A DNA stretch of 64,000 nt from a virus, in the IMG/VR virus record IMGVR_UViG_3300042892_001857, positions 1 to 64,000 of that record; one strand, written 5' to 3'. Made by a program: the position numbers and the translations under genes. The notes beneath the pieces were generated by a model that was given only the letters and a program-made list of their open reading frames with translations, was not told where the DNA came from and ran no database searches. This document shows positions 1-64,000 of the stretch, in pieces. The number at the start of each line of letters is the position of its first letter. The stretch's first letter is position 1.

Positions 1-1
1 C

Positions 2-676
2 ATCGTTGTTTCTATTAAACCAAGATTTAATCATCATCTTAACCATATAGAATAAACCTTTGTTCTTGAATCGTCTTGATGTGGTATAAACAATTTTGTT
101 TGCCACATAAAACTTATTTGGTTTTATTTTTGAACTTAAATGATAATCCTCAGCGAACTTGTCATCCGGATTAAATCCTCCCAATGAATTGAATTCCTCT
201 AAATTAAATAACATAAATCCTCCAACCGCAAAGGGTGTGGAGAATTTGGTTAAGTATTGGATAACATCAAATGATTTGTACACATAATTGTAATCACCAT
301 CGTCAGTTCTCATTTTAGTTGTTGACAAATGATAATCATTTTCTTTCATAACTTCAACCATACAATTTAATAAACAATATTGGTTGATGAATATGTCGGC
401 ATCCAAAAATAAAACATAAGGAGTTTTTATCTTTTTGACACCATTGTTTCTGGCTTCAGCCGGAAATCCCCCTTTAACTATTTTTACATTGATGTTGGTA
501 TGGTATGAACCAAGAATACATTTCTGTGTGAATCCATCGTCCGTTGAAGAATCGGCAACCATTACATTTACACCTTTAATATTATTTTGCAAGTTTAACA
601 ATCCTAAAGTTTTCTTTATGATTAATCCCTCATTTTTACAGGGGATTACAATTGTTAAATCCTTACTTAAACTCAT
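2..676 (-). CDS. Family 2 glycosyltransferase, C-terminus beyond window edge
   Basis: The reverse strand from the ATG at 676 reads MSLSKDLTIVIPCKNEG, followed by ADSSTDDGF, GFPAEARNNG and LFLDAD. This is the GT-A fold N-terminal half of a family 2 glycosyltransferase. The DAD near residue 98 is the expected DxD metal and nucleotide-sugar site. About 225 codons are visible and the rest lies left of the window. The start overlaps the stop of the next gene upstream by ATGA, so the two are translationally coupled. Likely roles are sugar transfer to phage DNA, virion protein or host surface glycan; the sequence does not decide between these. Confidence 0.85.
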   Translation of the reverse strand, partial: MSLSKDLTIVIPCKNEGLIIKKTLGLLNLQNNIKGVNVMVADSSTDDGFTQKCILGSYHTNINVKIVKGGFPAEARNNGVKKIKTPYVLFLDADIFINQYCLLNCMVEVMKENDYHLSTTKMRTDDGDYNYVYKSFDVIQYLTKFSTPFAVGGFMLFNLEEFNSLGGFNPDDKFAEDYHLSSKIKPNKFYVANKIVYTTSRRFKNKGLFYMVKMMIKSWFNRNND

Positions 677-2265
677 ATACTTATATCATCTAATCTATAA
701 TTAACATTTTCATTTACAACACTATCATCAGGTGATGGATACCATCTGTCATCGGGGTCAAAGTCAGGTTTATCAATATGACTTTCAGATAATAATTCAT
801 TAAATATTCCTTCTAAATCATACTTACCATCCCTATTCATATGATTTTCAAATATTTCATCAACCCAACCTTCATCAATATCAACTAAATTAGCTAAATC
901 GACTTGAATTTTGGCTCCGGTGTCATTAAATTCATATACATTACCATAAAACTCTAACGCCGACTCAATTTCTTTCTGTAGAAAATCTACATAATCATTT
1001 GCGTCAGCATCATTTATCGCACCACCAATAGCATTTCTTATTTCCCAATCATCATCCACTTGTTTGATAGAATCTTCTAAATCTAAATCCTCATCTAATT
1101 CAACACCATCTCTTTCTGCCATTTTTCTAACAATATCCCACAATCTTTCTTCGGTTGGTTTGTCTACTGTATATTGGAAATAACTACCAAAATCTTCGTA
1201 ACCGTCTTGATTCCACAAATCCCAAGCATCACCAGCCATTATTTCAACAAAAATACTTGTTCTTGTTTGTTTTCCGGTTGTTCTATTAGTATAAGTACGA
1301 TAGGTACATCCATCAACATAATCATCAAAATCCTCAGGTTTAATTTCTAATGAGAATCCTGTTGGTAATGGTTCCATTTCAATAATACCCATCTTATCTA
1401 ACAATCGTTGCATAGGTCTTGACGAGAACAACTCCGGTCTATTTTGATACAATTCTTTGATTGTTTGTTCCGGTAAGTCAGACAATTTAAAATCCTGTTC
1501 TGATGCGTACTCCGTTCCAAATCCTTGAATTAAATAATCATCTTCTTCACCTTCACCACCTAACACGTAGAATAACGGTTGAATGTATTGATGGTATTCA
1601 TCTTTTGGTTTTGAGTTCTTAACACCCTTCAACTGATACATAATACCATCCTCACCAATTGCCGCAGTTAGAACTGATTTGTTTAATTTATATTTGTTGT
1701 TAATCGGAATTACTTGTCTTAATGAATAAAGATATCCATAAGAACTTCTTCCACAATGTCCCATTCTATTACATTCTTCTGATGAGTTTTTTGTATTCAA
1801 ATCAGCCCAATAAAACCCATTTCCATTTTCATCAGTGAAATCTAATATAGTTGGGTTTTGTTCTTTATAATTAATATCACCCTGTCCAATTTCCAAATTA
1901 TCGTGCCATTCTTTTGACTGTAAAACCAAGTCAACAAAAGGTAAATCTTTATATTCGCCCAAATTACCGTTTAAACCAACCCGAACCCAATCCATAATAG
2001 ATTGGATACCACTCTGTTTCATTCTTAAAACACCATTGTTATTCATTTGGTCTATTAATTCAGAACCCGTTTTTACTTGATTACCCAACCTTCCACTACT
2101 ATATTGTTGGAACTCCATCATTTTTTTTGCCATCCAAACCGATAACGGACCACACAATTTATCTAATAGGTCAGCATTATCCTCATTAAAACCAATCTTA
2201 TCCATTAAGATTTTTTTCTTTGAAGCCTCAGTAATAATTTGTTTTATACTTTCTAATAATTTCAT
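673..2265 (-). CDS. PcfJ-like protein with [IL]xE N-terminal leader
   Basis: 530 residues. The leader MKLLESIKQIITEA ends in ITE at residues 11-13, the form shared by many genes here and matching T4 prohead protease sites. The middle (about residues 150-230) has CNRMGHCGR, then SLRQ, then a QLKG-VKN element. This order resembles PcfJ-like domains (HCV...Y...lR...Q.KG..N) but is divergent. The C-terminal half is very acidic. An ATATTTATAG box sits 4 bp before the ATG. No enzymatic function is assigned. It is a candidate packaged or injected protein by its leader only. Confidence 0.75.
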   Translation of the reverse strand: MKLLESIKQIITEASKKKILMDKIGFNEDNADLLDKLCGPLSVWMAKKMMEFQQYSSGRLGNQVKTGSELIDQMNNNGVLRMKQSGIQSIMDWVRVGLNGNLGEYKDLPFVDLVLQSKEWHDNLEIGQGDINYKEQNPTILDFTDENGNGFYWADLNTKNSSEECNRMGHCGRSSYGYLYSLRQVIPINNKYKLNKSVLTAAIGEDGIMYQLKGVKNSKPKDEYHQYIQPLFYVLGGEGEEDDYLIQGFGTEYASEQDFKLSDLPEQTIKELYQNRPELFSSRPMQRLLDKMGIIEMEPLPTGFSLEIKPEDFDDYVDGCTYRTYTNRTTGKQTRTSIFVEIMAGDAWDLWNQDGYEDFGSYFQYTVDKPTEERLWDIVRKMAERDGVELDEDLDLEDSIKQVDDDWEIRNAIGGAINDADANDYVDFLQKEIESALEFYGNVYEFNDTGAKIQVDLANLVDIDEGWVDEIFENHMNRDGKYDLEGIFNELLSESHIDKPDFDPDDRWYPSPDDSVVNENVNYRLDDISI

Positions 2266-2269
2266 ACCT

Positions 2270-2279
2270 CTATAAATAT
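2270..2279 (-). promoter_or_regulatory. ATATTTATAG box (putative late promoter)
   Basis: On the minus strand ATATTTATAG lies 4 bp before the ATG of the gene ending at 673. The same box recurs before most genes with [IL]xE leaders. If it is a -10 element the mRNA would be nearly leaderless. Confidence 0.55.
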
Positions 2280-2302
2280 AACAAAAACAAATAATGGTTA
2301 CG

Positions 2303-2312
2303 ATATTTATAG
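2303..2312 (+). promoter_or_regulatory. ATATTTATAG box (putative late promoter)
   Basis: ATATTTATAG lies 12 bp before the ATG at 2325. Spacing and sequence match the boxes before 7482, 13502, 17928 and 42721. Confidence 0.5.
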
Positions 2313-2324
2313 TAAAACATTATT

Positions 2325-2912
2325 ATGAAAAACATTTTATTAGTATTAATTACCCTAATCACATTCACATCATTTTCACAAAAAGTATTAAGAGATAGTA
2401 TTGTGGTTAAAACACCAATGTTTGAGATTGTATATTCAGAGAAGTTGGAACAACCTAAATTTATTCGTTACACCGTTCAATGTCCAAATGGAACTGCGTC
2501 AAGAACCGGGATGGACTTTTATGTTTGTGATTCAATTAAAACATCTGACGCTAAAGATTACGAAAAAAACCCTTACGATAAAGGTCATTTAGCTCCCGCG
2601 GCCGACTTTAATTGTGATAAAGAAACTCTATTCAAAACATTCACTTACCTGAATTGTTCTCTACAACAAGAGAACCTTAACAGAACAACGTGGAGATTAC
2701 TTGAAGTAAGAGAACGAGAACTATCAAAAACACATAAAGTAGTTGTAGTTGAAATCAGATGTATCTTCGGTCCAAAATCAATTAAGTTACCGTCCGGAGC
2801 AACCGTTCCAACAGCATATAGAAAAACAATTAACTATGATGGGAAGATAGAAGTATATTACTTCAAAAATGAAAAACCAACTTCAACTGACTTTACAAAA
2901 TATAAGATATAA
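2325..2912 (+). CDS. Secreted DNA/RNA non-specific endonuclease (NUC1-type)
   Basis: 195 residues. Residues 1-19 form a signal peptide ending in FSQ, typical of Bacteroidota export signals. The catalytic motif DKGHLAPAADF (residues 85-95) matches the DRGH motif of beta-beta-alpha-metal nucleases, with H88 as general base. The following QQENLNRTTW supplies the expected Asn and Trp of the family. It should cut DNA or RNA without strong specificity in the periplasm or outside the cell. It stands alone on the plus strand with its own box at 2303 and a terminator after it. Possible roles are host DNA scavenging after lysis or attack on extracellular DNA in biofilm. Confidence 0.88.
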   Translation: MKNILLVLITLITFTSFSQKVLRDSIVVKTPMFEIVYSEKLEQPKFIRYTVQCPNGTASRTGMDFYVCDSIKTSDAKDYEKNPYDKGHLAPAADFNCDKETLFKTFTYLNCSLQQENLNRTTWRLLEVRERELSKTHKVVVVEIRCIFGPKSIKLPSGATVPTAYRKTINYDGKIEVYYFKNEKPTSTDFTKYKI

Positions 2913-2940
2913 AAAAACCCTCCATAATGAGGGTTTTTTA
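2911..2940. terminator. Bidirectional terminator
   Basis: A 6-bp stem ACCCTC/GAGGGT (2917-2922 and 2929-2934) is flanked by A and T runs. It separates the convergent genes ending at 2912 and 2938. Confidence 0.8.
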
Positions 2941-3240
2941 TACTGTAAATTTAAAATGATTAGTTCCGTTAAAATCAAATGAAGCTATTACATCAACGTT
3001 TCCACCCCATAGATAATCCACATAAAAACACATATCGTAATATAATGAATCAACATTGGGAAATGAAATTACAATTTCACATTTTTGTGGGATATAATTA
3101 AGTTCCGCTCTCATTCTACCATCCACCCCTCGACATTGATAATAGTTAGAGACTAACTCAGCACTAATACCAACTCTATGATAGAGGTTAGGGTGTTGGT
3201 GTTCCAACATTTTTTTAAAGTAATTAATCTTTTGATTCAT
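2938..3240 (-). CDS. Hypothetical protein
   Basis: Start taken at the ATG at 3240 (MNQKINYF); the reading frame is open five codons further, but only with a TTG. About 100 residues, soluble, with an N-terminal helix and a C-terminal beta-rich part (EIVISFPNVDS, VDVIASFDF). It overlaps the end of the upstream gene by 17 bp, so it is probably the last gene of the operon starting at 4502. No family recognised. Confidence 0.7.
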   Translation of the reverse strand: MNQKINYFKKMLEHQHPNLYHRVGISAELVSNYYQCRGVDGRMRAELNYIPQKCEIVISFPNVDSLYYDMCFYVDYLWGGNVDVIASFDFNGTNHFKFTV

Positions 3241-3781
3241 TACTAACCCAATCAATCTTAGGACAATATTTATTATACTTCGCCTTAATAAATTCTGTAG
3301 TTAGATTAACTTTGGTTTTTTCATAAATCCATTTCTTTTCTGTTTCAGAATAATAGGACTTATCAGTTGTAGAATATTCTCTCAAATGTTTAACACCTTC
3401 AATCACTCCGATAACAATAAGACCTGTCCAAAATAAACAACCACCAACTACCAAAAATTCAAACAAAGTGTTTTTCTCAACTTTAATGAATAAGGCAAGT
3501 ATTGCCGAGATTAAAGTCGCAAGAATAAATAATGCAATGTAAACACCAACACTAATACCTAATCTTTCACCGGTCTTTCTATCCCCATTGCTATAATTTT
3601 TATCAAACAAATCATAAACAACCACCGGGATTGATATTAATGTGTATGGAATGATTGTTAAATACATCAACACTACTTTCCAAAAGTATGGACATAAGTT
3701 GTTTGGTAACCCTTGGTATTCACTAACACCATAAAACCATTTGTATAGTCTTGAACTAACTGAATTTTTATTTAATCTCAT
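3224..3781 (-). CDS. Membrane protein, three predicted TM helices
   Basis: 185 residues. Hydrophobic segments are near residues 35-60, 72-98 and 105-127. The N-terminus is basic with YKWFYG and an LCPYFWK motif, and the C-terminal 50 residues are polar. The start overlaps the upstream stop as ATGA. No family recognised. Confidence 0.8.
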   Translation of the reverse strand: MRLNKNSVSSRLYKWFYGVSEYQGLPNNLCPYFWKVVLMYLTIIPYTLISIPVVVYDLFDKNYSNGDRKTGERLGISVGVYIALFILATLISAILALFIKVEKNTLFEFLVVGGCLFWTGLIVIGVIEGVKHLREYSTTDKSYYSETEKKWIYEKTKVNLTTEFIKAKYNKYCPKIDWVSNESKD

Positions 3782-4146
3782 AATCCTAATTTTTCTCTTG
3801 TTGTTATTTTATACTTAGACTTTGCAATTTTGTCTTTAAATAATTGTTCAATTATTTTTGTGGATTTATACCAAATTGGTACTAAACCTACATCACTTAT
3901 GTAGTATGGAAATATAATACTATACTGTGTTTGATTTATATTAGGAGTGTTTGACCTATAAGAAGCTTTAAGTTTAAACTTATCGTTCCATTTTTTATCT
4001 ACCTCGTACTCAACCTCATACTTTTCCACCATCTCTAAAATGTCAGAATCGTTTGGGGGTATACCAAATTCAAATAAATTAACTATTTCCACCGCCACTA
4101 AAACTATTGACACAATAATTACTAATATTACTAAAAGTGTTATCAT
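3778..4146 (-). CDS. Small single-TM protein, tandem paralogue A
   Basis: 122 residues, one N-terminal TM helix followed by a soluble domain. It is clearly related to the next gene upstream (4143-4502): both have a GxPPxDxD motif after the helix, then Y-[IY]-x-D-V-G-x-[IV]-P-x-WYKS, and both end in EKLGL. This is a tandem duplication with strong divergence. Overlaps are 4 bp on both sides. Function unknown. Confidence 0.8.
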   Translation of the reverse strand: MITLLVILVIIVSIVLVAVEIVNLFEFGIPPNDSDILEMVEKYEVEYEVDKKWNDKFKLKASYRSNTPNINQTQYSIIFPYYISDVGLVPIWYKSTKIIEQLFKDKIAKSKYKITTREKLGL

Positions 4147-4502
4147 AATCCTAATTTTTCTTTTTTTGTTTTACTACTATTCGCACCCAACTCAACATAT
4201 AATTTTTGAATCTCACCATACGACTTATACCATCTTGGTATTGTACCGACATCATTAATATAACAACCCATTAAAACAGTTTTTAAACTATTTGAGATAA
4301 ACGGGTTACCATTTGAACGTAACATACTATCCGGTTTAGCACCATCTAAAAGTGATGGGTTACTTTTTTTAACTTTCTCAAGGAACTCTAAAACATCCTC
4401 ATCTTTTGGTGGGTACCCACATACGTTAATGTTGACTAACTCAAACGACACGAAGAGAATTAAATCTATAATCAATAATCCTACCAATACTAATCCTAAC
4501 AT
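4143..4502 (-). CDS. Small single-TM protein, tandem paralogue B
   Basis: 119 residues, one N-terminal TM helix, then GYPPKDEDVLEFLEK and INDVGTIPRWYKS, which align with paralogue A. The shared WYKS segment and KLGL end suggest a conserved interaction surface. First gene after a terminator-like hairpin at 4525-4555. Confidence 0.8.
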   Translation of the reverse strand: MLGLVLVGLLIIDLILFVSFELVNINVCGYPPKDEDVLEFLEKVKKSNPSLLDGAKPDSMLRSNGNPFISNSLKTVLMGCYINDVGTIPRWYKSYGEIQKLYVELGANSSKTKKEKLGL

Positions 4503-4524
4503 AATTTTTTTTTATTTTATTATA

Positions 4525-4555
4525 GGAAAAGGAGTAATTATCTCACCCCTTTTCC
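4525..4555 (-). terminator. Probable terminator
   Basis: GGAAAAGG (4525-4532) pairs with CCTTTTCC (4548-4555). On the minus strand an A/T-rich tract with T runs follows. It lies just after the SPFH gene stop at 4566. Confidence 0.6.
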
Positions 4556-4565
4556 ATTATTAATA

Positions 4566-5405
4566 TTATTTTAATCCGTACATTGTGTTTGCTCCGGAAG
4601 CCAATTGAGTACTTGGAAGTGCTCCATCCCATTTCTCAATCCATTGTTGTTGTAACAACATTGGTGTTAAAGTAGATTGTCTCAACTTGTTTGATTCTGC
4701 CTCAGCTCTTGCGTTTGTTAACAAAGCCTCAGCGTCCCCTTGTGCTTTCGCCACTTTAATCTTAGCTTGAGCTGTCGCAGTCTGTACTTGATTCTCCGCG
4801 GTTAATGCCGCCTGTACCGCGTTGTTCTTAGCGTTAATTGCATTCTTGAACGATGTTGGGTATTCTAAATTAGACGTAAATTGATTCACAATAAATCCTT
4901 CTTTAACAACCTGTGATTCTAACAACTTTCTTACTTCAACTTCAAACAGTGCTCTATTAGAGATTAATTGTTCTGCGGTATACTTATTGGTCGCCAATCG
5001 GAATGCGTCGTAAATAGCCGTCTTTAAGAAACCTTCCTCTAACTCCGGTAACGTTCTTCTATACTTCGCAAAGATTGAAGGAGCTTTATCGGCACTTACA
5101 GAGTAGTTTAAGATAGGAGATACTCTGAACTCGGAACCATCTTTTGTATTAACCGTGAAAGAGTTGTCCCCATCCTCAGTATTCTTATACTCTTTGTGTT
5201 GGATAAAAGTTGGAAACTCATAAACCTTTGTTGTAACAGGATTATAAAATACCCATCCTGTACACGCTGTTACGTTATTGACACCTTTACCGGAACCATA
5301 CATATCAACTTTAACCCCTACGTGTCCTGCATCAATTACTTCACACGAATTAAATACTGCTAAAAACAATACCACTACACCCACAATCGCTAAAATTCTT
5401 TTCAT
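4566..5405 (-). CDS. SPFH/prohibitin-like lipoprotein
   Basis: 279 residues. A hydrophobic N-terminus ends in FNSC (C21), a probable lipobox. GHVGVKVDMYG starts an SPFH/Band-7 domain spanning about residues 25-200, followed by an Ala/Glu-rich coiled coil (AQGDAEALLTNARAEAES) typical of prohibitins and HflK/C. The family forms ring-like membrane scaffolds that regulate FtsH-type proteases. Anchoring by lipid rather than a TM helix would place it outside the inner membrane. It has its own Bacteroidota-type promoter at 5445-5474, so it is likely expressed early. Confidence 0.85.
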   Translation of the reverse strand: MKRILAIVGVVVLFLAVFNSCEVIDAGHVGVKVDMYGSGKGVNNVTACTGWVFYNPVTTKVYEFPTFIQHKEYKNTEDGDNSFTVNTKDGSEFRVSPILNYSVSADKAPSIFAKYRRTLPELEEGFLKTAIYDAFRLATNKYTAEQLISNRALFEVEVRKLLESQVVKEGFIVNQFTSNLEYPTSFKNAINAKNNAVQAALTAENQVQTATAQAKIKVAKAQGDAEALLTNARAEAESNKLRQSTLTPMLLQQQWIEKWDGALPSTQLASGANTMYGLK

Positions 5406-5444
5406 TTTTTTACTTTTTTAAATTATTATTTTTTAATTAGAGTA

Positions 5445-5474
5445 CAAAGATACTCAATTTTGTTTAACATACAA
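5445..5474 (-). promoter_or_regulatory. Bacteroidota-type promoter
   Basis: On the minus strand TTG (5472-5474), 19 bp, then TATCTTTG (5445-5452). This matches the host -33/-7 consensus TTG-N19-TAnnTTTG. The SPFH start codon is 39 bp downstream. Confidence 0.75.
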
Positions 5475-5480
5475 TTTTTT

Positions 5481-5711
5481 TTATTCTTTTTTTTCCTCAC
5501 TACTAAAAACACCTTTCATATTCTTCAAGAACATTACAATGTTATCCCCAAAATAAAGGATTGGTCCAACTGTTATCAACGCCAACAATAAAACCCCACC
5601 ATAGAAAATATAGGTGTCAGATAAATCCATAAGATAGAACGATAAGTTAATCAATTCAACCCAAACAAACAACACAACTAATACTCCTAAAAACTTTAAT
5701 AAACTTTTCAT
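5481..5711 (-). CDS. Small two-TM membrane protein
   Basis: 76 residues with hydrophobic segments at about 5-28 and 32-53 and a charged tail ending SSEEKKE. It is 5 bp after the next small two-TM gene and has similar size and topology. Function unknown; phage accessory membrane proteins of this kind are common near SPFH genes. Confidence 0.7.
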   Translation of the reverse strand: MKSLLKFLGVLVVLFVWVELINLSFYLMDLSDTYIFYGGVLLLALITVGPILYFGDNIVMFLKNMKGVFSSEEKKE

Positions 5712-5716
5712 ATCTT

Positions 5717-5965
5717 TTATTTTTTAAACATTTTTTTTAAATACACCACCATTTTTGATAAATTATCTTTTACAACATTTAATAGTGTGTGGAAATTATT
5801 TTTAACATAATAAACAACACACAATAGAGATAGACAAAGGATAAAAACACCCAAATAGTTTTGCCAATCAACTTTTTGATTAAGAAGATTAAGACCAATA
5901 ATTGTGGTCGTAAACCAAGCCATCCATAACACAAATCTAAATACAAACTTTAATAAATCTTCCAT
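5717..5965 (-). CDS. Small two-TM membrane protein
   Basis: 82 residues, hydrophobic segments at about 7-27 and 36-55, lysine-rich C-terminus. It sits between the alarmone hydrolase gene and another two-TM gene with gaps of 4-5 bp, so all three are probably cotranscribed. Not recognised. Confidence 0.7.
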   Translation of the reverse strand: MEDLLKFVFRFVLWMAWFTTTIIGLNLLNQKVDWQNYLGVFILCLSLLCVVYYVKNNFHTLLNVVKDNLSKMVVYLKKMFKK

Positions 5966-5969
5966 ATTT

Positions 5970-6485
5970 TTAATCTCTAAATAAATTATTCAAATAATGG
6001 AACACATCCCCATATACATTGTACTCGTTCATATCATACCCCAACTGACGGATGAACTCGGGGTTTTCTTTTTTATACATCTCAAACATACGAGATTTAG
6101 TCATCTTACCATACTGAACGTTCGCAATTCTATCACATAGTTTCACAAACACAGCTCCCGGAGTATTTCTAATACCCTCATAGTATCTGTCTCCCGCTCT
6201 CTCTTTACGATTCTTACCTTTGTCGTTGGTAACTGCGTAAACGATATCAGCAACTTCATCTCCTAATTGATTTTTTACATCATTATAAGATACTCGTGTG
6301 TCTTCTATTGTATCGTGAGCCCAAACAGCTTTACCACAATAATCATTTAACTCCTCATCTAATAGGTGTTGAAAATCCTCATACACATTGTTCACCATTC
6401 GTAGGTGAAATTCATACGGCAAATATCTGTCGTAGAAATGATTTGTTTTACGGTGTTGTTCAATACACCAATCTACGTAGTTCAT
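5970..6485 (-). CDS. HD-domain (p)ppGpp hydrolase, MESH1/SpoT-like
   Basis: 171 residues, the size of a small alarmone hydrolase. Metal-binding residues are visible in family order: H27 (YEFH), H57-D58 and E61-D62 in WAHDTIEDT, then VTNDKGKNRKER, and D118 in VKLCDRIAN. These match the HDxxED and KLaDR-x-N motifs of SpoT/MESH1 hydrolase domains. No synthetase domain is present. The expected reaction is removal of the 3'-pyrophosphate from ppGpp, which would relieve host stringent response during infection. Last recognisable enzyme of an operon starting near 7424. Confidence 0.85.
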   Translation of the reverse strand: MNYVDWCIEQHRKTNHFYDRYLPYEFHLRMVNNVYEDFQHLLDEELNDYCGKAVWAHDTIEDTRVSYNDVKNQLGDEVADIVYAVTNDKGKNRKERAGDRYYEGIRNTPGAVFVKLCDRIANVQYGKMTKSRMFEMYKKENPEFIRQLGYDMNEYNVYGDVFHYLNNLFRD

Positions 6486-6486
6486 A

Positions 6487-6690
6487 TTATTTTTGAATTA
6501 ACATATTCGTATTCGCCATTGGTACTCTTAACACCGGAACTTTTTGTTCTCCTTGTATTTGCATTACCTCGTAATACCCGTTCTCAACTTTTACTGTTGG
6601 AACATCTTTAAAGTTTAGTAATTCCATTCCTCTAAACCCTTCTTTAAGTACAGCTGTTTTCTCTGTACTATTAAACACTAATGTTTGCAT
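6487..6690 (-). CDS. Hypothetical small protein
   Basis: 67 residues from the ATG at 6690 (MQTLVFNS); an ATG at 6699 would add three residues. Beta-rich (YYEVMQIQGEQKVPVLRVPM). It is 1 bp before the alarmone hydrolase start. No family recognised. Confidence 0.65.
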   Translation of the reverse strand: MQTLVFNSTEKTAVLKEGFRGMELLNFKDVPTVKVENGYYEVMQIQGEQKVPVLRVPMANTNMLIQK

Positions 6691-6692
6691 AT

Positions 6693-7424
6693 TTACCATT
6701 TTATTTTATTTTTTATTCTTGTTATTAAACTTTCTTTTTCAACTCTTTGTCTTTGTTCTATAGAATAACTCATTTGTTGTCCACCACCAATATATTGATT
6801 CATCGTTTCTCTCTTTCTAGAATCAACATCATACCTTAATTGTAGAATTTCACCGTGTTCTCCATTTTTTTCCATTCTAGAATATGGGTGGTCACTCAAA
6901 ACAGTTTTTCTTGTTACTCTATCATATTCTCTATATCTTGTAACCCATTCTTTCATTTGTTGAATTCTTGGGTGATTAAGAATCACATCTTGAGCTGAGA
7001 AAAATCTACCGTTAGCCGCCATAGTAACATATTCATATAACAAATCCAAATAAGTTTTTCTAATTGTTCTATGTGGTGTGATGATAATAATATTGAAATT
7101 AATCATAGTAGTCAAGTCATACCATCTTAATACTTCATCCGTTGATTCCATAATAGCCCCAATAAGAACTTCAGTTTGATTATATTCTTCTTTCATTTTA
7201 TAAACAAAACAATAGTTCCCAACACCCCAATACTTTGTGAAATAAAACTCTGACAACATTGTTCTTTCTTGGTTAATGTAAGGTCCTAAATTCATATCCA
7301 AAATTCCATTAACTACTTTGGTTACCTTATCTTGGTCCTCACGGAAATTCCTGTTCCAATCGGGGTTAATTCTATAACCTCGGGAAACTAAATCTAAATC
7401 ATCATATAATGCTTGTCGTGCCAT
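6693..7424 (-). CDS. Hypothetical protein
   Basis: 243 residues from the ATG at 7424 (MARQALYDDL). Longer reading needs a TTG and would run through the promoter box at 7431. Features: acidic N-terminus, central hydrophobic beta segment INFNIIIITPHRT, C-terminal Arg/Gln-rich stretch with a final basic RIKNKIKW. Soluble. First gene of the operon leading to the alarmone hydrolase. No family recognised. Confidence 0.75.
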   Translation of the reverse strand: MARQALYDDLDLVSRGYRINPDWNRNFREDQDKVTKVVNGILDMNLGPYINQERTMLSEFYFTKYWGVGNYCFVYKMKEEYNQTEVLIGAIMESTDEVLRWYDLTTMINFNIIIITPHRTIRKTYLDLLYEYVTMAANGRFFSAQDVILNHPRIQQMKEWVTRYREYDRVTRKTVLSDHPYSRMEKNGEHGEILQLRYDVDSRKRETMNQYIGGGQQMSYSIEQRQRVEKESLITRIKNKIKW

Positions 7425-7430
7425 ATGAGG

Positions 7431-7438
7431 CAAATATA
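7431..7438 (-). promoter_or_regulatory. TATATTTG -7 element
   Basis: TATATTTG on the minus strand fits the Bacteroidota -7 consensus TAnnTTTG and lies 6 bp before the ATG at 7424. No TTG is seen at the usual distance, so the call is weaker than at 5445 or 16028. Confidence 0.4.
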
Positions 7439-7459
7439 GACATTTTTTTTTAATCCGTC

Positions 7460-7469
7460 ATATTTATTA
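7460..7469 (+). promoter_or_regulatory. ATATTTATTA box (putative late promoter)
   Basis: ATATTTATTA, 12 bp before the ATG at 7482. Confidence 0.5.
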
Positions 7470-7481
7470 TAAAAAACTTTT

Positions 7482-7976
7482 ATGAGCGCAAGTATCTTTG
7501 ACACAATACCCGACAAAACCCTATTTAAGTTCATTAAAATGGTGATGGAAGAGGTTGATTTTGAAACGTTGGAATCATCCCAAGATTATGAATTACAAGA
7601 AGGTGTTGAAACTATTGAATCGACTCTTGGAATTAGAGGTAACGATAGCTCACTTGATTGTGATTACATTTATAATGTTTGGAAATTGAATGAAGATTTG
7701 TTTGAAGAAGATAGATTAACCAACAACCTTAATAAACCAACATTTAAAAAAGTAGAATTTGATTGGTATTTGTGGGAAACTCAGTGGGTTAAACAAACAT
7801 ATAGACATCAAATTGAAACTTATAGCTCAGAAAAAGGTGATATATTTAACTACGCTCGTGGAATGAATCAAGAGGGTGACTACTCAGTTTGGGATGGAGA
7901 TTTGATTGACACCGACATTTATAATTCTGAGACTACTGACGATTCTATTGATGACACTACCTTTAGAATTGTTTAA
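7482..7976 (+). CDS. Acidic hypothetical protein
   Basis: 164 residues, strongly acidic, with a Trp/Tyr-rich centre (FDWYLWETQWVKQTYRHQ). It has its own ATATTTATTA box and converges with the next gene, overlapping it by 4 bp. It opens a run of single-gene units encoding acidic orphan proteins to 14.2 kb. Function unknown. Confidence 0.75.
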   Translation: MSASIFDTIPDKTLFKFIKMVMEEVDFETLESSQDYELQEGVETIESTLGIRGNDSSLDCDYIYNVWKLNEDLFEEDRLTNNLNKPTFKKVEFDWYLWETQWVKQTYRHQIETYSSEKGDIFNYARGMNQEGDYSVWDGDLIDTDIYNSETTDDSIDDTTFRIV

Positions 7977-9058
7977 GGTTTGTAATGTCTTTGATATGAT
8001 TTAAATCTTTGTTGACTAATATCATCCGTATCAACTATATTAAAATACCTCTCAACATCCGGATTGTTAATTAATTTAAGAAAGTAATCATTTACCTGAC
8101 TTCGAGCAATCGATAATCTTTTTAATTTTGTGTATCGTCTGATAGATAATTCTGTAGACATTTTCTTATACAACCAATAAGGTATTTTAATAAATTCAAA
8201 ACCTTCTTTACCTTCAACCGGACCTAACATTTCTATTTGAGATTTTGGTAACTTACTAAAGAATATATGAATGTTGTATGATTCCGCACCATCCATAAAC
8301 AAACCAGCATTATCCAATTGTTCGTGAATGTTTAATACATCAATCATCTTCCCACTATCCCCGGTAATCATATAGGCACCAATCATAGCTTTCTCTTCAG
8401 GTAGATAAACTAATTTATTAAAGTTGGGTGTTGTATCCACAATTTCCTCTTGTTCGTTTAACCTTGATGATAATGGTGGGTCCAATAAAAACTTATCGTT
8501 AACCCAATGTCTTAACTCATTCTCAACAAAATACTCAGGAACTTCTTCGTCATCCGGTTTGTTTGAAGCAATTTCTGCAATATGTCTAGCAAACCTAATT
8601 TTATATTTATCATCCATCATAGTCATTAAACCATCGGATATGAAGAATATCTTAGAGAAGGGGTCACTTAAATGTAAATCACCCTCAGCAACCTGAAATG
8701 ATTTAAGAATTACTTTACCCCAAAAAGTTTTATAATTTTCAGTTTCAGTTAAACTTGGTTTTAATATTTTGTTAACGGCTCTAATAACTCCACCAACAAT
8801 ACCAGGAATCATAAGTTGTGGTAAGAACCAAGGCAATAATCTAATTGTCGCTTTAACACCACCTTCACCAACGTGTTTAAATATTCTTTGTTTTGTAGCA
8901 CTCTCAACAATTGCTCGTAACTGACCAAAGGTAATCTTACCTTGGGCTTTACAGAACTTCTCACTATCACAAATGTTTTTAATAGTTGTTTTTGACGGTT
9001 CTATATCAGTATTCTCTAATATTTTAAAATATTGGTTTTCTTTAATTATAATTCTCAT
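7973..9058 (-). CDS. Hypothetical protein with [IL]xE N-terminal leader
   Basis: 361 residues. Starts MRIIIKENQYFKILENTD, with IKE at residues 5-7, the leader form shared by candidate capsid cargo here. After it come a cysteine pair (ICDSEKFCKAQG), a hydrophobic stretch near residues 70-95 (LLPWFLPQLMIPGIVGGVI), and a soluble C-terminal half. It shares a palindromic box with the divergent zinc protein gene at 9090. No enzyme motif recognised. Confidence 0.75.
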   Translation of the reverse strand: MRIIIKENQYFKILENTDIEPSKTTIKNICDSEKFCKAQGKITFGQLRAIVESATKQRIFKHVGEGGVKATIRLLPWFLPQLMIPGIVGGVIRAVNKILKPSLTETENYKTFWGKVILKSFQVAEGDLHLSDPFSKIFFISDGLMTMMDDKYKIRFARHIAEIASNKPDDEEVPEYFVENELRHWVNDKFLLDPPLSSRLNEQEEIVDTTPNFNKLVYLPEEKAMIGAYMITGDSGKMIDVLNIHEQLDNAGLFMDGAESYNIHIFFSKLPKSQIEMLGPVEGKEGFEFIKIPYWLYKKMSTELSIRRYTKLKRLSIARSQVNDYFLKLINNPDVERYFNIVDTDDISQQRFKSYQRHYKP

Positions 9059-9078
9059 ATTTATAAATATATTTGTAA
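9057..9078. promoter_or_regulatory. Palindromic divergent box
   Basis: ATATTTATAAATAT (9057-9070) is a perfect palindrome and abuts the start of the minus gene at 9058. A second box ATATTTGTAA (9069-9078) lies 11 bp before the plus ATG at 9090. One site could therefore serve both divergent genes. Confidence 0.5.
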
Positions 9079-9089
9079 TCTAAAATATT

Positions 9090-9908
9090 ATGGAAAAACA
9101 CAAATTACTTTCATTAGTTAAGAAAACGGCAAACTACTTTGATGACTACTCATCACCTAACTCCGTATACCAATCTTTATGGAATGATAAACACTTCAAA
9201 CCATTATTAGATAGAATGTCACCTGAAGATGTTATTTTTTATAGTTTCTTAATTCCTATTAATAATAAGGAACAAGACATTGATGAAGCTTATGACAGAA
9301 TTGAAACCAATATGTATTCCGTTGAGTTAATTGAAATCTACAATACCGAACCTGAAGTTGATTGTCCTGATTGTCATAACGGACGCGAACCTTGTGATTA
9401 TTGTGATGGAACAGGTGAAACAGAATGTAATCGTTGCGATGGTAATGGTGAAGAAGATTGTGACTATTGTGGTGGTTCAGGTATGGATGAAGATGCCGGT
9501 GAAGAATGTGATATGTGTGAAGGTTCCGGAAGAATGACTTGTGGAAGATGTAATGGTAGTGGAGAAGAATCTTGCAATTATTGTGGTGGCGATGGAGACG
9601 TAAATTGTTCAAATTGTGACGCAACAGGAAATATATATAGTGATGAACAAGTTGAGATTCAATATTTAGATTATATATCTTGGAGTGGTCGTTGGAAAGA
9701 TTATTTCTTCAAAGCAAAACCTGACGAACAATTAGATGGAGAAGATGCTAAAAATTTTGGGTTTAATTCCCAAACAATATTGTTGGGTATGTCTGAGGAA
9801 ATTGTTGATGATTACACAGAATATGACAATGGTGACGTATTATTATATGTAACTAAAGACACAAAAGATTTATATCTAAAGAAAACAGACGAGAGAATTT
9901 TAATTTAA
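9090..9908 (+). CDS. Multi zinc-finger protein with eight CxxC motifs, DnaJ-like
   Basis: 272 residues. Between about residues 92 and 175 there are eight CxxC motifs (CPDC, CDYC, CNRC, CDYC, CDMC, CGRC, CNYC, CSNC), most followed by x-G-x-G. This is the DnaJ cysteine-rich fold duplicated, enough for about four zinc sites, without a J domain. Flanking regions are acidic. Such domains bind unfolded proteins or act as thiol redox modules. A separate full DnaJ-like protein lies at 38089-39009. Its gene has its own promoter box and converges with the next gene, overlapping it by 4 bp. Confidence 0.8.
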   Translation: MEKHKLLSLVKKTANYFDDYSSPNSVYQSLWNDKHFKPLLDRMSPEDVIFYSFLIPINNKEQDIDEAYDRIETNMYSVELIEIYNTEPEVDCPDCHNGREPCDYCDGTGETECNRCDGNGEEDCDYCGGSGMDEDAGEECDMCEGSGRMTCGRCNGSGEESCNYCGGDGDVNCSNCDATGNIYSDEQVEIQYLDYISWSGRWKDYFFKAKPDEQLDGEDAKNFGFNSQTILLGMSEEIVDDYTEYDNGDVLLYVTKDTKDLYLKKTDERILI

Positions 9909-10450
9909 TCTTCGTAATTACGATAATTATCCAAATGTTGTGAGATTGCTTCATAAACGTTAGGTAAGTAAAATCTTCTTATCCACATACTGTATGAGGC
10001 AAGATTATCAAATTTTTTATTCCACTCAATAGAAGTGTAAGATTGACTATTATCCAAATCATCAGGTCCTAATAAAATCCCATTATTATTTGAATCCACC
10101 GCCTTATATAATTCAGTGTCAACGGGAATATTACCATAACCATCCCAAAATGGTGTCGCCATACTAGATGTTGTTTCATCATTATAATCATTATAAAAAT
10201 CACCACTCCAATCACAGTCCCAATTAACTACACCACTAAACCCATCATAACTTAATTGACATTTTTTATATTTCCAAGGAAATAGTTTTTCCCTAAATAA
10301 ATAATCAAGAATATAATTTGCCATCTCAAAATCTATTTGACAATCACTTTTCTGAATTAATTCTATTGTGGTTAAACCCAACATTGACTTAGCCTCGTCA
10401 AATCCTTCTTTTTCAATTAAATTTTGCAACCAACTTTCAAATTTTCCCAT
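9905..10450 (-). CDS. Acidic hypothetical protein
   Basis: 181 residues. N-terminal helix with alternating charges (WLQNLIEKEGFDEAKSMLG), then an Asp/Asn/Tyr-rich region (VNWDCDWSGDFYNDYNDE) and a Ser/Trp-containing C-terminus. Divergent from the gene at 10493 across a TATTTATA-rich spacer. Not recognised. Confidence 0.7.
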   Translation of the reverse strand: MGKFESWLQNLIEKEGFDEAKSMLGLTTIELIQKSDCQIDFEMANYILDYLFREKLFPWKYKKCQLSYDGFSGVVNWDCDWSGDFYNDYNDETTSSMATPFWDGYGNIPVDTELYKAVDSNNNGILLGPDDLDNSQSYTSIEWNKKFDNLASYSMWIRRFYLPNVYEAISQHLDNYRNYED

Positions 10451-10463
10451 AAACTATATTCAT

Positions 10464-10490
10464 TATTTATATAAATATATATATTTATTG
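10464..10490. promoter_or_regulatory. Divergent ATATTTATTG / TATTTATA boxes
   Basis: ATATTTATTG (10481-10490) is 2 bp before the plus ATG at 10493. The overlapping TATTTATATAAATAT-like tract reads toward the minus gene starting at 10450. Confidence 0.45.
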
Positions 10491-10492
10491 TT

Positions 10493-11149
10493 ATGAACAA
10501 AGATAAATTATTACGACTATTTCTTAAAACCATAGATACGCCCCTTAATATCAATGGATTATTATTATATCCTCAACTTAACGAGGACTCTATTGAATGG
10601 GATATAGAAAACCCTAACGATATATCTTACAGTAATTTTGTTGTTGATGGACACCTTGAGGAATCACTATACGACTTTATGGTAATGACCGGAACCAAAG
10701 ATTTACCAGAGTGGGGAAAAGACATTTATGAAAAATATTGTAGAGTAGGTAACATAAGATACTTTTATATTAACCAAGAATTAAGACAGAAAATTAATGA
10801 CAAGTGTAGTAATTTTACATCTATTGAGTTACATGATGAAGAAAAACTTAATTCGGAATGTTACGTATTGAATTGGGATATTGGTTACGAAGACCATGAA
10901 ATGTTTAATTTTTATTTATCGTTGGAATTAACTAACCCAATGATTAACGGTGGAGAAATTGATGATGACGCACTTGGGGAATTTATTGAAAGCTTTGTCT
11001 ATAACGAGAGTGCTCAAGAACAAGAATTAGACTTGGTTTGGCACATTATAACAGAAATAATTAATAATAAAAATATGTATGATAGCACATATATGTATTC
11101 AAACGCTGTTATTGGATATTTCGATAGATTTGGAAATGGTTTGACTTAA
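10493..11149 (+). CDS. Acidic hypothetical protein
   Basis: 218 residues, very acidic. Starts MNKDKLLRLFLKTIDT, then alternating aromatic and acidic residues. Single-gene unit with a box 2 bp before its ATG; 4-bp overlap with the convergent gene. Function unknown. Confidence 0.7.
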   Translation: MNKDKLLRLFLKTIDTPLNINGLLLYPQLNEDSIEWDIENPNDISYSNFVVDGHLEESLYDFMVMTGTKDLPEWGKDIYEKYCRVGNIRYFYINQELRQKINDKCSNFTSIELHDEEKLNSECYVLNWDIGYEDHEMFNFYLSLELTNPMINGGEIDDDALGEFIESFVYNESAQEQELDLVWHIITEIINNKNMYDSTYMYSNAVIGYFDRFGNGLT

Positions 11150-11511
11150 TAAGAAAAATCAACATCCGCACAAACATTGGGAAACCAAGTTTCAACCTCA
11201 TCAAGAATTGAATCTTTAATTTCATCTTCAATCCAACTTGGTAAATCTGTGATGTATTTCATATATTCCCAATCACCTTCAAACCCAACCTTAATTTCAA
11301 TTGGATTAAGATATATGGTCCCACCATATTGACAACGTTTATATCGTGTGACGTTCCAAAGACTAATTTTATCAATCTTATAAGTAACAGACCAATCCGC
11401 ATAATCCTCACCACTAGAATAAGGCATACCATATTGACCTTCTATAACCATAACCTCATCAAACAATTTAACGATGTTTTTTTTAATTGATTCTATTTTT
11501 CTATCTTCCAT
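11146..11511 (-). CDS. Hypothetical protein
   Basis: 121 residues with an amphipathic N-terminal helix and a beta-rich middle (WSVTYKIDKISLWNVTRYK, GGTIYLNPIEIKVGF). TAATG overlap with the upstream gene, so cotranslated as the last gene of a three-gene operon from 13062. Not recognised. Confidence 0.75.
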   Translation of the reverse strand: MEDRKIESIKKNIVKLFDEVMVIEGQYGMPYSSGEDYADWSVTYKIDKISLWNVTRYKRCQYGGTIYLNPIEIKVGFEGDWEYMKYITDLPSWIEDEIKDSILDEVETWFPNVCADVDFSY

Positions 11512-12542
11512 TATATGTAGTCAGGAAATATTTCATTTATGTATTTATCAACTAAACCACTATCCGGGTAATCCGGCATTCTAAAGTCAAGCCAAGGTTC
11601 ATCACCATTGTCCATAAAAGTATTCATCATATTTAACCAACTAGTAACATAATCAAGGTTATTCGCATAATACCCCCAATTACTAGTATCCGCAACAAAT
11701 TTCTTAATAGAATTAACAACCTCGTTTGGATTAAATTTTATTATATAGGTTTCAATAAGTTTGTCAGGATTATGACTTGTTGGTCTTGATTCCCATTTAC
11801 CCGATTTCACATCAAAGAATGTTTCTAATTCACTCATAGCGTCATTATATATTTCTGTTTCATACGCATTGTTATAAGCATTGGAATGAATACTATATAA
11901 GTCACCGGTTACATCAGGTAAATAATCATTATCAAGTAAATACATAAATGATTCTTCATCACCAATAACATCACCAACATTCTCCGGTGTTAAATAAAAA
12001 ATACCTTCTTCAGAATAATTGTTAAATAAATCAGGTGAACTATCATCAACCTCAATTTTCCAATTAGTTAACACATCTAACATATGTTGTTTTAATCGTT
12101 CTATGTTCTCGGGGTTCAACTCTTCAATAACATCTCTATATACATCATCGGTAGTATTGCTGTAATGTTCCCAATTATCTTCACCAAATATGGCTTTAAC
12201 ATAATCTCTTGCAGTTAAATTTCTTCCATTATTATCAAACAACTCAGCTAAGTCTTCTTTATCTGTAATTCTTAAATAACATCCATCATCTTTAAATTCT
12301 ATATCATCTAATTGAGCTATACAATATTTTAATGTTTCTTTATCGTTTAAGACGTTTAATAAGTAATTCAGTATCTCTAGTTGATAATCACTTAAATTAT
12401 CGTCAAAAGGGTCAATATATTGTAATAGATTTTGTTTATGGAAGAACTTAAGTATTTGTTCCATACTACCAAAGAATCCAAGTAAATCTTCAAATTCTCC
12501 GGAATTAAATTCGTCTATATATTCTTGTAAATGTGGCTTCAT
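11511..12542 (-). CDS. Acidic hypothetical protein
   Basis: 343 residues from the ATG at 12542 (MKPHLQEYIDEF), immediately after the upstream stop; a longer reading would need a TTG. Highly acidic throughout with Tyr/Asn-rich C-terminus. No TM, signal or known motif. Middle gene of the 13062-11146 operon. Confidence 0.75.
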   Translation of the reverse strand: MKPHLQEYIDEFNSGEFEDLLGFFGSMEQILKFFHKQNLLQYIDPFDDNLSDYQLEILNYLLNVLNDKETLKYCIAQLDDIEFKDDGCYLRITDKEDLAELFDNNGRNLTARDYVKAIFGEDNWEHYSNTTDDVYRDVIEELNPENIERLKQHMLDVLTNWKIEVDDSSPDLFNNYSEEGIFYLTPENVGDVIGDEESFMYLLDNDYLPDVTGDLYSIHSNAYNNAYETEIYNDAMSELETFFDVKSGKWESRPTSHNPDKLIETYIIKFNPNEVVNSIKKFVADTSNWGYYANNLDYVTSWLNMMNTFMDNGDEPWLDFRMPDYPDSGLVDKYINEIFPDYI

Positions 12543-12543
12543 A

Positions 12544-13062
12544 TTATTGTTGACTAATATATTCTGAATCAAATATTACTTTAATTCCTGTTTTTGATGT
12601 TATGTTCTCCTTGAAATAATCATTTATACCCCACTGAACCTCGTCACTAACTTCCCACCCATAATCATCATCATTTAACGCATCTTCTAATGTTCTATTC
12701 TCACCATTTGAAACGGTAACTGTTCCCGACAAATCATTAACTTTTACACTAACAACAACATTTGGTTGTTTTTCATCCAATTCCCAATAGTCAATGTCAT
12801 CCACCTCAAAGAAGAAATCGTATCCACCATACTCATCTATATGATGGGGATTCTGAAGTAATAAAGTTTTGGCAAGTTCTTTTGATTCTTCCTCACCTCT
12901 CCACTCAATTAAGTATTTGTAAGCATCATCATAACTAACCATACCAGTTCTATCATCCAACTTAAACATATTGATGAATTGATTATCTACCTCACCCCCA
13001 AACTTATCAAAGTATTTGAATACGACGCTCTTATGTTTGGATTCCGTTATTATTAATTTCAT
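12544..13062 (-). CDS. Hypothetical protein with [IL]xE N-terminal leader
   Basis: 172 residues. Starts MKLIITESKHKSVVFKYF; ITE at residues 5-7 is the shared leader signature. The rest is acidic with a beta-rich centre (VVVSVKVNDLSGTVTVS). A CTATTTATAA box lies 29 bp upstream. First gene of a three-gene operon, so the two downstream orphan genes share its timing. Confidence 0.75.
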   Translation of the reverse strand: MKLIITESKHKSVVFKYFDKFGGEVDNQFINMFKLDDRTGMVSYDDAYKYLIEWRGEEESKELAKTLLLQNPHHIDEYGGYDFFFEVDDIDYWELDEKQPNVVVSVKVNDLSGTVTVSNGENRTLEDALNDDDYGWEVSDEVQWGINDYFKENITSKTGIKVIFDSEYISQQ

Positions 13063-13091
13063 TCTTTTCTATGTGGTAATTTTAATTATAA

Positions 13092-13101
13092 TTATAAATA
13101 G
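13092..13101 (-). promoter_or_regulatory. CTATTTATAA box (putative late promoter)
   Basis: CTATTTATAA on the minus strand, 29 bp before the ATG at 13062, in the spacer shared with the divergent gene at 13129. Confidence 0.4.
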
Positions 13102-13128
13102 TTAATAACCAAATAAAATATCAAATTT

Positions 13129-13479
13129 ATGGCACATTCAGTAATCCACGCAAAATCATCCGCAAAAAAATATGGCGGACTATACACCGACTATCTATTC
13201 CTTCACGAATGGCTAGACGAAAGCAAACTTTGGGTGCCACACTCAATACACAGAATGTTCAGACATCATAGTATGGGTATTCACGAAGCAGAACAAAGGT
13301 TTGGTAGTCACTTTACCAACTCAGATGGGAAAGTTGTTTATACACGATATATATTAACCGACCATATAAAAGAAGATTGTTTCAATTACGTTCCAACACC
13401 TCGTGAATGGTTACAAGCAATAGAATCCAAAGAAAAACCTATGTGGATGATAAGAACACTAGACATTAATGTAGATTAA
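13129..13479 (+). CDS. DUF6915-like protein
   Basis: 116 residues. The pattern AHSVIHAKSSAKKYGG, then FLHEWLDESK, HRMFRHHSMGIHEAE, TNSDGKVV and a late H-x-x-ED looks like the small bacterial family DUF6915, in which the same histidines are conserved. Function of the family is not known to me; the His and Asp cluster suggests metal binding. Upstream of another plus gene with its own box. Confidence 0.75.
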   Translation: MAHSVIHAKSSAKKYGGLYTDYLFLHEWLDESKLWVPHSIHRMFRHHSMGIHEAEQRFGSHFTNSDGKVVYTRYILTDHIKEDCFNYVPTPREWLQAIESKEKPMWMIRTLDINVD

Positions 13480-13480
13480 T

Positions 13481-13490
13481 ATATTTATAA
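13481..13490 (+). promoter_or_regulatory. ATATTTATAA box (putative late promoter)
   Basis: Exact ATATTTATAA, 11 bp before the ATG at 13502. Confidence 0.55.
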
Positions 13491-13501
13491 TAAAAAGATT
13501 T

Positions 13502-14203
13502 ATGCAACCACAAGTAACTGACGAACAATTAAAATCATTAAAACATTTCTCGTTTTATCTACAATCATATGGAGCTGAAACCGCTTATAAAGAATACTAT
13601 ATAGAATCGTGTGGTTTAGATTGGGAAGATGAACAGTTTCACTCACCACAAACAAACATATCTATAGAAACTTACGCAAAAATTGATGAAGTTCTTACTG
13701 AAATAATTGAATCTAATGAACTATTTGAAAACACTACCACAGATTGTGACCTTAGAGGACAATTAACCCTTGAAATTGATTGTATTGAAAGAACATTAAC
13801 AGCGTCCGCAACTCAATGGGAATTTGAAAGTAACGGATTTGAGTTTTCAAAAACTTTAGAAGAAATTTCTGAAGATTATAGTGAAGAAACATATAACGAA
13901 GTTTTAAGGATATTTGAACTGATTGGTGAAAATGGTGAAGGTATGGTACAATTTCAAGGTGGAGGTGATGAGGGGTCTTTAGATGGTGATATGTCTATTA
14001 ACGGGTCATCTGAAGATATGCCAAAACTTATTGAAGATATGTTATATCACTGGTTAGAAGAAACTGATGTAGATTGGTATAACAACGAAGGTGGTCAAGG
14101 TAGTTTTATATTTAATCCATCAGATTCCCAAATTTATTTAAATTTAGAACAAAACTACGAAGAAAATGTTAACGTTCCGATAAACTTTGAAATAAAATTC
14201 TAA
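13502..14203 (+). CDS. Acidic hypothetical protein
   Basis: 233 residues, very acidic. A Gly-rich centre (GMVQFQGGGDEGSLDGDMS) and a GGQGSFIFNP segment suggest beta structure. Own promoter box and a strong terminator, so an autonomous unit. Not recognised. Confidence 0.7.
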   Translation: MQPQVTDEQLKSLKHFSFYLQSYGAETAYKEYYIESCGLDWEDEQFHSPQTNISIETYAKIDEVLTEIIESNELFENTTTDCDLRGQLTLEIDCIERTLTASATQWEFESNGFEFSKTLEEISEDYSEETYNEVLRIFELIGENGEGMVQFQGGGDEGSLDGDMSINGSSEDMPKLIEDMLYHWLEETDVDWYNNEGGQGSFIFNPSDSQIYLNLEQNYEENVNVPINFEIKF

Positions 14204-14210
14204 AATACAA

Positions 14211-14239
14211 AACCCCCTGATTTATCAAGGGGTTTTTTT
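14211..14239 (+). terminator. Rho-independent terminator
   Basis: AACCCCCTGA, loop, then TCAAGGGGTT followed by seven T. One mismatch in the stem. Directly after the gene ending at 14203. Confidence 0.8.
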
Positions 14240-14429
14240 ATAGTCAGGTTGGAAGTTCAATAAGTAAGTTAAAAAGAGTTTTAAGTTTTGACAAATTAAT
14301 TTTGAACTGCTGAGTGTTGAGGTTTGAGTACTTAATCATCATCAAAACGTCGAGGACTCTGTTAATAGTTTGTATGTTGAATATTGATAGTCAATATTAC
14401 ATTACATTAAATCCCTCCCGGACACTGAA
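14240..14429. other. Non-coding spacer with a short perfect inverted repeat
   Basis: The longest gene-free stretch in the window, about 190 bp. No reading frame of note. AATATTGA-TAG-TCAATATT (14380-14398) is a perfect 8-bp inverted repeat, operator-like or a small hairpin. No promoter box or tRNA fold was recognised. Confidence 0.5.
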
Positions 14430-14867
14430 CTATATATTGGTGATTTGGTTATGGTTGTCCAAAATATCCTGAATTTCTTCAATTTGGTTTTCCATATGTT
14501 TAACCATCTCGTCTCTCTCAACAATTGAGATTTCCGTCACTTTTACTAATGGTGTCTCACGATTTCTTGAGTAGTAATCTTGAACACTTCCTTCGTTACA
14601 ATCCAAGTTTTTGATTCTTGTAATCATAGATTTCAATTCCGATAATCTAAAAATGTGATTATATACCGGACCATTTGCTCTGTGGATGTTTGTTTTAAGT
14701 TCCACCAACTCATTACTTTTTTGGTTGATTTGCTCCATACATTCTTTAGCCGAATATGGTCTAACATTACCAACCTCAACTGAGTTGTATGTCGCCACTC
14801 TAACGTGCAAATCTTGAATCTCTTTAACCAATCGGTTTTTCTCTTTTAAAGCTTTCTTTATATTCAT
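14430..14867 (-). CDS. DIP1984-like (DUF6847-type) protein
   Basis: 145 residues, mostly helical. N-terminal KKALKEKNRLVKEIQDLHVRV and the central LVELKTNIHRANG resemble the DIP1984 family (helical, with an L..I...N..N core). The family's function is not well defined. Own transcription unit between a spacer and a small gene. Confidence 0.6.
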   Translation of the reverse strand: MNIKKALKEKNRLVKEIQDLHVRVATYNSVEVGNVRPYSAKECMEQINQKSNELVELKTNIHRANGPVYNHIFRLSELKSMITRIKNLDCNEGSVQDYYSRNRETPLVKVTEISIVERDEMVKHMENQIEEIQDILDNHNQITNI

Positions 14868-14925
14868 AATAAAATTGTTTTGTTCTTTGTTTGTATAGTA
14901 TAATCATTTTTTACCGGAAGTCAAA

Positions 14926-15264
14926 TCACCAAACCTCGTATCCACAAGTTTTAAACTCACTACCCCTTAATTCTTTAATGGAATCTTCAATGGGGGTTTT
15001 AATATATTTATCAAAATCATCCGGTTTCATTAAAACCCCCTCCACAAATCCAAATGTCTTAGCAAGACTATTAATTATTGATACCATATTGTCACTTCCA
15101 TAATCATCAGGTATTGAATTTGTTAAAACAATAAAATATTCCCTTTCATTAGGATATGACCAATACAAATAATACATACGATAGTCCGGGTGTCTCCTTA
15201 ATTCAGGAAACTCTTTATAAACTTCTTTTAAAAGTAGTTGTAATCGTTTAGGATATGGGTTCAT
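14926..15264 (-). CDS. Hypothetical protein
   Basis: 112 residues with an N-terminal PKRLQLLLKEVYKEFPEL helix and aromatic-rich YRMYYLYWSYPNEREYFIVLTN. It starts 1 bp after the stop of the zinc-finger gene upstream, so cotranscribed with it. Not recognised. Confidence 0.7.
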   Translation of the reverse strand: MNPYPKRLQLLLKEVYKEFPELRRHPDYRMYYLYWSYPNEREYFIVLTNSIPDDYGSDNMVSIINSLAKTFGFVEGVLMKPDDFDKYIKTPIEDSIKELRGSEFKTCGYEVW

Positions 15265-15265
15265 A

Positions 15266-16006
15266 TTACATTATGTATTTCAAAACCCATTCACCATCCC
15301 ACTTTTTAACTTGAGATTTAGGAACCCAAAATTCCATTTCACCAATCTCTTCAACTCTTCTCAAGTAATCCTCACGGAATCTGTCGGCTTGATTTATGTC
15401 AGTGATGTAAGGGATTCTCATATGTTTAGCACAAGTCTTTCCAACACCTGTTAACATTGAAAACTCATCAGTCAATGTTTTAGCACAACATCTACAAACT
15501 TTACTTCTTCCTGTTGTCATTTTTCCTGAGAACTTGAACGCCTTTGGAGAAACTGCCAACAACTTAGTAATGTCAATAACCATTGGATTAAATTCTAATC
15601 CGTAAGTCTCTTTCATTTGTTGACCAATTTTACGTCCAACAGTTACCGTATCACCCGGAGTAGGAATTTTGAAATTGCGAGTATCCTCTTTATCAATATC
15701 CTTTTGGATTTGAGTTAACGTAGCGTTTACTTGTTTGTCAGACAATGTTCCGTATTTAAGTAACTTACCTTTTATTTCATTGACGAAACTATTTGGTCCA
15801 TCATACTTAGCAATCTTTTGTAAGTTTTCAGACATTGTTTCAACATTAACGGTTTGAACACTTTTAAGTGCTTTCTCAGCGAATTCCACTTGTTTAGGTG
15901 TTAAGTTTCCCCATTTTTCCAAAGATGATTTAATACTTAATAAAAATTTGTTAGAACCTTGGTAATTTCTAACTTTTGATGTCGTTGATGTGGTGGTAGT
16001 TGTCAT
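15266..16006 (-). CDS. DUF6011-like zinc-finger protein
   Basis: 246 residues from the ATG at 16006 (MTTTTTTSTTSK). An upstream ATG at 16057 is rejected because the promoter (16028-16057) covers it. Two helical repeats (NKFLLSIKSSLEKWGNLTPKQ and NSFVNEIKGKLLKYGTLSDKQ) precede a C-terminal treble clef-like CRCCAKTLTDEFSMLTGVGKTCAKH, the C-x2-C..C-x2-H pattern of DUF6011. Probably a nucleic acid-binding protein. Expected early from its host-type promoter. Confidence 0.75.
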   Translation of the reverse strand: MTTTTTSTTSKVRNYQGSNKFLLSIKSSLEKWGNLTPKQVEFAEKALKSVQTVNVETMSENLQKIAKYDGPNSFVNEIKGKLLKYGTLSDKQVNATLTQIQKDIDKEDTRNFKIPTPGDTVTVGRKIGQQMKETYGLEFNPMVIDITKLLAVSPKAFKFSGKMTTGRSKVCRCCAKTLTDEFSMLTGVGKTCAKHMRIPYITDINQADRFREDYLRRVEEIGEMEFWVPKSQVKKWDGEWVLKYIM

Positions 16007-16027
16007 AGTATATCTGTTTTGTGAGTA

Positions 16028-16057
16028 CAAAGATAATACTATTTTTGATATAAACAA
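16028..16057 (-). promoter_or_regulatory. Bacteroidota-type promoter
   Basis: On the minus strand TTG (16055-16057), 19 bp, TATCTTTG (16028-16035). The ATG at 16006 is 21 bp further, which decides the start of that gene. Confidence 0.8.
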
Positions 16058-16062
16058 AAAAA

Positions 16063-16080
16063 AGGAACTAAATGTCCCTC
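16063..16080 (-). terminator. Probable terminator
   Basis: On the minus strand GGGAC-ATTTA-GTTCC with a T run after it. It follows the gene ending at 16085 and partly adjoins the next promoter. Confidence 0.55.
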
Positions 16081-16084
16081 TTTT

Positions 16085-17008
16085 TTAATTTAATAATTCT
16101 ATTTCCGTGTTATCATCCGTTAAGTGAGTCGGATAAGTTCTCAGTATGTCTTGTTTAATAGTTTTCATAATGTTATTCAATAATTCGGGGTCATCTTTAA
16201 AATTGGAATCCGGAGACATTTTTCTACCAATCATTTTACCTGCCTTAAGAATTTCAACAGATATTTTAATTTTACCATCAACATCTTCAATATCTTTAAT
16301 CATAAAATTAACTCTATGAGCATTATCACCATAACCTCCACTAATTAATTTTGATTGATTAGTCTTATTATCTTTATGTGTTACAAAACTTGTTACCCTA
16401 TCAGATTTAACTCTATCAATATTATAACTACCATTTATAAGACGTTCCATCTCACCTTTAGTTATACTCATAACATTTGCTCGTAAATTTGAATCGTATT
16501 TAACCGGGTCAATTTGACTCATTTGTTTTCTAGTAGAACTTGAATAGGTATCTAATGTTCTATACCATTGGTTATTAATAAATAAAAATACCGGATACCA
16601 ACCATATGACTCAATAACATAATACCAATCATTGTTATTGTTTACATTCCATTGTCCTTCAATGTTTGAACCTTTAAACGGCATCTTAGCTGTCGCATAT
16701 TCATAGGCGGTATTGTTGGTAACTTTTCTTTGTTTGAATTGTCTATAGTCTTTGAAATTGTCCTTTGTTAAACTTTTATAGTCCCCGTCCGGTCTGAAGT
16801 TAGCGGTATATATTTCGTAATACATAGTGGCATCACTTTGTGGGAAACCAAAATATCCTAACATATCTTTAATAAGTCGAATCATTTCAGTTTTGGTTCC
16901 TGATTTCTGCTTATTATCGTTAATAAATTTAAACAACAAAATCTCCTTCTTACTTAAGACAGGTTCTTCTTCTTGTTCTTTTAATATACGTCTGATTAAA
17001 TCTTTCAT
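16085..17008 (-). CDS. Hypothetical protein with [IL]xE N-terminal leader
   Basis: 307 residues from the ATG at 17008 (MKDLIRRILKEQEEEP), 1 bp after the ferritin gene stop. LKE at residues 9-11 is the leader signature. Then helical KKEILLFKFINDNKQKSG, a WYYVIESYGWYPVFLF aromatic block and a basic C-terminal half. Third gene of a 17928-16085 operon that also encodes a ferritin-like protein. Not recognised. Confidence 0.75.
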   Translation of the reverse strand: MKDLIRRILKEQEEEPVLSKKEILLFKFINDNKQKSGTKTEMIRLIKDMLGYFGFPQSDATMYYEIYTANFRPDGDYKSLTKDNFKDYRQFKQRKVTNNTAYEYATAKMPFKGSNIEGQWNVNNNNDWYYVIESYGWYPVFLFINNQWYRTLDTYSSSTRKQMSQIDPVKYDSNLRANVMSITKGEMERLINGSYNIDRVKSDRVTSFVTHKDNKTNQSKLISGGYGDNAHRVNFMIKDIEDVDGKIKISVEILKAGKMIGRKMSPDSNFKDDPELLNNIMKTIKQDILRTYPTHLTDDNTEIELLN

Positions 17009-17009
17009 T

Positions 17010-17606
17010 TTAGAAATAAGTTTGTTCAAAGTATAACACTTGGAACTTATCTGTTTTATCAACCAAATCAATTGCGTTGATTAAATCATTATATTCTACA
17101 ACAGCACTTTTTTGAAATTCTCTATACGCCTTTAAGAAATCATATGTAGTAATATCAGTACTAAATAAATCTTGAGAATTTTTGTTATACTCTTTCATAA
17201 GAGCTAATTCAACTTTATACGCTCCGTAAATGATATCAACCAAACTATCAAAACTATGTGATGTTGGTGCTTGAGGTATTACCGGAATGATATTAAAATC
17301 TGTCATATACTCTTGAATCCCTTTAGCGTGAACTAATTCATCATCAGCCTCATTATTAAAAAACTCAGCAGCCTTTTTATAATTCTTATCTTGACACCAA
17401 TTTGCCGCCGCTCTGTAATAGTAATGAGCAATATACTCATCTTTAATTCTGTCAGTCAATATTTGAATTGTCTTAGAATCCAATTTATATAACTCAACAC
17501 CACTTGTTTTTGTTTCAGTTGGTTTAGTTTCTTCTTTGGTTTCTTTTGATGAATCCATTTTTTTAATGTTGTCCATAAATTTGTCTTTTAATGTATCTTC
17601 TGCCAT
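17010..17606 (-). CDS. Ferritin-like protein
   Basis: 198 residues. After a charged linker (residues 1-40), the four-helix ferritin-like domain begins at IQILTDRIKDEYIAHYYYR. The second helix carries EADDELVHAKGIQEYM, a typical ExxH di-iron motif, and later helices contain KVELALMKEYN and AVVEYNDLINAI with further glutamates. Likely binds iron or protects DNA or protein from oxidation. It sits between two genes whose products carry the [IL]xE leader but has no leader itself. Confidence 0.8.
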   Translation of the reverse strand: MAEDTLKDKFMDNIKKMDSSKETKEETKPTETKTSGVELYKLDSKTIQILTDRIKDEYIAHYYYRAAANWCQDKNYKKAAEFFNNEADDELVHAKGIQEYMTDFNIIPVIPQAPTSHSFDSLVDIIYGAYKVELALMKEYNKNSQDLFSTDITTYDFLKAYREFQKSAVVEYNDLINAIDLVDKTDKFQVLYFEQTYF

Positions 17607-17607
17607 T

Positions 17608-17928
17608 TTATTTTCCTATTATCAGGTCGTCAAACCCTAGTTTATTCATTCCCCCAACTTCTTCATCATCTTTCAATTCGTCATACATATATGCTCTAAC
17701 AACAGATGTAATACTTTGTTCTACCTGAGCTATTTTACTTTCCATCCAATCGTCAAGTTGGTCGTTTTCTTCTTCTTCCATCTTTTCCCACATCTTTTCA
17801 GCTAACTTAACAATAGTATATAATTGTTGTTTTGCCATATATGAACCACGACCTTCATCTTCTTTAATGGTTTTCATTTTGGTAACCAACTTTTCAAGTT
17901 GTTTTTCTGTTAATATAATATCCTTCAT
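17608..17928 (-). CDS. Small acidic protein with [IL]xE N-terminal leader
   Basis: 106 residues from the ATG at 17928 (MKDIILTEKQLEKLV); the frame extends to 17961 but then runs through the promoter box. LTE at residues 6-8 is the leader signature. The rest is a Glu/Asp-rich helix (EKMWEKMEEEENDQLDDWMES) with a C-terminal conserved-looking GFDDLIIGK. First gene of the ferritin operon. Confidence 0.75.
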   Translation of the reverse strand: MKDIILTEKQLEKLVTKMKTIKEDEGRGSYMAKQQLYTIVKLAEKMWEKMEEEENDQLDDWMESKIAQVEQSITSVVRAYMYDELKDDEEVGGMNKLGFDDLIIGK

Positions 17929-17939
17929 ATTCAGTTTAT

Positions 17940-17949
17940 TTATAAATAT
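17940..17949 (-). promoter_or_regulatory. ATATTTATAA box (putative late promoter)
   Basis: Exact ATATTTATAA on the minus strand, 11 bp before the ATG at 17928. Confidence 0.55.
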
Positions 17950-17963
17950 CATATAAAACAAAA

Positions 17964-17985
17964 AACCCCCACTATTGTGAGGGTT
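17964..17985 (-). terminator. Terminator
   Basis: AACCC-C-CAC-TATT-GTG-A-GGGTT stem with one mismatch; on the minus strand a T run follows. Ends the transcript of the gene stopping at 18040. Confidence 0.65.
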
Positions 17986-17994
17986 AATTTTGGA

Positions 17995-18010
17995 CCGACT
18001 GAAATGTCGG
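17995..18010. other. Small GC-rich hairpin
   Basis: CCGAC-TGAAAT-GTCGG in the 3' untranslated part of the gene ending at 18040, just before its terminator. Unusually GC-rich for this genome. It may be a processing site or a small RNA element; no known family matched. Confidence 0.4.
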
Positions 18011-18039
18011 CGACTCCACCATCCTATCTTTAAAGAGAA

Positions 18040-18540
18040 CTAGGAAAACTCAGCTGTTGATGATACTCTAAGTCCGTCAACTTCTTTATCATAATACTTG
18101 GACATATCGGTGAAAGGTTTATAATGAGCCAACCTACTTTGTTCGTCCATATAATTCTTATCCAACACATAACCATCAGGTTGTCCCCACCCCAAAGCCA
18201 TCTTAATGAACTCTTCGGTGTCTTGTAATTCACCATATTCGTCCACAACTCTACCTGAACGGATGAACTTAAAAAGTTCTTCCTTATTAGTGTAGAATTT
18301 ATTATCCTGAAAGTTCCATAGGAATTTCCACCCTGAACTTCTTTTACCAATATGAATCTTCAATCCATCAATGAACACATCCCACGGAGACCATCTCTCA
18401 AAACCTCTTTCAATGTCACTAAACTCATTCATTATGTTATCCGGACTCCATATATCCAAATCATTTATTCTTTCAACCAAGTCAAGGTATTTGATTCTAA
18501 CCTCACTAGCTTTCGGTATTCTGTAGTAATTTGTACTCAT
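18040..18540 (-). CDS. Conserved phage hypothetical protein
   Basis: 166 residues. Starts MSTNYYRIP and contains HIGKRSSGWKFLWN, a motif I associate with a widespread but uncharacterised phage protein of this size. Also WGQPDGYVLD and an acidic EFIKMALGW. Soluble. Followed by a GC-rich hairpin and terminator. Confidence 0.75.
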   Translation of the reverse strand: MSTNYYRIPKASEVRIKYLDLVERINDLDIWSPDNIMNEFSDIERGFERWSPWDVFIDGLKIHIGKRSSGWKFLWNFQDNKFYTNKEELFKFIRSGRVVDEYGELQDTEEFIKMALGWGQPDGYVLDKNYMDEQSRLAHYKPFTDMSKYYDKEVDGLRVSSTAEFS

Positions 18541-18542
18541 TG

Positions 18543-18734
18543 TTATTGTTTATAAATGTATAATGTGTCTACCGTTTTTCCATCTGTTGTTAATCTTTTC
18601 TCCGGTTGAATTATTTTGTTTGATTGAATCTCTGTTGGTTTGTCTGAACATAACATAAGAAACACCATAAAAAATGTTAACATCCCAATCCAAAACCCCA
18701 CCATAAATACCCCAGCAAGTTTATCTATATTCAT
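18543..18734 (-). CDS. Small membrane protein
   Basis: 63 residues, one long hydrophobic helix at about 8-30 with a GxxxG-like GVFMVGFWIGM, then a polar tail. Overlaps the upstream gene by 4 bp. Unknown. Confidence 0.65.
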   Translation of the reverse strand: MNIDKLAGVFMVGFWIGMLTFFMVFLMLCSDKPTEIQSNKIIQPEKRLTTDGKTVDTLYIYKQ

Positions 18735-18985
18735 AACCCTAATTTATTAATTTCTTCATCACTAACCGATGATGTTTCTTTATTTATATTATCATTAATT
18801 TTATCAACCTGTTCGATACTATCTGTTTTAACATCATCTGTCGTTAAACCCGTAATGATTTTGTTAACTTCATTAACGGAAAATATAAATCCAAGAGCAA
18901 CGACAATCATAATTATTAAAACAATCTTTTTCCACAGCTTATACACTATGTACCCAACAATAATCAGCGAAATTATTAAACTCAT
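18731..18985 (-). CDS. Small membrane protein
   Basis: 84 residues, two closely spaced hydrophobic segments (residues 2-14 and 20-36), acidic tail ending NKLGL. The KLGL end recalls the tandem paralogues at 3.8-4.5 kb. Unknown. Confidence 0.65.
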   Translation of the reverse strand: MSLIISLIIVGYIVYKLWKKIVLIIMIVVALGFIFSVNEVNKIITGLTTDDVKTDSIEQVDKINDNINKETSSVSDEEINKLGL

Positions 18986-18994
18986 AACTTAAAT

Positions 18995-19270
18995 TTACTT
19001 AGTTACTAATGCTTCTACTTTACTTCTCATATGGTCAGCCAACGACATTTCAAATGTTGATGTAACAATAAACGAATCCACCAAGTATTTGTATGGAACG
19101 TGAATTAAGAAATCACTCCCGTTGAAGAAAGTCAAATCGTTTTTTAATTCAAGACAACCCTGAACCATCTTCAAGAATAATTTGAATTGGATTGCGTCAG
19201 CAAATGTCTCACCTAATAGTTTTCCAAACTTCTCGTTCTCAATTCTGATTGTATAATTTGTTGTTGTCAT
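18995..19270 (-). CDS. Hypothetical protein
   Basis: 91 residues, mixed alpha/beta (NYTIRIENEKFGK, FNGSDFLIHVPYKYL). A TATCTTTG -7 element is 20 bp upstream of the ATG. Probably the first gene of the 19270-18040 operon. Unknown. Confidence 0.7.
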   Translation of the reverse strand: MTTTNYTIRIENEKFGKLLGETFADAIQFKLFLKMVQGCLELKNDLTFFNGSDFLIHVPYKYLVDSFIVTSTFEMSLADHMRSKVEALVTK

Positions 19271-19290
19271 ATCTATATGTTTTGTGATTA

Positions 19291-19298
19291 CAAAGATA
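19291..19298 (-). promoter_or_regulatory. TATCTTTG -7 element
   Basis: Same -7 sequence as the strong host-type promoters, but no TTG at N19. Confidence 0.45.
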
Positions 19299-19327
19299 AC
19301 ACTATTTTTTTAATATAAAAACTTTTT

Positions 19328-19972
19328 TTACTTTATCTCATCAATTTTTGTTAATTCTAATGTAATCTTATTCAACTTATACACACCGAAAGGAATTTTA
19401 ACTTCGTAATAGTCAAAATTATATCTACTGTCAAGGTATAGACATTCAACACCTACAATTACTGAAGATGGTCTGTAACAAATCTTCTCGCCGGTAAGTA
19501 AATTATAGTAGTAATTACCAACCGAACCCACATTACCACCAACGTGATATGGATAATCAAGACCAGTACGAGATAAACAAATCTTACCTTTGGTATCGAT
19601 AATTACCGAATCACCAAAACTAAATCCACTATCACTCTTCTTAGGTTCCTTTGTTCTTATATAATGAATTAATCCACAATACCCCTCCTTAAATCCGTGA
19701 CACAAACCACCTTTCCGGAATATTTCATCAGAAACCTTCACATCATCTTTATATAGATGCGAGTATTTTGACTCAACAATCCTTGGATTTTCAGATTCTT
19801 TCTTTAACAACTTAATTGGTCTAAGTTCAAACCCATCATTTAAGGACTGATAAGGATTAACCGGTTTTGGTTTTTTAGTCAACCCACCAAATATACTATA
19901 AAGTCCTCCGTTGGAAATCATCTCTGATGCTAACGTCATTACGTCCAACATTTGTTTTGTTTCTTTATCCAT
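19328..19972 (-). CDS. Hypothetical protein
   Basis: 214 residues. Gly-rich and beta-rich C-terminal two-thirds (GDSVIIDTKGKICLSRTG, YHVGGNVGSVGNYYYN) suggest a small beta-barrel or repeat fold. 7 bp from the nucleotidyltransferase gene upstream, so cotranscribed. Unknown. Confidence 0.7.
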   Translation of the reverse strand: MDKETKQMLDVMTLASEMISNGGLYSIFGGLTKKPKPVNPYQSLNDGFELRPIKLLKKESENPRIVESKYSHLYKDDVKVSDEIFRKGGLCHGFKEGYCGLIHYIRTKEPKKSDSGFSFGDSVIIDTKGKICLSRTGLDYPYHVGGNVGSVGNYYYNLLTGEKICYRPSSVIVGVECLYLDSRYNFDYYEVKIPFGVYKLNKITLELTKIDEIK

Positions 19973-19979
19973 ACTAATA

Positions 19980-20717
19980 TTATTGTTCCATTGTTGGTTT
20001 TAACCACAACAGATTGTTTTTGAAAATGTATCTTTTTAATCTTGGAATGTTATCTAAAATTTCCAAAGTTTTTAATGTATCATATTTGAAACACTTTAAC
20101 AATTCTTCCCTGATTCTTTCAGTTGAAACCACCCCCATTTTAGATTCGTAATCGTATTCTTGAATGTCGTCCATAATGTAACCCATTCTAAACCCTTTTG
20201 TAATAGAGAAACGTACCGCTCTCAAAATTCTTAATGGGTCATCATCAAATGTTTTCTTTGTTTCCAATGGTGTAACTAATCTACCATCCGCCAAATCTCT
20301 TAACCCTTCAAAGTAATCAATGATTGTTCCATCCTCATCTTTCGCTAACGCGTTTAATGTGAAGTCACGTCTTTCCAAATCATCATATAAGGTCCCCGGT
20401 TTAACGATTGGTGTTCTTGTTCCCGGAATGTAGCCAATCTCCTTACGAGCCATTACAAAGTCAGCAACACCACTATACTTGTGGTTCTTTGGGAACTTAG
20501 CTCTGATAGTAAAACAATCTGCTGTGATTAAGAAAATTTCAAACTTCTCATCTTTTAAGTATTGTTCCAACATAGAGAACATAGATTCCGCAGTATCAAA
20601 GTCCTGTAACAATTTTTTGTTGGGAACTGCAACGTAATCCACGTCCTTAGATTCAAGACCTAAAATCTCGTCTCTAACTTTTCCCCCGACCTCGTAAAAC
20701 TTAAACATATTTTCCAT
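19980..20717 (-). CDS. tRNA nucleotidyltransferase/poly(A) polymerase head domain
   Basis: 245 residues. GGKVRD (residues 11-16) and DVDYV (D25, D27) are the class II nucleotidyltransferase GGxVRD and DxD motifs; RRDFTLNALA and the DDPLRILRAVRFS block follow in family order. At 245 residues it is much shorter than full CCA-adding enzymes (about 400) and lacks most of the body and tail or HD region. Either a minimal nucleotide-adding enzyme or a domain with another RNA substrate. Host-type promoter upstream. Confidence 0.85.
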   Translation of the reverse strand: MENMFKFYEVGGKVRDEILGLESKDVDYVAVPNKKLLQDFDTAESMFSMLEQYLKDEKFEIFLITADCFTIRAKFPKNHKYSGVADFVMARKEIGYIPGTRTPIVKPGTLYDDLERRDFTLNALAKDEDGTIIDYFEGLRDLADGRLVTPLETKKTFDDDPLRILRAVRFSITKGFRMGYIMDDIQEYDYESKMGVVSTERIREELLKCFKYDTLKTLEILDNIPRLKRYIFKNNLLWLKPTMEQ

Positions 20718-20735
20718 TTTTCCTAAATTATTCTA

Positions 20736-20763
20736 CAAAGATATAATAAAAAACCCCAAACAA
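20736..20763 (-). promoter_or_regulatory. Bacteroidota-type promoter, short spacer
   Basis: TTG (20761-20763), 17 bp, TATCTTTG (20736-20743), 18 bp before the ATG at 20717. Overlaps a terminator stem. Confidence 0.55.
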
Positions 20764-20779
20764 AAAATTATTTGGGGTT
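20752..20779 (-). terminator. Terminator
   Basis: Perfect 9-bp stem AACCCCAAA/TTTGGGGTT with a 10-nt loop and a T run on the minus strand. Ends the operon stopping at 20785. Confidence 0.8.
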
Positions 20780-20784
20780 AAATT

Positions 20785-21042
20785 TTATTTATTATTTCTC
20801 ATCGGGATTAAAATTGTTTCTAAAGTTGATTTGTAAGCCGCAAAAGCAAATGGGTTATTCCTATTCGGAGTTTCCTTACATTCAATATAAGCATTTTCAA
20901 ATAATTCAATTGCGTAATCAATCCCGTTATATTCCACAATCAATTTACCTGCGGATGGAACAGTTAAAGGTTGTTTTAAATTGTTCTGTGCACAAATAAT
21001 ATCAACCGCTTGTTTAATTTTGTTGATGTGTGTTTTTTCCAT
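20785..21042 (-). CDS. Hypothetical small protein
   Basis: 85 residues from the ATG at 21042 (MEKTHINKIKQAVDI), 1 bp after the upstream stop; the longer frame needs a non-ATG start inside the upstream gene. Helix then a beta hairpin (GKLIVEYNGIDYAIELFENAYIE). Unknown. Confidence 0.65.
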   Translation of the reverse strand: MEKTHINKIKQAVDIICAQNNLKQPLTVPSAGKLIVEYNGIDYAIELFENAYIECKETPNRNNPFAFAAYKSTLETILIPMRNNK

Positions 21043-21043
21043 C

Positions 21044-21298
21044 TTAATACTCTGTAATGTTATACATACCACATATTCTATGTGACCTACCAAACTCATC
21101 CTTGAATGTTATACACCCATCTTTCTCCACATACTTTTCAGTGTAGAAACTTGTCTCTTGACGTTTGTTACCCGGAATGGATATTTCATATAGGTGTCCA
21201 CCTTTTTTTATTTCACCAATCAAATACCCTCTATAACCAACAATACCAATAACAACCGCAAAAACAACTATTACAAACACAAATACCCAATTTCTCAT
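21044..21298 (-). CDS. Small membrane-anchored protein
   Basis: 84 residues, N-terminal TM helix (residues 4-22), then a soluble domain with two cysteines (DGCITF, HRICGMY). 1-bp gap to the neighbours on both sides. Unknown. Confidence 0.65.
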   Translation of the reverse strand: MRNWVFVFVIVVFAVVIGIVGYRGYLIGEIKKGGHLYEISIPGNKRQETSFYTEKYVEKDGCITFKDEFGRSHRICGMYNITEY

Positions 21299-21299
21299 C

Positions 21300-21482
21300 T
21301 TAATCTAATTTATTATTAATAATTGACGCTAAAACTCCACAACAAGCACCAACACCTATAAATACTCCGGTTGGAATCTGATGTATATTACCTCCACATA
21401 CTATAACACTAACACACACTAAACCAATAACCACACTATAAATCAGTATGGACAAAAACATCCCTCTTAACATTTCTCTCAT
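21300..21482 (-). CDS. Small two-TM protein
   Basis: 60 residues, two hydrophobic helices (7-29 and 35-55) with several cysteines. Size and topology fit a small phage membrane protein such as a holin, but there is no lysis gene nearby, so none is claimed. Confidence 0.6.
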   Translation of the reverse strand: MREMLRGMFLSILIYSVVIGLVCVSVIVCGGNIHQIPTGVFIGVGACCGVLASIINNKLD

Positions 21483-21483
21483 A

Positions 21484-21990
21484 TTATCTAAATTTTTCCA
21501 TTCTTTTTTTAATTAACTCAGCTGTATCATAATCTTCATTTTCTAATGATTGTTTCAAATACACCTCACACTCAATTTCATTCATTAAGTCAATTGGTTT
21601 ACCATCAACTTTTTTACCGGTAGATTTACTACCTTCTCCAACACCACCTGTAAATCCGGGTTCACAACCCATTACTTTCTTAGCATCTTCATAATTTTTT
21701 CTCCAAGTTGCTGATTTGTTAAAATTCATTACAGACCAATTAACTTGATATGTCATATTATTACCACAACTAATATAAAGATTATTCAAATCCCACCCTT
21801 CAAGGGTTGCAAACTCTTTACTGTTTTGTTCTAAAATTCTATGGTAATCACCTCTAATCAAAGATAATTTATCACCAACTTTCCAATTTTTACATCTAGC
21901 CTTTCTGTTTTTGTTTTGGACAGAACTATAAACACCAATTAAAACAACTATTGCCAAAATAATACCTAAAATAATACCTAATACTTCCAT
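21484..21990 (-). CDS. Membrane-anchored protein with C-terminal UVR-like motif
   Basis: 168 residues from the ATG at 21990 (MEVLGIILGII); an upstream ATG at 22059 is rejected because the promoter lies between. One N-terminal TM helix, then a soluble domain (GDKLSLIRGDYHRIL). The last 30 residues, VYLKQSLENEDYDTAELIKKRME, match the UVR motif that mediates UvrB-UvrC contacts and is also found in Clp adaptors. First gene of a four-gene membrane operon. Confidence 0.75.
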   Translation of the reverse strand: MEVLGIILGIILAIVVLIGVYSSVQNKNRKARCKNWKVGDKLSLIRGDYHRILEQNSKEFATLEGWDLNNLYISCGNNMTYQVNWSVMNFNKSATWRKNYEDAKKVMGCEPGFTGGVGEGSKSTGKKVDGKPIDLMNEIECEVYLKQSLENEDYDTAELIKKRMEKFR

Positions 21991-22013
21991 AATTTTATAA
22001 ATTAAATTCCCGA

Positions 22014-22043
22014 CAAAGATAACACTATTTTTGATATAAACAA
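22014..22043 (-). promoter_or_regulatory. Bacteroidota-type promoter
   Basis: TTG (22041-22043), 19 bp, TATCTTTG (22014-22021). The core sequence TTTATATCAAAAATA is almost identical to that of the promoter at 16028. Confidence 0.8.
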
Positions 22044-22050
22044 AAAAAAA

Positions 22051-22076
22051 CCTCAACAAAATTTACTCTGTTGAGG
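22051..22076 (-). terminator. Terminator
   Basis: CCTCAACA (22051-22058) pairs with TGTTGAGG (22069-22076); a run of T follows on the minus strand. Ends the Nudix transcript. Confidence 0.75.
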
Positions 22077-22150
22077 GTTTTAATAATACCAACCGTAGAA
22101 AGGGGTTGTTGGCTGAATGAGATTATAAATATATCGTAAAATTAGAAAAG

Positions 22151-22576
22151 TCAATCTTTTTTTAATATTCTTGTAATTAATCTACATAATTGGTCACTTT
22201 TATCATCAAATGGTAGATTTTCAAGGTTAAAATAACCACATTCCGTATGTTCCTCACCATCTCTAGCATTTTCCAAGTCCGGATTTATCTTCTCGTCCGT
22301 CTCCATCATAAAGACATACATCAACCCTTTAACCTCAGAACCATCACGATTATATCGTTTAACAAACCCAACTAAATTTAATTTATTATCTAACGTATAA
22401 TTTGTTTCTTCTTCAAATTCTCTTTGAATACCATCCAAAGGATGTTCATTTTTTTCCAAATTACCACCCGGTATACTCCACTGCCCCGGTAAACTACCCG
22501 TAGCGTTTCTTTTACACAACAATACCTCATCACCACATTTGACAATTACACCGGAATATCGTTTTACTTTTTTCAT
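22151..22576 (-). CDS. Nudix hydrolase
   Basis: 141 residues. A complete Nudix box is visible: GGNLEKNE, seven residues, REFEEETNY (about residues 37-61), fitting Gx5Ex7REUxEExGU. N-terminal VIVKCGDEVLLCKRN is the usual beta strand before it. Predicted to hydrolyse nucleoside diphosphate derivatives, such as oxidised dNTPs or dinucleotide alarmones. Divergent from the DUF192 gene. Confidence 0.9.
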   Translation of the reverse strand: MKKVKRYSGVIVKCGDEVLLCKRNATGSLPGQWSIPGGNLEKNEHPLDGIQREFEEETNYTLDNKLNLVGFVKRYNRDGSEVKGLMYVFMMETDEKINPDLENARDGEEHTECGYFNLENLPFDDKSDQLCRLITRILKKD

Positions 22577-22591
22577 TTTATATTTTTTTGT

Positions 22592-22601
22592 GTATTTATA
22601 A
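22592..22601 (+). promoter_or_regulatory. GTATTTATAA box
   Basis: Variant of the ATATTTATAA box, 4 bp before the ATG at 22606, in the spacer shared with the Nudix gene. Confidence 0.4.
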
Positions 22602-22605
22602 GTAT

Positions 22606-22953
22606 ATGGAATTAACTATAAACAAAAATAAATTCAAAGTCAAAACTGTCATCTCATCCAAAGACACTAGTCAAGGTATGATGAATAAAAGATTTGATGA
22701 TACCTTTAATGGTATGTTATTTATTATGTCCGAAGGTCAACACTGTTTTTGGATGAAAAATTGTATAATACCATTGGACATCATTATGATTGAAGATGAT
22801 ATTATAACAAAAATTCACCACAACTGTCCCCCTTGTAAAACCAAAGATTGTAGAAACTATTGTGGTGAAGGTGATATGATACTTGAACTTCAAGGTGGAA
22901 CCTGTAAAAAATTAGGTGTTAAATCGGGTGATAAAGTTATTCACTACGATTGA
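22606..22953 (+). CDS. DUF192 family protein
   Basis: 115 residues from the ATG at 22606 (MELTINKNKFK). Motifs GMMNKRFDDTFNGMLFIM, HCFWMKNCIIPLDIIMI and VLKSGDKV-like end are the DUF192 core. Most bacterial members have a signal peptide; this one has none. An inserted Cys-rich loop (CPPCKTKDCRNYC) adds four cysteines and may bind a metal. Converges with the DHH gene, 10-bp overlap. Confidence 0.85.
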   Translation: MELTINKNKFKVKTVISSKDTSQGMMNKRFDDTFNGMLFIMSEGQHCFWMKNCIIPLDIIMIEDDIITKIHHNCPPCKTKDCRNYCGEGDMILELQGGTCKKLGVKSGDKVIHYD

Positions 22954-24350
22954 TTTATCTTTTCCTGTAATAATTTCACAAACTCATTCTGAATCATTTT
23001 AGTAAACTTAATGTAAGGAGCATCTTCCGATTCTCTATTATAACCACCGGTCCCTTTTGGTGGACGATTACTTCTACCCATAAAATTTAACCCCGATATA
23101 TTTGTAATACATTTGTGTCCCCCACTATTTGCCTGAATAAAATCCCAAGCATTTACCTTAATGTTATCTAACATTTGTCTATGTTCTTCAGGTAACTCAG
23201 AGAAAGGTTTTTCCATCATCTCACCGATGTGAATTAATTCCTCTTTACCATCTTCCTTATTTTTATATTCCTTACCATACAACGCAACAAAATCTTTAAA
23301 GGTAAATCCTGTTGATTCCGAATTAAAATCTTTTGATGATTCTGAAATCCATTTAATTGTTGAAAGGGTTATCTCTCTTTGTTTTAATTGGTCCTCCCAT
23401 TTTGATAATACCTCTTGGGCAATCTCACCTAAATTCACACCTTTTAATTGACGTTCTCCTTTGAATGGGTTACAAGACGCTTGAACTAACCCTAACGGCC
23501 AAGCAATAACAATAAAGTCAGCCTCAGGATTATTTTTGAATGGTGTGTATCTATCGTAAGAACCTGGCTTAAACATTGAACCCCCACCATATTGAACAAT
23601 AACATTACCTAATACTTTAACATTAGGGTTAGTTTGCATTGATGTGACATAGTCTTCTTTATTCTTTTCAAGTTGGTCCGGTTTCGCGTATCCTTTCTCA
23701 ACCATTATTCGTTTAATGGTGTGAAGTATATTTAATAACGATGGAGAACATTCCATAACCAATGTCTCTAAGAACCCTGGTTTGTTTTTAAACGCTAATA
23801 ATAGTTTGTTAACAACTAACCCCATTAACATTTTATTCTTTTCTAACGATTTCTCTTTATCTAATCTGAATAAGTAAGAGATTACTTGGTCCACTGAAAT
23901 ATCGTTAACCGCATAGTTTGCAGAATCTACAGTAGAAATAAGTAATATGTCTGAGGATGGGAATAATTCTTTTGGAGAAACTACCTGAGAGATTGTCTCA
24001 ACATTTGAACGGGAACTTCTAAATGATGTTGATTTAGTGTCTTCAGCTCCGGCTTGTCTATCGTGGTGGTCTGTGTGAATCACAAACATTGGTTTTCCGT
24101 GAGCAAAATCAACTAAAACAGGCATCACGTCCCCTTTAGCGTCATTCTTCTTTACAGCGAACTCTTTATCACCATATTGGATGATATGAGAATCTATTAC
24201 ATCAATACCATTATTCTTAAGATATTCTTTCATCGCAATAGCCGTAGTTACACCATCTAAATCTTGGTGAAAATATATTTCAGCTTTAGGGTATCTTTTA
24301 GCAAGAGCGTTAATGTCTCTTAATCCACTTTCTTTTATAAGTTTTTTCAT
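22944..24350 (-). CDS. DHH-family phosphoesterase with [IL]xE N-terminal leader
   Basis: 468 residues. The leader MKKLIKESG has IKE at 5-7. Then the DHH core: HQDLDGVTTAIAM (H28, D30, D32), VLVDFAHG (D81), and HTDHHDRQ (DHH at 94-96). A DHHA1-like C-terminal glycine motif, ANSGGHKC, lies near residue 415. The family includes RecJ, NrnA oligoribonuclease and GdpP cyclic-dinucleotide phosphodiesterases. Substrate is not clear, but RNA/DNA oligonucleotides or cyclic dinucleotides are plausible. It is translationally coupled (TAATG) to the peptidoglycan-binding gene, which also has a leader. The leader suggests packaging and injection. Confidence 0.85.
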   Translation of the reverse strand: MKKLIKESGLRDINALAKRYPKAEIYFHQDLDGVTTAIAMKEYLKNNGIDVIDSHIIQYGDKEFAVKKNDAKGDVMPVLVDFAHGKPMFVIHTDHHDRQAGAEDTKSTSFRSSRSNVETISQVVSPKELFPSSDILLISTVDSANYAVNDISVDQVISYLFRLDKEKSLEKNKMLMGLVVNKLLLAFKNKPGFLETLVMECSPSLLNILHTIKRIMVEKGYAKPDQLEKNKEDYVTSMQTNPNVKVLGNVIVQYGGGSMFKPGSYDRYTPFKNNPEADFIVIAWPLGLVQASCNPFKGERQLKGVNLGEIAQEVLSKWEDQLKQREITLSTIKWISESSKDFNSESTGFTFKDFVALYGKEYKNKEDGKEELIHIGEMMEKPFSELPEEHRQMLDNIKVNAWDFIQANSGGHKCITNISGLNFMGRSNRPPKGTGGYNRESEDAPYIKFTKMIQNEFVKLLQEKINQS

Positions 24351-24706
24351 TAATCTAAACCAAACATATGTAAACCTTTATCAATGAAACTACCTTCATC
24401 GGATACACATTGTTTAAAAAGTTGAACGTCTTTATCAGACATTTTATTTTGTGTTTCAGGACCCCAAACACCATCTGCGGTAACACCAATCTTAGATTGA
24501 TATTTACTTAAAGCTTCCGCTGTTTTACCCGCTAGTAATCCGTCAACTTTTAATGGTTGATTCGCATCATCTTTATAACCTTTTTTGTTAAGGAAACATT
24601 GTATCCCTTTTTTAAGTTCAAAACCATCATTTTGTTCATTAACTAAACCATATCTTGAACGGATATCTCTTTTTTCATCTTCCGAAATTATAAATCTTTT
24701 TGCCAT
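24350..24706 (-). CDS. Peptidoglycan-binding domain protein with leader
   Basis: 118 residues. Leader MAKRFIISEDEKRDIRSRYGLVNEQ contains ISE (7-9) and VNE. Residues 33-90 are a PG_binding_1 domain: LKKGIQCFLNKKGY, VDGLLAGKTAEALSKYQ, VTADGVWGPETQNKM. It should bind cell-wall peptidoglycan but carries no hydrolase. A similar RRQYGLLTEQ leader occurs in the gene at 44484-45101. ATATTTATAA box 14 bp upstream. Confidence 0.85.
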   Translation of the reverse strand: MAKRFIISEDEKRDIRSRYGLVNEQNDGFELKKGIQCFLNKKGYKDDANQPLKVDGLLAGKTAEALSKYQSKIGVTADGVWGPETQNKMSDKDVQLFKQCVSDEGSFIDKGLHMFGLD

Positions 24707-24720
24707 AGTAATTGTTTTAG

Positions 24721-24730
24721 TTATAAATAT
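24721..24730 (-). promoter_or_regulatory. ATATTTATAA box (putative late promoter)
   Basis: Exact ATATTTATAA on the minus strand, 14 bp before the ATG at 24706; drives the two leader-bearing genes. Confidence 0.55.
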
Positions 24731-24744
24731 ACAGAAAATAAAAA

Positions 24745-24762
24745 AGAGGTTATTACACCTCT
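24745..24762 (-). terminator. Probable terminator overlapping a gene end
   Basis: AGAGGT-TATTAC-ACCTCT with T-rich sequence after it on the minus strand. The methyltransferase stop codon lies in its loop and 3' arm. Confidence 0.6.
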
Positions 24763-25613
24763 TCTTTTAATTCTAATTTTGTTTGTTTTCGTTCATCAAT
24801 TAATGATTGAACTCTTTTCCTTGCAATTTCTGTATAATCCGGAGATAACTCAATTCCAATCCATCGTCTATCTAATAACTCAGCCGCAAAAGCTGAAGTC
24901 CCACTTCCCATAAAAGGGTCAAGAACAATATCATTTTTATAAGACAATATCTTAATCGCCTTTGATGGAATGTCCATTGAGAATGTGGCTTTAGTTAATG
25001 ACCTAGTATCCGCAAAATATTCCCATCTACCAAACACCAAATTCATAAATTCTTTTTTATCTTCGTCCTGATAAATCATTTTGTTTTTAACCTTACCATC
25101 TTCAGTAGTAACCTCAGTTGATATTCCCATCCATTGTGAAACTCCTTTAGTTAATTTTTTACTACTTTTCTTATAAGCCAATATGATACACTCTTTAGGA
25201 TTATAGATATAAGGTGCTGACGCACTCATCCAAGAACCCCAAGCCGTTTGTCGAACTCTATGTGGACTATCTTCCGTAAGGTCGACTAACCCACTAAATT
25301 TAAACCCAACTTCTTTCATTAACATCCAAAACTCGGCAACGAATAATATTCTCCCACCTCTTTCTTGGACATTCAATTCATTTGGGACATTCACAGCAAT
25401 TCGACCATCATCTTTTAATACTCGGAACGCCTCTCTCAACCAATCCTTTGACCACTCGTAATATTCCTCCATTGGTAAATCATCCTTATGAACATCATAC
25501 GAAATGTTTACATTATATGGTGGTGATGTTACTAGTAAATCAATTGAACCTTCAGGAAATGTTTTCATTACCTCAATACAATCTCCATTAATTATCTTTC
25601 CTGTTTCTATCAT
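24753..25613 (-). CDS. DNA methyltransferase (beta class, N4-cytosine or N6-adenine)
   Basis: 286 residues. Motif IV TSPPYN (29-34) comes first and motif I DPFMGSGTS (about 238-246) last, with VNVP between: the permuted beta-class order. TSPPY is common in N4-cytosine enzymes but also occurs in N6-adenine enzymes, so the target base is open. C-terminal SPDYTEIARKRV is typical. No cognate restriction nuclease is adjacent, so it most likely protects phage DNA from host restriction. Confidence 0.88.
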   Translation of the reverse strand: MIETGKIINGDCIEVMKTFPEGSIDLLVTSPPYNVNISYDVHKDDLPMEEYYEWSKDWLREAFRVLKDDGRIAVNVPNELNVQERGGRILFVAEFWMLMKEVGFKFSGLVDLTEDSPHRVRQTAWGSWMSASAPYIYNPKECIILAYKKSSKKLTKGVSQWMGISTEVTTEDGKVKNKMIYQDEDKKEFMNLVFGRWEYFADTRSLTKATFSMDIPSKAIKILSYKNDIVLDPFMGSGTSAFAAELLDRRWIGIELSPDYTEIARKRVQSLIDERKQTKLELKEEV

Positions 25614-25617
25614 TTTA

Positions 25618-25923
25618 TTATTTTACGTGGTATTCCCACTCGTTTTCTTCATTTTTAATTGGTTCTAAACCTTGGTCTAAAAACACTGCGTTCTGTTCAC
25701 CAGCATATAATCCTAATATATTATAATCGTAAAACTCTTCCGCTTCACCCATAGTCATTAAGTCTCTTTCTTGTAAGATGTTTAATATCTCTCGTTTTGA
25801 ATATAATATCTTTCTTCCCGGAGAACCAAAGTCCTCAACAATACCAATAATTGCACTCTCTAAACCATCCAATAAAATCGCACCTTCCGCGTATTGGTCA
25901 ATATCTACTGTTACTTTATACAT
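25618..25923 (-). CDS. Hypothetical acidic protein
   Basis: 101 residues, acidic, alpha/beta (MYKVTVDIDQYAEG, FYDYNILGLYAGEQNAVFLDQG). 4 bp before the methyltransferase start; its ATG overlaps the stop of the small gene upstream. Unknown. Confidence 0.7.
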   Translation of the reverse strand: MYKVTVDIDQYAEGAILLDGLESAIIGIVEDFGSPGRKILYSKREILNILQERDLMTMGEAEEFYDYNILGLYAGEQNAVFLDQGLEPIKNEENEWEYHVK

Positions 25924-26083
25924 CTACTTTATCTATTTTTATTGAAATGTTAATATATTTGGGTAATACCTTAGGTTTAACTTTAACATTTATAATGTCT
26001 TCGTCGTCTATTAATTCCTCTACTTTGAAATCATCAATTTCAAGTCCTATTATTGATTCAATATATTCTTTATTGATTTCCAC
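25916..26083 (-). CDS. Small hypothetical protein with GTG start
   Basis: 55 residues, VEINKEYIESIIG to DKVDV, preceded in frame by a TAG so the GTG at 26083 is the only start. It fills an otherwise empty gap, overlaps the DUF3310 gene by 14 bp and the next gene by 8 bp, and has the acidic, beta-rich makeup of its neighbours (DIINVKVKPKVLPKYINISI). Confidence 0.55.
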   Translation of the reverse strand: MEINKEYIESIIGLEIDDFKVEELIDDEDIINVKVKPKVLPKYINISIKIDKVDV

Positions 26084-26303
26084 TTTCTAATCTTTCAATT
26101 TTACGATTTAAATACCACAACGCTTTCTTCATATCCTGAAGTTCTTTATCGGTATCTTTCTTACCCGCTCTTGCAACATATTTAACAACGTTGAAGATGT
26201 AAGCGTCTTTATCAAGACCCCAAGCTTCACAAACTTTTACAACCTCATAAGGATTGTCCTGACCTCCGTAATGTTCCGGGTGGTTCACCATTTCTTTATT
26301 CAT
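26070..26303 (-). CDS. DUF3310 protein
   Basis: 77 residues. VNHPEHYGG, VVKVCEAWGLDKDAYIFNVVKYVARAGKK and DMKKALWYLNRKIE match DUF3310 closely, a small family very common in phages and often annotated near nucleotide kinases. Its biochemical role is not established. Confidence 0.88.
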   Translation of the reverse strand: MNKEMVNHPEHYGGQDNPYEVVKVCEAWGLDKDAYIFNVVKYVARAGKKDTDKELQDMKKALWYLNRKIERLESGNQ

Positions 26304-26682
26304 CTTTCTTAATATCTTGACATAATAGGTTAATATCTACCGGTTTAACAACAAATCTAAATTTAACAATTAATAATTCACCATCACCATAATCACCCTC
26401 GATTTCCATATTGGAACCTTTAACTAACATATGTAACCCTCCAACTAAATCACCAACCGGACCTAAAAATTTAAGAATGATATCCGTAATTTTTGTCAAA
26501 TCAGATGGGTTAAATGTGTATTCCACGGTTTGATAAATTTCTGTTGTAAAAATAAAATCCTCACCAATATTTTCAATATGGAATTTACGGAACAGATATT
26601 CCGGAATGTTAACATCCTCATTAACATTTATAGTGAACCTATTTTTAAACAGAGGTTCAATTGATTTAAATAATTCGTTCAT
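26296..26682 (-). CDS. Hypothetical protein
   Basis: 128 residues, alternating beta strands (FIFTTEIYQTVEYTF, ELLIVKFRFVVKPVDI). Overlaps both neighbours by a few bases. Unknown. Confidence 0.7.
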   Translation of the reverse strand: MNELFKSIEPLFKNRFTINVNEDVNIPEYLFRKFHIENIGEDFIFTTEIYQTVEYTFNPSDLTKITDIILKFLGPVGDLVGGLHMLVKGSNMEIEGDYGDGELLIVKFRFVVKPVDINLLCQDIKKDE

Positions 26683-26900
26683 AATTTTACTAAATAATAT
26701 CTACCCAATTTAATGGATTTTTTATACCCATTTCTAACCGAAAAGAGTGGTTTTGTGGTAACATTAATACCAACCCCATCATTAATCCTAAGTGACCAAC
26801 CTGATGGTGATTTACTAAACAATATTGATTGTTTAAATATTCTAATTACCGTTTGACTACACCCAATACCAATGTGATAAGTTTTTTTAGATAGCCACAT
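26679..26900 (-). CDS. Small basic hypothetical protein
   Basis: 73 residues from the ATG at 26900 (MWLSKKTYHIGIG); earlier ATGs lie inside the upstream gene. Basic, with SPSGWSLRINDGVGINV. Unknown. Confidence 0.55.
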   Translation of the reverse strand: MWLSKKTYHIGIGCSQTVIRIFKQSILFSKSPSGWSLRINDGVGINVTTKPLFSVRNGYKKSIKLGRYYLVKL

Positions 26901-27069
26901 AGTAACCATCACTTAGTGAACTTTTCTGAATATATCCTTCTGAGATTAATACATCTAATTGTTTTTGTGACTCATCAATACTCTGTTTAAGAATGTATTT
27001 TGAGATGTAACTAATATGGATTGGTTGTCTTAACTTATCCATCAAATTTTTAATTTGTTTCTTGTCCAT
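26887..27069 (-). CDS. Small winged-helix-like protein
   Basis: 60 residues. ISYISKYILKQSIDESQKQLDVLISEGYIQKSS looks like a helix-turn-helix with a wing (cf. two-helix spacing and EGYI hairpin). Possibly a DNA-binding regulator; the call rests on pattern only. TAATG-type junction with the gene upstream. Confidence 0.55.
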   Translation of the reverse strand: MDKKQIKNLMDKLRQPIHISYISKYILKQSIDESQKQLDVLISEGYIQKSSLSDGYYVAI

Positions 27070-27836
27070 TATGATATTAATTTTCTTGTTATAATAACGT
27101 TTTGATTGACATACGATAATATTTTTCTTTTAAAGATTGGAACTAAAGTCTGCTCTAATGGAAATATATCACTACAAAACACCTCAAAGATTGGATAACC
27201 AACTTCATTGTTTTTCTCGTATGTTTTTGAAAAAGTAGAGATAATTTCCGGGATAGTCAAATCATCTTGTTGACCTTTAAAAATTAATTTTAAAGATGTT
27301 TTTGTTTGGTTTTTAGTTTTATAGACTTTTCTTGTAGTATATTGCCAAACATATAAAATTTCCGGTGTCTTATATGAAAAAAAACCTGATTTACTTTGTA
27401 GATTGTTTTTATTTTTCTTTACAACAATATCTATGGAATCATAAACAATACTCCATATTGATTTTGCAAAGTTGAAATAGTCGTGTAATTGTGGTTGACT
27501 ATTTTTTAATATTTTTTGATATTCAATTACTTCTTCATCGTCAAGTACCGGGATGTCCCTAACCTTTAAATCGTTTAATACCAATTCATCATCAGTAGAT
27601 GTTAATTTTTTATCAACATATAAGATTTTGTTTTGGGTTAGTAAAGTTTGTATATTACCTAAATGTAATGAAAGCTCAATAAACATTGGGTAGACCTCCA
27701 TTCTCTCAAGATGTTTGTTCATCTTTTGAAAGTAATCTAATAACACGTATTGTTTTTGTTCAGCATCTAAAATACCGTCAAACAACCAATCCGTGTCCAT
27801 TATAAATTTATTCTTATTTTTCTGTCTCATTTCCAT
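27069..27836 (-). CDS. Conserved phage hypothetical protein
   Basis: 255 residues. FIMDTDWLFDGILDAEQKQYVLLDYFQKM and YPMFIELSLHLGNIQTLL look like a conserved helical N-terminus seen in large environmental phages, of unknown role. C-terminus beta-rich and basic. A TATATTTG element is 12 bp upstream. First gene of the operon running to the methyltransferase. Confidence 0.7.
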   Translation of the reverse strand: MEMRQKNKNKFIMDTDWLFDGILDAEQKQYVLLDYFQKMNKHLERMEVYPMFIELSLHLGNIQTLLTQNKILYVDKKLTSTDDELVLNDLKVRDIPVLDDEEVIEYQKILKNSQPQLHDYFNFAKSIWSIVYDSIDIVVKKNKNNLQSKSGFFSYKTPEILYVWQYTTRKVYKTKNQTKTSLKLIFKGQQDDLTIPEIISTFSKTYEKNNEVGYPIFEVFCSDIFPLEQTLVPIFKRKILSYVNQNVIITRKLIS

Positions 27837-27848
27837 ATTCTATTATTT

Positions 27849-27856
27849 CAAATATA
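27849..27856 (-). promoter_or_regulatory. TATATTTG -7 element
   Basis: Matches TAnnTTTG, 12 bp before the ATG at 27836; no clear -33 TTG. Confidence 0.4.
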
Positions 27857-27884
27857 CAGGAAAAGATTGGAAAAAGGAATAGTT

Positions 27885-29252
27885 TTAGTTAACTCTCATT
27901 ACGTAATAAGACTCACCACCTATATCAATACTGTCATAAGTACCGTCATAACTGTTCATAATACCCCACCCATCAGAATCAACTAACCCTTGAGCTAAAG
28001 CATCTCCATCAATATATTCTTTAACGTCCATACCGTAATCATTAAGATATTGCATAGGGTCTCGTTTAACCCACCTAACTAATTCTTCAACTTTATTATC
28101 AATCATATCCTCAGTTGGGTCAGTATCAACCTCAATATTGTCTAACTCTTCTTGAAGAGATTCAATCTGATTATCTAAATCCTCTTCGTAGTCATAATAA
28201 TTTTCATCATCTGAATCTAATTCAAGTTTTTGTTGTTCCAAATCCTCAATTTGAGATTCAATCTGTTCTATTCTTTCTTCTTGTTCTGAAGTCAATTCAA
28301 AATCATCATCATTAAAATAACTTTCCGGACTATCTCTTACTTGATATTCATAATCTTCTCTTGCAAAGTCAACAATTGCATCTTCATCCAAATAATCCTC
28401 AATAAAACTTTTACTAAACCCATCAGCTCCAACATCATCAATATAATTTTTAGAATACTCTAAAGCCGCTCTATCCATTTCTTCCTCAGTTCCAACAGTA
28501 TATTCTTCACCTTTAAAACCATCCACCAAAACTTCAAATTGAGTCAAACCATAATGAGTATAATTTGTTGGATACATATCATAGATGTCACCAACGTCAC
28601 CAGTTAAATCATCAATTCTTTCTTGAACTTCTTCAATTTTATTTAATATTTCCACATTCTCATCCGGGTCACCGTCTCTATCTTCATCATCATAATCGGC
28701 ATTAAGTTCTTCCAATTGTTGAGTCAATTCTTTTAACTCTTCTTTCTCATCATTATCCAATACTTTAACTTTACCTTGACCCTCAAGATATTCTAATAAA
28801 GCCATAGCCTTTAATCCCTCTTCATCGTGATTTTGAAAATTCCATTCATCATCTTCTCGTTTGGAGTCCATCTCAGCTTGTTTACCCAAAAGTTCTTGTT
28901 TTTCTCTAATTCTTTCTCGAGGAGACCCCGAATCCCAAATATGTGACTTACTTCTTAAATTACCAATATCGGATACTTTAGTTCTGCTAATATCAAATCT
29001 ACCGTCAACATAACCTATTGGTCCAATGTCTTTAACCGGTAAACCGCTTAAATCTAAATCACCTGTAATATATAATGGTTTTCCACCATATTTTTTCATT
29101 TTTCTAAACACATTACCATTATAACTGGCATATTGCATCATATCCAAGTAATCCTCAGGAGATATTCTATAATATTCGTCCTCAGTTTGCTCAACTATTT
29201 TTTTGATTACTTTATATAATTCGGATTCTGTAAGTCTTAATTTTCTACCCAT
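27885..29252 (-). CDS. Acidic coiled-coil protein with [IL]xE N-terminal leader
   Basis: 455 residues. The leader MGRKLRLTESELYKVIKKIVEQ has LTE at 7-9; nearly the same module (RLTENEMVGLIEKIVLEQ) is internal in the protein at 41405-42721. Then a short LRR-like or beta-helix stretch (LYITGDLDLSGLPVKDIGPIG), and long acidic coiled coils (EEQERIEQIESQIEDLEQQ-like). Resembles a scaffold or internal virion protein. Box 2 bp before the ATG. Confidence 0.75.
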   Translation of the reverse strand: MGRKLRLTESELYKVIKKIVEQTEDEYYRISPEDYLDMMQYASYNGNVFRKMKKYGGKPLYITGDLDLSGLPVKDIGPIGYVDGRFDISRTKVSDIGNLRSKSHIWDSGSPRERIREKQELLGKQAEMDSKREDDEWNFQNHDEEGLKAMALLEYLEGQGKVKVLDNDEKEELKELTQQLEELNADYDDEDRDGDPDENVEILNKIEEVQERIDDLTGDVGDIYDMYPTNYTHYGLTQFEVLVDGFKGEEYTVGTEEEMDRAALEYSKNYIDDVGADGFSKSFIEDYLDEDAIVDFAREDYEYQVRDSPESYFNDDDFELTSEQEERIEQIESQIEDLEQQKLELDSDDENYYDYEEDLDNQIESLQEELDNIEVDTDPTEDMIDNKVEELVRWVKRDPMQYLNDYGMDVKEYIDGDALAQGLVDSDGWGIMNSYDGTYDSIDIGGESYYVMRVN

Positions 29253-29254
29253 AG

Positions 29255-29264
29255 TAATAAATAT
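29255..29264 (-). promoter_or_regulatory. ATATTTATTA box (putative late promoter)
   Basis: ATATTTATTA on the minus strand, 2 bp before the ATG at 29252; a leaderless mRNA would result. Confidence 0.5.
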
Positions 29265-29307
29265 CCACGAAGATACAAAATTTATTTACTTATTATGATT
29301 ATTATTG

Positions 29308-29317
29308 ATATTTATGG
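29308..29317 (+). promoter_or_regulatory. ATATTTATGG box
   Basis: Variant box 28 bp before the ATG at 29346. Confidence 0.35.
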
Positions 29318-29345
29318 ATATATAAACTTTAATACATATATTATC

Positions 29346-29495
29346 ATGGGATGCGGATGTAAAAACCAAGGAAATCAAACTCCTCCACCACCACCAGCTC
29401 AACAAACGAATACTCCTGCGGGTCAAAGTCAACCACAGACTCAACCTATCCAAGAATCAATTCGTAAAGTTGTTGAGAAATATTACAAGAGGTAG
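29346..29495 (+). CDS. Small CGCK protein with Pro/Gln-rich centre
   Basis: 49 residues from the ATG at 29346 (MGCGCKNQ); the longer frame from 29295 would cover the promoter box. N-terminal CGC could bind a metal, then a Pro run and Gln-rich linker, then a helix SIRKVVEKYYKR. Small proteins of this shape occur in many large phages; function unknown. Confidence 0.65.
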   Translation: MGCGCKNQGNQTPPPPPAQQTNTPAGQSQPQTQPIQESIRKVVEKYYKR

Positions 29496-29526
29496 TAACT
29501 AAACGTTAGGGGTGAAAAAAATTACA

Positions 29527-29550
29527 GGGGACAATTTAGTTCCCTTTTTT
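29527..29550 (+). terminator. Terminator
   Basis: GGGGAC-AATTTA-GTTCCC (one G-U pair) followed by a T run. Confidence 0.7.
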
Positions 29551-29599
29551 TATTTATAATTAGAATTAATTTCTATATCATTTCGTATAACTTAAAAAT

Positions 29600-30418
29600 A
29601 TGAAATATATTAATGAAAATTCAAACCGGGGTATAGTAAACCTATTCGCAGACTTTTTAATAAAAGAGATAAATAAAACAATTAATTATGACTCCGTAAT
29701 TGAAGTTACTGATTGTGGTAAATTCTTTGTTGTTAACGGTATGACAACATCAGATAAAATTTTAGATATAATTAAAGTAAGAGAGTCATTTGTTGAAACC
29801 TATAAATCTTTAATGACTAAATTTGGTTATGAGACGGTTAACATTATTGATTTAATTATGTATAATCGAGACTTAACTAAAAAAACAGAATACACGTTTG
29901 ATTTTTATCATTCATCAAGACCGTTATATCACCGTAATCTTATTTTAGATATTGTTGAAAATCCTCAACCTAAATTTAATTCAGTTTTTTATAATAGAAG
30001 ATTGGAATATGAATTAGATTATTCTGAAGACGACACTACCAATTTGGAATATTATACTTATGCTCCGTTGAATATCTCATCAGAGTTTCCACACGGATAT
30101 AGTTTAGGTATGGGAAGACAAGAGTTATACTACTCAGAATACATCTCTAATCAGTTATTAGATGTTCTGTTAACAGATAAGTTAACTTTCAAATATTCGT
30201 CCATTAAAGTGGACGACGATAATCAAATAGACATTAATGCTAACACGGTGTTTCCTAAAAAAGATATTATCTCAATGACATTGGACGTGTTTGATTTTGA
30301 TATGTTGGTATTCAATGATATGATAAAAGATTATGATATTATGGAAGACATAACAAAACCATTTGATAATAAACCTTGGTTAATTAGAGATAAAATTAAA
30401 GACCTAATATTATTTTAA
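29600..30418 (+). CDS. Hypothetical protein, possible leader, remote AdoMet synthetase-like N-terminus
   Basis: 272 residues. Starts MKYINEN with INE at 4-6, a possible short leader. Residues 12-60 (ADFLIKEINKTINYDSVIEV, GKFFVVNGMTTSDKILDI) faintly recall the first domain of S-adenosylmethionine synthetase, but the catalytic EGHPDK-type motif is absent. I do not assign that activity. C-terminus acidic. A TTATTTATAA sequence lies 40 bp upstream. Confidence 0.6.
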   Translation: MKYINENSNRGIVNLFADFLIKEINKTINYDSVIEVTDCGKFFVVNGMTTSDKILDIIKVRESFVETYKSLMTKFGYETVNIIDLIMYNRDLTKKTEYTFDFYHSSRPLYHRNLILDIVENPQPKFNSVFYNRRLEYELDYSEDDTTNLEYYTYAPLNISSEFPHGYSLGMGRQELYYSEYISNQLLDVLLTDKLTFKYSSIKVDDDNQIDINANTVFPKKDIISMTLDVFDFDMLVFNDMIKDYDIMEDITKPFDNKPWLIRDKIKDLILF

Positions 30419-30423
30419 AAATA

Positions 30424-30445
30424 AAATCCCCTAACTTGGGGATTT
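30424..30445. terminator. Bidirectional terminator
   Basis: AAATCCCC-TAACTT-GGGGATTT with A and T flanks between convergent genes. Confidence 0.8.
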
Positions 30446-30446
30446 T

Positions 30447-30878
30447 TTATTTTTTAGACCAATCACTTTTAGATTGTTTTGCCGCCGCTTTTGAAACACC
30501 ACATTTTGTTGATTTGAATGATGGGTCTTGAGTTTCATAGGATGGTGAATCAGGTAATTTTTTTTGTTTCTCCAAATACTTACTATAATCTTTTTCCGTT
30601 TTACCCGGATTAGCAGCTAACCAAGCATCAAGATATTTTTTATGTAATTCTTCAGCTTTCTTTAATTCAGGAGCTCTTTTTTCATCCCAAGCCTTTGCAA
30701 TTGAATCCTTTTTTTGAATGGTTTTAAGTTTTAATTCCTCAGCAGCTTTCTTTTTAAGTTCAAGTTTTTCTTTATTTAACTTAATTTGTTCTTCTCTACT
30801 TAATGGAACCGGTGTTGTTGATGGTGTAGTTTGTTCAACCAAAAAGTTATACTGAGATTCTTTAATTACTATTTTCAT
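30447..30878 (-). CDS. Lys/Glu-rich coiled-coil protein with [IL]xE leader
   Basis: 143 residues. Starts MKIVIKESQYNFLVEQ: IKE at 5-7 and VE-Q after it. The remainder is a charged helix (KLELKKKAAEELKLKTIQKK) and a basic C-terminus ending QSKSDWSKK. High positive charge fits an internal head protein that contacts DNA. Box 2 bp before the ATG. Confidence 0.75.
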   Translation of the reverse strand: MKIVIKESQYNFLVEQTTPSTTPVPLSREEQIKLNKEKLELKKKAAEELKLKTIQKKDSIAKAWDEKRAPELKKAEELHKKYLDAWLAANPGKTEKDYSKYLEKQKKLPDSPSYETQDPSFKSTKCGVSKAAAKQSKSDWSKK

Positions 30879-30880
30879 AA

Positions 30881-30890
30881 TAATAAATAT
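30881..30890 (-). promoter_or_regulatory. ATATTTATTA box (putative late promoter)
   Basis: On the minus strand, 2 bp before the ATG at 30878. Confidence 0.5.
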
Positions 30891-30901
30891 CCCATAAATA
30901 A

Positions 30902-30922
30902 AAAACCCCCAATCAAGGGGAT
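30902..30922 (-). terminator. Terminator
   Basis: CCCC-AATCAA-GGGG with a T run on the minus strand; ends the thiol redox operon. Confidence 0.7.
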
Positions 30923-30925
30923 TCT

Positions 30926-31213
30926 TTATTTTCCAAAATGTTCTTTAATGATTGCAACACCTTCTTCAATCTCGTTGTAATCTCTTTCCGGAGCAAACAG
31001 ATAACTCTTGTGGTTATCTGTTAGAGGTGATTCAACAATCATAAATGCGGGAACAAATTCATTTTCCGTAATCTCAACAAACATCTCATATTCATCATTG
31101 TGTTCATCGATATCTCTAACCTCAAATGGGATATTTGATTTCGTTAGTTGTTCCTTCATCATATCACAATAAGGACAACCTTCCATTGTGAAAAGAATTA
31201 GTAACTTATCCAT
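30926..31213 (-). CDS. Glutaredoxin
   Basis: 95 residues. FTMEGCPYCDMMKEQL carries the CPYC active site (about residues 13-16), followed by VRDIDEH and a cis-Pro region (EFVPAFMIV). Expected to reduce ribonucleotide reductase or protein disulfides. Overlaps the thioredoxin gene by 8 bp, so the two are made together. Confidence 0.9.
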   Translation of the reverse strand: MDKLLILFTMEGCPYCDMMKEQLTKSNIPFEVRDIDEHNDEYEMFVEITENEFVPAFMIVESPLTDNHKSYLFAPERDYNEIEEGVAIIKEHFGK

Positions 31214-31529
31214 TGATTAGGTTAGTCACCAATTGTTTAATTTGTCCTTCCATTTGCATTCCCGGTTGAGAATAAACTTCTTTACCTTCAGAAAATGTTT
31301 TAACTGTTGGGATTGCTCTAATACCTAATTTAGCCGCAAATTCTTTGTTTTCCTCAACATTCAATGTGAATAACTGAACTTCCGAATTTTCATTTCTGTA
31401 ATGTTCGGAAACTTTTTCAAATGCGGGTTTCATAACTTTACAAGGTCCACACCACGGAGCCCAAAAGTCAACCACTAATTTTTCACCATTGTTAATTTTT
31501 TCCTGTAATAATTCTTGTGTAATTTCCAT
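31206..31529 (-). CDS. Thioredoxin
   Basis: 107 residues. VVDFWAPWCGPCKVMKP holds the WCGPC active site; LNVEEN and the cis-Pro segment IRAIPTVKTF follow in canonical order. Full length for thioredoxin, no signal peptide. Likely electron donor for phage or host reductases or a DNA polymerase processivity partner. Confidence 0.92.
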   Translation of the reverse strand: MEITQELLQEKINNGEKLVVDFWAPWCGPCKVMKPAFEKVSEHYRNENSEVQLFTLNVEENKEFAAKLGIRAIPTVKTFSEGKEVYSQPGMQMEGQIKQLVTNLING

Positions 31530-31531
31530 TC

Positions 31532-31855
31532 TTAATCTTTTTTTGTTGTTAATCGTTTTAGTTGTAGTAACAAATACTCTACTACGTTTTGTTTATCCAC
31601 TCTTGTTAAAATAAATATCTTAGTTTGTGACTTCCGTAAAATTAAAATTCCCGTAGCATCATATTCGTATAATCTATCTTTATAAACTATGTCGTGTTCG
31701 TTATTTACAAAATAATCAAACCATAATAAAAGTGATTTATTTAATAATTTGTCCGTGTCTTCATTAGACAGGTTTGGATACACTTCAATAATACTTGGTT
31801 GTGTTAAGAACCTAGATTTAAACGTATCTATACAATTTTGAGGTATTTCTTTCAT
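31532..31855 (-). CDS. Hypothetical protein
   Basis: 107 residues, alpha/beta (IVYKDRLYEYDATGILILRK). 1-2 bp from neighbours in the operon starting at 33617. Unknown. Confidence 0.7.
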   Translation of the reverse strand: MKEIPQNCIDTFKSRFLTQPSIIEVYPNLSNEDTDKLLNKSLLLWFDYFVNNEHDIVYKDRLYEYDATGILILRKSQTKIFILTRVDKQNVVEYLLLQLKRLTTKKD

Positions 31856-31856
31856 T

Positions 31857-33617
31857 TTAAAAATCTAATGCGTCCGGGTCATTAAAGACGGGAACAATGT
31901 TATAATTATACGAATTTAATTTCATAATTGAATCGTTTTCCCATTCTAATTGAACCCCTTTTGTTATATTTGGAAAAGTACCATAATTGTCTCTACTATA
32001 TTCCCCAATTTTATAATCAGAAAACACTTTTCTCCCCCCAAATTCACCATCAATCTGTAATGTATCAAACAATTTCTCACGAACAATATATTCAATTCTA
32101 TCATCTAATTTACCCAAAACATCATCCCAACTATTATCTAACCTACTGTTACGTTTTCCCAAGGTTTGAACTCGTCTTAAATTAAAATACATTTCATCCA
32201 GCCACACAAGCGGAGTTACTTCAATTTCAATTGACGCTCTTTCTTCAGTTTCTCCCTCACCACGTCTTAGTGATATCAACACAGAACCCACACGTTTAAC
32301 ATATGTCTTAACACAATTGTTTTGGAAGAACGACTCGTTGTTATATCGTTTGGATGTTGTTAACACCTCCGGGAAATATGGACCATCTTTGGTTAAGATA
32401 ACCTCATTTATTTTATCTACAAACCCTCGGTTGTAAATTCTATTGAAATCTCCGTTTGTGTAATGGTTATATTTTTCCGACCAATCATAATGTTCTTGAA
32501 CAAACTCATCGTGAGTCCTTGAAGTCCATTTAACCGGTTCCATTTCGTCCAATAAACGATAAAATCTAAAGTGGTCTTCAATCACATTATTATTAACTAA
32601 TCCTTTTTGAAATAATTTATATATTTCAAAGAAATTAGAGAATTCTTTTTTGGTTAACAATCCTTTTCCAATATTATTATGAAATCCGGGTTGAGACTTC
32701 TCCAGTAACAATTGAACAAACTCGTCCGGTTGATTTAAAATAAACTTATCTCCAAATATTGAACAAGCATTGGTTAAATTATTTACACCCTCAAATGATT
32801 TAACGTTATGTAATACCCTTTTAACTTTATCCCCCTTTAAATTATGAACCCTCATTAGAGCATCAATATACTTATACTCACACTTCACCAAATCTTTCTT
32901 CTTTGGTTGGGGATAAACATTCATAAGCTCAAACCAATTGTTTGGGACTTTAATTCCTTGAACGTCCAAATATCTTTTATAGATTCTTTGTTCAGGAAGT
33001 AAATCAGAGTATAGTTCAGTTCCGGGAATGGCGTTAACAAAGGTTGAGATAACCTGATTAACTATTGTTGGGATATCAACTTTATCTTTATCAACTATTG
33101 AGTTGAATGACTCTCTCAAATATCGTCTCATATTATTGATAGGGTCATTATTAAAAAGGACTCTTCTAATATTTTTACGACATTTTCTCTTCAAATGGTA
33201 ATTATCTAATGAACCGGTATATAACGCATTTGTTTTATAGTTAAAAGTAATGAACCTACAATTAGTTCTTAATTTAAACCATTTACCCGCAACACGTCTT
33301 GTTTTACTGTAATTGAATATCTTAAAGGAAACTTTATCATTCTCTTTAGTCACACAGATAATCACCCTATTCAAATATAATGAAGTAAGTGGGTTCCCGT
33401 AATGTTCTACAAATTTTTCTTCTGTATCATAATCCTCCTTAAAAGTAAAGTCACCCCAAGGCGTATAACTTGAGTTTTTAGTTGAACTCATAGTAGTTTC
33501 AATTACCCCCCAAAAATCATCCTGAACCTCTTTTTTAAGAGGTCGAATAGGATTGGTATCCAAGTATTCCGATACTTGATATTTCTTTACGGTATAATTA
33601 AATAATTCTTCTTTCAT
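31857..33617 (-). CDS. PcfJ-like protein
   Basis: 586 residues from the ATG at 33617 (MKEELFNYTVKKYQ); a non-ATG longer start is rejected because the promoter is at 33636. The C-terminal third has NNCVKTYVKRVGSVLISLRRGEG, RASIEIEVT and VQTLGKRNSR, matching the PcfJ order H/NCV..Y...lR...a.iEi...Q..G..N, with Asn in place of the usual His. No leader. First gene of the thioredoxin operon, early promoter. PcfJ proteins were named from conjugative plasmids; mechanism is unclear. Confidence 0.7.
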   Translation of the reverse strand: MKEELFNYTVKKYQVSEYLDTNPIRPLKKEVQDDFWGVIETTMSSTKNSSYTPWGDFTFKEDYDTEEKFVEHYGNPLTSLYLNRVIICVTKENDKVSFKIFNYSKTRRVAGKWFKLRTNCRFITFNYKTNALYTGSLDNYHLKRKCRKNIRRVLFNNDPINNMRRYLRESFNSIVDKDKVDIPTIVNQVISTFVNAIPGTELYSDLLPEQRIYKRYLDVQGIKVPNNWFELMNVYPQPKKKDLVKCEYKYIDALMRVHNLKGDKVKRVLHNVKSFEGVNNLTNACSIFGDKFILNQPDEFVQLLLEKSQPGFHNNIGKGLLTKKEFSNFFEIYKLFQKGLVNNNVIEDHFRFYRLLDEMEPVKWTSRTHDEFVQEHYDWSEKYNHYTNGDFNRIYNRGFVDKINEVILTKDGPYFPEVLTTSKRYNNESFFQNNCVKTYVKRVGSVLISLRRGEGETEERASIEIEVTPLVWLDEMYFNLRRVQTLGKRNSRLDNSWDDVLGKLDDRIEYIVREKLFDTLQIDGEFGGRKVFSDYKIGEYSRDNYGTFPNITKGVQLEWENDSIMKLNSYNYNIVPVFNDPDALDF

Positions 33618-33635
33618 CAGGTTTATTTTGAACCA

Positions 33636-33666
33636 CAAAAGTAAGATATTAAATTTGAATATACAA
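33636..33666 (-). promoter_or_regulatory. Bacteroidota-type promoter
   Basis: TTG (33664-33666), 20 bp, TACTTTTG (33636-33643), 18 bp before the ATG at 33617. Confidence 0.6.
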
Positions 33667-33667
33667 A

Positions 33668-33958
33668 TTAATTAAGGGAAAAATGTCCGAATTGTGTGTG
33701 ATAAATTATGGACTTAATCTTATCCATATCAACCTCATCATTTTGAGATTGTTTAAGAGCCACAACAATAGATATAATTTGTTTTTGGGTTAAGGAAACA
33801 TCCTCACCGTTATTAACATTATCCAAAGATTGTTGTTTAACTCTGTCGTAGAAGTCGTCCTTCAAAACATCCCCAATTAACTCAAGTAAGTCATTGGGGT
33901 TGTTATTAAAGAAAGTTATAAATTGATTAATGTAGATTTCAACGTCAACATTTTTCAT
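33668..33958 (-). CDS. Hypothetical acidic protein
   Basis: 96 residues, helical and acidic (NQFITFFNNNPNDLLELIGDVLKDDF, LTQKQIISIVVALKQSQ). 18 bp after the LRR gene, so likely cotranscribed with it. Unknown. Confidence 0.65.
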   Translation of the reverse strand: MKNVDVEIYINQFITFFNNNPNDLLELIGDVLKDDFYDRVKQQSLDNVNNGEDVSLTQKQIISIVVALKQSQNDEVDMDKIKSIIYHTQFGHFSLN

Positions 33959-33976
33959 AGTAGTATTTTTTTTAAA

Positions 33977-35368
33977 TTATTCTTCCATATGGTAGAAACC
34001 TTCACCCGTATTGTATTGTTCTAACGCTTTTGGCACTTGAACATTAGGACATCTACTTACATTCACAAATGTAAGGTTTGGTAAATTCATAATACATTCC
34101 GGAATTGTTTTCAATTCTTTGTTACCCGGAACAGCGATAAACACCAAGTTCTTTAATTCACAGATTGAGTTTGGAAGTTTACTAATCATATTCTCAAACA
34201 ATATTGCTGTTAATGATTGGAATCTACTGATTGACTCAGGAACATCAATTGTAACACTTTCTGTTGAAGTGTTAATAATGTTCAATCTTTTAATTGTTAT
34301 AGGTAATGATGTAAATAATTCATCAAATCCGTATAAAGCCACGAACTTACCTGTAGCAGAGTCCGGGTATTTAATTTCAACATTATCAGAATTTGGTTTA
34401 ACAAATCCAGCCGCAAACTCAGGTTTGAATATTTCTTTAAACTCAGACCATTTACCATTCAAATACTCAACAACCGGAATGTTACCACCGTGTTGGTTAG
34501 CAAATTTAAATTGGTTAGATGGGAAGTGGAATTGATATCTTTCTGATGGTAACCCCGTAACTTGACCAACCTTACCTTTATCATCATTAGCAATAAAGAT
34601 ATATAATGGACCTTGTTGTCTGTAAGTGTTTGAATAACTTGAATTTTCTGCTGCCGTACACCAGTTAGTTTCACCTCTATCAAGTCCTCCACTATAACCA
34701 CCGAAATAAGATGCCGCTTTAGAACCTAAAGCACCTTTGTCAGCAATTTTAATTAGTGTGTATTCAGAACCAACTTTTAAAATTTCAGCTCCGGGAATAT
34801 TAAAGTTTGTGTTAGCAGCAACACCTTCTTCTTTCTTAATTTTTTTACCACGATACATATTTAAATCAACCGTTTCATCACCCACTTTAACTTTCAAGTG
34901 AGATAAATCATTAAGTGATTTAACATTGTTAATGTCTTTTTTAGCGGCATCCTCTAAACTACCTTTAAATCTATCATATTTCACTAATAATTCAGTGAAT
35001 TGAGATAAATCTTCTAAGAAAAGTCGTCTGTATTCAGTCGCCTTTGATTTATACTCATCAGTCCCAACCTCAATTGGTTCATTAGAACCTTCTCTAGTTA
35101 TGTATGGTTTAACAAATAGATTCAACAACCATTGGGTATATTTACCAACTTTAATTTTGTCACTTGTCATATCCTCAATAGACGCACCTTCCTTATCGTA
35201 GTTCTCAGGAACTCTCGTTGTTGGGTCAGCGAAAACAATTTGTTTAACAACCTCAAATGGTAGTAAACCTTTTTTTCTATCACCACTAGGTAACACATAT
35301 TTTTTGTATAAAATTTGAAAACGAGCGTCTTCAGTAACTAAGTTCGATAATACTTTTGTAATCTTCAT
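33977..35368 (-). CDS. LRR protein with WC-type PcfJ-related domain and leader, paralogue 1
   Basis: 463 residues. Leader MKITKVLSNLVTED ends in VTE (11-13). The middle has GGLDRGETNWCTAAENSSYSN, then GPLYIFIANDDKGKVGQ and YQFHFPSNQFKFANQHG. The C-terminal 110 residues are leucine-rich repeats (IKRLNIINTS, LTAILFENMISKLPNSI, LTFVNVSRCPNVQVP). Very similar to the next gene over its whole length. A possible host-targeting effector: LRR for protein binding, WC domain for catalysis or binding, leader for packaging. No function is proven. Confidence 0.8.
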   Translation of the reverse strand: MKITKVLSNLVTEDARFQILYKKYVLPSGDRKKGLLPFEVVKQIVFADPTTRVPENYDKEGASIEDMTSDKIKVGKYTQWLLNLFVKPYITREGSNEPIEVGTDEYKSKATEYRRLFLEDLSQFTELLVKYDRFKGSLEDAAKKDINNVKSLNDLSHLKVKVGDETVDLNMYRGKKIKKEEGVAANTNFNIPGAEILKVGSEYTLIKIADKGALGSKAASYFGGYSGGLDRGETNWCTAAENSSYSNTYRQQGPLYIFIANDDKGKVGQVTGLPSERYQFHFPSNQFKFANQHGGNIPVVEYLNGKWSEFKEIFKPEFAAGFVKPNSDNVEIKYPDSATGKFVALYGFDELFTSLPITIKRLNIINTSTESVTIDVPESISRFQSLTAILFENMISKLPNSICELKNLVFIAVPGNKELKTIPECIMNLPNLTFVNVSRCPNVQVPKALEQYNTGEGFYHMEE

Positions 35369-35384
35369 TTTAATTGTTTTTTTG

Positions 35385-35394
35385 TTATAAATAT
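35385..35394 (-). promoter_or_regulatory. ATATTTATAA box (putative late promoter)
   Basis: Exact box on the minus strand, 16 bp before the ATG at 35368. Confidence 0.55.
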
Positions 35395-35403
35395 TTTCTT
35401 TAT

Positions 35404-36801
35404 CTATTCTTCCATATGGTAATAACCATTACCTTCATTATATTTTTCCAATTCTTTTGGTACTTGAACATTAGGACATCCGTTTACATTTAAAAATGTA
35501 AAGTTTTTTAATGACAGTATACAATCCGGAACTGATTTTAATTCTTTATTATCAGGGAAAGCCAATAACGTCAAGTTCTTCAACTCACAGATGTTATCAG
35601 GAATTGAACTAATCATATTCTGAAACATCACCGCCACTAACGATTTAAACCTAACAATTGACTTAGGAAGTGCTACACTAATGTTTTCATTTGAAGTGTT
35701 AACAATATTTAATTTTTTAATCGTGTCCGGTAACGCCTCAAATAATTCTTCAAACCCATATAACGCAACAAATCTACCTGTTTCATCAGATGGATATCTA
35801 ATGTTAACGTTTTCACTATTTGGTGTAACAAACCCTTTAGCAAATTCAGGTTTCAATATTTCTTTAAATTCACTCCATTTACCATTTAAAAATTCAACAA
35901 TTGGGACATTACCCTCAGCAGAATATTGGTCACGAGATTTAAATTGACTCGGTGCTGGAAAGTGAAGTTGATATCTTTCTGTAGGTAATCCTGTTACCTC
36001 ACCTACTTTACCTTTATCGTCATTAGCCATAATAATATATAATGGACCTTTTTGTCTATATCTATGTGAGTGGTCAGAACCTGTTGCTGCCGTACACCAA
36101 TTAGACTCACCTCTTGCTAATCCTCCTTCGTAACCTCCAAAATAAGAAGCCGCCTTAGAACCTAAGTCACCTTTATCAGAAATTCTAATCAAGGTATATT
36201 CTGAACCAACCTTTAATATTTCCGCACCGGGAAAATTAAAGTTTGTTTTAACGTCAGCACCTTTTTCGTTTTTAACTTTTTTACCACGATACACAGCCAA
36301 ATCAACTGTTGTATCACCATACTCAACTTGTAATTGAGATAATTCGTTAATAGATTTAACATTATTAATATCTTTCTTAGACGCATCTACTAAACTACCT
36401 TTGAATCTTTCAAATTTTGTTAGTAATTCAGTAAAGTAATGTAAATCTTCTAAAAAAAGTTTTCTATATTGATTTGCCTTTGATTTATATTCGTCAGTAT
36501 TAACTTCTATAACATCATTATTGTCATTAGTTAAATGTGGTTTAATAAACATATTTAACATCCATTGACTATATTTCCCAACCTTAATTTGATTACTTAA
36601 CATATCTTCAACGGACGCACCATTTTTGTCATAGTTAACCGGAACTCTTGTTGTTGGGTCAGCAAAAACTATTTGCTTAACAATTTCAAAAGGAAGTAAT
36701 CCTTTTTTTCTATCACCACTAGGTAGTATATATTTATTATAAAATACCTGAAAACGAGCGTCTTCAGTTATTAAATTTGAAAGTACTTGGATAATCTTCA
36801 T
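35404..36801 (-). CDS. LRR protein with WC-type domain and leader, paralogue 2
   Basis: 465 residues. Leader MKIIQVLSNLITED ends in ITE (11-13). Shares with paralogue 1 the segments DARFQ..Y.KYILPSGDRKKGLLPFE, NWCTAATGSDHSHRYRQKG, YQLHFPAPSQFKSRDQ and the C-terminal LRRs. Divergence is highest around the loop after NWCTA, suggesting diversifying selection there. Each copy has its own promoter box, so this is a duplicated transcription unit. Confidence 0.8.
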   Translation of the reverse strand: MKIIQVLSNLITEDARFQVFYNKYILPSGDRKKGLLPFEIVKQIVFADPTTRVPVNYDKNGASVEDMLSNQIKVGKYSQWMLNMFIKPHLTNDNNDVIEVNTDEYKSKANQYRKLFLEDLHYFTELLTKFERFKGSLVDASKKDINNVKSINELSQLQVEYGDTTVDLAVYRGKKVKNEKGADVKTNFNFPGAEILKVGSEYTLIRISDKGDLGSKAASYFGGYEGGLARGESNWCTAATGSDHSHRYRQKGPLYIIMANDDKGKVGEVTGLPTERYQLHFPAPSQFKSRDQYSAEGNVPIVEFLNGKWSEFKEILKPEFAKGFVTPNSENVNIRYPSDETGRFVALYGFEELFEALPDTIKKLNIVNTSNENISVALPKSIVRFKSLVAVMFQNMISSIPDNICELKNLTLLAFPDNKELKSVPDCILSLKNFTFLNVNGCPNVQVPKELEKYNEGNGYYHMEE

Positions 36802-36814
36802 TTAATTGTTTTTA

Positions 36815-36824
36815 TTATAAATAT
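36815..36824 (-). promoter_or_regulatory. ATATTTATAA box (putative late promoter)
   Basis: Exact box on the minus strand, 13 bp before the ATG at 36801. The flanking sequence TAAAAACAATTAA resembles that of paralogue 1. Confidence 0.55.
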
Positions 36825-36874
36825 TTGTTTTTTGTAAATAATCTAACAAACGTTATTTTCTTTATTCAACGGGA

Positions 36875-36904
36875 CAAAGATAAGACATATTTTTAATTAT
36901 CCAA
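36875..36904 (-). promoter_or_regulatory. Bacteroidota-type promoter
   Basis: TTG (36902-36904), 19 bp, TATCTTTG (36875-36882). It lies 73 bp before the LRR paralogue 2 ATG, so this gene may have both promoter classes. Confidence 0.6.
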
Positions 36905-36905
36905 A

Positions 36906-37754
36906 CTATTTTCGGTAATTCATAATAAGAAGTTCTTCCCCCATATTTTGAGTCTTACCTTTCTTAGCCGCAGCCGCCTTAGCAAATTCTTTCTTTTCCC
37001 ACACATATTGAGTCTGAGGGAACCAAGTATGTAACTGAGGAAAATCATAGTAAGATAAAGAGAACTTCCCTTGAATACCTTTTAAACAATCTGCAAGTCT
37101 CTCGTGGTCAGCACTATCAAAGTCGTGGTTGTTATAATAGTTCTCTGTTTTCCAATATGGTGGGTCAGCATAAACATATGTAGATGGGTTATCATACTTT
37201 TGAATAACCTCTTCAAAGTCCATATTCTCAACCTTAGTAATTTTTAAGAAATGTTCCACCCAATCAGGTTTAGATAACTTATCTCTGAATGTTAGATACT
37301 TTGATTTGTATTTCCCTTTCAAGTCAATAAACGAACTTGTTTCAGGTTTAGAGCCCGAGAATACCTGAGCCAACACATAAGCGTATTTAGCCGCAACTAC
37401 ATAATCGTAAGCCTGTACGCTGAAATTGGTTTCAAATATTTCAGCCTGAAACCTGATAAATTGTTCTTTATAGATGTCCGGTGTCGGAAACTCATTTCTT
37501 TGTTGACAAGGAATTGAGTTAACAACTTCCAATAATCTCTCAGGATTCTGAAGACACTGAAATAAATTGTAGTTAAGTGGATTGAAGTCATTGTAGACAA
37601 CTTCTTTTAGATTTGGGTATTTGGATAAGTCCATATTAAAGAATACCCAAAACATACCTGAAAATGGTTCCACGTATGTTTCAATGTCTTGAGGTATAAA
37701 CGGAACAATCCATTTACCTATCTTTGATTTACCCCCGATGTATGATAATGCCAT
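36906..37754 (-). CDS. dam: Dam-type DNA adenine methyltransferase
   Basis: 282 residues. YIGGKSKIGKWI, then motif I VEPFSGMFWV (28-37) and motif IV YADPPYW (about 195-201) are the alpha-class D12/Dam signature. Predicted target is adenine N6, probably GATC, although the recognition domain cannot be read by eye. The second methyltransferase of the window; no nuclease partner. It may mask phage DNA from restriction. Confidence 0.9.
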   Translation of the reverse strand: MALSYIGGKSKIGKWIVPFIPQDIETYVEPFSGMFWVFFNMDLSKYPNLKEVVYNDFNPLNYNLFQCLQNPERLLEVVNSIPCQQRNEFPTPDIYKEQFIRFQAEIFETNFSVQAYDYVVAAKYAYVLAQVFSGSKPETSSFIDLKGKYKSKYLTFRDKLSKPDWVEHFLKITKVENMDFEEVIQKYDNPSTYVYADPPYWKTENYYNNHDFDSADHERLADCLKGIQGKFSLSYYDFPQLHTWFPQTQYVWEKKEFAKAAAAKKGKTQNMGEELLIMNYRK

Positions 37755-37824
37755 AATTTTTCTTTTTTTAAAGTATAAGAAATAAAAAGTGAAAAAGCAA
37801 GTTTCTCTTTTAAAAAATTTTTAC

Positions 37825-37832
37825 TATATTTG
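37825..37832 (+). promoter_or_regulatory. TATATTTG -7 element
   Basis: TAnnTTTG match 21 bp before the ATG at 37854; no clear -33 TTG. Confidence 0.45.
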
Positions 37833-37853
37833 TTTTAAATTAATATTATTACT

Positions 37854-38069
37854 ATGGAAACAGTTGAAGGACAAATTATTGAAGAAAGAGACATCATAGA
37901 TGTTACACCTGAACAACCTGAACAACCTGAAGAGGAATGTAAAACCTGTAAACAAAGAGGTTTAACTAAAGGGCAGTGGATTATGTTATCAGCATCATTT
38001 TACATATTGTTCTCCGCGATATACGGAACAATAAAAATAATCCAAGAATTACTTCAATATATCCCATAA
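37854..38069 (+). CDS. Small membrane-anchored CxxC protein
   Basis: 71 residues. Acidic N-terminus with a Pro-Glu-Gln repeat (PEQPEQPEE), then CKTCKQRGLTKGQW and one TM helix (LSASFYILFSAIYGTIKII). Cytoplasmic CxxC next to a membrane anchor suggests metal or disulfide function. Single-gene unit. Unknown. Confidence 0.7.
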   Translation: METVEGQIIEERDIIDVTPEQPEQPEEECKTCKQRGLTKGQWIMLSASFYILFSAIYGTIKIIQELLQYIP

Positions 38070-38072
38070 AAA

Positions 38073-38090
38073 AACCCCTTTATAGGGGTT
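38073..38090. terminator. Bidirectional terminator
   Basis: AACCCCT-TTAT-AGGGGTT between convergent genes. Confidence 0.8.
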
Positions 38091-39009
38091 ATCTTTTAAA
38101 CTTAACAAATAGTTTTATATATAAATCACCTCTACCGTGATATCCTTTACCTTTAACTCGTAATGGTTTTGACGTGTCAAACTCCTGTGGTAGTTTAATT
38201 GAAATGTCCCCTAAAGGATGGGGAACTTTAACACTACCTAATTTAATAGTATTTAAATCAAAATAAGCATTATAGATTAAATCCTCCATTGATTTTTCAA
38301 AATTATTTTCCGGGATAATGTTAACTTTAATTACTAAATTACCGTACATCCCATCTCTAAAATCTCCTTTACCTTGAACTCTTAAAAATTGACCCTCATC
38401 AATTCCGTGTGGTAATTTAATTGATATGGTTTCCTTTGAGGATGTTGTTGTGGTTCCGTGACAAGTACCACAAGTTGTTCTATATGTAAAACCTCTACCA
38501 CTACAACTACCACAATGTGTTCTAATTATTTGTGTAAATAATCCGGTTCCAATTTGTTGAGTAATCATTCCTTGTCCATTACAAGTAGAACAAGTTATTT
38601 TTTCACCACCTGTTCCATTACACCCACCACAATTATGGTTTCGCTCATATGTAATGTTTTTTTCACCTCCCAAGAAAGATTCAACAGCATTAACAACCAC
38701 CTCAATTATCTTATCCGGGACAGCACGTTTTCTTTGAGTGTGCATTTGGTTAAACATCTCCTCAAACGGATTAAATCCTCCTCCACCACCACCACCCATA
38801 TTAGCAAAGGGGTTTCTTTTTTGGTTATCGTATTGACTTCGTTTATTTTCGTCGCCTATCGTATCATACGCCTCTGAAATCTTTTTAAACTTATTTTCAT
38901 CACCACCTTTATCCGGGTGATGTTCTACAGCTAACTTCCTATAAGCCTTCTTTATTTCGTCCTGTGTGGCATTTTGGTTAACACCTAATATTTGATAAAA
39001 ATCTTCCAT
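38089..39009 (-). CDS. DnaJ-type co-chaperone
   Basis: 306 residues. J domain 1-70 with the HPD motif (AVEHHPDKGG). Gly/Phe-rich linker (GGGGGGFNPFEEMF). Four zinc motifs (CGGCNGTG, CSTCNGQG, CGSCSGRG, CGTCHGTT) and two C-terminal substrate-binding domains. Shorter than E. coli DnaJ (376), with compact C-terminal domains. It would recruit host DnaK for phage assembly or replication. Single-gene unit. Confidence 0.92.
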   Translation of the reverse strand: MEDFYQILGVNQNATQDEIKKAYRKLAVEHHPDKGGDENKFKKISEAYDTIGDENKRSQYDNQKRNPFANMGGGGGGGFNPFEEMFNQMHTQRKRAVPDKIIEVVVNAVESFLGGEKNITYERNHNCGGCNGTGGEKITCSTCNGQGMITQQIGTGLFTQIIRTHCGSCSGRGFTYRTTCGTCHGTTTTSSKETISIKLPHGIDEGQFLRVQGKGDFRDGMYGNLVIKVNIIPENNFEKSMEDLIYNAYFDLNTIKLGSVKVPHPLGDISIKLPQEFDTSKPLRVKGKGYHGRGDLYIKLFVKFKR

Positions 39010-39047
39010 TCTTTACTTCTACTATATTTAAAGTTAAATTATTTATT

Positions 39048-39692
39048 ATGAATTATTTAATTGTTCTATTTAAAAATAAAGTAAAAAAGAAAATAATCAA
39101 GAAGTTTAAGACCTCAAATAGAGCAAATAACTTCTACGAATCTTTATTGGATAATAGTAACAACGTATTGTTTAACAAACAATATGAAAATGGATTTTCT
39201 TTTAATTATGAAATTGCCATCCTCGAAAAGGTATCGGGAACTTTTCTACCTGTATTTTTAAAAGATGAGTTAGGAAGAAATGTAAAAGTGAATTTAGATG
39301 ATGAAGATTTTTCAATTAAAAAAATCACCACATACCATACTGAAGAAAATATTTTAGACACTACTTTAAATAAAAAAATAAACTCAAAAGAGTTTATTAA
39401 ATTATATTTGGACCCACCGGGACTTAAATTAGTATCAAAATTAAATAATAAAATTATTGTTCAAAATGACGATAAATTTAATTTATTTACATTGAAGAAT
39501 GATTACGACTCAAGTAGATTTATTGATGTGATATCTGAATTCTTTATAGAACAAAAAAGATATGACACTATGTTTGTTAAAGATTATTCTAACGCTCAAA
39601 GAAAATACTTATACAATTTATTAATTGAGAATGGGTTTTCTAAGAATTACTTACAGCGTCAGACAACGACCCATCCTTCAATAAAAACATAA
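39048..39692 (+). CDS. Hypothetical protein
   Basis: 214 residues. Basic N-terminus (KNKVKKKIIKKFKTSNRAN), acidic centre, helical C-terminus with AQRKYLYNLLIENGF. Divergent from DnaJ. Its last 53 bp overlap the convergent gene at 39640-39891. Unknown. Confidence 0.7.
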   Translation: MNYLIVLFKNKVKKKIIKKFKTSNRANNFYESLLDNSNNVLFNKQYENGFSFNYEIAILEKVSGTFLPVFLKDELGRNVKVNLDDEDFSIKKITTYHTEENILDTTLNKKINSKEFIKLYLDPPGLKLVSKLNNKIIVQNDDKFNLFTLKNDYDSSRFIDVISEFFIEQKRYDTMFVKDYSNAQRKYLYNLLIENGFSKNYLQRQTTTHPSIKT

Positions 39693-39891
39693 ATTCAACA
39701 CCGGACATATCAATCTTAAATTGTTTGAAATCTCTATCAACATCTCTAAAGTTTTTTTGAACTTTCTTATAATCATCGTAGTTAAGTTCCATCGCAATCG
39801 CCATAGTCCCATCCGGAAATAATGTTTGTAATCCATCTGCAACAAGCGCCAACTTTTCAATTATCCCATCAATACTTTTATTCTCTGCCAT
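39640..39891 (-). CDS. Hypothetical small protein
   Basis: 83 residues, helical start (IDGIIEKLALVADGLQTLFPDG) then a beta hairpin. Overlaps the upstream gene by 31 bp and the convergent gene by 53 bp. Last gene of the operon from 40813. Unknown. Confidence 0.65.
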   Translation of the reverse strand: MAENKSIDGIIEKLALVADGLQTLFPDGTMAIAMELNYDDYKKVQKNFRDVDRDFKQFKIDMSGVEFMFLLKDGSLSDAVSNS

Positions 39892-40055
39892 AATGTTAAT
39901 TTTTTAGGTGGTTCAGGTTGTTTTGGTACAACATCTTCTTTACGAATTTGTTTAATTTTATCAATTAAAATTTCCTTATCTCGTTTTAAGATAAGGTCAT
40001 TTTTAATTATATCACGATTCAGTAACTCCAATTCCTTTAACGCTTTCTTCCCCAT
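39861..40055 (-). CDS. Small basic helical protein
   Basis: 64 residues, charged helix (KKALKELELLNRDIIKNDLILKRDKE), Pro-rich linker and C-terminal LTLWQRIKVLMG that may be a membrane-interface or peptide motif. Overlaps both neighbours. Unknown. Confidence 0.55.
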   Translation of the reverse strand: MGKKALKELELLNRDIIKNDLILKRDKEILIDKIKQIRKEDVVPKQPEPPKKLTLWQRIKVLMG

Positions 40056-40446
40056 CGTCTAATTTTATTTTTTTTGTCTTTGGTCTCATCTCAAAACTTA
40101 AATCTTTTAAATTTGTTAAATTTTGTCTCTCAAATATTGACTTTAATTCGTTAACTTTATTTTGGAATAACCTATCTTTTTCTTCTAACTCAAGATTGTA
40201 TTGTATAATACTTTTTAAATTACTAGAAATAATCCCCACATTTTCTTCAGATATTTCCGAAACAAATGAAAAAAATCGATGTTCTTCAATTTTACTAGTT
40301 TGTTCCATTACCTTTTCTTCATCTACATATTTTTTAGGTAACTTCCAAGATGTTGGGAAACTAACGTCAAAACTTAAATAGTTTTCTAATTTTCTAACAG
40401 ACTGTAAATAAGGTAATAGAGATGAAAATTCTTTATATAAACTCAT
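40012..40446 (-). CDS. Hypothetical coiled-coil protein
   Basis: 144 residues from the ATG at 40446 (MSLYKEFSSLLPYL), 2 bp after the upstream stop. Long helices (EEKDRLFQNKVNELKSIFERQN) and a basic-acidic C-terminus. The 44-bp overlap with the next gene is unusually long. Unknown. Confidence 0.65.
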   Translation of the reverse strand: MSLYKEFSSLLPYLQSVRKLENYLSFDVSFPTSWKLPKKYVDEEKVMEQTSKIEEHRFFSFVSEISEENVGIISSNLKSIIQYNLELEEKDRLFQNKVNELKSIFERQNLTNLKDLSFEMRPKTKKIKLDDGEESVKGIGVTES

Positions 40447-40448
40447 AA

Positions 40449-40637
40449 TTAATTTTTTATAATATATGTTAAGCAATATGTAATTGCCAATCCAAGAAAG
40501 ATAAGTTCCCATTTCCCCCATACAATTGGTTTTGGTGGGTTTGAAAATAGGGAACTCATTATTCTACCAACTGTCTTAACAACAGTTAACGTTGAAAAGA
40601 TAAATACAAATAAATAAATTGTATTAATATCCGTCAT
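40449..40637 (-). CDS. Small two-TM protein
   Basis: 62 residues, hydrophobic helices at 7-25 and 42-60 around NPPKPIVWGKWE. TAATG overlap with the histone-like gene. Unknown. Confidence 0.65.
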   Translation of the reverse strand: MTDINTIYLFVFIFSTLTVVKTVGRIMSSLFSNPPKPIVWGKWELIFLGLAITYCLTYIIKN

Positions 40638-40813
40638 TATTCTCCCCCTTTTCTTTCAGATAAAATCTCTTTTCTTAGACCATCTAATAATTTTTTTAAA
40701 TCTTGTGCTGATTTTCTAGCTCTTGTTCCGGCGCTATTATTACCACCGAAAAATTTTGTTGTGTCTACTGATAGTTCTTCTACCAATGACTTAATTTGTT
40801 CTAACGTTTCCAT
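40637..40813 (-). CDS. Histone H1-like (Hc1-type) protein
   Basis: 58 residues: METLEQIKSLVEELSVD, then GGNNSAGTRARKSAQDLKKL and LDGLRKEILSERKGGE. The block NxAGTRARKS.QDLK.L...LRKEI is the hallmark of the small histone H1/Hc1-like proteins of Bacteroidota (e.g. Flavobacterium). These bind DNA and help condense the nucleoid. Its presence supports a Bacteroidota host and suggests capture of a host gene. Its stop overlaps the next ATG (TAATG), first gene of a five-gene operon. Confidence 0.8.
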   Translation of the reverse strand: METLEQIKSLVEELSVDTTKFFGGNNSAGTRARKSAQDLKKLLDGLRKEILSERKGGE

Positions 40814-40892
40814 CTGAATAATTTTAATTTATTTATTTTTTATAATAGTAAAAGTAATTTTTTTTACCCTATAGTAAATACTATCACCCTTT

Positions 40893-41357
40893 TTAATGTT
40901 TTAAATACTTATCCAACAATTTATAAATGGTTGTTATCATATCTAAATCTGATTTAGTAAATAGTTTTTCATTGTTAAATAGGTCCGTAAAAAAGAACCC
41001 TATTGAGGATTTTACTTTAGTGTCTTTTTGATTGTAAAATGTCTCCCCAAAAAAAGATTCAAAATAATCAAAGTGTTCACCTTTTTTATTAAATTTAATG
41101 TTTTCTTTATCAAAATTATCTATGGTTTTATTCCAACACCACTCGAAGTGATTTTTATCATCAGATTCACTTAAAACAATTTTAGTTTCGTTAACATCAT
41201 TCTCACCTAAATAAGTATTTAAAATCAGACTATTGAGTGAATGCGTGAAATCAGAATATAATTCCAATTTTTCAGAAATTATATTATTACCTCGGAACCA
41301 AACGTCAACGTCTTCCGGTAATAAAGGTTTTGATATGTAGTTAAAAAAATTCTCCAT
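40893..41357 (-). CDS. Acidic hypothetical protein
   Basis: 154 residues, acidic and Phe/Asn-rich (HFEWCWNKTIDNFDKEN, FFGETFYNQKDTK). Its start codon lies in one arm of a perfect 11-bp inverted repeat (41350-41376). Unknown. Confidence 0.65.
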   Translation of the reverse strand: MENFFNYISKPLLPEDVDVWFRGNNIISEKLELYSDFTHSLNSLILNTYLGENDVNETKIVLSESDDKNHFEWCWNKTIDNFDKENIKFNKKGEHFDYFESFFGETFYNQKDTKVKSSIGFFFTDLFNNEKLFTKSDLDMITTIYKLLDKYLKH

Positions 41358-41376
41358 AGAGTTCGTCTATGGAGAA
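41350..41376. promoter_or_regulatory. Perfect inverted repeat covering a start codon
   Basis: TTCTCCATAGA-GTTCG-TCTATGGAGAA. The ATG at 41357-41355 is in the arm that would pair in the mRNA, so the hairpin should block ribosome access. Could alternatively be an operator. Confidence 0.65.
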
Positions 41377-41404
41377 ATTATAAGTTAAAATATTTGTTTG
41401 TAAA

Positions 41405-42721
41405 TTATTGTGTTTTTCGGTCGTAACTAATTAACGATTTCATTCTGTCAAACTCTTCGTTGATTTGTTTTGTTTTCTTTTCAGTAGATTCCAATTTAAG
41501 GTTAATACCTTTACCACTATCCTCACCTGTCGCATCTTTAATAGGTTGAGCAGATTTTTGATAAGCCATATTTCTTACTTTAGCAAATTTATTAGCTTTA
41601 CGTTTGGCATTAATCTTTTTGTTAACATCTGTTTCAACAGCATTACCCCATTCAGAGTTATTACCTGTTTTAGAAGAACCTTCAATGTTATTAGTTATTT
41701 GTTCTTCATTCGGTTCTATTTGGTCATAGTCTAAATTTTCCATACCAGGACTCATAAAATCATCAATAAATTCTTGACCCGCATCTGACATAGTATAAGC
41801 CTTTTTCTTCATCTTTTCTATTTCACCATTTCCTTTAGGAAACATTTTAGGGTTCATTTCATAATCACCTTTAGAACCATCTTTAAGATAATCTTTCATT
41901 TTTTTGGTAACCGCTTTAATGTTATCATCATTTTCCTTTCCGGAACCATTGTGAGCTTTTTTATAAACCTCTAATCCTCTTGGAGAACCTCCAAAACCTT
42001 TAATGTTATTTTTTTCCGCAGGGTCTTTAACTTCTTTATTTTTTTGTTCTAACACAATTTTCTCAATTAACCCAACCATTTCATTTTCAGTCAATCTATA
42101 CGATTCTTTAACCGGATATTTTTTACCATCTACTTCAAAAGAATCTTTACCACTTTTTTTAGCGTTAGATAACGCTCCTGAGAAAGCATTACCTTCTTCC
42201 GTTTCTTGTTCTTCCATTCCGTGTGTTGTAGAAATTTTGTTAATTCTTTTAATGGCTTTACTATTTTTTGATTTATTTCTTAACATTTCAAAGTCTTCAG
42301 CATCAATCTTATTGTTTTTGTTTTTATCCAATTTTCTTTGACGACCTTTTAATGCCTCGGTAATATTAATACCTTGACACATTTCTTTAGTAACAGGGTC
42401 TTCTTTACCAAAATTTTCAATATGGTATCTACAAGTTTTTTCTCTATCTTCGTCAGTGTTTTCTTCATCACCAACAAAGTCTTCACTTTCTCCAACATAA
42501 TCAAACTCATCATCTAATGTGTTATCAACATCGTAAATTCCTTCACTCATATCCTCATACATACCACCACATTCATTACATTCACCTTCATACATTTGAC
42601 CCCCACATTCGCAAACGTCACCTTTAATCTTTGAAACAAGAGTGTCCGCCTTTTCTTCTAAAGTTTCTTTTAAAATTTTAGACACTAAATTATCTAAATA
42701 AGTTGTATTTAATTTTTTCAT
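41405..42721 (-). CDS. Modular acidic protein with leader, zinc ribbon, EF-hand and internal leader copy
   Basis: 438 residues. Leader MKKLNTTYLDNLVSKILKET has LKE at 17-19. A zinc-ribbon-like CECG...CNECGG (C37, C39, C48, C51), an EF-hand-like DKNKNNKIDAEDF (132-144), and ITE at 120-122 follow. At 209-226 RLTENEMVGLIEKIVLEQ repeats the leader of the 27885-29252 protein. C-terminal QINEEFDRMKSLI is a further site. The chain may be cut at several [IL]xE sites, as T4 prohead core proteins are. Candidate scaffold or internal head protein. Confidence 0.75.
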   Translation of the reverse strand: MKKLNTTYLDNLVSKILKETLEEKADTLVSKIKGDVCECGGQMYEGECNECGGMYEDMSEGIYDVDNTLDDEFDYVGESEDFVGDEENTDEDREKTCRYHIENFGKEDPVTKEMCQGINITEALKGRQRKLDKNKNNKIDAEDFEMLRNKSKNSKAIKRINKISTTHGMEEQETEEGNAFSGALSNAKKSGKDSFEVDGKKYPVKESYRLTENEMVGLIEKIVLEQKNKEVKDPAEKNNIKGFGGSPRGLEVYKKAHNGSGKENDDNIKAVTKKMKDYLKDGSKGDYEMNPKMFPKGNGEIEKMKKKAYTMSDAGQEFIDDFMSPGMENLDYDQIEPNEEQITNNIEGSSKTGNNSEWGNAVETDVNKKINAKRKANKFAKVRNMAYQKSAQPIKDATGEDSGKGINLKLESTEKKTKQINEEFDRMKSLISYDRKTQ

Positions 42722-42733
42722 TTTTAGTTTTTA

Positions 42734-42743
42734 TTATAAATAT
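42734..42743 (-). promoter_or_regulatory. ATATTTATAA box (putative late promoter)
   Basis: Exact box on the minus strand, 12 bp before the ATG at 42721. Confidence 0.55.
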
Positions 42744-42760
42744 ATTAGTTTTTAACTTTA

Positions 42761-43519
42761 TTACTTTGAAAAGGTATTTTCATACTCATAAGCGATAATT
42801 GTTTTAATAACATTCTCACTTATATTATGTCTCTCACTAATATTTTGAATAGCTTTCTTAACCTTTTCATTTTCAAATATTTTTAGAGCTTTAATATCTC
42901 CTTGATTACAATATGGAAATTTTTGACATTTCTTTTTAACTTGAACAAACTTTCCTCCGGGTATTTGTGTCTTAGACTTTCCTCTCCAATCTTTTTTACT
43001 TTGAGATTTAGCCCAAGCGGCGGTAGTTTCATAAGAACCGGAAGAACCTGAACCTGTTGATTCAGTAGCCTCAACTTTTTTAATATCACCCTCGTCACCT
43101 TCTCTTACACAATTAGGGACCATTCGTGTACCTTTCTTTTTCATACCCTTTTGTTCAAAACCTGTCCAACATTTTTCTTGCATCTCTTGTTTAGTTTCAG
43201 AGAATAATGGAGCCTCAAACCCTCCTGCGGAACCTGAACCGGTAGATTCAGATGTTTCACTATCTTCACCCATTATTGGTAGTCCCATTGTTAATTTACC
43301 TGTTGGTGTTTTAAGTTTACTCTTACCCACTAATTTGCCGATATCAACCTTTTTCATTGGTTTTTTAATTATTTTATTATTATTTTCCGGGATTTCATTT
43401 TTAAATTCGTTAGCTGCAACCGCCGCATCAATACCACCACTAGTAATTGTAGACAATTTTCCCATTTCAGTTGACATAGCGCTTTTCAAATCAGTCCCAA
43501 TACTTTCTTTTAGTCTCAT
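42761..43519 (-). CDS. Hypothetical protein with short [IL]xE leader
   Basis: 252 residues. Starts MRLKESIGTD; LKE at 3-5. Two repeats ESTGSGSAGGFEAPLF and ESTGSGSSGSYETTAAW (about 90 and 155) share a TGSGSxG core. A basic module KFVQVKKKCQKFPYCNQGD with two cysteines and a C-terminal helix (KVKKAIQNISERHNISENV) follow. Part of the same region as the modular scaffold-like gene; probably structural. Confidence 0.7.
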   Translation of the reverse strand: MRLKESIGTDLKSAMSTEMGKLSTITSGGIDAAVAANEFKNEIPENNNKIIKKPMKKVDIGKLVGKSKLKTPTGKLTMGLPIMGEDSETSESTGSGSAGGFEAPLFSETKQEMQEKCWTGFEQKGMKKKGTRMVPNCVREGDEGDIKKVEATESTGSGSSGSYETTAAWAKSQSKKDWRGKSKTQIPGGKFVQVKKKCQKFPYCNQGDIKALKIFENEKVKKAIQNISERHNISENVIKTIIAYEYENTFSK

Positions 43520-43522
43520 ATG

Positions 43523-43768
43523 TTATGCGTTTTTAAGTCTTGGTTCCCAATAACTTCTATTCATCCACATAAATTGGTAGAACTCACGGAACATTCTTAA
43601 TGTAATATCTTTAACATCCCCCTCAAGTTTACCTCGTTTAAGTTCTTTGGAAATAACATCTATTAGTTTATTTTCATATTGTTGCATAGTATTACTCCCA
43701 AAGAAATCTTTAATTTCTTTACGAACTAACGTTTCAATCTCCTTTTTATCTGTTGTAGTTAGTGACAT
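43523..43768 (-). CDS. Small helical protein
   Basis: 81 residues, all helical (KKEIETLVRKEIKDFFGSNT, DVKDITLRMFREFYQFMWMNRSYW). Adjacent to the leader-bearing genes with a 1-3 bp gap, so likely part of the same late block. Unknown. Confidence 0.7.
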   Translation of the reverse strand: MSLTTTDKKEIETLVRKEIKDFFGSNTMQQYENKLIDVISKELKRGKLEGDVKDITLRMFREFYQFMWMNRSYWEPRLKNA

Positions 43769-43769
43769 A

Positions 43770-44210
43770 TTATCTTACAATTAATAAATACGAAGTTGTT
43801 AATATACCAACAAATGTTCCCACTTTGTATAAAAAAGTTTTAACCCTCATTTGTTTTATTTCTTTTTTCAAATCATTAGTCATATTTCTAAATTCATCAA
43901 CCTGTAATCCTTGTTGACTAATAATAAATTGATTATTCTTATCTTTGGATTCTAATAAAGAAATGATAGTATCCTTTTGAGATTCTCTAGATTCTAACTT
44001 TATAACTTTTTCTTGAGTTAATTTTAACTCTAATTCACAACCTTCACCTCTAACAATATCTTTTATCGCTAGTCTAGCTGTCGATGGTTTTAACTTAACT
44101 CTTGTTGTATCACTAATTACCTGATTTTGGGGTTGGTTGTTCGTATTTGTTTGTGAAAAACAACTCAAGCTCACTGTCAGGAATATTATCAACGTTATTA
44201 ACTTTCTCAT
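43770..44210 (-). CDS. Secreted or lipid-anchored coiled-coil protein, possible o-spanin role
   Basis: 146 residues. Signal peptide 1-19 with a Cys (SLSCFSQ; the lipobox is not canonical). Coiled coil in the middle (ELELKLTQEKVIKLESRESQKD) and a C-terminal TM helix (VGTFVGILTTSYLLIV). It overlaps the next gene by 98 bp in another frame, as Rz/Rz1 pairs often do, and lies beside the endolysin. The C-terminal TM is unlike classical Rz1. Confidence 0.6.
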   Translation of the reverse strand: MRKLITLIIFLTVSLSCFSQTNTNNQPQNQVISDTTRVKLKPSTARLAIKDIVRGEGCELELKLTQEKVIKLESRESQKDTIISLLESKDKNNQFIISQQGLQVDEFRNMTNDLKKEIKQMRVKTFLYKVGTFVGILTTSYLLIVR

Positions 44211-44484
44211 TTGTTTGTTTTTTAATTACTGTTATGTTTTTATCAATGTGATGGATTTCATTACTGATAGTTGTTACATTTTCTTTTACCTCACCAATTT
44301 TAGTGTTAATTTGTTTATTAACAACTTGTGAGGAATCAATTTTTGTTTGGATATTTTCAATTTTTTTCCCATAACCTTTAACATCCGTTTTTATTGTATT
44401 GGTTGTGAAAATATTCCACCCTACCAAACAGGCAATAATTACCAATAAAATAATACCATCTTTATTTTTACTAATATCTTCCAT
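44113..44484 (-). CDS. Inner-membrane coiled-coil protein, possible i-spanin
   Basis: 123 residues. N-terminal TM helix (residues 10-26) followed by a long helix or coiled coil (KGYGKKIENIQTKIDSSQVV, KENVTTISNEIHHIDKN): the topology of Rz-type i-spanins. 98-bp overlap with the exported-protein gene downstream. Three genes from the amidase. A spanin pair would fuse inner and outer membranes at lysis. Confidence 0.65.
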   Translation of the reverse strand: MEDISKNKDGIILLVIIACLVGWNIFTTNTIKTDVKGYGKKIENIQTKIDSSQVVNKQINTKIGEVKENVTTISNEIHHIDKNITVIKKQTNEKVNNVDNIPDSELELFFTNKYEQPTPKSGN

Positions 44485-45101
44485 TATTCTTCAGTTTTAA
44501 TTGTTTTCTTTCTTGATGATAATACAGCCGCCCATTTTGATTTGAATTTCTCGTAATAAGTTTTTAATTTAGTAATTAACGCGATGAATTCATTATCAGC
44601 GTTTAACATTTCTCCATTGATGTAAACACCATTTTCTTCACCTATCGAAAAGAAAAATTCAATATCAAATTCAATAAGTTTCCCGGACCATTCAACATTA
44701 TTGGAATATACGTTTAATTTATTAAAATCAACCATATCAGAAACGTTAGAAACAAACTCATCCATTGTTTCTTGAAACGCTATCTTCTCATCTGTCGTTA
44801 ACTCTAAATCTGTTTGTTCTTTTCCGTGTAAAACCAATAATCCACCGGAAATTCTATACGCTTGCTTTTTATCATCCTCAGATTCAAGTTCTTCTTCAGT
44901 ATCAGCGGTATCATAATCAATTTTGTCCTCAACAGATTTAGTCACATTAACTTTTGATGTAACATTATTATCTGTCAAATCAACACCCTGTTCTGTCAAT
45001 AACCCATATTGTCTACGGATATCTTCATTTACATTATTATCCCCCAATAATCTTCGAGAAACATTTAATAATTGTTTAATTTCGTCGTGTGAATTATTCA
45101 T
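44484..45101 (-). CDS. Acidic protein with [IL]xE-containing N-terminus
   Basis: 205 residues. N-terminal NVNEDIRRQYGLLTEQGVD includes LTE at about 34-36 and matches the leader EDEKRDIRSRYGLVNEQ of the peptidoglycan-binding protein. Then an acidic stretch (DTEEELESEDDKKQ) and an alpha/beta domain (NNVEWSGKLIEFDIEFFFSIGEENG). Sits between endolysin and spanin-like genes, 1- and 8-bp overlaps. Candidate virion cargo. Confidence 0.7.
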   Translation of the reverse strand: MNNSHDEIKQLLNVSRRLLGDNNVNEDIRRQYGLLTEQGVDLTDNNVTSKVNVTKSVEDKIDYDTADTEEELESEDDKKQAYRISGGLLVLHGKEQTDLELTTDEKIAFQETMDEFVSNVSDMVDFNKLNVYSNNVEWSGKLIEFDIEFFFSIGEENGVYINGEMLNADNEFIALITKLKTYYEKFKSKWAAVLSSRKKTIKTEE

Positions 45102-45690
45102 TTTCTATTTTTTTTAAAAGTTCATTAAATTTAAATGCCGGACTAACATCGGTATAATCAACACCAAAATTACTTTTAGTTACAATCCCACAATATTTTT
45201 CAATCCCGCTTATTTTTGTGTTATGTTCAACAATTTGTGATTTAATCTTTACACTTTCAAACAATTCCTTACATAATAACCCAAGATTATCAACTTGAGT
45301 TTCAGTATATGGTTGCCAAAAAAAGTAATCTCTCCACTTTTTTTCAAACACGCTACCCTTATAAATATCCCCAATCCAGTTAATGTAATGGTCAGTTAGT
45401 GGTTCTTTTTGTAACCACCCTAAATTTTCTAATGATATGATAATTGAATTACGATTTATATTGGGGTCTTTGAAGTATTCCGAGTGTTCGGTGTTTCCCA
45501 ATAATTGTATAATTTTACCCTCCCGGGTAATAATGTAGTTAGGAATTCTTTTAAAACCCCCGTTAAAACGAAACTTCAACGACTGAAGATAGTCGTTGAT
45601 GTTTCTTGATGTGTGTGTAAGTATTATTTGGTGTTTCTTTTTTTGTTTTCCAACAGGTTTGAATTCACCATATTTAATTATGTCTATCAT
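45094..45690 (-). CDS. N-acetylmuramoyl-L-alanine amidase endolysin
   Basis: 198 residues. Amidase_2-type motifs: IILTHTSRN (H26), NYIITREGKIIQL, ISLENLGW, then VEHNTKISGIEKYCG and SPAFKFNEL as the zinc His and Asp/Lys region near the C-terminus. The lipid or sugar substrate is peptidoglycan, cleaved between MurNAc and L-Ala. No signal peptide, so it needs a holin to reach the wall. Heads the lysis cassette. Confidence 0.8.
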   Translation of the reverse strand: MIDIIKYGEFKPVGKQKKKHQIILTHTSRNINDYLQSLKFRFNGGFKRIPNYIITREGKIIQLLGNTEHSEYFKDPNINRNSIIISLENLGWLQKEPLTDHYINWIGDIYKGSVFEKKWRDYFFWQPYTETQVDNLGLLCKELFESVKIKSQIVEHNTKISGIEKYCGIVTKSNFGVDYTDVSPAFKFNELLKKIENE

Positions 45691-45708
45691 TCCATATAGA
45701 TTAATGTT

Positions 45709-46470
45709 TTATGGTTTAACGTAACTTAACCTATTTGGACGTGGTGGTTCGTGTGTGTCCATTCCCGGACTAACATATTCATCTTTTATATCAATAGATT
45801 CTGATTGATAAACTGGAATTTCAACTATTTTCTCAACCTCAACTATTTTCTCAACCTCAACTATTTTTTCAACCTCAACAATTTTTTCAACCTCAACAAT
45901 TTTTTCAACCTCAACAATTTTTTCAACTTCTACCGGAACTTCTTTAATTACCTCTTTTTCTACAATAACTTCTTTAATTATCTCTTTTACCTCTTCCTTA
46001 TCAGTTTTACCATCATCGTATTTGGTGAAGAAATGTAAAGAAGTCAATGAAATAATTGGAAGTAACCCACCTTCTAAAAACGCTAACCATCTTTTCATCG
46101 TAATAACATCATTAGCTTTTGAACCTAACATTTCCCATACCGGTCCGGTTAATTCCATCCAAGATTTAAATAATTCACCTGTTTCATCAATTTCTTTATA
46201 ACAGAAAAAGATATTACCAATCATTTGGATGAATGTTATTAATCCAAACATAAACCACACACCACCTTTAATTTTGTTGGTAGCGGCAACCAATGCTGTC
46301 ATAGCACCAATCTCAATAGCTATCGATAAGTAAATTGCCCAACTTATTGGGTTGGCTAAATTATACCAAGAAACAACGTGTGATATTGATATTCCCGCAA
46401 CCAATAAAATTGGGACTAAGAACATTGCTCTATTTGGGTGTTCAATAACCCAATTCCATATTTTCTTCAT
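45709..46470 (-). CDS. Four-TM protein with EKIVEV tandem repeats, possible holin-like
   Basis: 253 residues. TM helices near 14-34, 41-62, 70-90 and 130-150; the last 100 residues are cytoplasmic. After a Glu/Lys/Val-rich coil (EVKEIIKEVIVEKEVIKEV), the hexapeptide EKIVEV is repeated six times and then ends in a Pro-rich tail. Located next to the endolysin; topology and position make a holin or a lysis regulator plausible, but no holin family was recognised. Confidence 0.7.
   Translation of the reverse strand: MKKIWNWVIEHPNRAMFLVPILLVAGISISHVVSWYNLANPISWAIYLSIAIEIGAMTALVAATNKIKGGVWFMFGLITFIQMIGNIFFCYKEIDETGELFKSWMELTGPVWEMLGSKANDVITMKRWLAFLEGGLLPIISLTSLHFFTKYDDGKTDKEEVKEIIKEVIVEKEVIKEVPVEVEKIVEVEKIVEVEKIVEVEKIVEVEKIVEVEKIVEIPVYQSESIDIKDEYVSPGMDTHEPPRPNRLSYVKP
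45823..45930 (-). repeat. Six 18-bp tandem repeats
   Basis: Units of AACtATTTTcTCAACCTC, coding EKIVEV on the minus strand. Four variants with 1-3 changes; the last unit is most divergent. In frame, so copy number changes would lengthen or shorten the coil only. Confidence 0.85.
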
Positions 46471-46763
46471 TATTTTTCTAATTTAGATATTTCTTGGTCA
46501 ATCTCAGTTTGTCTATTAACATCTAATATTTTTCTATCTGACGCTTGAATAGCTCTTTTCTCTGATTTAAGACCTTCAATCTTTATTTCTTTAATAAGTT
46601 TAACCGATAATGAATCAACACTATCGTTAACATTTTGAATTTTTGTGTTAGTTGTACAGGTTTTGAAGAAAATGATTACCACAAGTAAAAACATTATTCT
46701 AACACCCCAAGCATCAATAAAATTTAATATTGCTTTCATAATTTTTTGTATTAGTTTTATCAT
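46470..46763 (-). CDS. Small TM coiled-coil protein
   Basis: 97 residues, one TM helix (residues 20-36: VRIMFLLVVIIFFKTC) with a Cys after it, then a coiled coil (VDSLSVKLIKEIKIEGLKSEKR). Coupled to the four-TM gene by overlap of 1 bp. Resembles another i-spanin-like protein or a lysis accessory. Confidence 0.65.
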   Translation of the reverse strand: MIKLIQKIMKAILNFIDAWGVRIMFLLVVIIFFKTCTTNTKIQNVNDSVDSLSVKLIKEIKIEGLKSEKRAIQASDRKILDVNRQTEIDQEISKLEK

Positions 46764-46773
46764 AAAAGTAAAA

Positions 46774-46801
46774 AACCTTCTATCATAATAAATAGAAGGT
46801 T
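46774..46801 (-). terminator. Terminator
   Basis: Perfect 10-bp stem AACCTTCTAT/ATAGAAGGTT, T run on the minus strand; ends the sigma factor transcript. Confidence 0.85.
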
Positions 46802-46810
46802 GTAAAGTTT

Positions 46811-47611
46811 TTACATATAATCGTATAATATTGAACTATCATTCCTTAATTTCCGTAAGGCTTTCTCTTTAATTTGTCTAACACGTTCTTTTGTTAGGTT
46901 AAAGTCACCACCAATGTCTTCAAGAGTTCTTGGTGTCCCGGTAAGCCCATAATAGTCTCCCACAATAACTTTTTCTCTATCATCCAAAACATTCAACAGT
47001 GAATGTAATTGTCTTTTTAATTCATCCTTGGTATCAAAAACTTCGTCAGGCATATCTGCTTGGTCGTTTCTAACAATATCAACAAGAGTGTCCCCATCTT
47101 CATTAATACTCATATCTAACCAAACCATTGATGGTAGATTTTGAAACTTGTCCTCCAACTTACCACCGTTGGATTCAATCGCTTTCTTGGCTCTATGTAA
47201 ATCCTGAACCACATTAACAGGTAGTCGGATGGTTCTCGCATTATCATTTAATGACTGAAGGATTGATTGTTTAACCCACCATACCGCGTAAGATATAAAT
47301 CTAAGGTTCTTAGACCAATCAAAATTTTGGATGGCTTTCATTAATCCTAAATTACCCTCAGCAATTAAGTCAGGAAAGTCTAATCCTTGATTTTGATATT
47401 GTTTTGCCACGGTAATAACAAAACGTAAGTTACCTTCCAATAGTTCTTGGTTTACCTCATCAATCTCCCTTGGGGATAAAGTACCGGATGTAATCATCTT
47501 AGATAATTCTTTCTCTCTTTCCGGTGTCATTACCTTAATTTTACGGATGTCCTTTAAATACAGGTTTATTTCTTCTTGATTAATTGGAATACCTGAGCTC
47601 TTTTCTTTCAT
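46811..47611 (-). CDS. Sigma-70 family RNA polymerase sigma factor
   Basis: 266 residues. Regions visible: 1.2 (11-45), 2.1-2.4 (55-125: LRFVITVAKQYQNQGLDFPDLIAEGNLGL, ISYAVWWVKQSI), a short region 3 (130-160) and 4.1-4.2 (195-258: RTLEDIGGDFNLTKERVRQIKEKALRKLR). Sequence resembles the primary sigma of Bacteroidota rather than the reduced T4 gp55. It is a candidate for reading the ATATTTATAA box. Second gene after the host-type promoter at 48214. Confidence 0.92.
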   Translation of the reverse strand: MKEKSSGIPINQEEINLYLKDIRKIKVMTPEREKELSKMITSGTLSPREIDEVNQELLEGNLRFVITVAKQYQNQGLDFPDLIAEGNLGLMKAIQNFDWSKNLRFISYAVWWVKQSILQSLNDNARTIRLPVNVVQDLHRAKKAIESNGGKLEDKFQNLPSMVWLDMSINEDGDTLVDIVRNDQADMPDEVFDTKDELKRQLHSLLNVLDDREKVIVGDYYGLTGTPRTLEDIGGDFNLTKERVRQIKEKALRKLRNDSSILYDYM

Positions 47612-47612
47612 A

Positions 47613-48182
47613 TTAATTTGAGTATTTGTTTAATTGTGTTAATTCTTTTTCTGTTAGCGAATTTAAACCTTTTTCTTTAATTTTATCTAACAATTGGTCT
47701 AAAGATGGATTACGTGTTTTATTTTTAATTTTTTCAATATCATCTTCCTCATCGTAATCAAAGTCAAAGTCGTCAATGTTTAACATAAAACTTTCTTTAA
47801 TCTCATCTTGTATCATTTTTCGCACCTCAAATTCAGTTTTATCAGAAAGTTTAGATTTTTCTGACATAAAGTCACTAATCCCATCGTTAAAAAGGTGTTC
47901 GGATATTTTTTTAGGTAAACCATATGACAAATTGTCAGACGTATAAGGTAGTAAGACATACATAATGTCCCCTACACCTAAAATCATATCAATGTAGTCT
48001 TTCACATCCTGATGAGAATCCAATGTTGAGATTGTGAACACAGACGATTCCGGTCCAAAATAAAAATTAAGATTTGGTGTGTCAGAAATAACACACAATT
48101 CTTCCGCGATTTGTTCTGTAAATTCTTTTGGGTTGTCGTTTTTTGCAAAGACAAATAAAATGTATTTGGTTAAACCATTCAT
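47613..48182 (-). CDS. Hypothetical protein
   Basis: 189 residues. N-terminal alpha/beta domain; acidic centre (DDFDFDYDEEDDIE); C-terminal SLDQLLDKIKEKGLNSLTEKEL, a helical hairpin also found at the end of rhomboid proteins (LLDKI..G..SLs..E). 1 bp upstream of the sigma gene, so coexpressed; could be a sigma-associated factor. Confidence 0.7.
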   Translation of the reverse strand: MNGLTKYILFVFAKNDNPKEFTEQIAEELCVISDTPNLNFYFGPESSVFTISTLDSHQDVKDYIDMILGVGDIMYVLLPYTSDNLSYGLPKKISEHLFNDGISDFMSEKSKLSDKTEFEVRKMIQDEIKESFMLNIDDFDFDYDEEDDIEKIKNKTRNPSLDQLLDKIKEKGLNSLTEKELTQLNKYSN

Positions 48183-48213
48183 ACTTTATACGTTTAAGTT
48201 ATGTATTATGTTA

Positions 48214-48243
48214 CAAAGATAATAATAAAATTATGTTTCCCAA
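48214..48243 (-). promoter_or_regulatory. Bacteroidota-type promoter
   Basis: TTG (48241-48243), 19 bp, TATCTTTG (48214-48221); drives the sigma factor operon from 48182. Its -33 element lies inside a terminator stem. Confidence 0.75.
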
Positions 48244-48263
48244 ACTTTTATTGGGAAACATAA
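48231..48263 (-). terminator. Terminator hairpin overlapping a promoter
   Basis: Perfect 13-bp inverted repeat TTATGTTTCCCAA-ACTTTTA-TTGGGAAACATAA. It follows the SbcC-like gene and includes the -33 TTG of the sigma promoter. Confidence 0.7.
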
Positions 48264-50614
48264 CTAATATTTTCTTCTTTTCTAATTCTCACTACATTAT
48301 CCGCCCAATTTGTTACTAATGGGTTGTGTGTGATTACAAATATTTTCTCAAAATATTCTTTAATCTTATTAAAGAATTCTGACACCATCTCCAAGTTGTC
48401 GTTGGACATCTTTCCGAACACCTCATCAAATACAACAACATTTGCTCTTGGTAATGAACATATCTTACTCAACACGGCTCTCAACGCTAGTGAAGCGATA
48501 CTTCTCTCATACCCGGAACCGGATGCCATCGGTTTCTCAACCTGAGTGTTGTTGTCTATCATAAGGAAGTCAACCTCATTCTTATCATTAATCTTAACCT
48601 CTAATCTAAAGTGACAACTATCTTCCAATAGTCTTTGAAGTTCGCTATTAATAAGTGGCATCATCGTCTTCATTATAAGTTTGGTCACACCATTCTTACC
48701 AAAGATTTCCAAATAGATTTTGTAGACTCTTTCTCTCTCCGCCTCTTCCGCAATCTTTCTAATTGTTTCCAAGTTAGAAGTTATCTTGGTAGTCAGGTTA
48801 GTCATTGTAAACTTATTGTTTGAGATACTAGTTTCAATAGTTTTCTTCTCACCCTCAAGTTCATCAATTCTAATCCCCGCTTTAATTAACAATCCATCTG
48901 TCTTGTTGTTTTCAATAATCTTATCCTGAACTTCAGAGTATCTTTCCAATTTGGTTTTTAACGCATCAATCATCAATTGGAAACGTTCTACACTTAATTC
49001 ATATTTCTCTTTGATAAGTTTGTTTTTCTCATACTCATCAAACTCTTTTTTAAGATTAACAAAACTTAACTCTTTGATGGTTAAATCCTGCATTAACCCC
49101 TCTAATTCGACTTTGTGCGTGATAAAACCGGCAAGTCCACCAATTTTTGCGTTGGTAATTGCCGCATTCATTAGTTCAATACCACAATGTTCACATTTGA
49201 TTCCACCATCAACCGAACTCTTAAGTTCTTCAATATTTTTAATCTTGGCGTTGTTCTCCGCTTGTTTGGTAATCAAGTCCTTAATCTCTTGTTTTACCTC
49301 ATCGTGTTTATCCTCGTGATAAAATTTGGATGGTTCAACAACCTTAACCCCATCTCTGTCAGAAATGGCTTTGGATTTCTGTAGGTCCAACCCATTAATT
49401 TCCTCTTGGACTTTATCCGGTGATACCAATGTTAAATCTCTATCAATATTGTGTTTGGATTTTAACAATCCATCACGATACTCCTGACCCTTAAGGATTC
49501 TTGCTTTAGCATCTTCCAATTGAGTATCTAACGTAAGATTACTCTCCGTTAGAGTATCAATCGTTTCTTGACTAGTTTGGTTATCTGTTTTAAGTTCTTC
49601 AGAGTTATAGATGTTTGATAACATTCCTTTGGAGAAGTCACTATAAATTTCTTTGGCAGCTTCTTCCTTTCGTTTAAGAAAATCCAACCCCATAAACCTT
49701 GAAAGAACTTGACCCCTCGCCGTAGGTTTGGCATCTATTAGTTCTTCCAAGTTGGTGGCAGTTGTTAGGATGGTCATTAAGAAGTCCTCTTTGGTCCCGA
49801 TAGATGTTTTGATAAACGCCTCGGTCTCTCTTCGTTGTTCTCCGGTGAAGTTCTGCAAACTACCATCAGACAATCTTTTATAGAAGTCCAACTCGGTCTT
49901 AACCGTCCATTCATTTTTCTTTGATAACTTTCTCTCAATATTTCTCAATATGATATACTCCTCACCATCGATTGTAATCTCACCTTTTACGGCGACTTTG
50001 TTTCTCTCTGTAAACCTGTTGAATATTTCCTCCGCCTTTGATGTCTTGGTTGTCTCATTAAAGAATAAGAACATAAGTAAATCAACAGTAAGAACTGTCT
50101 TACCCCCAAAGTTAGGTGGGTTTGACTCCACAACCGTAATCCCATCACACTTCTCAAAATCTATCTTCTGATTCTCACCATAGGATAAAAAGTTTGAGAA
50201 CTCAATGTTTTTGATATACCATCTCTTAAACGGAGTGGCATCGGTTTGGTCCTGTAACAATTTGTTATCCACAATACTATTAAGTTGGTAGATATCATCG
50301 TAGTGTTCCATATTCCCTTTTGACTCCAAGAATGAACGAACTAACTCTAATTGATAGTTCTCATCCAAAATGTTAAATGATATGTCTACGGTATGTGTGG
50401 TGTCGTCAGCAACCTTTGTCTTCGTGATTACGTTGACGTTGGTTGTGTTATACTTCTTTTGAAAGTAATGACGAACACTCTTTATTTTTTCTTGTGTAAA
50501 ATTCTCAGCATAATCCTCCCATACAACCTGTAGGTAAGGATTATCCAAGTTTACAATATCTAAATCTTCCATTATTGTGTAATTAAATTGTGGTGGGGGA
50601 TTAAATAAATCCAT
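48248..50614 (-). CDS. 46: SbcC/gp46-like recombination nuclease ATPase subunit
   Basis: 788 residues. Residues 1-130 are an extension not typical of the family, then RWYIKNIEFSNFLSYGENQKIDF, a divergent Walker A (NPPNFGGKT, 165-173), long coiled coils with a zinc hook C474-EH-C477, a signature-like ASGSGYERSIASLALR and Walker B VVVFDEVF. T4 gp46 pairs with gp47 (54155-53367 here) to process double-strand ends for recombination-dependent replication. Followed by a strong terminator. Confidence 0.9.
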   Translation of the reverse strand: MDLFNPPPQFNYTIMEDLDIVNLDNPYLQVVWEDYAENFTQEKIKSVRHYFQKKYNTTNVNVITKTKVADDTTHTVDISFNILDENYQLELVRSFLESKGNMEHYDDIYQLNSIVDNKLLQDQTDATPFKRWYIKNIEFSNFLSYGENQKIDFEKCDGITVVESNPPNFGGKTVLTVDLLMFLFFNETTKTSKAEEIFNRFTERNKVAVKGEITIDGEEYIILRNIERKLSKKNEWTVKTELDFYKRLSDGSLQNFTGEQRRETEAFIKTSIGTKEDFLMTILTTATNLEELIDAKPTARGQVLSRFMGLDFLKRKEEAAKEIYSDFSKGMLSNIYNSEELKTDNQTSQETIDTLTESNLTLDTQLEDAKARILKGQEYRDGLLKSKHNIDRDLTLVSPDKVQEEINGLDLQKSKAISDRDGVKVVEPSKFYHEDKHDEVKQEIKDLITKQAENNAKIKNIEELKSSVDGGIKCEHCGIELMNAAITNAKIGGLAGFITHKVELEGLMQDLTIKELSFVNLKKEFDEYEKNKLIKEKYELSVERFQLMIDALKTKLERYSEVQDKIIENNKTDGLLIKAGIRIDELEGEKKTIETSISNNKFTMTNLTTKITSNLETIRKIAEEAERERVYKIYLEIFGKNGVTKLIMKTMMPLINSELQRLLEDSCHFRLEVKINDKNEVDFLMIDNNTQVEKPMASGSGYERSIASLALRAVLSKICSLPRANVVVFDEVFGKMSNDNLEMVSEFFNKIKEYFEKIFVITHNPLVTNWADNVVRIRKEENISYVSQ

Positions 50615-50615
50615 T

Positions 50616-50792
50616 TTATTTTTTGTCTAAATCATTCCCGAATAAATCGTGATAAAATGTTGGTGTTCTCATAATTACCGGTTCAGCATTGGGCTCAATG
50701 TCTTTATATTTATCAAAGATTTCTTTTCGTTTCTTGTTTAAGACCCTCATTTGATTAATCACCTCAATATATTCTTCATTTAACTTCTCCAT
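50616..50792 (-). CDS. Small hypothetical protein
   Basis: 58 residues: MEKLNEEYIEVINQMRVLNKK, then PVIMRTPTFYHDLFGND. N-terminal helix and short conserved-looking end. 1 bp before the gp46-like start and 5 bp after its neighbour. Unknown; may be a small partner of the nuclease. Confidence 0.7.
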   Translation of the reverse strand: MEKLNEEYIEVINQMRVLNKKRKEIFDKYKDIEPNAEPVIMRTPTFYHDLFGNDLDKK

Positions 50793-50797
50793 TTGTT

Positions 50798-51310
50798 TTA
50801 GTTCAGTTCTTCTACGTCTTCTTGAATGACTTCACCACCGTCTCTTCTTTCTTGAGCCTCCAATACAGTATCTAAATTCCAACCATCATACGCAGTAAGT
50901 TTCTCACAACCTCTACCCATCCAATAGAACTCAGACATCCACTCTTCCCATTTGGAATCAACCAACTTAATAAAGTTCTCGTCATTACCTCTATCTCGGT
51001 ATCGTTGGATAAATTCCTCTTTTCTATTGTCATCCGGATAAACTAAATAAAAGAAAAGACAATTATCTAATAATGCGTCTCTAACTTCTTTATGTGATGA
51101 CACAAAAATGTATTTATATTTACCTATACAATTTTTAATATGGGTAATGTAGTTCTGTGGAAACTCAGGATTTCTTACCTTTTCTCCATTCTCATTAACA
51201 ACCCAACTGAAATTACTTGAATCCGAATCCAATGTAGTCCCTGTGTTGTTTTTATGATACGTTGTTTTTCCAACACCAGGAAACGCAGATACTATCTTAG
51301 TTCTCAACAT
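50798..51310 (-). CDS. P-loop nucleotide kinase-like protein
   Basis: 170 residues. Walker A AFPGVGKTTYH (about 9-19), then LDSDSSNFSW and a lid-like RYRDRGNDENF; C-terminal acidic. Resembles phage (deoxy)nucleotide kinases or polynucleotide kinase-like proteins; the substrate is not clear. Overlaps the gene upstream by 14 bp. Confidence 0.75.
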   Translation of the reverse strand: MLRTKIVSAFPGVGKTTYHKNNTGTTLDSDSSNFSWVVNENGEKVRNPEFPQNYITHIKNCIGKYKYIFVSSHKEVRDALLDNCLFFYLVYPDDNRKEEFIQRYRDRGNDENFIKLVDSKWEEWMSEFYWMGRGCEKLTAYDGWNLDTVLEAQERRDGGEVIQEDVEELN

Positions 51311-51554
51311 CAGGAGTTATTACTTCAGCATCTGTTACATTAACCTCATTAACGTCACCAAGAACCTCAGTATTTAATTCAGTTGTTTCACCATTTTCAT
51401 TTTGGTATTGAGCTTTCAACTCTTCCATTTGTTTCTCAAACATTTCAGTATACTCTGCTTGAGCTTTCTTTCTTAATCCATTAAGGTTTTGATTTCTTAA
51501 TGTAACTCTTTTTTTGTGAGCTTTTGCTCCACCACGTAATTTTGACTTTGGCAT
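51297..51554 (-). CDS. Small basic-acidic protein
   Basis: 85 residues: basic N-terminus (MPKSKLRGGAKAHKKRVTLRN), helix, and acidic C-terminus (NEVNVTDAEVITPDVEN). Shape of a nucleic acid-binding or ribosomal-like protein. Unknown. Confidence 0.65.
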   Translation of the reverse strand: MPKSKLRGGAKAHKKRVTLRNQNLNGLRKKAQAEYTEMFEKQMEELKAQYQNENGETTELNTEVLGDVNEVNVTDAEVITPDVEN

Positions 51555-51566
51555 AATTGTTTTTAT

Positions 51567-52199
51567 TTAATTGTTATTTCTAATTTCATTTATTTGTTCT
51601 TCAGTAATATCCGGAGCATTTCTTAATTGTTCTAACATTTCATTAGTCATACCAAAACCCTGACGAATAGTATTCATAACATTCATTTCATCATTAATTT
51701 CTATTCGGATTTCATCTAAAGTCATTCCCGGTTCATTCTCAATTTTTTCTTTAATCTCATTAGTCAATCTGTCAATAATGTCTTGACCCAAATTTTTATC
51801 TCTATCCGATGTTGGCTTACCATTAACATTTGTTTCATCTTCATCATCCTCATTTTTATAATAATCCAACCAATCCGGTCTCTCTTCAATTTTAATACTT
51901 TCAACCTTCTCAATCATTTTTTGAACTTCAGTTTTAGAACCTATTAACATTTTAGACATCTGAACTTTTCGTTCAATATTTCTAAACCTATTATAATAAT
52001 CTTGAGTGTTAGCTTTATGAAAATTTATATCTGTATCATTATCTTCCAAATAATTTATAATACTTATAATTTCATCACTATCATCAGTAATACCCATATC
52101 ATTTATTAACTGAAAAAAGTCATCACACTTAATAATCTTTCTTGTCTCTGTTTTATTTTGTAAAAACTTAATAACAAAATCACCTAATTTAGTTTCCAT
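51567..52199 (-). CDS. Acidic helical protein
   Basis: 210 residues, highly acidic with helices (IINYLEDNDTDINFHKANTQ, IIDRLTNEIKEKIENEPGMT). No domain recognised. In the replication operon. Confidence 0.7.
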   Translation of the reverse strand: METKLGDFVIKFLQNKTETRKIIKCDDFFQLINDMGITDDSDEIISIINYLEDNDTDINFHKANTQDYYNRFRNIERKVQMSKMLIGSKTEVQKMIEKVESIKIEERPDWLDYYKNEDDEDETNVNGKPTSDRDKNLGQDIIDRLTNEIKEKIENEPGMTLDEIRIEINDEMNVMNTIRQGFGMTNEMLEQLRNAPDITEEQINEIRNNN

Positions 52200-52202
52200 A
52201 TT

Positions 52203-52553
52203 TTAATTTTTTGATGGTTTATTTTCTTCAAACCATTCAATTATTGCATTGATTGCCCATACCGCTCCAGATGATAGAATTCCATCAAAGAACCAACTAA
52301 TCCATATTGGTGTACCAAACAATACAAATGTTGGTGAAAATACGGTTAATGATAAAAACCAACCTCCGTGAAAACTAAAACACATCGGACAAGTTATTAT
52401 ACCCGAGATAAAGTTAGCAATACCATTAAATGGTAATAATTTATTATTTCCCCATTTTTGGAAGAAATCTCTGAATCCCTGAAAGATTGACCCGTAAACC
52501 ATAATATTCATAAGCCCGTAGCTTAAGATGAACCAAGTTAAAATGTTAATCAT
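52203..52553 (-). CDS. Membrane protein, DUF1360-like
   Basis: 116 residues with hydrophobic segments near 2-20, 45-75 and 85-105. ITCPMCFSFHGGWFLS recalls the CPxCxgfW motif of DUF1360. Function unknown. Confidence 0.6.
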   Translation of the reverse strand: MINILTWFILSYGLMNIMVYGSIFQGFRDFFQKWGNNKLLPFNGIANFISGIITCPMCFSFHGGWFLSLTVFSPTFVLFGTPIWISWFFDGILSSGAVWAINAIIEWFEENKPSKN

Positions 52554-52554
52554 A

Positions 52555-53163
52555 TTACATCATTTCGTTTAAGTTAGAACCTTTCATAAAAATAGCCCCT
52601 TGACTAACTTTAACAGATTCCAATTGTTTATTTATTTTTTCAAGGTCTTCAATCCTTGTGTTCTTTAAAGATAGTTCTTTTCTAAGTTTCTGTAAAGTTT
52701 CTTGAAGAAGTAATGTCTTATCATTTGATTTTTCTATCTCAACAATCTTCTCGACTTCAATTATTCTCTCAATAATTATTGGTTCAGGTTTGTCACAAAT
52801 GTTGTCTAAATTTGTGACAGGGATTTCCACCCTCACTTCTTTGATAACTTCTTTATCAACATATTTAATAACCTCAACTTCTCGGATTATTTCTTTAATT
52901 ACCTCAATCTCTTTGATAACTTCAACCGGAACTTCAACCCGTATTTCACGGATTACTTCAATTTCTACCTGTTTTTCACCAACAATACCCGTTTTTCCCA
53001 AATCATCACCAAGTAACCCATATTTCGTAATGTTAAACCCTTCGGTATAACATTTGGTTATGAACTTGTCCACATCCTCAATATTATTTAATTTACAATA
53101 CTCGTTGACGCTACTTAATTGACTAGCCGTTAGTTTTATTTGTGACACGTTCTTTGTTTTCAT
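52555..53163 (-). CDS. Coiled-coil protein with VIKE-type repeats
   Basis: 202 residues. N-terminal helical domain (KLTASQLSSVNEYCKLNNIED), then degenerate repeats of (E/V)(V/I)IKE(I/V) from about 70-150 and a C-terminal coiled coil (LQKLRKELSLKNTRIEDLEK). The repeats resemble the EKIVEV array of the 45709-46470 protein, though irregular. Confidence 0.65.
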   Translation of the reverse strand: MKTKNVSQIKLTASQLSSVNEYCKLNNIEDVDKFITKCYTEGFNITKYGLLGDDLGKTGIVGEKQVEIEVIREIRVEVPVEVIKEIEVIKEIIREVEVIKYVDKEVIKEVRVEIPVTNLDNICDKPEPIIIERIIEVEKIVEIEKSNDKTLLLQETLQKLRKELSLKNTRIEDLEKINKQLESVKVSQGAIFMKGSNLNEMM

Positions 53164-53380
53164 TATACGTTATCCATTGGTCAACTTTGGAACAATCGTG
53201 ACTATCAATACCACATTTCTTTAACTTCTTTTTAAGTTTTTTTAATTGTTTAATAGTCAATTTATCCACCCAAACCGTAATATGTCCGTGTTGCGGTTTT
53301 CCCAATAATCTATCTCTTTTAATCTGATTCTCCATTTCATCCCACTCTTCGTTGGTGTATTTGTCACTAAGATTTCCCAT
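53123..53380 (-). CDS. Hypothetical small protein
   Basis: 85 residues, charged: DEMENQIKRDRLLGKPQHGHITVWVDKLTIKQ then a Lys run. Overlaps both neighbours (41 and 14 bp). Unknown. Confidence 0.6.
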   Translation of the reverse strand: MGNLSDKYTNEEWDEMENQIKRDRLLGKPQHGHITVWVDKLTIKQLKKLKKKLKKCGIDSHDCSKVDQWITYNENKERVTNKTNG

Positions 53381-54155
53381 AATTAATTAATTTTTCAGTT
53401 CCATTAATTATATCATCAAATGATTTCATCTTAAATGATAAGAAAGGTTTTGGATTATCTAAATCAACAAATGAATATTCATCAGATTCTAAATTGTAAA
53501 TTCCAAATCCGTGTTTGGTTATTGTCTCCCCATAGTTCTGTTGGATTGTTGAACCCACCATATATGCTTTCTTTCCTCCCGGAATGTTAAAGATTTGTCT
53601 TTTGTGAATATCACCACATAATACCAAGTCACAACCATCAAACTTATCAGTTTCAAATCCGGTTTCAAACTTATATCCGATATCGGTTGTTAATCCCTGA
53701 ACTGGTCCGTGGAACAATCCAATCTTTAATCTACCCGTTTTTTCAATCTCAGGCGGAATGTTATGGTCAAGTAATGAATACACCACCCAATCAACATTAT
53801 CATCCTCGTATTCACCTCTATTCTTCAAATAAACGATGTTGTCGTCCTTTAACGAATCAATTACCGGTGTAAGAGCGTCCAATCTTGATGAATTACTCTC
53901 CAAAAAATCATGGTTTCCAATTATAACAATAGTTTTGGCAATCTGAGAACACTCCGTAAGAATCCAAGCAACGAACTCAATAAGTTCAGGTGTCATTTGG
54001 TTCTTGGAATGAACTAGGTCTCCCGAAAACACGATTCTACAAGGTTTAATATCTCTAAATTGTTCCAACATATCATTCAAAATTAACCTATAAAGGTCGT
54101 GGTCTTTGAATAATCTTATATGTAAGTCACTGAAGTGGACTATTTTTTTAATCAT
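53367..54155 (-). CDS. 47: SbcD/gp47-like nuclease subunit
   Basis: 262 residues from the ATG at 54155 (MIKKIVHFSDLHIRL). Calcineurin-like phosphoesterase motifs in order: FSDLHIR, FSGDLVHSKN, IIGNHDFLE, FHGPVQG and LCGDIHKRQ, the metal-binding D/H/N set of Mre11/SbcD. Shorter than SbcD (about 400), close to T4 gp47 (339). Works with the gp46-like subunit, encoded eight genes downstream in the same operon. Confidence 0.9.
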   Translation of the reverse strand: MIKKIVHFSDLHIRLFKDHDLYRLILNDMLEQFRDIKPCRIVFSGDLVHSKNQMTPELIEFVAWILTECSQIAKTIVIIGNHDFLESNSSRLDALTPVIDSLKDDNIVYLKNRGEYEDDNVDWVVYSLLDHNIPPEIEKTGRLKIGLFHGPVQGLTTDIGYKFETGFETDKFDGCDLVLCGDIHKRQIFNIPGGKKAYMVGSTIQQNYGETITKHGFGIYNLESDEYSFVDLDNPKPFLSFKMKSFDDIINGTEKLINYGKS

Positions 54156-54165
54156 ATTTTTTTTA

Positions 54166-54387
54166 TTAGTGAGTCCCATTTGTTAATGAAATTCCGTGTT
54201 TAATACCTGAAATAAAATCTTGAGTTTCATCTTCAGTCATATTCTTATATTTATATCCAACTATAATTCCAATCTCATTACCACAGTCACTCAAGTCACC
54301 GGTATAGTTCATTCTCCCAACATTTTCTTTTAATGAGTTGGCAATCCAATTTAAATCATTTGTATCAAAAGTTCTTTCAGTAATCAT
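54166..54387 (-). CDS. Hypothetical small protein
   Basis: 73 residues, no TM; NSLKENVGRMNYTGDLSDCGNEIGIIVGYKYK. TAATG-type coupling to the zinc-ribbon gene upstream. Unknown. Confidence 0.65.
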   Translation of the reverse strand: MITERTFDTNDLNWIANSLKENVGRMNYTGDLSDCGNEIGIIVGYKYKNMTEDETQDFISGIKHGISLTNGTH

Positions 54388-54602
54388 TACTTATCAAATA
54401 ATTTAAATTCCACATTTACGTGACCACAATCATCACATCTGTATGTTGGGAACGGAACTATAGTGTCTTCCGAACTTCCTGTTAACAATTTGTTAACTTT
54501 TTTTATCATAACAACTTCTTTGAAGTAGATACTGTCACACTCCTCACATACTAATGTAGGTTGTTTTTTTAAATCAATCTTTGGTTGTAATAAATCGTCC
54601 AT
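54387..54602 (-). CDS. Small zinc-ribbon protein
   Basis: 71 residues. CEECDS (about 20-23) and CDDCGH (about 57-60) form a C4 zinc ribbon around KKVNKLLTGSSEDTIVPFPTY. Very similar small proteins occur in other large phages with a conserved LLTGS...VPxPT core. Probably nucleic acid binding. Confidence 0.75.
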   Translation of the reverse strand: MDDLLQPKIDLKKQPTLVCEECDSIYFKEVVMIKKVNKLLTGSSEDTIVPFPTYRCDDCGHVNVEFKLFDK

Positions 54603-54630
54603 ATGTTTTTCTTTTAAATTTAGTTATTTT

Positions 54631-55494
54631 TTACTTCTTTGTCAAATATTTTGTCACATCCATCTTCAAGATTGTTTCTTGAACTTCTTTAGGAACACGG
54701 AACTCTTCATACTGACCAATTTCTTTTACAAGAACAATTACACATCCATACAATTTAATGTTTTCGTATTTGGTTCCTTGTAACATTTTAATAAGAAGTT
54801 TCCCGTAAAATGGTAATTGGGTAAAATAGTGACCCAACGCATTGTTTGGTAACTTATCAAACGGGTAATACATCTTTTTGGTAAAGAACGATTCTTCAAA
54901 GTTCTTCGGCTTATTACTTTTCCAGTCTGTTATCACCAAACCAAACTCAGTTTGTTCCTTATTCATAATCAACCACACCTTATCCGGTTGTCCTGTATAT
55001 TTCAACTCGGGGTCACCCAATACAATCTCCGTGTCCAATAACACAGCACCCCTCTCAACCATAAGGTCCAAGTAAGCCGTTCCCGCAGATATCATACTAT
55101 CCCCCTTTAATATTTGGGTGAAGTCACATTCAAATATGGGTTGTCTTACTTCTTTGTAATCCCCAAACATCTCAATGGTTTTCTTCTCCAACATATAGTG
55201 AACTCTACTCCCCATATTGGTTGAATAGTCACCCGCCGCTTTCCACTCATCTAATAGTTGTTGTTGAACCTCAGGGTCTCCTTTGGCTTTCTTTAGTGAG
55301 ATACCTTCCGTATCAAACTCCTCGTAGAAATATTTCATTACCTTACTAACAGACGGATAATCACTTCGGATTACACCGGTTTCATCCTTCATATAATAAG
55401 TGTGGGTATCCTCAACGAATGTTAACCCAAGGTCCTCTCTTCGTTTATCTAACAACCCCCTTATTTCTTTTGCAACCTCATTTAAATCTATCAT
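54631..55494 (-). CDS. PD-(D/E)XK superfamily nuclease
   Basis: 287 residues. VEDTHTYYM and YPSVSKVMKYF near the N-terminus, then Glu in LLDTEIVLGDPELKYTGQPDKVW and ITDWKSNK; together these give the E...GxxD...DxK set of RecB/Cas4-like nucleases. In the replication operon, it may trim DNA ends or degrade host DNA. Sits 1 bp from the primase gene. Confidence 0.8.
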   Translation of the reverse strand: MIDLNEVAKEIRGLLDKRREDLGLTFVEDTHTYYMKDETGVIRSDYPSVSKVMKYFYEEFDTEGISLKKAKGDPEVQQQLLDEWKAAGDYSTNMGSRVHYMLEKKTIEMFGDYKEVRQPIFECDFTQILKGDSMISAGTAYLDLMVERGAVLLDTEIVLGDPELKYTGQPDKVWLIMNKEQTEFGLVITDWKSNKPKNFEESFFTKKMYYPFDKLPNNALGHYFTQLPFYGKLLIKMLQGTKYENIKLYGCVIVLVKEIGQYEEFRVPKEVQETILKMDVTKYLTKK

Positions 55495-56394
55495 CTATTT
55501 CATTGTATAAAAATGATTATCTATATCACCTCTTAAATCAGCAACATCGGCATCACCCGTTAGTTTTATTATTTTAACCTTACCATATAGTCTACCCCCA
55601 TTTAAGTTGTGGTATAGTTTTACGGCATCTTGCCACGCATCAGCATCAAGACATATAATTATATTCCCATTTGCCTTCTCATATAATGTATTAAGTAACA
55701 ACTCCGACATATGTTTTCCCAACATAGCAATACTATTTGGTAGGAAGATAGCATCAAACGCTCCTTCACAAAGATAGATATCGGCATTCCAATTAATTGT
55801 ACTTTCAAAGAAGATTATCTCATCTTTTGCCGCCTCCGGGTTCTTATACTTAGCACGACTATTTGGGTCCCAACTTCGGGCGATAAAATAGTTTAATTCG
55901 TCCTTACTATCATAAGAAGGAATTATTATCCTACCCGAGAACGCACCCCTATCACAGAATCCAATTCCATATTTCTCAACAATCTTATCTGTAATACCAC
56001 GTTGGGTTAAGTAATTATATGCCTGACGACGAACCGGATAAACTAAACTACTATCTTTGAATTTGGTAAATCCATCAGGTAGTTTTAGTTTGTCAACACG
56101 TTTCTCTTTTGGTTTGTGATTTTCCGGTTGAAGTAGGTTGTAGATTTTTTTCTGTTTCTTATTACCAAAAGTATCTATAAGTTTTCCAAGAGGTCCTTTG
56201 GTATTGTTTTCATCCCCACAACTCCAACACTTGTAGACGTGTTCAAAGTAGTTCACCTCCATATTTCCCTTATGTTGGTCTTCATCGCATATTGGACAGT
56301 CAAAAGATATCTGACCCTTTGACTCATAGTGAAGTTTCTCATCCCCTAAGATATCGTGTAATATCTCCAATAAAATTTCCGCATCATCTGACAT
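55495..56394 (-). CDS. DnaG-type DNA primase
   Basis: 299 residues. N-terminal zinc finger: CPIC (33-36) and CWSC (56-59). TOPRIM core: IYLCEGAFDAI and IICLDADAWQDA contain the Glu and DxD metal sites, preceded by FSGRIIIPSYD. Shorter than bacterial DnaG (about 600) and lacking the helicase-binding domain; in size and design similar to T4 gp61 (342). First gene of the large replication operon. Confidence 0.9.
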   Translation of the reverse strand: MSDDAEILLEILHDILGDEKLHYESKGQISFDCPICDEDQHKGNMEVNYFEHVYKCWSCGDENNTKGPLGKLIDTFGNKKQKKIYNLLQPENHKPKEKRVDKLKLPDGFTKFKDSSLVYPVRRQAYNYLTQRGITDKIVEKYGIGFCDRGAFSGRIIIPSYDSKDELNYFIARSWDPNSRAKYKNPEAAKDEIIFFESTINWNADIYLCEGAFDAIFLPNSIAMLGKHMSELLLNTLYEKANGNIIICLDADAWQDAVKLYHNLNGGRLYGKVKIIKLTGDADVADLRGDIDNHFYTMK

Positions 56395-56398
56395 ACAG

Positions 56399-56428
56399 CA
56401 AAGATACGAATAAAATTATTATTATCAA
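56399..56428 (-). promoter_or_regulatory. Bacteroidota-type promoter
   Basis: TTG (56426-56428), 19 bp, TATCTTTG (56399-56406), only 4 bp before the primase ATG, so the mRNA should be leaderless or nearly so. Drives the 56394-48248 operon. Confidence 0.8.
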
Positions 56429-56481
56429 AACTTTATTAGTTTTTTAATCCCCCTATATTTATGATAATAACTTTTAAGCAA

Positions 56482-56703
56482 ATGCCAACGAATATTTTAA
56501 TTAACGACATATCAGGAGCAACACCGTTCAATGTCTATCTATGTGACCAAACAAACGTCACTTGCGTTTATATTGATACAATCCCCGCATTGTCGTTACC
56601 ATACGATTTTCAGGTCCCATCAATAATGGAAAATCAACCATCATATAATTTAAAAGTTGTCGATAATAATGGTTGCGTATCAATCTCAAATATCTTAATT
56701 TAA
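56482..56703 (+). CDS. Small fibre-cluster protein
   Basis: 73 residues from the ATG at 56482 (MPTNILINDISGATPFNVYLCD); the ATG at 56461 would add seven residues but the paralogue at 59987 aligns from here ([22 protein letters not shown]). Beta-rich domain with C-x-N-x-C-like cysteines (CDQTNVTCVYI). First gene of the plus-strand fibre block. Confidence 0.7.
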   Translation: MPTNILINDISGATPFNVYLCDQTNVTCVYIDTIPALSLPYDFQVPSIMENQPSYNLKVVDNNGCVSISNILI

Positions 56704-56704
56704 T

Positions 56705-57766
56705 ATGCCTTGTAATTCAACATACTGTATAAGCAATACCGGATTAGTAGGTGCCGACGATAATTACATTACAGGAGGAACCTATAATGGTGACACCTAT
56801 TGGTCAGGACAAACAAGTGGTTGGACCATTTATTACTCAACCGGAACAACTAGTCAATGGTGTTTATCAGATACTTTAGGAGGACCTTGTTACTTGACAG
56901 GTAAATCACCTTGTAGTAGTCTATGTCCTGATTTATCAAGTATTTATGTTTTTAGTGGTATATGTTTAACACCTACCCCAACACCTACACAGAATTGTGA
57001 TGTGTTAGATTTTTCCGCAATGTTTAATTGTGATTTTATTCAGACACAAACACCCACACCTACCGCTAGTGTTACTCCAACTCCGACAATAACACCATCA
57101 CCAACTAATTTCTGTTCAATTATTGGTATTGACGCTAGTGGATATACCTACACACCAACTCCAACACCAACACCTACCGTAACACCCACAATGTATTACG
57201 TAAATAATAGAAAAGCTCGATTACCTTTCTATTCATCCTTAATTGCTAGAAATTGTGACGCGTCCGGATTGGCTATCTTTACAACAATAGAAGGACAAAT
57301 TATATGTCCCGGCACTCAAAAATTCCAAGATTGTTTTGATAATAAACAATATTATTACGCTAACGAAATAACTGGTGTTCCAACGGGAACTCAATTTGAG
57401 TTATATTCGGTTTATTTAGCACTTGTATATTACAATGGTGTGAATGAATTAAAATGTGTCTCATATTATGGTTATGATTATAATCACGGAAACGATTCCA
57501 TAATTCAAATTACAAACCCGGTTTCGTATGGTCTTTCAACAGAAGGTGATTGTATATACTGTCAACCAGATACTGTGCCAACACCTACACCAACACGAAC
57601 TCCAACAATGACACCTACCCAAACAATGACAATGACACCAACACAAACGCCAACACAAACACACACACCAACACCAACTAATACTCCAACATCAACATTA
57701 CCAATTGTTTGTTTAGATAGTGGTATGTCAGGGTATTCATTTTCAAATACTGTGTGTCTTAGTTAA
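56705..57766 (+). CDS. Cys-rich fibre-like protein with Thr-Pro linkers
   Basis: 353 residues. Several small Cys-containing globular segments separated by Thr-Pro repeats ([39 protein letters not shown] and others). N-terminal part has YNGDTYWSG and repeated Ser/Thr. No TM. Resembles a mosaic adhesin or tail fibre; O-linked sugar on Thr would be expected if the host's glycosylation acts on it. Confidence 0.7.
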   Translation: MPCNSTYCISNTGLVGADDNYITGGTYNGDTYWSGQTSGWTIYYSTGTTSQWCLSDTLGGPCYLTGKSPCSSLCPDLSSIYVFSGICLTPTPTPTQNCDVLDFSAMFNCDFIQTQTPTPTASVTPTPTITPSPTNFCSIIGIDASGYTYTPTPTPTPTVTPTMYYVNNRKARLPFYSSLIARNCDASGLAIFTTIEGQIICPGTQKFQDCFDNKQYYYANEITGVPTGTQFELYSVYLALVYYNGVNELKCVSYYGYDYNHGNDSIIQITNPVSYGLSTEGDCIYCQPDTVPTPTPTRTPTMTPTQTMTMTPTQTPTQTHTPTPTNTPTSTLPIVCLDSGMSGYSFSNTVCLS

Positions 57767-57769
57767 TAG

Positions 57770-57796
57770 TAATAAAATAAAATAAAATAAAATAAT
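57770..57796 (+). repeat. Pentanucleotide (TAAAA)n tract before a start codon
   Basis: About five AATAA/TAAAA units end 0-3 bp before the ATG of the 57797 gene. It is the only simple-repeat tract of this kind I saw in the window. Confidence 0.65.
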
Positions 57797-59983
57797 ATGT
57801 CATTTTCAGCATCGACTTGTTTATCATATACAGGAACAACAACTTTAACGGAACCAATATCAATTTACACTTTTAGTGATGTGTTTATTACCGCAGTTAC
57901 ATTAAACCAAATAACAAATTGTCCGTTAGTTTTAACAGGAATACCTGATGGGACATCAACAATAAAGTTAAAATCAGCAAACTTTTATTGTTGTGATGTT
58001 CCTCTTACTTGTAATGACTTATGTACGACGTGTGATTTATCTTTTGATTCGTATTCAACAAGTTTAATTAGTAGAATAGTTGCAGGAAATTTAACAGGGT
58101 CTTGTCAACCAAGTATTGCTCAATATAGAATAAATTGGTTTAAAAGTCCTGATTTTACAACACCTGTATTTACATCAGGATATGGAACAGAATTTATCCC
58201 ATACAATTATACACATCCATTAACCGGTGCAACCTCACCAATGACAATCGCGGGGACTTATACACCAATTATCGATAAAATAAAATTAAACGGGTTAAAT
58301 TACTCACAAACAGGTGGAACAGGATTTATTCAAGCAAACTTAGAATGTTTTAACTCCACAACCGTTGTGGTTCAAGCGTATAGATGTGATAATGGTACCG
58401 AATCCGGGGATTATACACATAGAGTTCAGTTTTCAGGAGCATCTGCGGGAGTACAACCATTAATAATGTCATCAACTTTTGAAATTTCTGCCGCAACCAC
58501 AAATTATTTTGCATGGAAATTTGCAGGTTTTACAGTTCCTGACACTCTTACATTAACATATTATGGGTCACACTATAGTTATAACCCAATTATTTTAGAA
58601 AAGTGGGTTGTAGGTATTAATACAGAAACCAATATTGACTTATTAACTCTCCCAAAATCAGGTAAAACACCTACTTATTTTTCAAAAGTAACGTCATTAA
58701 CCTCATTAACTCGAAATACAGGTGATTATATAAAATTAGAAGTAACCCCAAATCCAAATAACAATCAAACAAATTGGGATTTTTATTTTACGTGTAAAAA
58801 TACTTTTAACTGTAACATATGTGCATACGATTATTTAAACACCCCATATAAAATAAAAGCATCATCTATCACAGGAACCACAGGTTCTTGTTCATCAATC
58901 AGTATTTCTTTTAACGTATCTGGATGTACAACAAATTCAATAGAAACTAATGATATTACACGATATCAAGCATCAGGTTTATATAGTGTTAATAATACAC
59001 AATATTATAATATATCAACAGACAATACCACACAACTACTACAAAATACTACGAGTCCATTGAAGTGGGTCTCAAATAGTTGTGGGGGAGGGTATCAAAA
59101 ATACATAGAGCCACCTACTTGTTTATCACCCGCAAATACAAATACAATATCATTTCAAAAATCTAACACTGGTCCATTTGGTCAAGGGTTTGTTCAAATG
59201 AGTTTTAATAATTTAAGTGATTTTTCCGCATACTATTCATCATTTCTAAGTATTTTACCATATTCAGGAACACCATCAACACCTTCCCTTACAACTTATT
59301 ATAGATGGTATGAATTATCAATACCGGAAAGAAGTGGTAGTCAAGTATGTGGGGATGGAACTAATATATTAAGATATCAATTTCATTATTCTAGTGTATT
59401 AACAACCGGTTTTACCTCAGGAAACTATACTATAACGATAACAATGCCAACAATAACAAATGGTATGCCACCATATAATATTTGTGATGATAATTGTCAA
59501 TCATATCACAATGGTGCAATCAATGATATTAATAATAGTTCGACCGGAACAACAAATGTTACAGCATTTACTTCAAATACCGGTTCTAGATACTTAGACC
59601 CTTTTGGGCGTGTATTCGTCTATTACCAAAACGCACCCGTAGTTGCTTCAGCATCAACCGCTTATGGATATTTTATGTATAGTGATTGGTTAAACACAAC
59701 AATGCCGTTTTCAGGTAATACATTACCTTATACACCAATCCCCACATTATCAGCATCAACGTGTAATAATTATACATCAGCAGGGACAAATGTTAGTTGG
59801 GGTGCCAGACAAATGTTCATGTATTATTATGACATAAAATTAACAGACCCTCTTAATGTCGAATCATATCAAATTTTGGCAAGACCAATTATTAATGGAG
59901 TGTATAGTTTGACATACGATACAGTTGCAACGGTAATTAATGGTGTTCTCCAATTACCTACAAACCCATTATACACATATTAA
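57797..59983 (+). CDS. Large beta-rich fibre or adhesin protein
   Basis: 728 residues, Ser/Thr/Asn/Gly-rich and Cys-containing, with no TM or enzyme motif. The N-terminus MSFSASTCLSYTGTTTLTEPISIYTF and segments SDWLN, FNVSGCTTNSIE, WDFYFTCKNTFNCNICAYDYLNTPYKI align with the partial gene at 62172 (MPTTFSAATCLTSSFV..., CLDNFNCNSCAYTNPYKI). Both are probably structural virion proteins that contact the host. Confidence 0.75.
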   Translation: MSFSASTCLSYTGTTTLTEPISIYTFSDVFITAVTLNQITNCPLVLTGIPDGTSTIKLKSANFYCCDVPLTCNDLCTTCDLSFDSYSTSLISRIVAGNLTGSCQPSIAQYRINWFKSPDFTTPVFTSGYGTEFIPYNYTHPLTGATSPMTIAGTYTPIIDKIKLNGLNYSQTGGTGFIQANLECFNSTTVVVQAYRCDNGTESGDYTHRVQFSGASAGVQPLIMSSTFEISAATTNYFAWKFAGFTVPDTLTLTYYGSHYSYNPIILEKWVVGINTETNIDLLTLPKSGKTPTYFSKVTSLTSLTRNTGDYIKLEVTPNPNNNQTNWDFYFTCKNTFNCNICAYDYLNTPYKIKASSITGTTGSCSSISISFNVSGCTTNSIETNDITRYQASGLYSVNNTQYYNISTDNTTQLLQNTTSPLKWVSNSCGGGYQKYIEPPTCLSPANTNTISFQKSNTGPFGQGFVQMSFNNLSDFSAYYSSFLSILPYSGTPSTPSLTTYYRWYELSIPERSGSQVCGDGTNILRYQFHYSSVLTTGFTSGNYTITITMPTITNGMPPYNICDDNCQSYHNGAINDINNSSTGTTNVTAFTSNTGSRYLDPFGRVFVYYQNAPVVASASTAYGYFMYSDWLNTTMPFSGNTLPYTPIPTLSASTCNNYTSAGTNVSWGARQMFMYYYDIKLTDPLNVESYQILARPIINGVYSLTYDTVATVINGVLQLPTNPLYTY

Positions 59984-59986
59984 TTT

Positions 59987-60559
59987 ATGACATCAATAAT
60001 CCTAAATAGTATCACAGGGTTAACTTACCCATACGATGTTTACGTATGTGATGTCTATGGGAATAATTGTGGATATATTGTTCAAATTAACACACCTGTA
60101 CCAGCATCTGTAGAAATTGTATTACCAATTCCATTTGATATGGCACCCGCTGTCGGTATTAAAATTATAACCTCGGATGGGTGTGAACGATTTAATATTA
60201 TTAATTGTAACTCTTTATACCCAACGCCAACCCCAACAATGACTCAAACCCCAACAAACACTCTTACTCCAACACCGACACCAACTATAACTCCAACAAA
60301 CACTCTTACTCCAACACCGACACCAACTATAACTCCAACCCACACACAAACCCCAACAAACACTCTTACTCCAACACCGACACCAACTATAACTCCAACC
60401 CACACACAAACCCCAACAAACACTCTTACTCCAACACCGACACCAACTATAACTCCAACCCACACACAAACACCTACACCGACTCCAATATATTATTTAG
60501 AACAAGCCAACGGGTTTTACATTTTACAAGCCAATGGGTCAAAAATTATTATAACATAA
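59987..60559 (+). CDS. Thr-Pro repeat fibre protein
   Basis: 190 residues. N-terminal domain (1-75) related to the protein at 56482. Residues 78-165 are almost pure Thr-Pro-x repeats ([16 protein letters not shown]), encoded by 42- and 60-bp DNA repeats. The C-terminal [16 protein letters not shown] is a compact beta hairpin. Probably an extended, flexible linker between a virion base and a tip. Confidence 0.75.
60259..60471 (+). repeat. Tandem 60-bp repeats, in-frame
   Basis: A 42-bp unit (60259-60300), two identical 60-bp units (60301-60360, 60361-60420) and a third unit identical for its first 51 bp (to 60471). All multiples of 3. Perfect identity points to recent expansion. Confidence 0.9.
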
Positions 60560-60560
60560 A

Positions 60561-60570
60561 CTATTTATAA
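60561..60570 (+). promoter_or_regulatory. CTATTTATAA box (putative late promoter)
   Basis: 10 bp before the ATG at 60581. Confidence 0.45.
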
Positions 60571-60580
60571 ATAAAAAGAT

Positions 60581-61219
60581 ATGCCAGATTTACCAATATC
60601 AGGATTACCCGAATTAACCGCTACAACCTCAAATGCAGAATATGCTGTTGAACTTTCGGGAACAACATATAAAATAAAACAATCAACATTAACACCGTTT
60701 CCGTTGGCATATGGTTTATTTGCCCAAACAGGTGATAGCGCTACGGTATCCGCAACCACTGTCGAGACTAGTGTAATAGGACCGGGTGTTGGGACTTTGT
60801 CTGTTCCTGCAAATAGTTTCAGAGTTGGTGATTCGTTTCAAGCATCATTCGATGGCGTTTTGTCTTGCATTAACACCGCAACAATCCACGTTCACGTTAG
60901 AACAACTGGTGGGACATTACTCATTGATACAGGAGTAATAGATTTGGATACCTCAACCTCAAAGCCTTGGTTATTAACACTATATTTCACGATAAGACAA
61001 ATCGGGGGAACCACCGTTGCTTCAATATCATCCGGTGGACTATTCTCCTACCTTAAAGATTCTGGACTTACCTATGAAGGATATCCATTAAGTGAGATTA
61101 ATAATACGACATTTGACACCACAATAATCAACACATTATCGGTGAATGTCCAATGGAATACCACTAATGCGGGAAATCAAATATTTTCAAGAAATTTTAC
61201 ACTTACTAAAATTTATTAA
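60581..61219 (+). CDS. Tail fibre-like structural protein
   Basis: 212 residues. N-terminal MPDLPISGLPELTATTSNAEYAVE is a form I associate with phage fibre or head-decoration proteins (ISxLPxl.....d..ipv). The rest is Thr/Ser/Val-rich beta structure (ATIHVHVRTTGGTLLIDTGVIDLD). No enzymatic motif. Separate unit with its own box. Confidence 0.7.
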   Translation: MPDLPISGLPELTATTSNAEYAVELSGTTYKIKQSTLTPFPLAYGLFAQTGDSATVSATTVETSVIGPGVGTLSVPANSFRVGDSFQASFDGVLSCINTATIHVHVRTTGGTLLIDTGVIDLDTSTSKPWLLTLYFTIRQIGGTTVASISSGGLFSYLKDSGLTYEGYPLSEINNTTFDTTIINTLSVNVQWNTTNAGNQIFSRNFTLTKIY

Positions 61220-61398
61220 TCAATAGGTTTATTTTCTCTCTTACCTAAATTTTCATATATCCTTAGAAGTTTTAAGGATTCGTAGTAATTTTTTTCTAAT
61301 CTATCAAGTTCCTTCTCAGGAACACCTTTGTCACAAGCCGTTTCGTAGACATTTTTAGCCTCAGTAACAACATTTGATATTGTGTCTATAAGTTTCAT
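61216..61398 (-). CDS. Small protein with [IL]xE-type leader
   Basis: 60 residues from the ATG at 61398 (MKLIDTISNVVTEAK); the longer frame needs a TTG and would run over the box. VTE at 11-13 is the leader signature. The remainder is a single charged helix (LDRLEKNYYESLKLLRIYENLG). It is the lone minus-strand gene in the fibre block. Confidence 0.7.
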   Translation of the reverse strand: MKLIDTISNVVTEAKNVYETACDKGVPEKELDRLEKNYYESLKLLRIYENLGKRENKPID

Positions 61399-61400
61399 AT

Positions 61401-61410
61401 CTATAAATAT
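61401..61410 (-). promoter_or_regulatory. ATATTTATAG box (putative late promoter)
   Basis: On the minus strand, 2 bp before the ATG at 61398. Confidence 0.5.
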
Positions 61411-61473
61411 CAACTACCTCACCATTTATTAACAACAAATGTCAATTATATTTTAATAAAATCAAACTTTAGA

Positions 61474-61483
61474 TTATTTATAG
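61474..61483 (+). promoter_or_regulatory. TTATTTATAG box
   Basis: 18 bp before the ATG at 61502. Confidence 0.4.
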
Positions 61484-61501
61484 TAAAATAAAACTTGTAT
61501 A

Positions 61502-62164
61502 ATGATATATTACTTTACTTCTTGCTGTGATAGAACAAAGGTTTTTGGGGTTCCAAATAACTCTAACCCGTTTGTGCCTTGGAATGGTTTCACAGATACT
61601 GTTGGAACAACATACGGACTTGTTATTGGTTCATACTCAGGATGCGTAACATATAGTGGTAGTTCAAACACCGTTATCACAAACCCGCCTATACCATTAA
61701 AAAACGTATCCTCAACTCCTCCAATATTTATTTCATATAGTTGTAATCAATGTATTATTTTATTTCCTTGTTATACACCACCCGTTGTTGTACCCCCTAC
61801 AATCATAGGATATCAAAACGAATGTGGAATTGTAACAATTTTACCAATGAGTGTAGTATGTGAAAGTTCTCCACCATCAGTTTGGGGTCTCGAAGATGGC
61901 GAAGTCTCGGTATCAATATCGGGAGGAACCGCCCCATATACCGTCACTTGGTTGAATAACGGAAATGTCTCACCAGCACTTGAAATGGTTGGAAATGGTT
62001 CATACACCGCAACTACGGTTGATTTTTATGGTGATTACACGGCAACAACAGTTTGTGAAATATTCACACCAAAAATTTGCACGTTTGGTGCTAGTATAGA
62101 AGAAACTTTTGTGGAAGAATGTCTTCCTACGGTAATGTCCGGATACACATTTGATATAACTTAA
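61502..62164 (+). CDS. Fibre-like protein with SprB-type repeat
   Basis: 220 residues. Residues 120-185 (SVWGLEDGEVSVSISGGTAP, YTVTWLNNGN, GSYTATTVDFYGDYT) match the SprB/gliding-adhesin repeat of Bacteroidota (dGsi.v.v.GGtaPYtysWsnG...GtYtvtv.D..g). N-terminal 110 residues are Cys-rich. Likely exposed virion protein; the repeat suggests recruitment from or mimicry of host surface adhesins. Confidence 0.72.
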   Translation: MIYYFTSCCDRTKVFGVPNNSNPFVPWNGFTDTVGTTYGLVIGSYSGCVTYSGSSNTVITNPPIPLKNVSSTPPIFISYSCNQCIILFPCYTPPVVVPPTIIGYQNECGIVTILPMSVVCESSPPSVWGLEDGEVSVSISGGTAPYTVTWLNNGNVSPALEMVGNGSYTATTVDFYGDYTATTVCEIFTPKICTFGASIEETFVEECLPTVMSGYTFDIT

Positions 62165-62171
62165 AACATAT

Positions 62172-64000
62172 ATGCCAACAACATTTTCAGCAGCAACCTG
62201 TCTAACATCAAGTTTCGTTTCACCGGGACCATTTAACATCTATTTAACCGATGATTATAGTTCAACACCCTTTAGTTCTGTAACAAAAAATCAACTTACA
62301 ATTGGATGTCCATTTATTTTTAGTAATATTCCTACCGGAACAACCACCCTTTACTTAAAAGATGTTAACTTACTTTATTGTTTTACAATACCTGTTAGAG
62401 ATAACAACATATGTCAAACTTGTAATTTAGGATTATCTAACTATTCTGCAACAACAATAACAAGATTGTCTTGTGGTTTTTTAACAGGGTCTTGTCAAAA
62501 TATTACGGACTATGTTATTCATTGGTATGGTCCAAACGATACAACAACATTACAAAAAAGAACCGGATTTGGTTCAGTTTTTTCAGGACAATACGATATT
62601 CCCCACCCATTTTTGGGCATATCTTCTATACCTTTACCCGAAGGTATTTACACCCCTATTATTCAAAAAGTAATTGTAAGTGGGTTAACTTTTTCAAACA
62701 CAGGTGGGACCAATAGTATATTGTTTGATGGTAATTGTCTTCCAACAACAACAATACAACCATTAACTTGTTTTAATCAAACTAACACAAAAACTGAATA
62801 TTGGGCTAGCGGTTATAATCATAACATTACATTTAGTTCACAAAGTCAAGGAATACCTCAACCAGTTTCATCAACATATGTGTTGTCTCCAACCACAAAT
62901 TTTATTGCTTGGAAATTTCAAGGTAAAGCGAATCCGGATACAATTAAATTATCATTTAGAGGTAGTAGTTATCTTAATGATATTGGATTGGAAAATTGGG
63001 TAATTGGTACAAATAGTTCCAACGCATATACTCCATCTTTAATCTCTAAATCAGCCGCAACCGCAAGTTATTTTACAAAAATAACTTGTTTAACAGGATT
63101 AACAAGAAATCCCGGTGATGAAATAATTATTGATGTAATCCCCGCAGAAGCAAATACTGATTGGGACTTACTTATAACGTGTTTAGATAACTTTAATTGT
63201 AATAGTTGTGCATATACTAACCCATACAAAATTATTGGTTCAACAATAACAGGAATTACAAATAATTGTAAAATAAACGTAAAGTTTACAGTGTCCGGAT
63301 GTTCTTCAAATACTTTATTTAGTGAGGATTATTTTAAGTATTACGATACCACCGAACTGAATGGTGTTAGTACATTATTTCAAGACGCTCAACGTATTTT
63401 ATCACAACAACAATTTGGAGGTACATTTAACAATATTAGATACGCAGACACAAATGGTAATTTACCATATGATAGTGCCGATTTTTATTATAATAATAAA
63501 GTTTGTACTTATGATTTTCAATATCCTCAAGGTGCCCTAACTAGTTGTAAAACAGACCCAAATGATATAACTTACAAAAAAACATTTTTAACTGATGGTA
63601 GCAATAGAGGAGTGTTTAGCATTACCGGTTCATCAACCGTAATATCAACATTTTACGATTCTTGGATAGCCGCCATCAACCTTTCAAACTCATTAGGATA
63701 TAACCCTAATAACACAAATTTGGGGTATTATAGATATTTTGGTTGGTATTTTCCAAAAACGAATCACCCACATGCTTGTGGTGACCAAAGTGGTACAAAC
63801 GCGGCACTAATTCACCCATCATCAACGGTATTAACCGGGACAACATCAGGCGGAAATTACTTTTTTAATATAACCGCAAATACAATCACAAGCGGATATA
63901 CCATTTCTACTTGTGATATCGATTGTGTATCACGTATTAGTGGGGTATTATCGGTTGTTAACGATTCTTCAACCGGGAATACACAATTTAATCAATACTT
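62172..64000 (+). CDS. Large fibre or adhesin protein, 3' end beyond window
   Basis: At least 609 codons, open at the window edge. Start ATG at 62172 (MPTTFSAATCLTSSFV). Related to the 57797-59983 protein, especially the TGSCQ...Y.I.W block and the Cys motif NCNSCAYTNPYKI. Ser/Thr/Asn-rich beta protein without TM. The two genes are separated by smaller fibre genes, so this is a duplicated fibre module. Confidence 0.75.
   Translation, partial: MPTTFSAATCLTSSFVSPGPFNIYLTDDYSSTPFSSVTKNQLTIGCPFIFSNIPTGTTTLYLKDVNLLYCFTIPVRDNNICQTCNLGLSNYSATTITRLSCGFLTGSCQNITDYVIHWYGPNDTTTLQKRTGFGSVFSGQYDIPHPFLGISSIPLPEGIYTPIIQKVIVSGLTFSNTGGTNSILFDGNCLPTTTIQPLTCFNQTNTKTEYWASGYNHNITFSSQSQGIPQPVSSTYVLSPTTNFIAWKFQGKANPDTIKLSFRGSSYLNDIGLENWVIGTNSSNAYTPSLISKSAATASYFTKITCLTGLTRNPGDEIIIDVIPAEANTDWDLLITCLDNFNCNSCAYTNPYKIIGSTITGITNNCKINVKFTVSGCSSNTLFSEDYFKYYDTTELNGVSTLFQDAQRILSQQQFGGTFNNIRYADTNGNLPYDSADFYYNNKVCTYDFQYPQGALTSCKTDPNDITYKKTFLTDGSNRGVFSITGSSTVISTFYDSWIAAINLSNSLGYNPNNTNLGYYRYFGWYFPKTNHPHACGDQSGTNAALIHPSSTVLTGTTSGGNYFFNITANTITSGYTISTCDIDCVSRISGVLSVVNDSSTGNTQFNQY

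Follow-up and report, generated by a model that had tools for sequence, protein, structure and literature searches.

Candidate prohead-targeting leaders on a varied set of proteins in a T4-like jumbo phage

Leader-bearing genes in the window

The window, i.e. the whole stretch of 64,000 nucleotides analysed here, is part of a T4-like jumbo phage. It had been predicted that about sixteen unrelated proteins encoded in it share a short N-terminal leader ending in [ILV]xE. All sixteen quoted leader strings were present at the genes named, and fifteen of the leaders were supported to some degree (Table 1; genes are called by their first coordinate in the text). Leader lengths in the window ranged from 5 to 37 residues, most being 7-24. 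Gene 29600 was not supported as a leader gene, its Glu being kept in only one of seven distinct relatives, and the five-residue leader of 42761, with a single relative, is weak. The site in 44484, described as the end of a short leader, lies at residue 37. Moreover, the proteins are not all unrelated, since 33977 and 35404 are tandem paralogs. An Rfam search of the window gave no match.

Table 1. Candidate leaders in the window, with predicted cuts, leader model scores and corresponding N-termini in relatives. A slash marks the leader-cargo boundary.
Gene	Leader	Leader position	Strand	Predicted cut	Leader model	Relatives
673-2265	MKLLESIKQIITE	2227-2265	-	before A14		
7973-9058	MRIIIKENQYFKILE	9014-9058	-	before N16, not after E7	family I, 24 bits	
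12544-13062	MKLIITE	13042-13062	-	before S8	family I, 27 bits	MK[LI]IITE kept
16085-17008	MKDLIRRILKE	16976-17008	-	before Q12	family IV, 19 bits	one ortholog, MKELIRRILRE
17608-17928 (start corrected)	23 residues ending TIKE	17860-17928	-		family I, 11 bits (scored on uncorrected start)	
22944-24350 (DHH family)	MKKLIKE	24330-24350	-	before S8		
24350-24706	24 residues ending GLVNE	24635-24706	-	before Q25		
27885-29252	21 residues ending KIVE	29190-29252	-	before Q22, not after LTE		
29600-30418	MKYINE, not supported as leader	29600-29617	+			
30447-30878	MKIVIKESQYNFLVE	30834-30878	-	before Q16	family I, 26 bits	one ortholog, MKILITESQYNFLIE/Q
33977-35368	MKITKVLSNLVTE	35330-35368	-	before D14		
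35404-36801	MKIIQVLSNLITE	36763-36801	-	before D14		
41405-42721	19 residues ending KILKE	42665-42721	-	before T20	families II and IV, 19 and 11 bits	one ortholog, KVLKE/N
42761-43519	MRLKE (5 residues), weak candidate	43505-43519	-		not found by leader models	single ortholog, MKIKE/N
44484-45101	37 residues ending GLLTE, candidate	44991-45101	-	before Q38		GLLTE/QGVDLTD here, GIINE/QVDLTD in ortholog
61216-61398	MKLIDTISNVVTE	61360-61398	-	before A14		one ortholog, NLVTE/S

Comparison of several gene families showed that orthologs exchange either the leader or the cargo, with the Glu staying ahead of the cargo. Homologs of 673 carry other leaders, ending LLNE or ILTE, in front of the same cargo start. 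In the AlphaFold model of the 673 protein residues 1-14 were below pLDDT 50, the disorder ending at the predicted cut; a fold search gave nothing in the PDB at E<=0.001 and matched one unnamed viral protein. For the DHH-family gene 22944, 45 distinct ortholog N-termini were found, in which P1 is Glu in 41 of the 41 tabulated and also in the other four, with P2 being variable; the AlphaFold model of this protein was weak (mean pLDDT 61.6). Relatives of 33977 and 35404 read LITE/QSRFQ and IIVE/SSRFQ at the leader-cargo point. The N-terminus of 61216 also matched other helix-type leaders.

Some of the cut sites first proposed had to be moved. In 7973, 24350 and 27885 the Glu ahead of the cargo is the second one, 8-15 residues later, and this is probably also the case in 17608. 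The only ortholog found for 7973 has lost E7 and kept KLTE/N. For 24350 the E and Q were found in 23 of 23 relatives, spanning two non-matching cargo groups. Nine aligned relatives of 27885 begin differently and their Glu ends the same helix, with a one-residue offset in most; in one relative the protein lacks a leader when read from the start that was called. Orthologs show that 17608 starts at MKDIILTE, and its start was moved accordingly, eight codons into the longest open reading frame with an ATG. ILTE at residue 8 is its first candidate site, and the cargo (12 distinct relatives) begins near GSYMAKQQL. A Shine-Dalgarno-led choice of starts was rejected, as leader genes came out shortened. 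An unstratified test of leader-cargo junctions gave no excess of Glu (0.129 vs 0.118); after stratification an excess was observed in the leader strata only. These comprise 6 and 21 clusters, and in the former Lys was raised as well.

Leader families and motif frequency

A 272 kb contig (G001) was 99.994% identical to the record of the window over 96,471 bases and thus belongs to the same virus. Judged by sequence, the leaders fall into several families. Models of these families fitted 47 non-scaffold genes of the 340 on this contig, at a decoy rate of about 2%. As the model of family III had come to match the N-termini of scaffold proteins, scaffold was taken out of the count; 3 of the 47 genes depend on family III alone. 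Several family I members carry only the first, less conserved Glu. The leaders were judged not to be signal peptides, whose N-termini group apart from them and end in Q. Only 2 of 31 candidate leader proteins matched Pfam above the curated cut-off; none of the ten additional proteins taken from the contig for this set did so.

In the window by itself the bare [ILV]xE motif hardly exceeded chance. It was found in 13 of 96 proteins (9.2+-2.8 after shuffling) when E was at residues 5-9, and in 42 (32.8+-4.0) when E was at 5-25. This count against shuffled sequences had been proposed as a check of the prediction; weak in the window, it gave a clear excess on the contig with E at 5-9 (64 of 329, shuffled 30.7+-5.2). 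Because of the weak count in the window, specific motifs and leader-only similarity were used in its place. In the window a Met-anchored specific motif was found at 9 of 96 true starts, compared to 5 of 357 internal Met (p=5e-4); on the contig the figures were 38 of 329 and 17 of 1595, respectively (p=5e-18). [LIV][ILV]xE, which corresponds to the capsid protein's own site, occurred near the N-terminus of 24 of 96 window proteins, compared to 33 of 362 interior stretches (p=8e-5); control patterns (x+1 shift, D, K) were also raised, but less so (p=0.007-0.01). Among unsupervised N-terminal 4-mers IITE was found 15 times with 0.5 expected, together with TESQ, ISEQ and ITES. Leader-only matches between proteins with unrelated bodies amounted to 156 pairs, compared to 24-30 in five interior controls.

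The weak bare count and the failure of 29600 would fit a chance pattern, in which fitting genes were picked for a short and frequent motif. For the leader families taken together this is refuted by the leader-only pairs, and the Met-anchored motif, the 4-mers, the leader models and the conserved Glu in orthologs of 22944 and 24350 also argue against it. Chance is the least credible of the explanations. Descent from one strongly diverged paralogous family, the leaders being remnants and no movable tag, is very improbable too. Some members are indeed paralogous (33977 and 35404), and two stretches of the contig, at 217-226 kb and 234-245 kb, hold many family I genes in tandem. Against common ancestry, the bodies of the leader-linked proteins fall into separate clusters (28 in the largest group), the known domains behind the leaders differ from one another, and leaders are exchanged between orthologs.

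Head genes and the proposed loading route

A gp21-like protease had been expected elsewhere in the genome, and an S77 protease of this type is encoded on the 272 kb contig (Peptidase_S77, 4.9e-24), together with gp20 (Portal_T4, 3e-79) and gp23 (Gp23, 1.3e-74). The head genes thus match T4-type Pfam models; for the PhiKZ type, Peptidase_S80 was matched only below cut-off, and maturation of the PhiKZ/SPN3US type was not indicated. The head module lies outside the 96 kb record, in which profile searches found neither a gp21-type protease nor gp23/gp20 head genes; PF04586 and PF03420 gave no match there, the control of the second search being silent. Of 31 records of at least 62 kb that bear leaders, S77 was present in 13, including 5 of 5 records above 220 kb, and the 18 records without it are all fragments or possibly incomplete. 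The predicted maturation site of the capsid protein is [LIV][IV]xE in 157 of 157 relatives, and the leader ends resemble it in sequence. Some leaders also resemble the C-terminal tail of the scaffold protein and may thus use mimicry of scaffold for docking.

Leader genes and virion genes share the upstream word TATTTAT, which replication genes hardly have. On the contig it precedes 20 of 47 leader genes, 4 of 4 genes with helix-type leaders, 14 of 31 virion genes, 1 of 25 replication or enzyme genes and 39 of 222 other genes. TATTTAT, enriched upstream of leader genes, is the core of the reverse complement of TATAAATA, the T4 late box; TATAAATA itself was not enriched there (1 of 47 vs 15 of 282).

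The leaders are most probably prohead (capsid) targeting propeptides of a greatly enlarged T4-type system, with a probability of roughly 0.84. As the head assembles, the leader would anchor its cargo protein in the scaffold core. Cleavage by the gp21-type S77 serine protease would follow, behind the Glu of a phi-x-E site like that of the major capsid protein, and would release the mature cargo inside the head. Many cargo proteins would be expected to leave the head with the DNA at infection. The original prediction has good support in its T4-like part, namely that the propeptides target the capsid and that a gp21-type protease cleaves them at L/I-x-E. This support comes from the protease, the capsid site, the swapping of leader and cargo, the shared upstream word and a control on other genes of the contig, in which 57 genes for replication, tail or shell, chosen by us, gave no fit to a leader model, compared to 47 fits in 271 others.

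Alternatively, the leaders could be docking or localisation peptides for the tail, a membrane or a replication compartment; their phi-x-E ends would then match the capsid site only because helix ends often have such sequences. The short, common Glu site fits this explanation, as the loose phi-phi-x-E pattern was found in 4 of 26 replication or enzyme genes and 6 of 31 virion genes, and so does the cargo of 24350 with its peptidoglycan-binding domain (PG_binding_1, residues 35-89). It is unlikely, though less so than the two explanations above, given that the leader-cargo boundary retains its Glu in spite of a variable P2, that the capsid proteins have the same predicted form of site, and that some leaders resemble the scaffold tail. 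As for 24350, the place of action of its peptidoglycan-binding cargo could be outside the head.

With targeting propeptides as the preferred reading, there is about an even chance that these uncultivated jumbo phages have an open loading system. In such a system about one gene in seven would carry an interchangeable, removable leader, in some cases mimicking the scaffold tail, the virion would deliver about 50 different proteins along with the DNA, and a gene would become new cargo simply by acquiring a leader. If so, the protein payload of an environmental jumbo phage group could be read from sequence alone, a question usually settled by proteomics of cultured virions. The few Pfam matches make the leader proteins a pointed list of uncharacterised proteins, which may act first on the host. 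The scaffold-tail likeness suggests in concrete terms how docking might work, and use of the leaders as tags for loading is conceivable.

Comparison with known systems

Flavobacterium phage immuto (NC_055915) also has a gp21-type protease, a gp23 with IVSE/A and leader-like proteins adjoining the terminase, a likeness judged by eye; these N-termini are without annotation as leaders. A tblastn search of a phage collection with two leader peptides gave no match for one and only immuto records for the other. Immuto differs in its size (160 kb) and leader forms (RMQKLAGIITE; FDLKKFLVEN...KILKEN). Only 5 of its 208 genes fitted leader models made on the present phage, the Met-anchored motif showed no excess (5 of 206 vs 13 of 747, p=0.35), and the shift-1 control pattern outdid [LIV][ILV]xE near the N-terminus.

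In phage P1 an N-terminal signal likewise loads proteins into the head (PMC9024508); among the Dar proteins, DarB has a capsid targeting sequence, 30 residues of DarB carrying a reporter, and DarA has a propeptide. The P1 head is not T4-like, and only a handful of proteins are involved. Among giant phages, PhiKZ, 201phi2-1 and SPN3US have 19, 19 and 9 head substrates, respectively, cut after Glu by the prohead protease (PMC10052503). All but two N-terminal propeptides of SPN3US are 111-254 residues long and are not shared, interchangeable short leaders. If the proposed payload is real, it would exceed the 19 processed head proteins of PhiKZ.

A close parallel is T4, in which varied internal proteins carry a short N-terminal CTS propeptide ending in L/I-X-E that is cut by gp21 (PMC9026906), an arrangement of propeptide, S77 protease and cargo also predicted here. 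The scaffold-tail motif of the present phage is absent from the C-terminus of T4 gp22. The T4 CTS measures 10-19 residues, compared to 5-37 in this phage, and the three IPs and Alt of T4 contrast with some 50 genes here, with leaders of several families.

The virus and the excess of N-terminal leaders

The window is the leading 64 kb of a linear virus record of 96,471 bases, and no near match to its first 25 kb was found among 50,697 phage records. The remainder of the record encodes a T4-type baseplate wedge protein, a gp25-like protein and a DnaB helicase. Searching with the wedge protein retrieved a contig of 272,437 bases (G001) that includes the record in full (99.994% identity); G001 is the same virus, less fragmented. 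A 318 kb relative (G003) was used as comparison genome. The nearest isolate by wedge protein, at 27% identity, is Flavobacterium phage immuto.

About sixteen leaders ending in phi-x-E had originally been predicted, and all strings quoted for them were present in the sequence. The bare [ILV]xE count proposed as a check was weak in the window (13 proteins compared to 9.2±2.8 shuffled with E at residues 5-9; 42 compared to 32.8±4.0 with E at residues 5-25) and strong in G001 for E at 5-9 (64/329 compared to 30.7±5.2). More specific motifs did better: in the window they occurred at 9/96 true starts compared to 5/357 internal methionines, the G001 counts were 38/329 and 17/1595, and immuto gave no excess (5/206 and 13/747). 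[LIV][ILV]xE occurred in 24/96 N-termini of the window compared to 33/362 interiors, with some control patterns likewise raised; in immuto the shift-1 control was higher than the motif at N-termini.

When words were counted without supervision across 598 body clusters, IITE came out as an N-terminal word 15 times (0.5 expected), together with TESQ, ISEQ and ITES. Among proteins with non-matching bodies, 156 pairs of first-45-residue segments scored at least 24 bits, compared to 24-30 in five interior controls, and the largest similarity group links 28 body clusters. Two further N-terminal groups were not leaders, one being signal peptides and the other fibre-like proteins.

Number of leader genes, predicted cut sites and protease

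Six leader models were built from seeds chosen by eye, with a threshold passing about 2% of decoys, mostly cut at internal methionines. They matched 48 of the 340 G001 genes of at least 55 aa, or 47 without the scaffold; a small number of these are marginal, at 9 bits, and three are supported by family III alone, the model of which drifted onto scaffolds. The helix-type leaders 673, 33977, 35404 and 61216 (genes named by start coordinate) lie outside this count, so that about 50 leader genes is a fair figure. Model leaders were seen in none of 57 hand-picked replication, tail or shell genes, compared to 47/271 others. Loose phi-phi-x-E alone was present in 4/26 replication/enzyme genes, 6/31 virion genes and 37/47 leaders.

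The cut sites originally assigned to 7973, 24350 and 27885 had to be moved: the Glu that precedes the cargo is another, 8 to 15 residues further on; the same probably applies to 17608. Family I thus often reads MKIIITESQYxxLIxE before the predicted cut. In G003, the orthologs of 7973 and 27885 have lost the first Glu, which in shorter family I members is the sole one available. 29600 was dropped as a leader gene, its Glu being kept in only one of seven distinct relatives.

A gp21-like protease, sought in the original prediction, is encoded by G001: Peptidase_S77 (4.9e-24), located between the portal (Portal_T4, 3e-79) and the capsid protein (Gp23, 1.3e-74). In a capsid alignment of two clades (158 rows, one of them a gap), the site aligned with IVSE/A of immuto (slash, predicted cut) was [LIV][IV]xE in 157/157 aligned proteins, the next residue being A (119), Q (21), S (6), T (6), E (3) or V (2). 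By homology, the capsid protein is predicted to be cut here. T4 gp23 has SFLTE/A in the corresponding region, which we take to be its cut position. Upstream of the protease domain, LIRE/S is found in G001 and LLTE/S in immuto. The leader ends share the form of the capsid site.

The word TATTTAT, scored in the 40 nt before the start codon, was present in 20/47 model leader genes, 4/4 helix-type leaders, 14/31 virion genes, 1/25 replication/enzyme genes and 39/222 others. A p of 1e-7 is optimistic, since the classes were hand-picked and the word was chosen after seeing the data. The distribution of the word suggests that leader genes may be switched on together with virion genes, and the sigma-70-family factor of the window is a candidate partner of TATTTAT.

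Features of the window and of related records
Location	Strand	Feature	Observation
Window 2325-2912	+	Signal-peptide-like N-terminus ending FSQ or AQ	Second N-terminal similarity group
Window 43770-44210	-	Signal-peptide-like N-terminus ending FSQ or AQ	Second N-terminal similarity group
Window 22944-24350	-	DHH	Pfam 5.7e-5, below cut-off; DLDG and HTDHHD motifs
Window 24350-24706	-	Peptidoglycan-binding domain	Pfam over cut-off; three relatives at this position carry other cargo behind the same leader
Window 33977-36801	-	Tandem paralogs (33977, 35404) with C-terminal leucine-rich repeats	Pfam below cut-off
Window 46811-47611	-	Phage-encoded sigma-70-family factor	
Window 56461-64000	+	Large fibre-like proteins	For several, an N-terminal stretch recurs in proteins encoded at other places in the genome
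Window near 60219-60478		Internal repeat, about 60 bases	In fibre-like protein region
G001, gene at 90780		L5 gp82-like domain	Pfam over cut-off
L001:8181-8780 (outside the window)	+	Gene starting MKKTLKES, leader-like	No Pfam match
L005:2294-18931 (immuto)		Many genes beside terminase with leader-like N-termini	Annotated hypothetical or by unrelated names

Exchange of leaders and cargo

In the 673 family the cargo is constant and the leader varies, IITE/ASKKKILMDK corresponding to LLNE/SKKEILMDK or ILTE/SKLKVLID after unrelated beginnings. The beginnings of 27885 and nine aligned relatives differ, and Glu closes the same helix in all, mostly offset by one residue from the window protein; a further relative (L344) is without a leader at its called start. 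Junctions in the 33977 family read LVTE/DARFQ, LITE/QSRFQ and IIVE/SSRFQ. Conversely, the 24350 leader keeps GL[VLI][NS]E/Q in 23/23 relatives, and the cargo behind it falls into two non-matching groups, with 21 and 3 members when the window protein itself is included. For 22944, 45 distinct ortholog N-termini were found; the 41 that were tabulated all have E at P1, with I or L at P3 and one of K, N, T, I, V and S at P2. Glu precedes the cargo in the remaining four as well, and three of these begin with an additional MKIIITESQ.

A systematic junction test was less clear than these individual cases, with no excess over all 76 clusters (0.129 compared to 0.118 inside proteins). Shared phi-x-E near the body start reached 0.46 (interiors 0.105; 6 clusters) where both proteins have leaders differing in the first ten residues, a stratum in which Lys was likewise raised (0.28). 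The values were 0.225 (interiors 0.086; 21 clusters) with one leader and 0.079 (interiors 0.120; 74 clusters) with none.

Pfam matches over the curated cut-off were obtained for 2 of the 31 candidate leader proteins searched. 22944 might, as a guess, be an injected phosphodiesterase; 595 stretches related to it were found in viral contigs. 33977 gave PDB leucine-rich repeat matches down to 3.4e-13. The predicted structure of 673 was fair (mean pLDDT 81, pTM 0.56), with residues 1-14 disordered up to the predicted cut, and no PDB match was found for the model.

Scaffold tails, other contigs and known systems

The motif R[MWF][QK]xLAG was found 62 times near the scaffold C-terminus in the clade of immuto. 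In 1,171 other proteins of the clade it occurred seven times in the first 40 residues (five records; for example KRWQQLAGIITE/A), twice near the C-terminus and nowhere in between; one of the two C-terminal cases is the scaffold of immuto itself, which was not labelled as such. A looser motif in the window's clade gave 51 cases at scaffold tails, 10 in other N-termini (two of these are orthologs of each other and do not look like leaders, and the others include ortholog pairs), three at other C-termini and one in 327,578 interior residues. These motifs were chosen after inspecting the data, and the stricter RMKx[LM] gave no N-terminal excess in the window's clade (1 compared to 2). T4 gp22 is without the motif at its end, unlike a Microcystis phage scaffold, which ends in VERMKKLAGIVK. 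Judging from this likeness, docking of some leaders may resemble that of the scaffold tail.

At least 120 viral contig stretches carry the exact codons for MKIIITESQ. Head genes were sought in 31 distinct records of at least 62 kb among the matches listed (80), mostly one clade by capsid scores; Gp23 was found in 12 and Peptidase_S77 in 13. Rough arithmetic gives about 14/31 expected if each genome (about 280 kb) has one head module, for 3.84 Mb in total. Both were found in 8/11 records of at least 120 kb and in all five above 220 kb, among the matches listed. Neither was on G002, a 215 kb relative by wedge protein.

We consider the leaders to be capsid-targeting propeptides, with a probability of about 0.84. 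By analogy, most leader proteins would be injected, a reading somewhat favoured but held with clearly lower confidence. Searches of listings of open-access papers turned up none that describes such leader families for these phages or the scaffold-tail resemblance. In T4, propeptides of 10-19 residues target internal proteins and are cut by gp21 after L/I-X-E, a signal that the reviewers suggest allows varied protein packaging by T4-like phages (PMC9026906). T4 IPIII makes one E. coli strain infectable (PMC9391042). Cut head proteins number 19 in PhiKZ, 19 in 201phi2-1 and nine in SPN3US (PMC10052503). In phage P1, the first 30 residues of DarB load a foreign protein (PMC9024508), and Pro cuts both DarA and capsid N-termini (PMC12810830).
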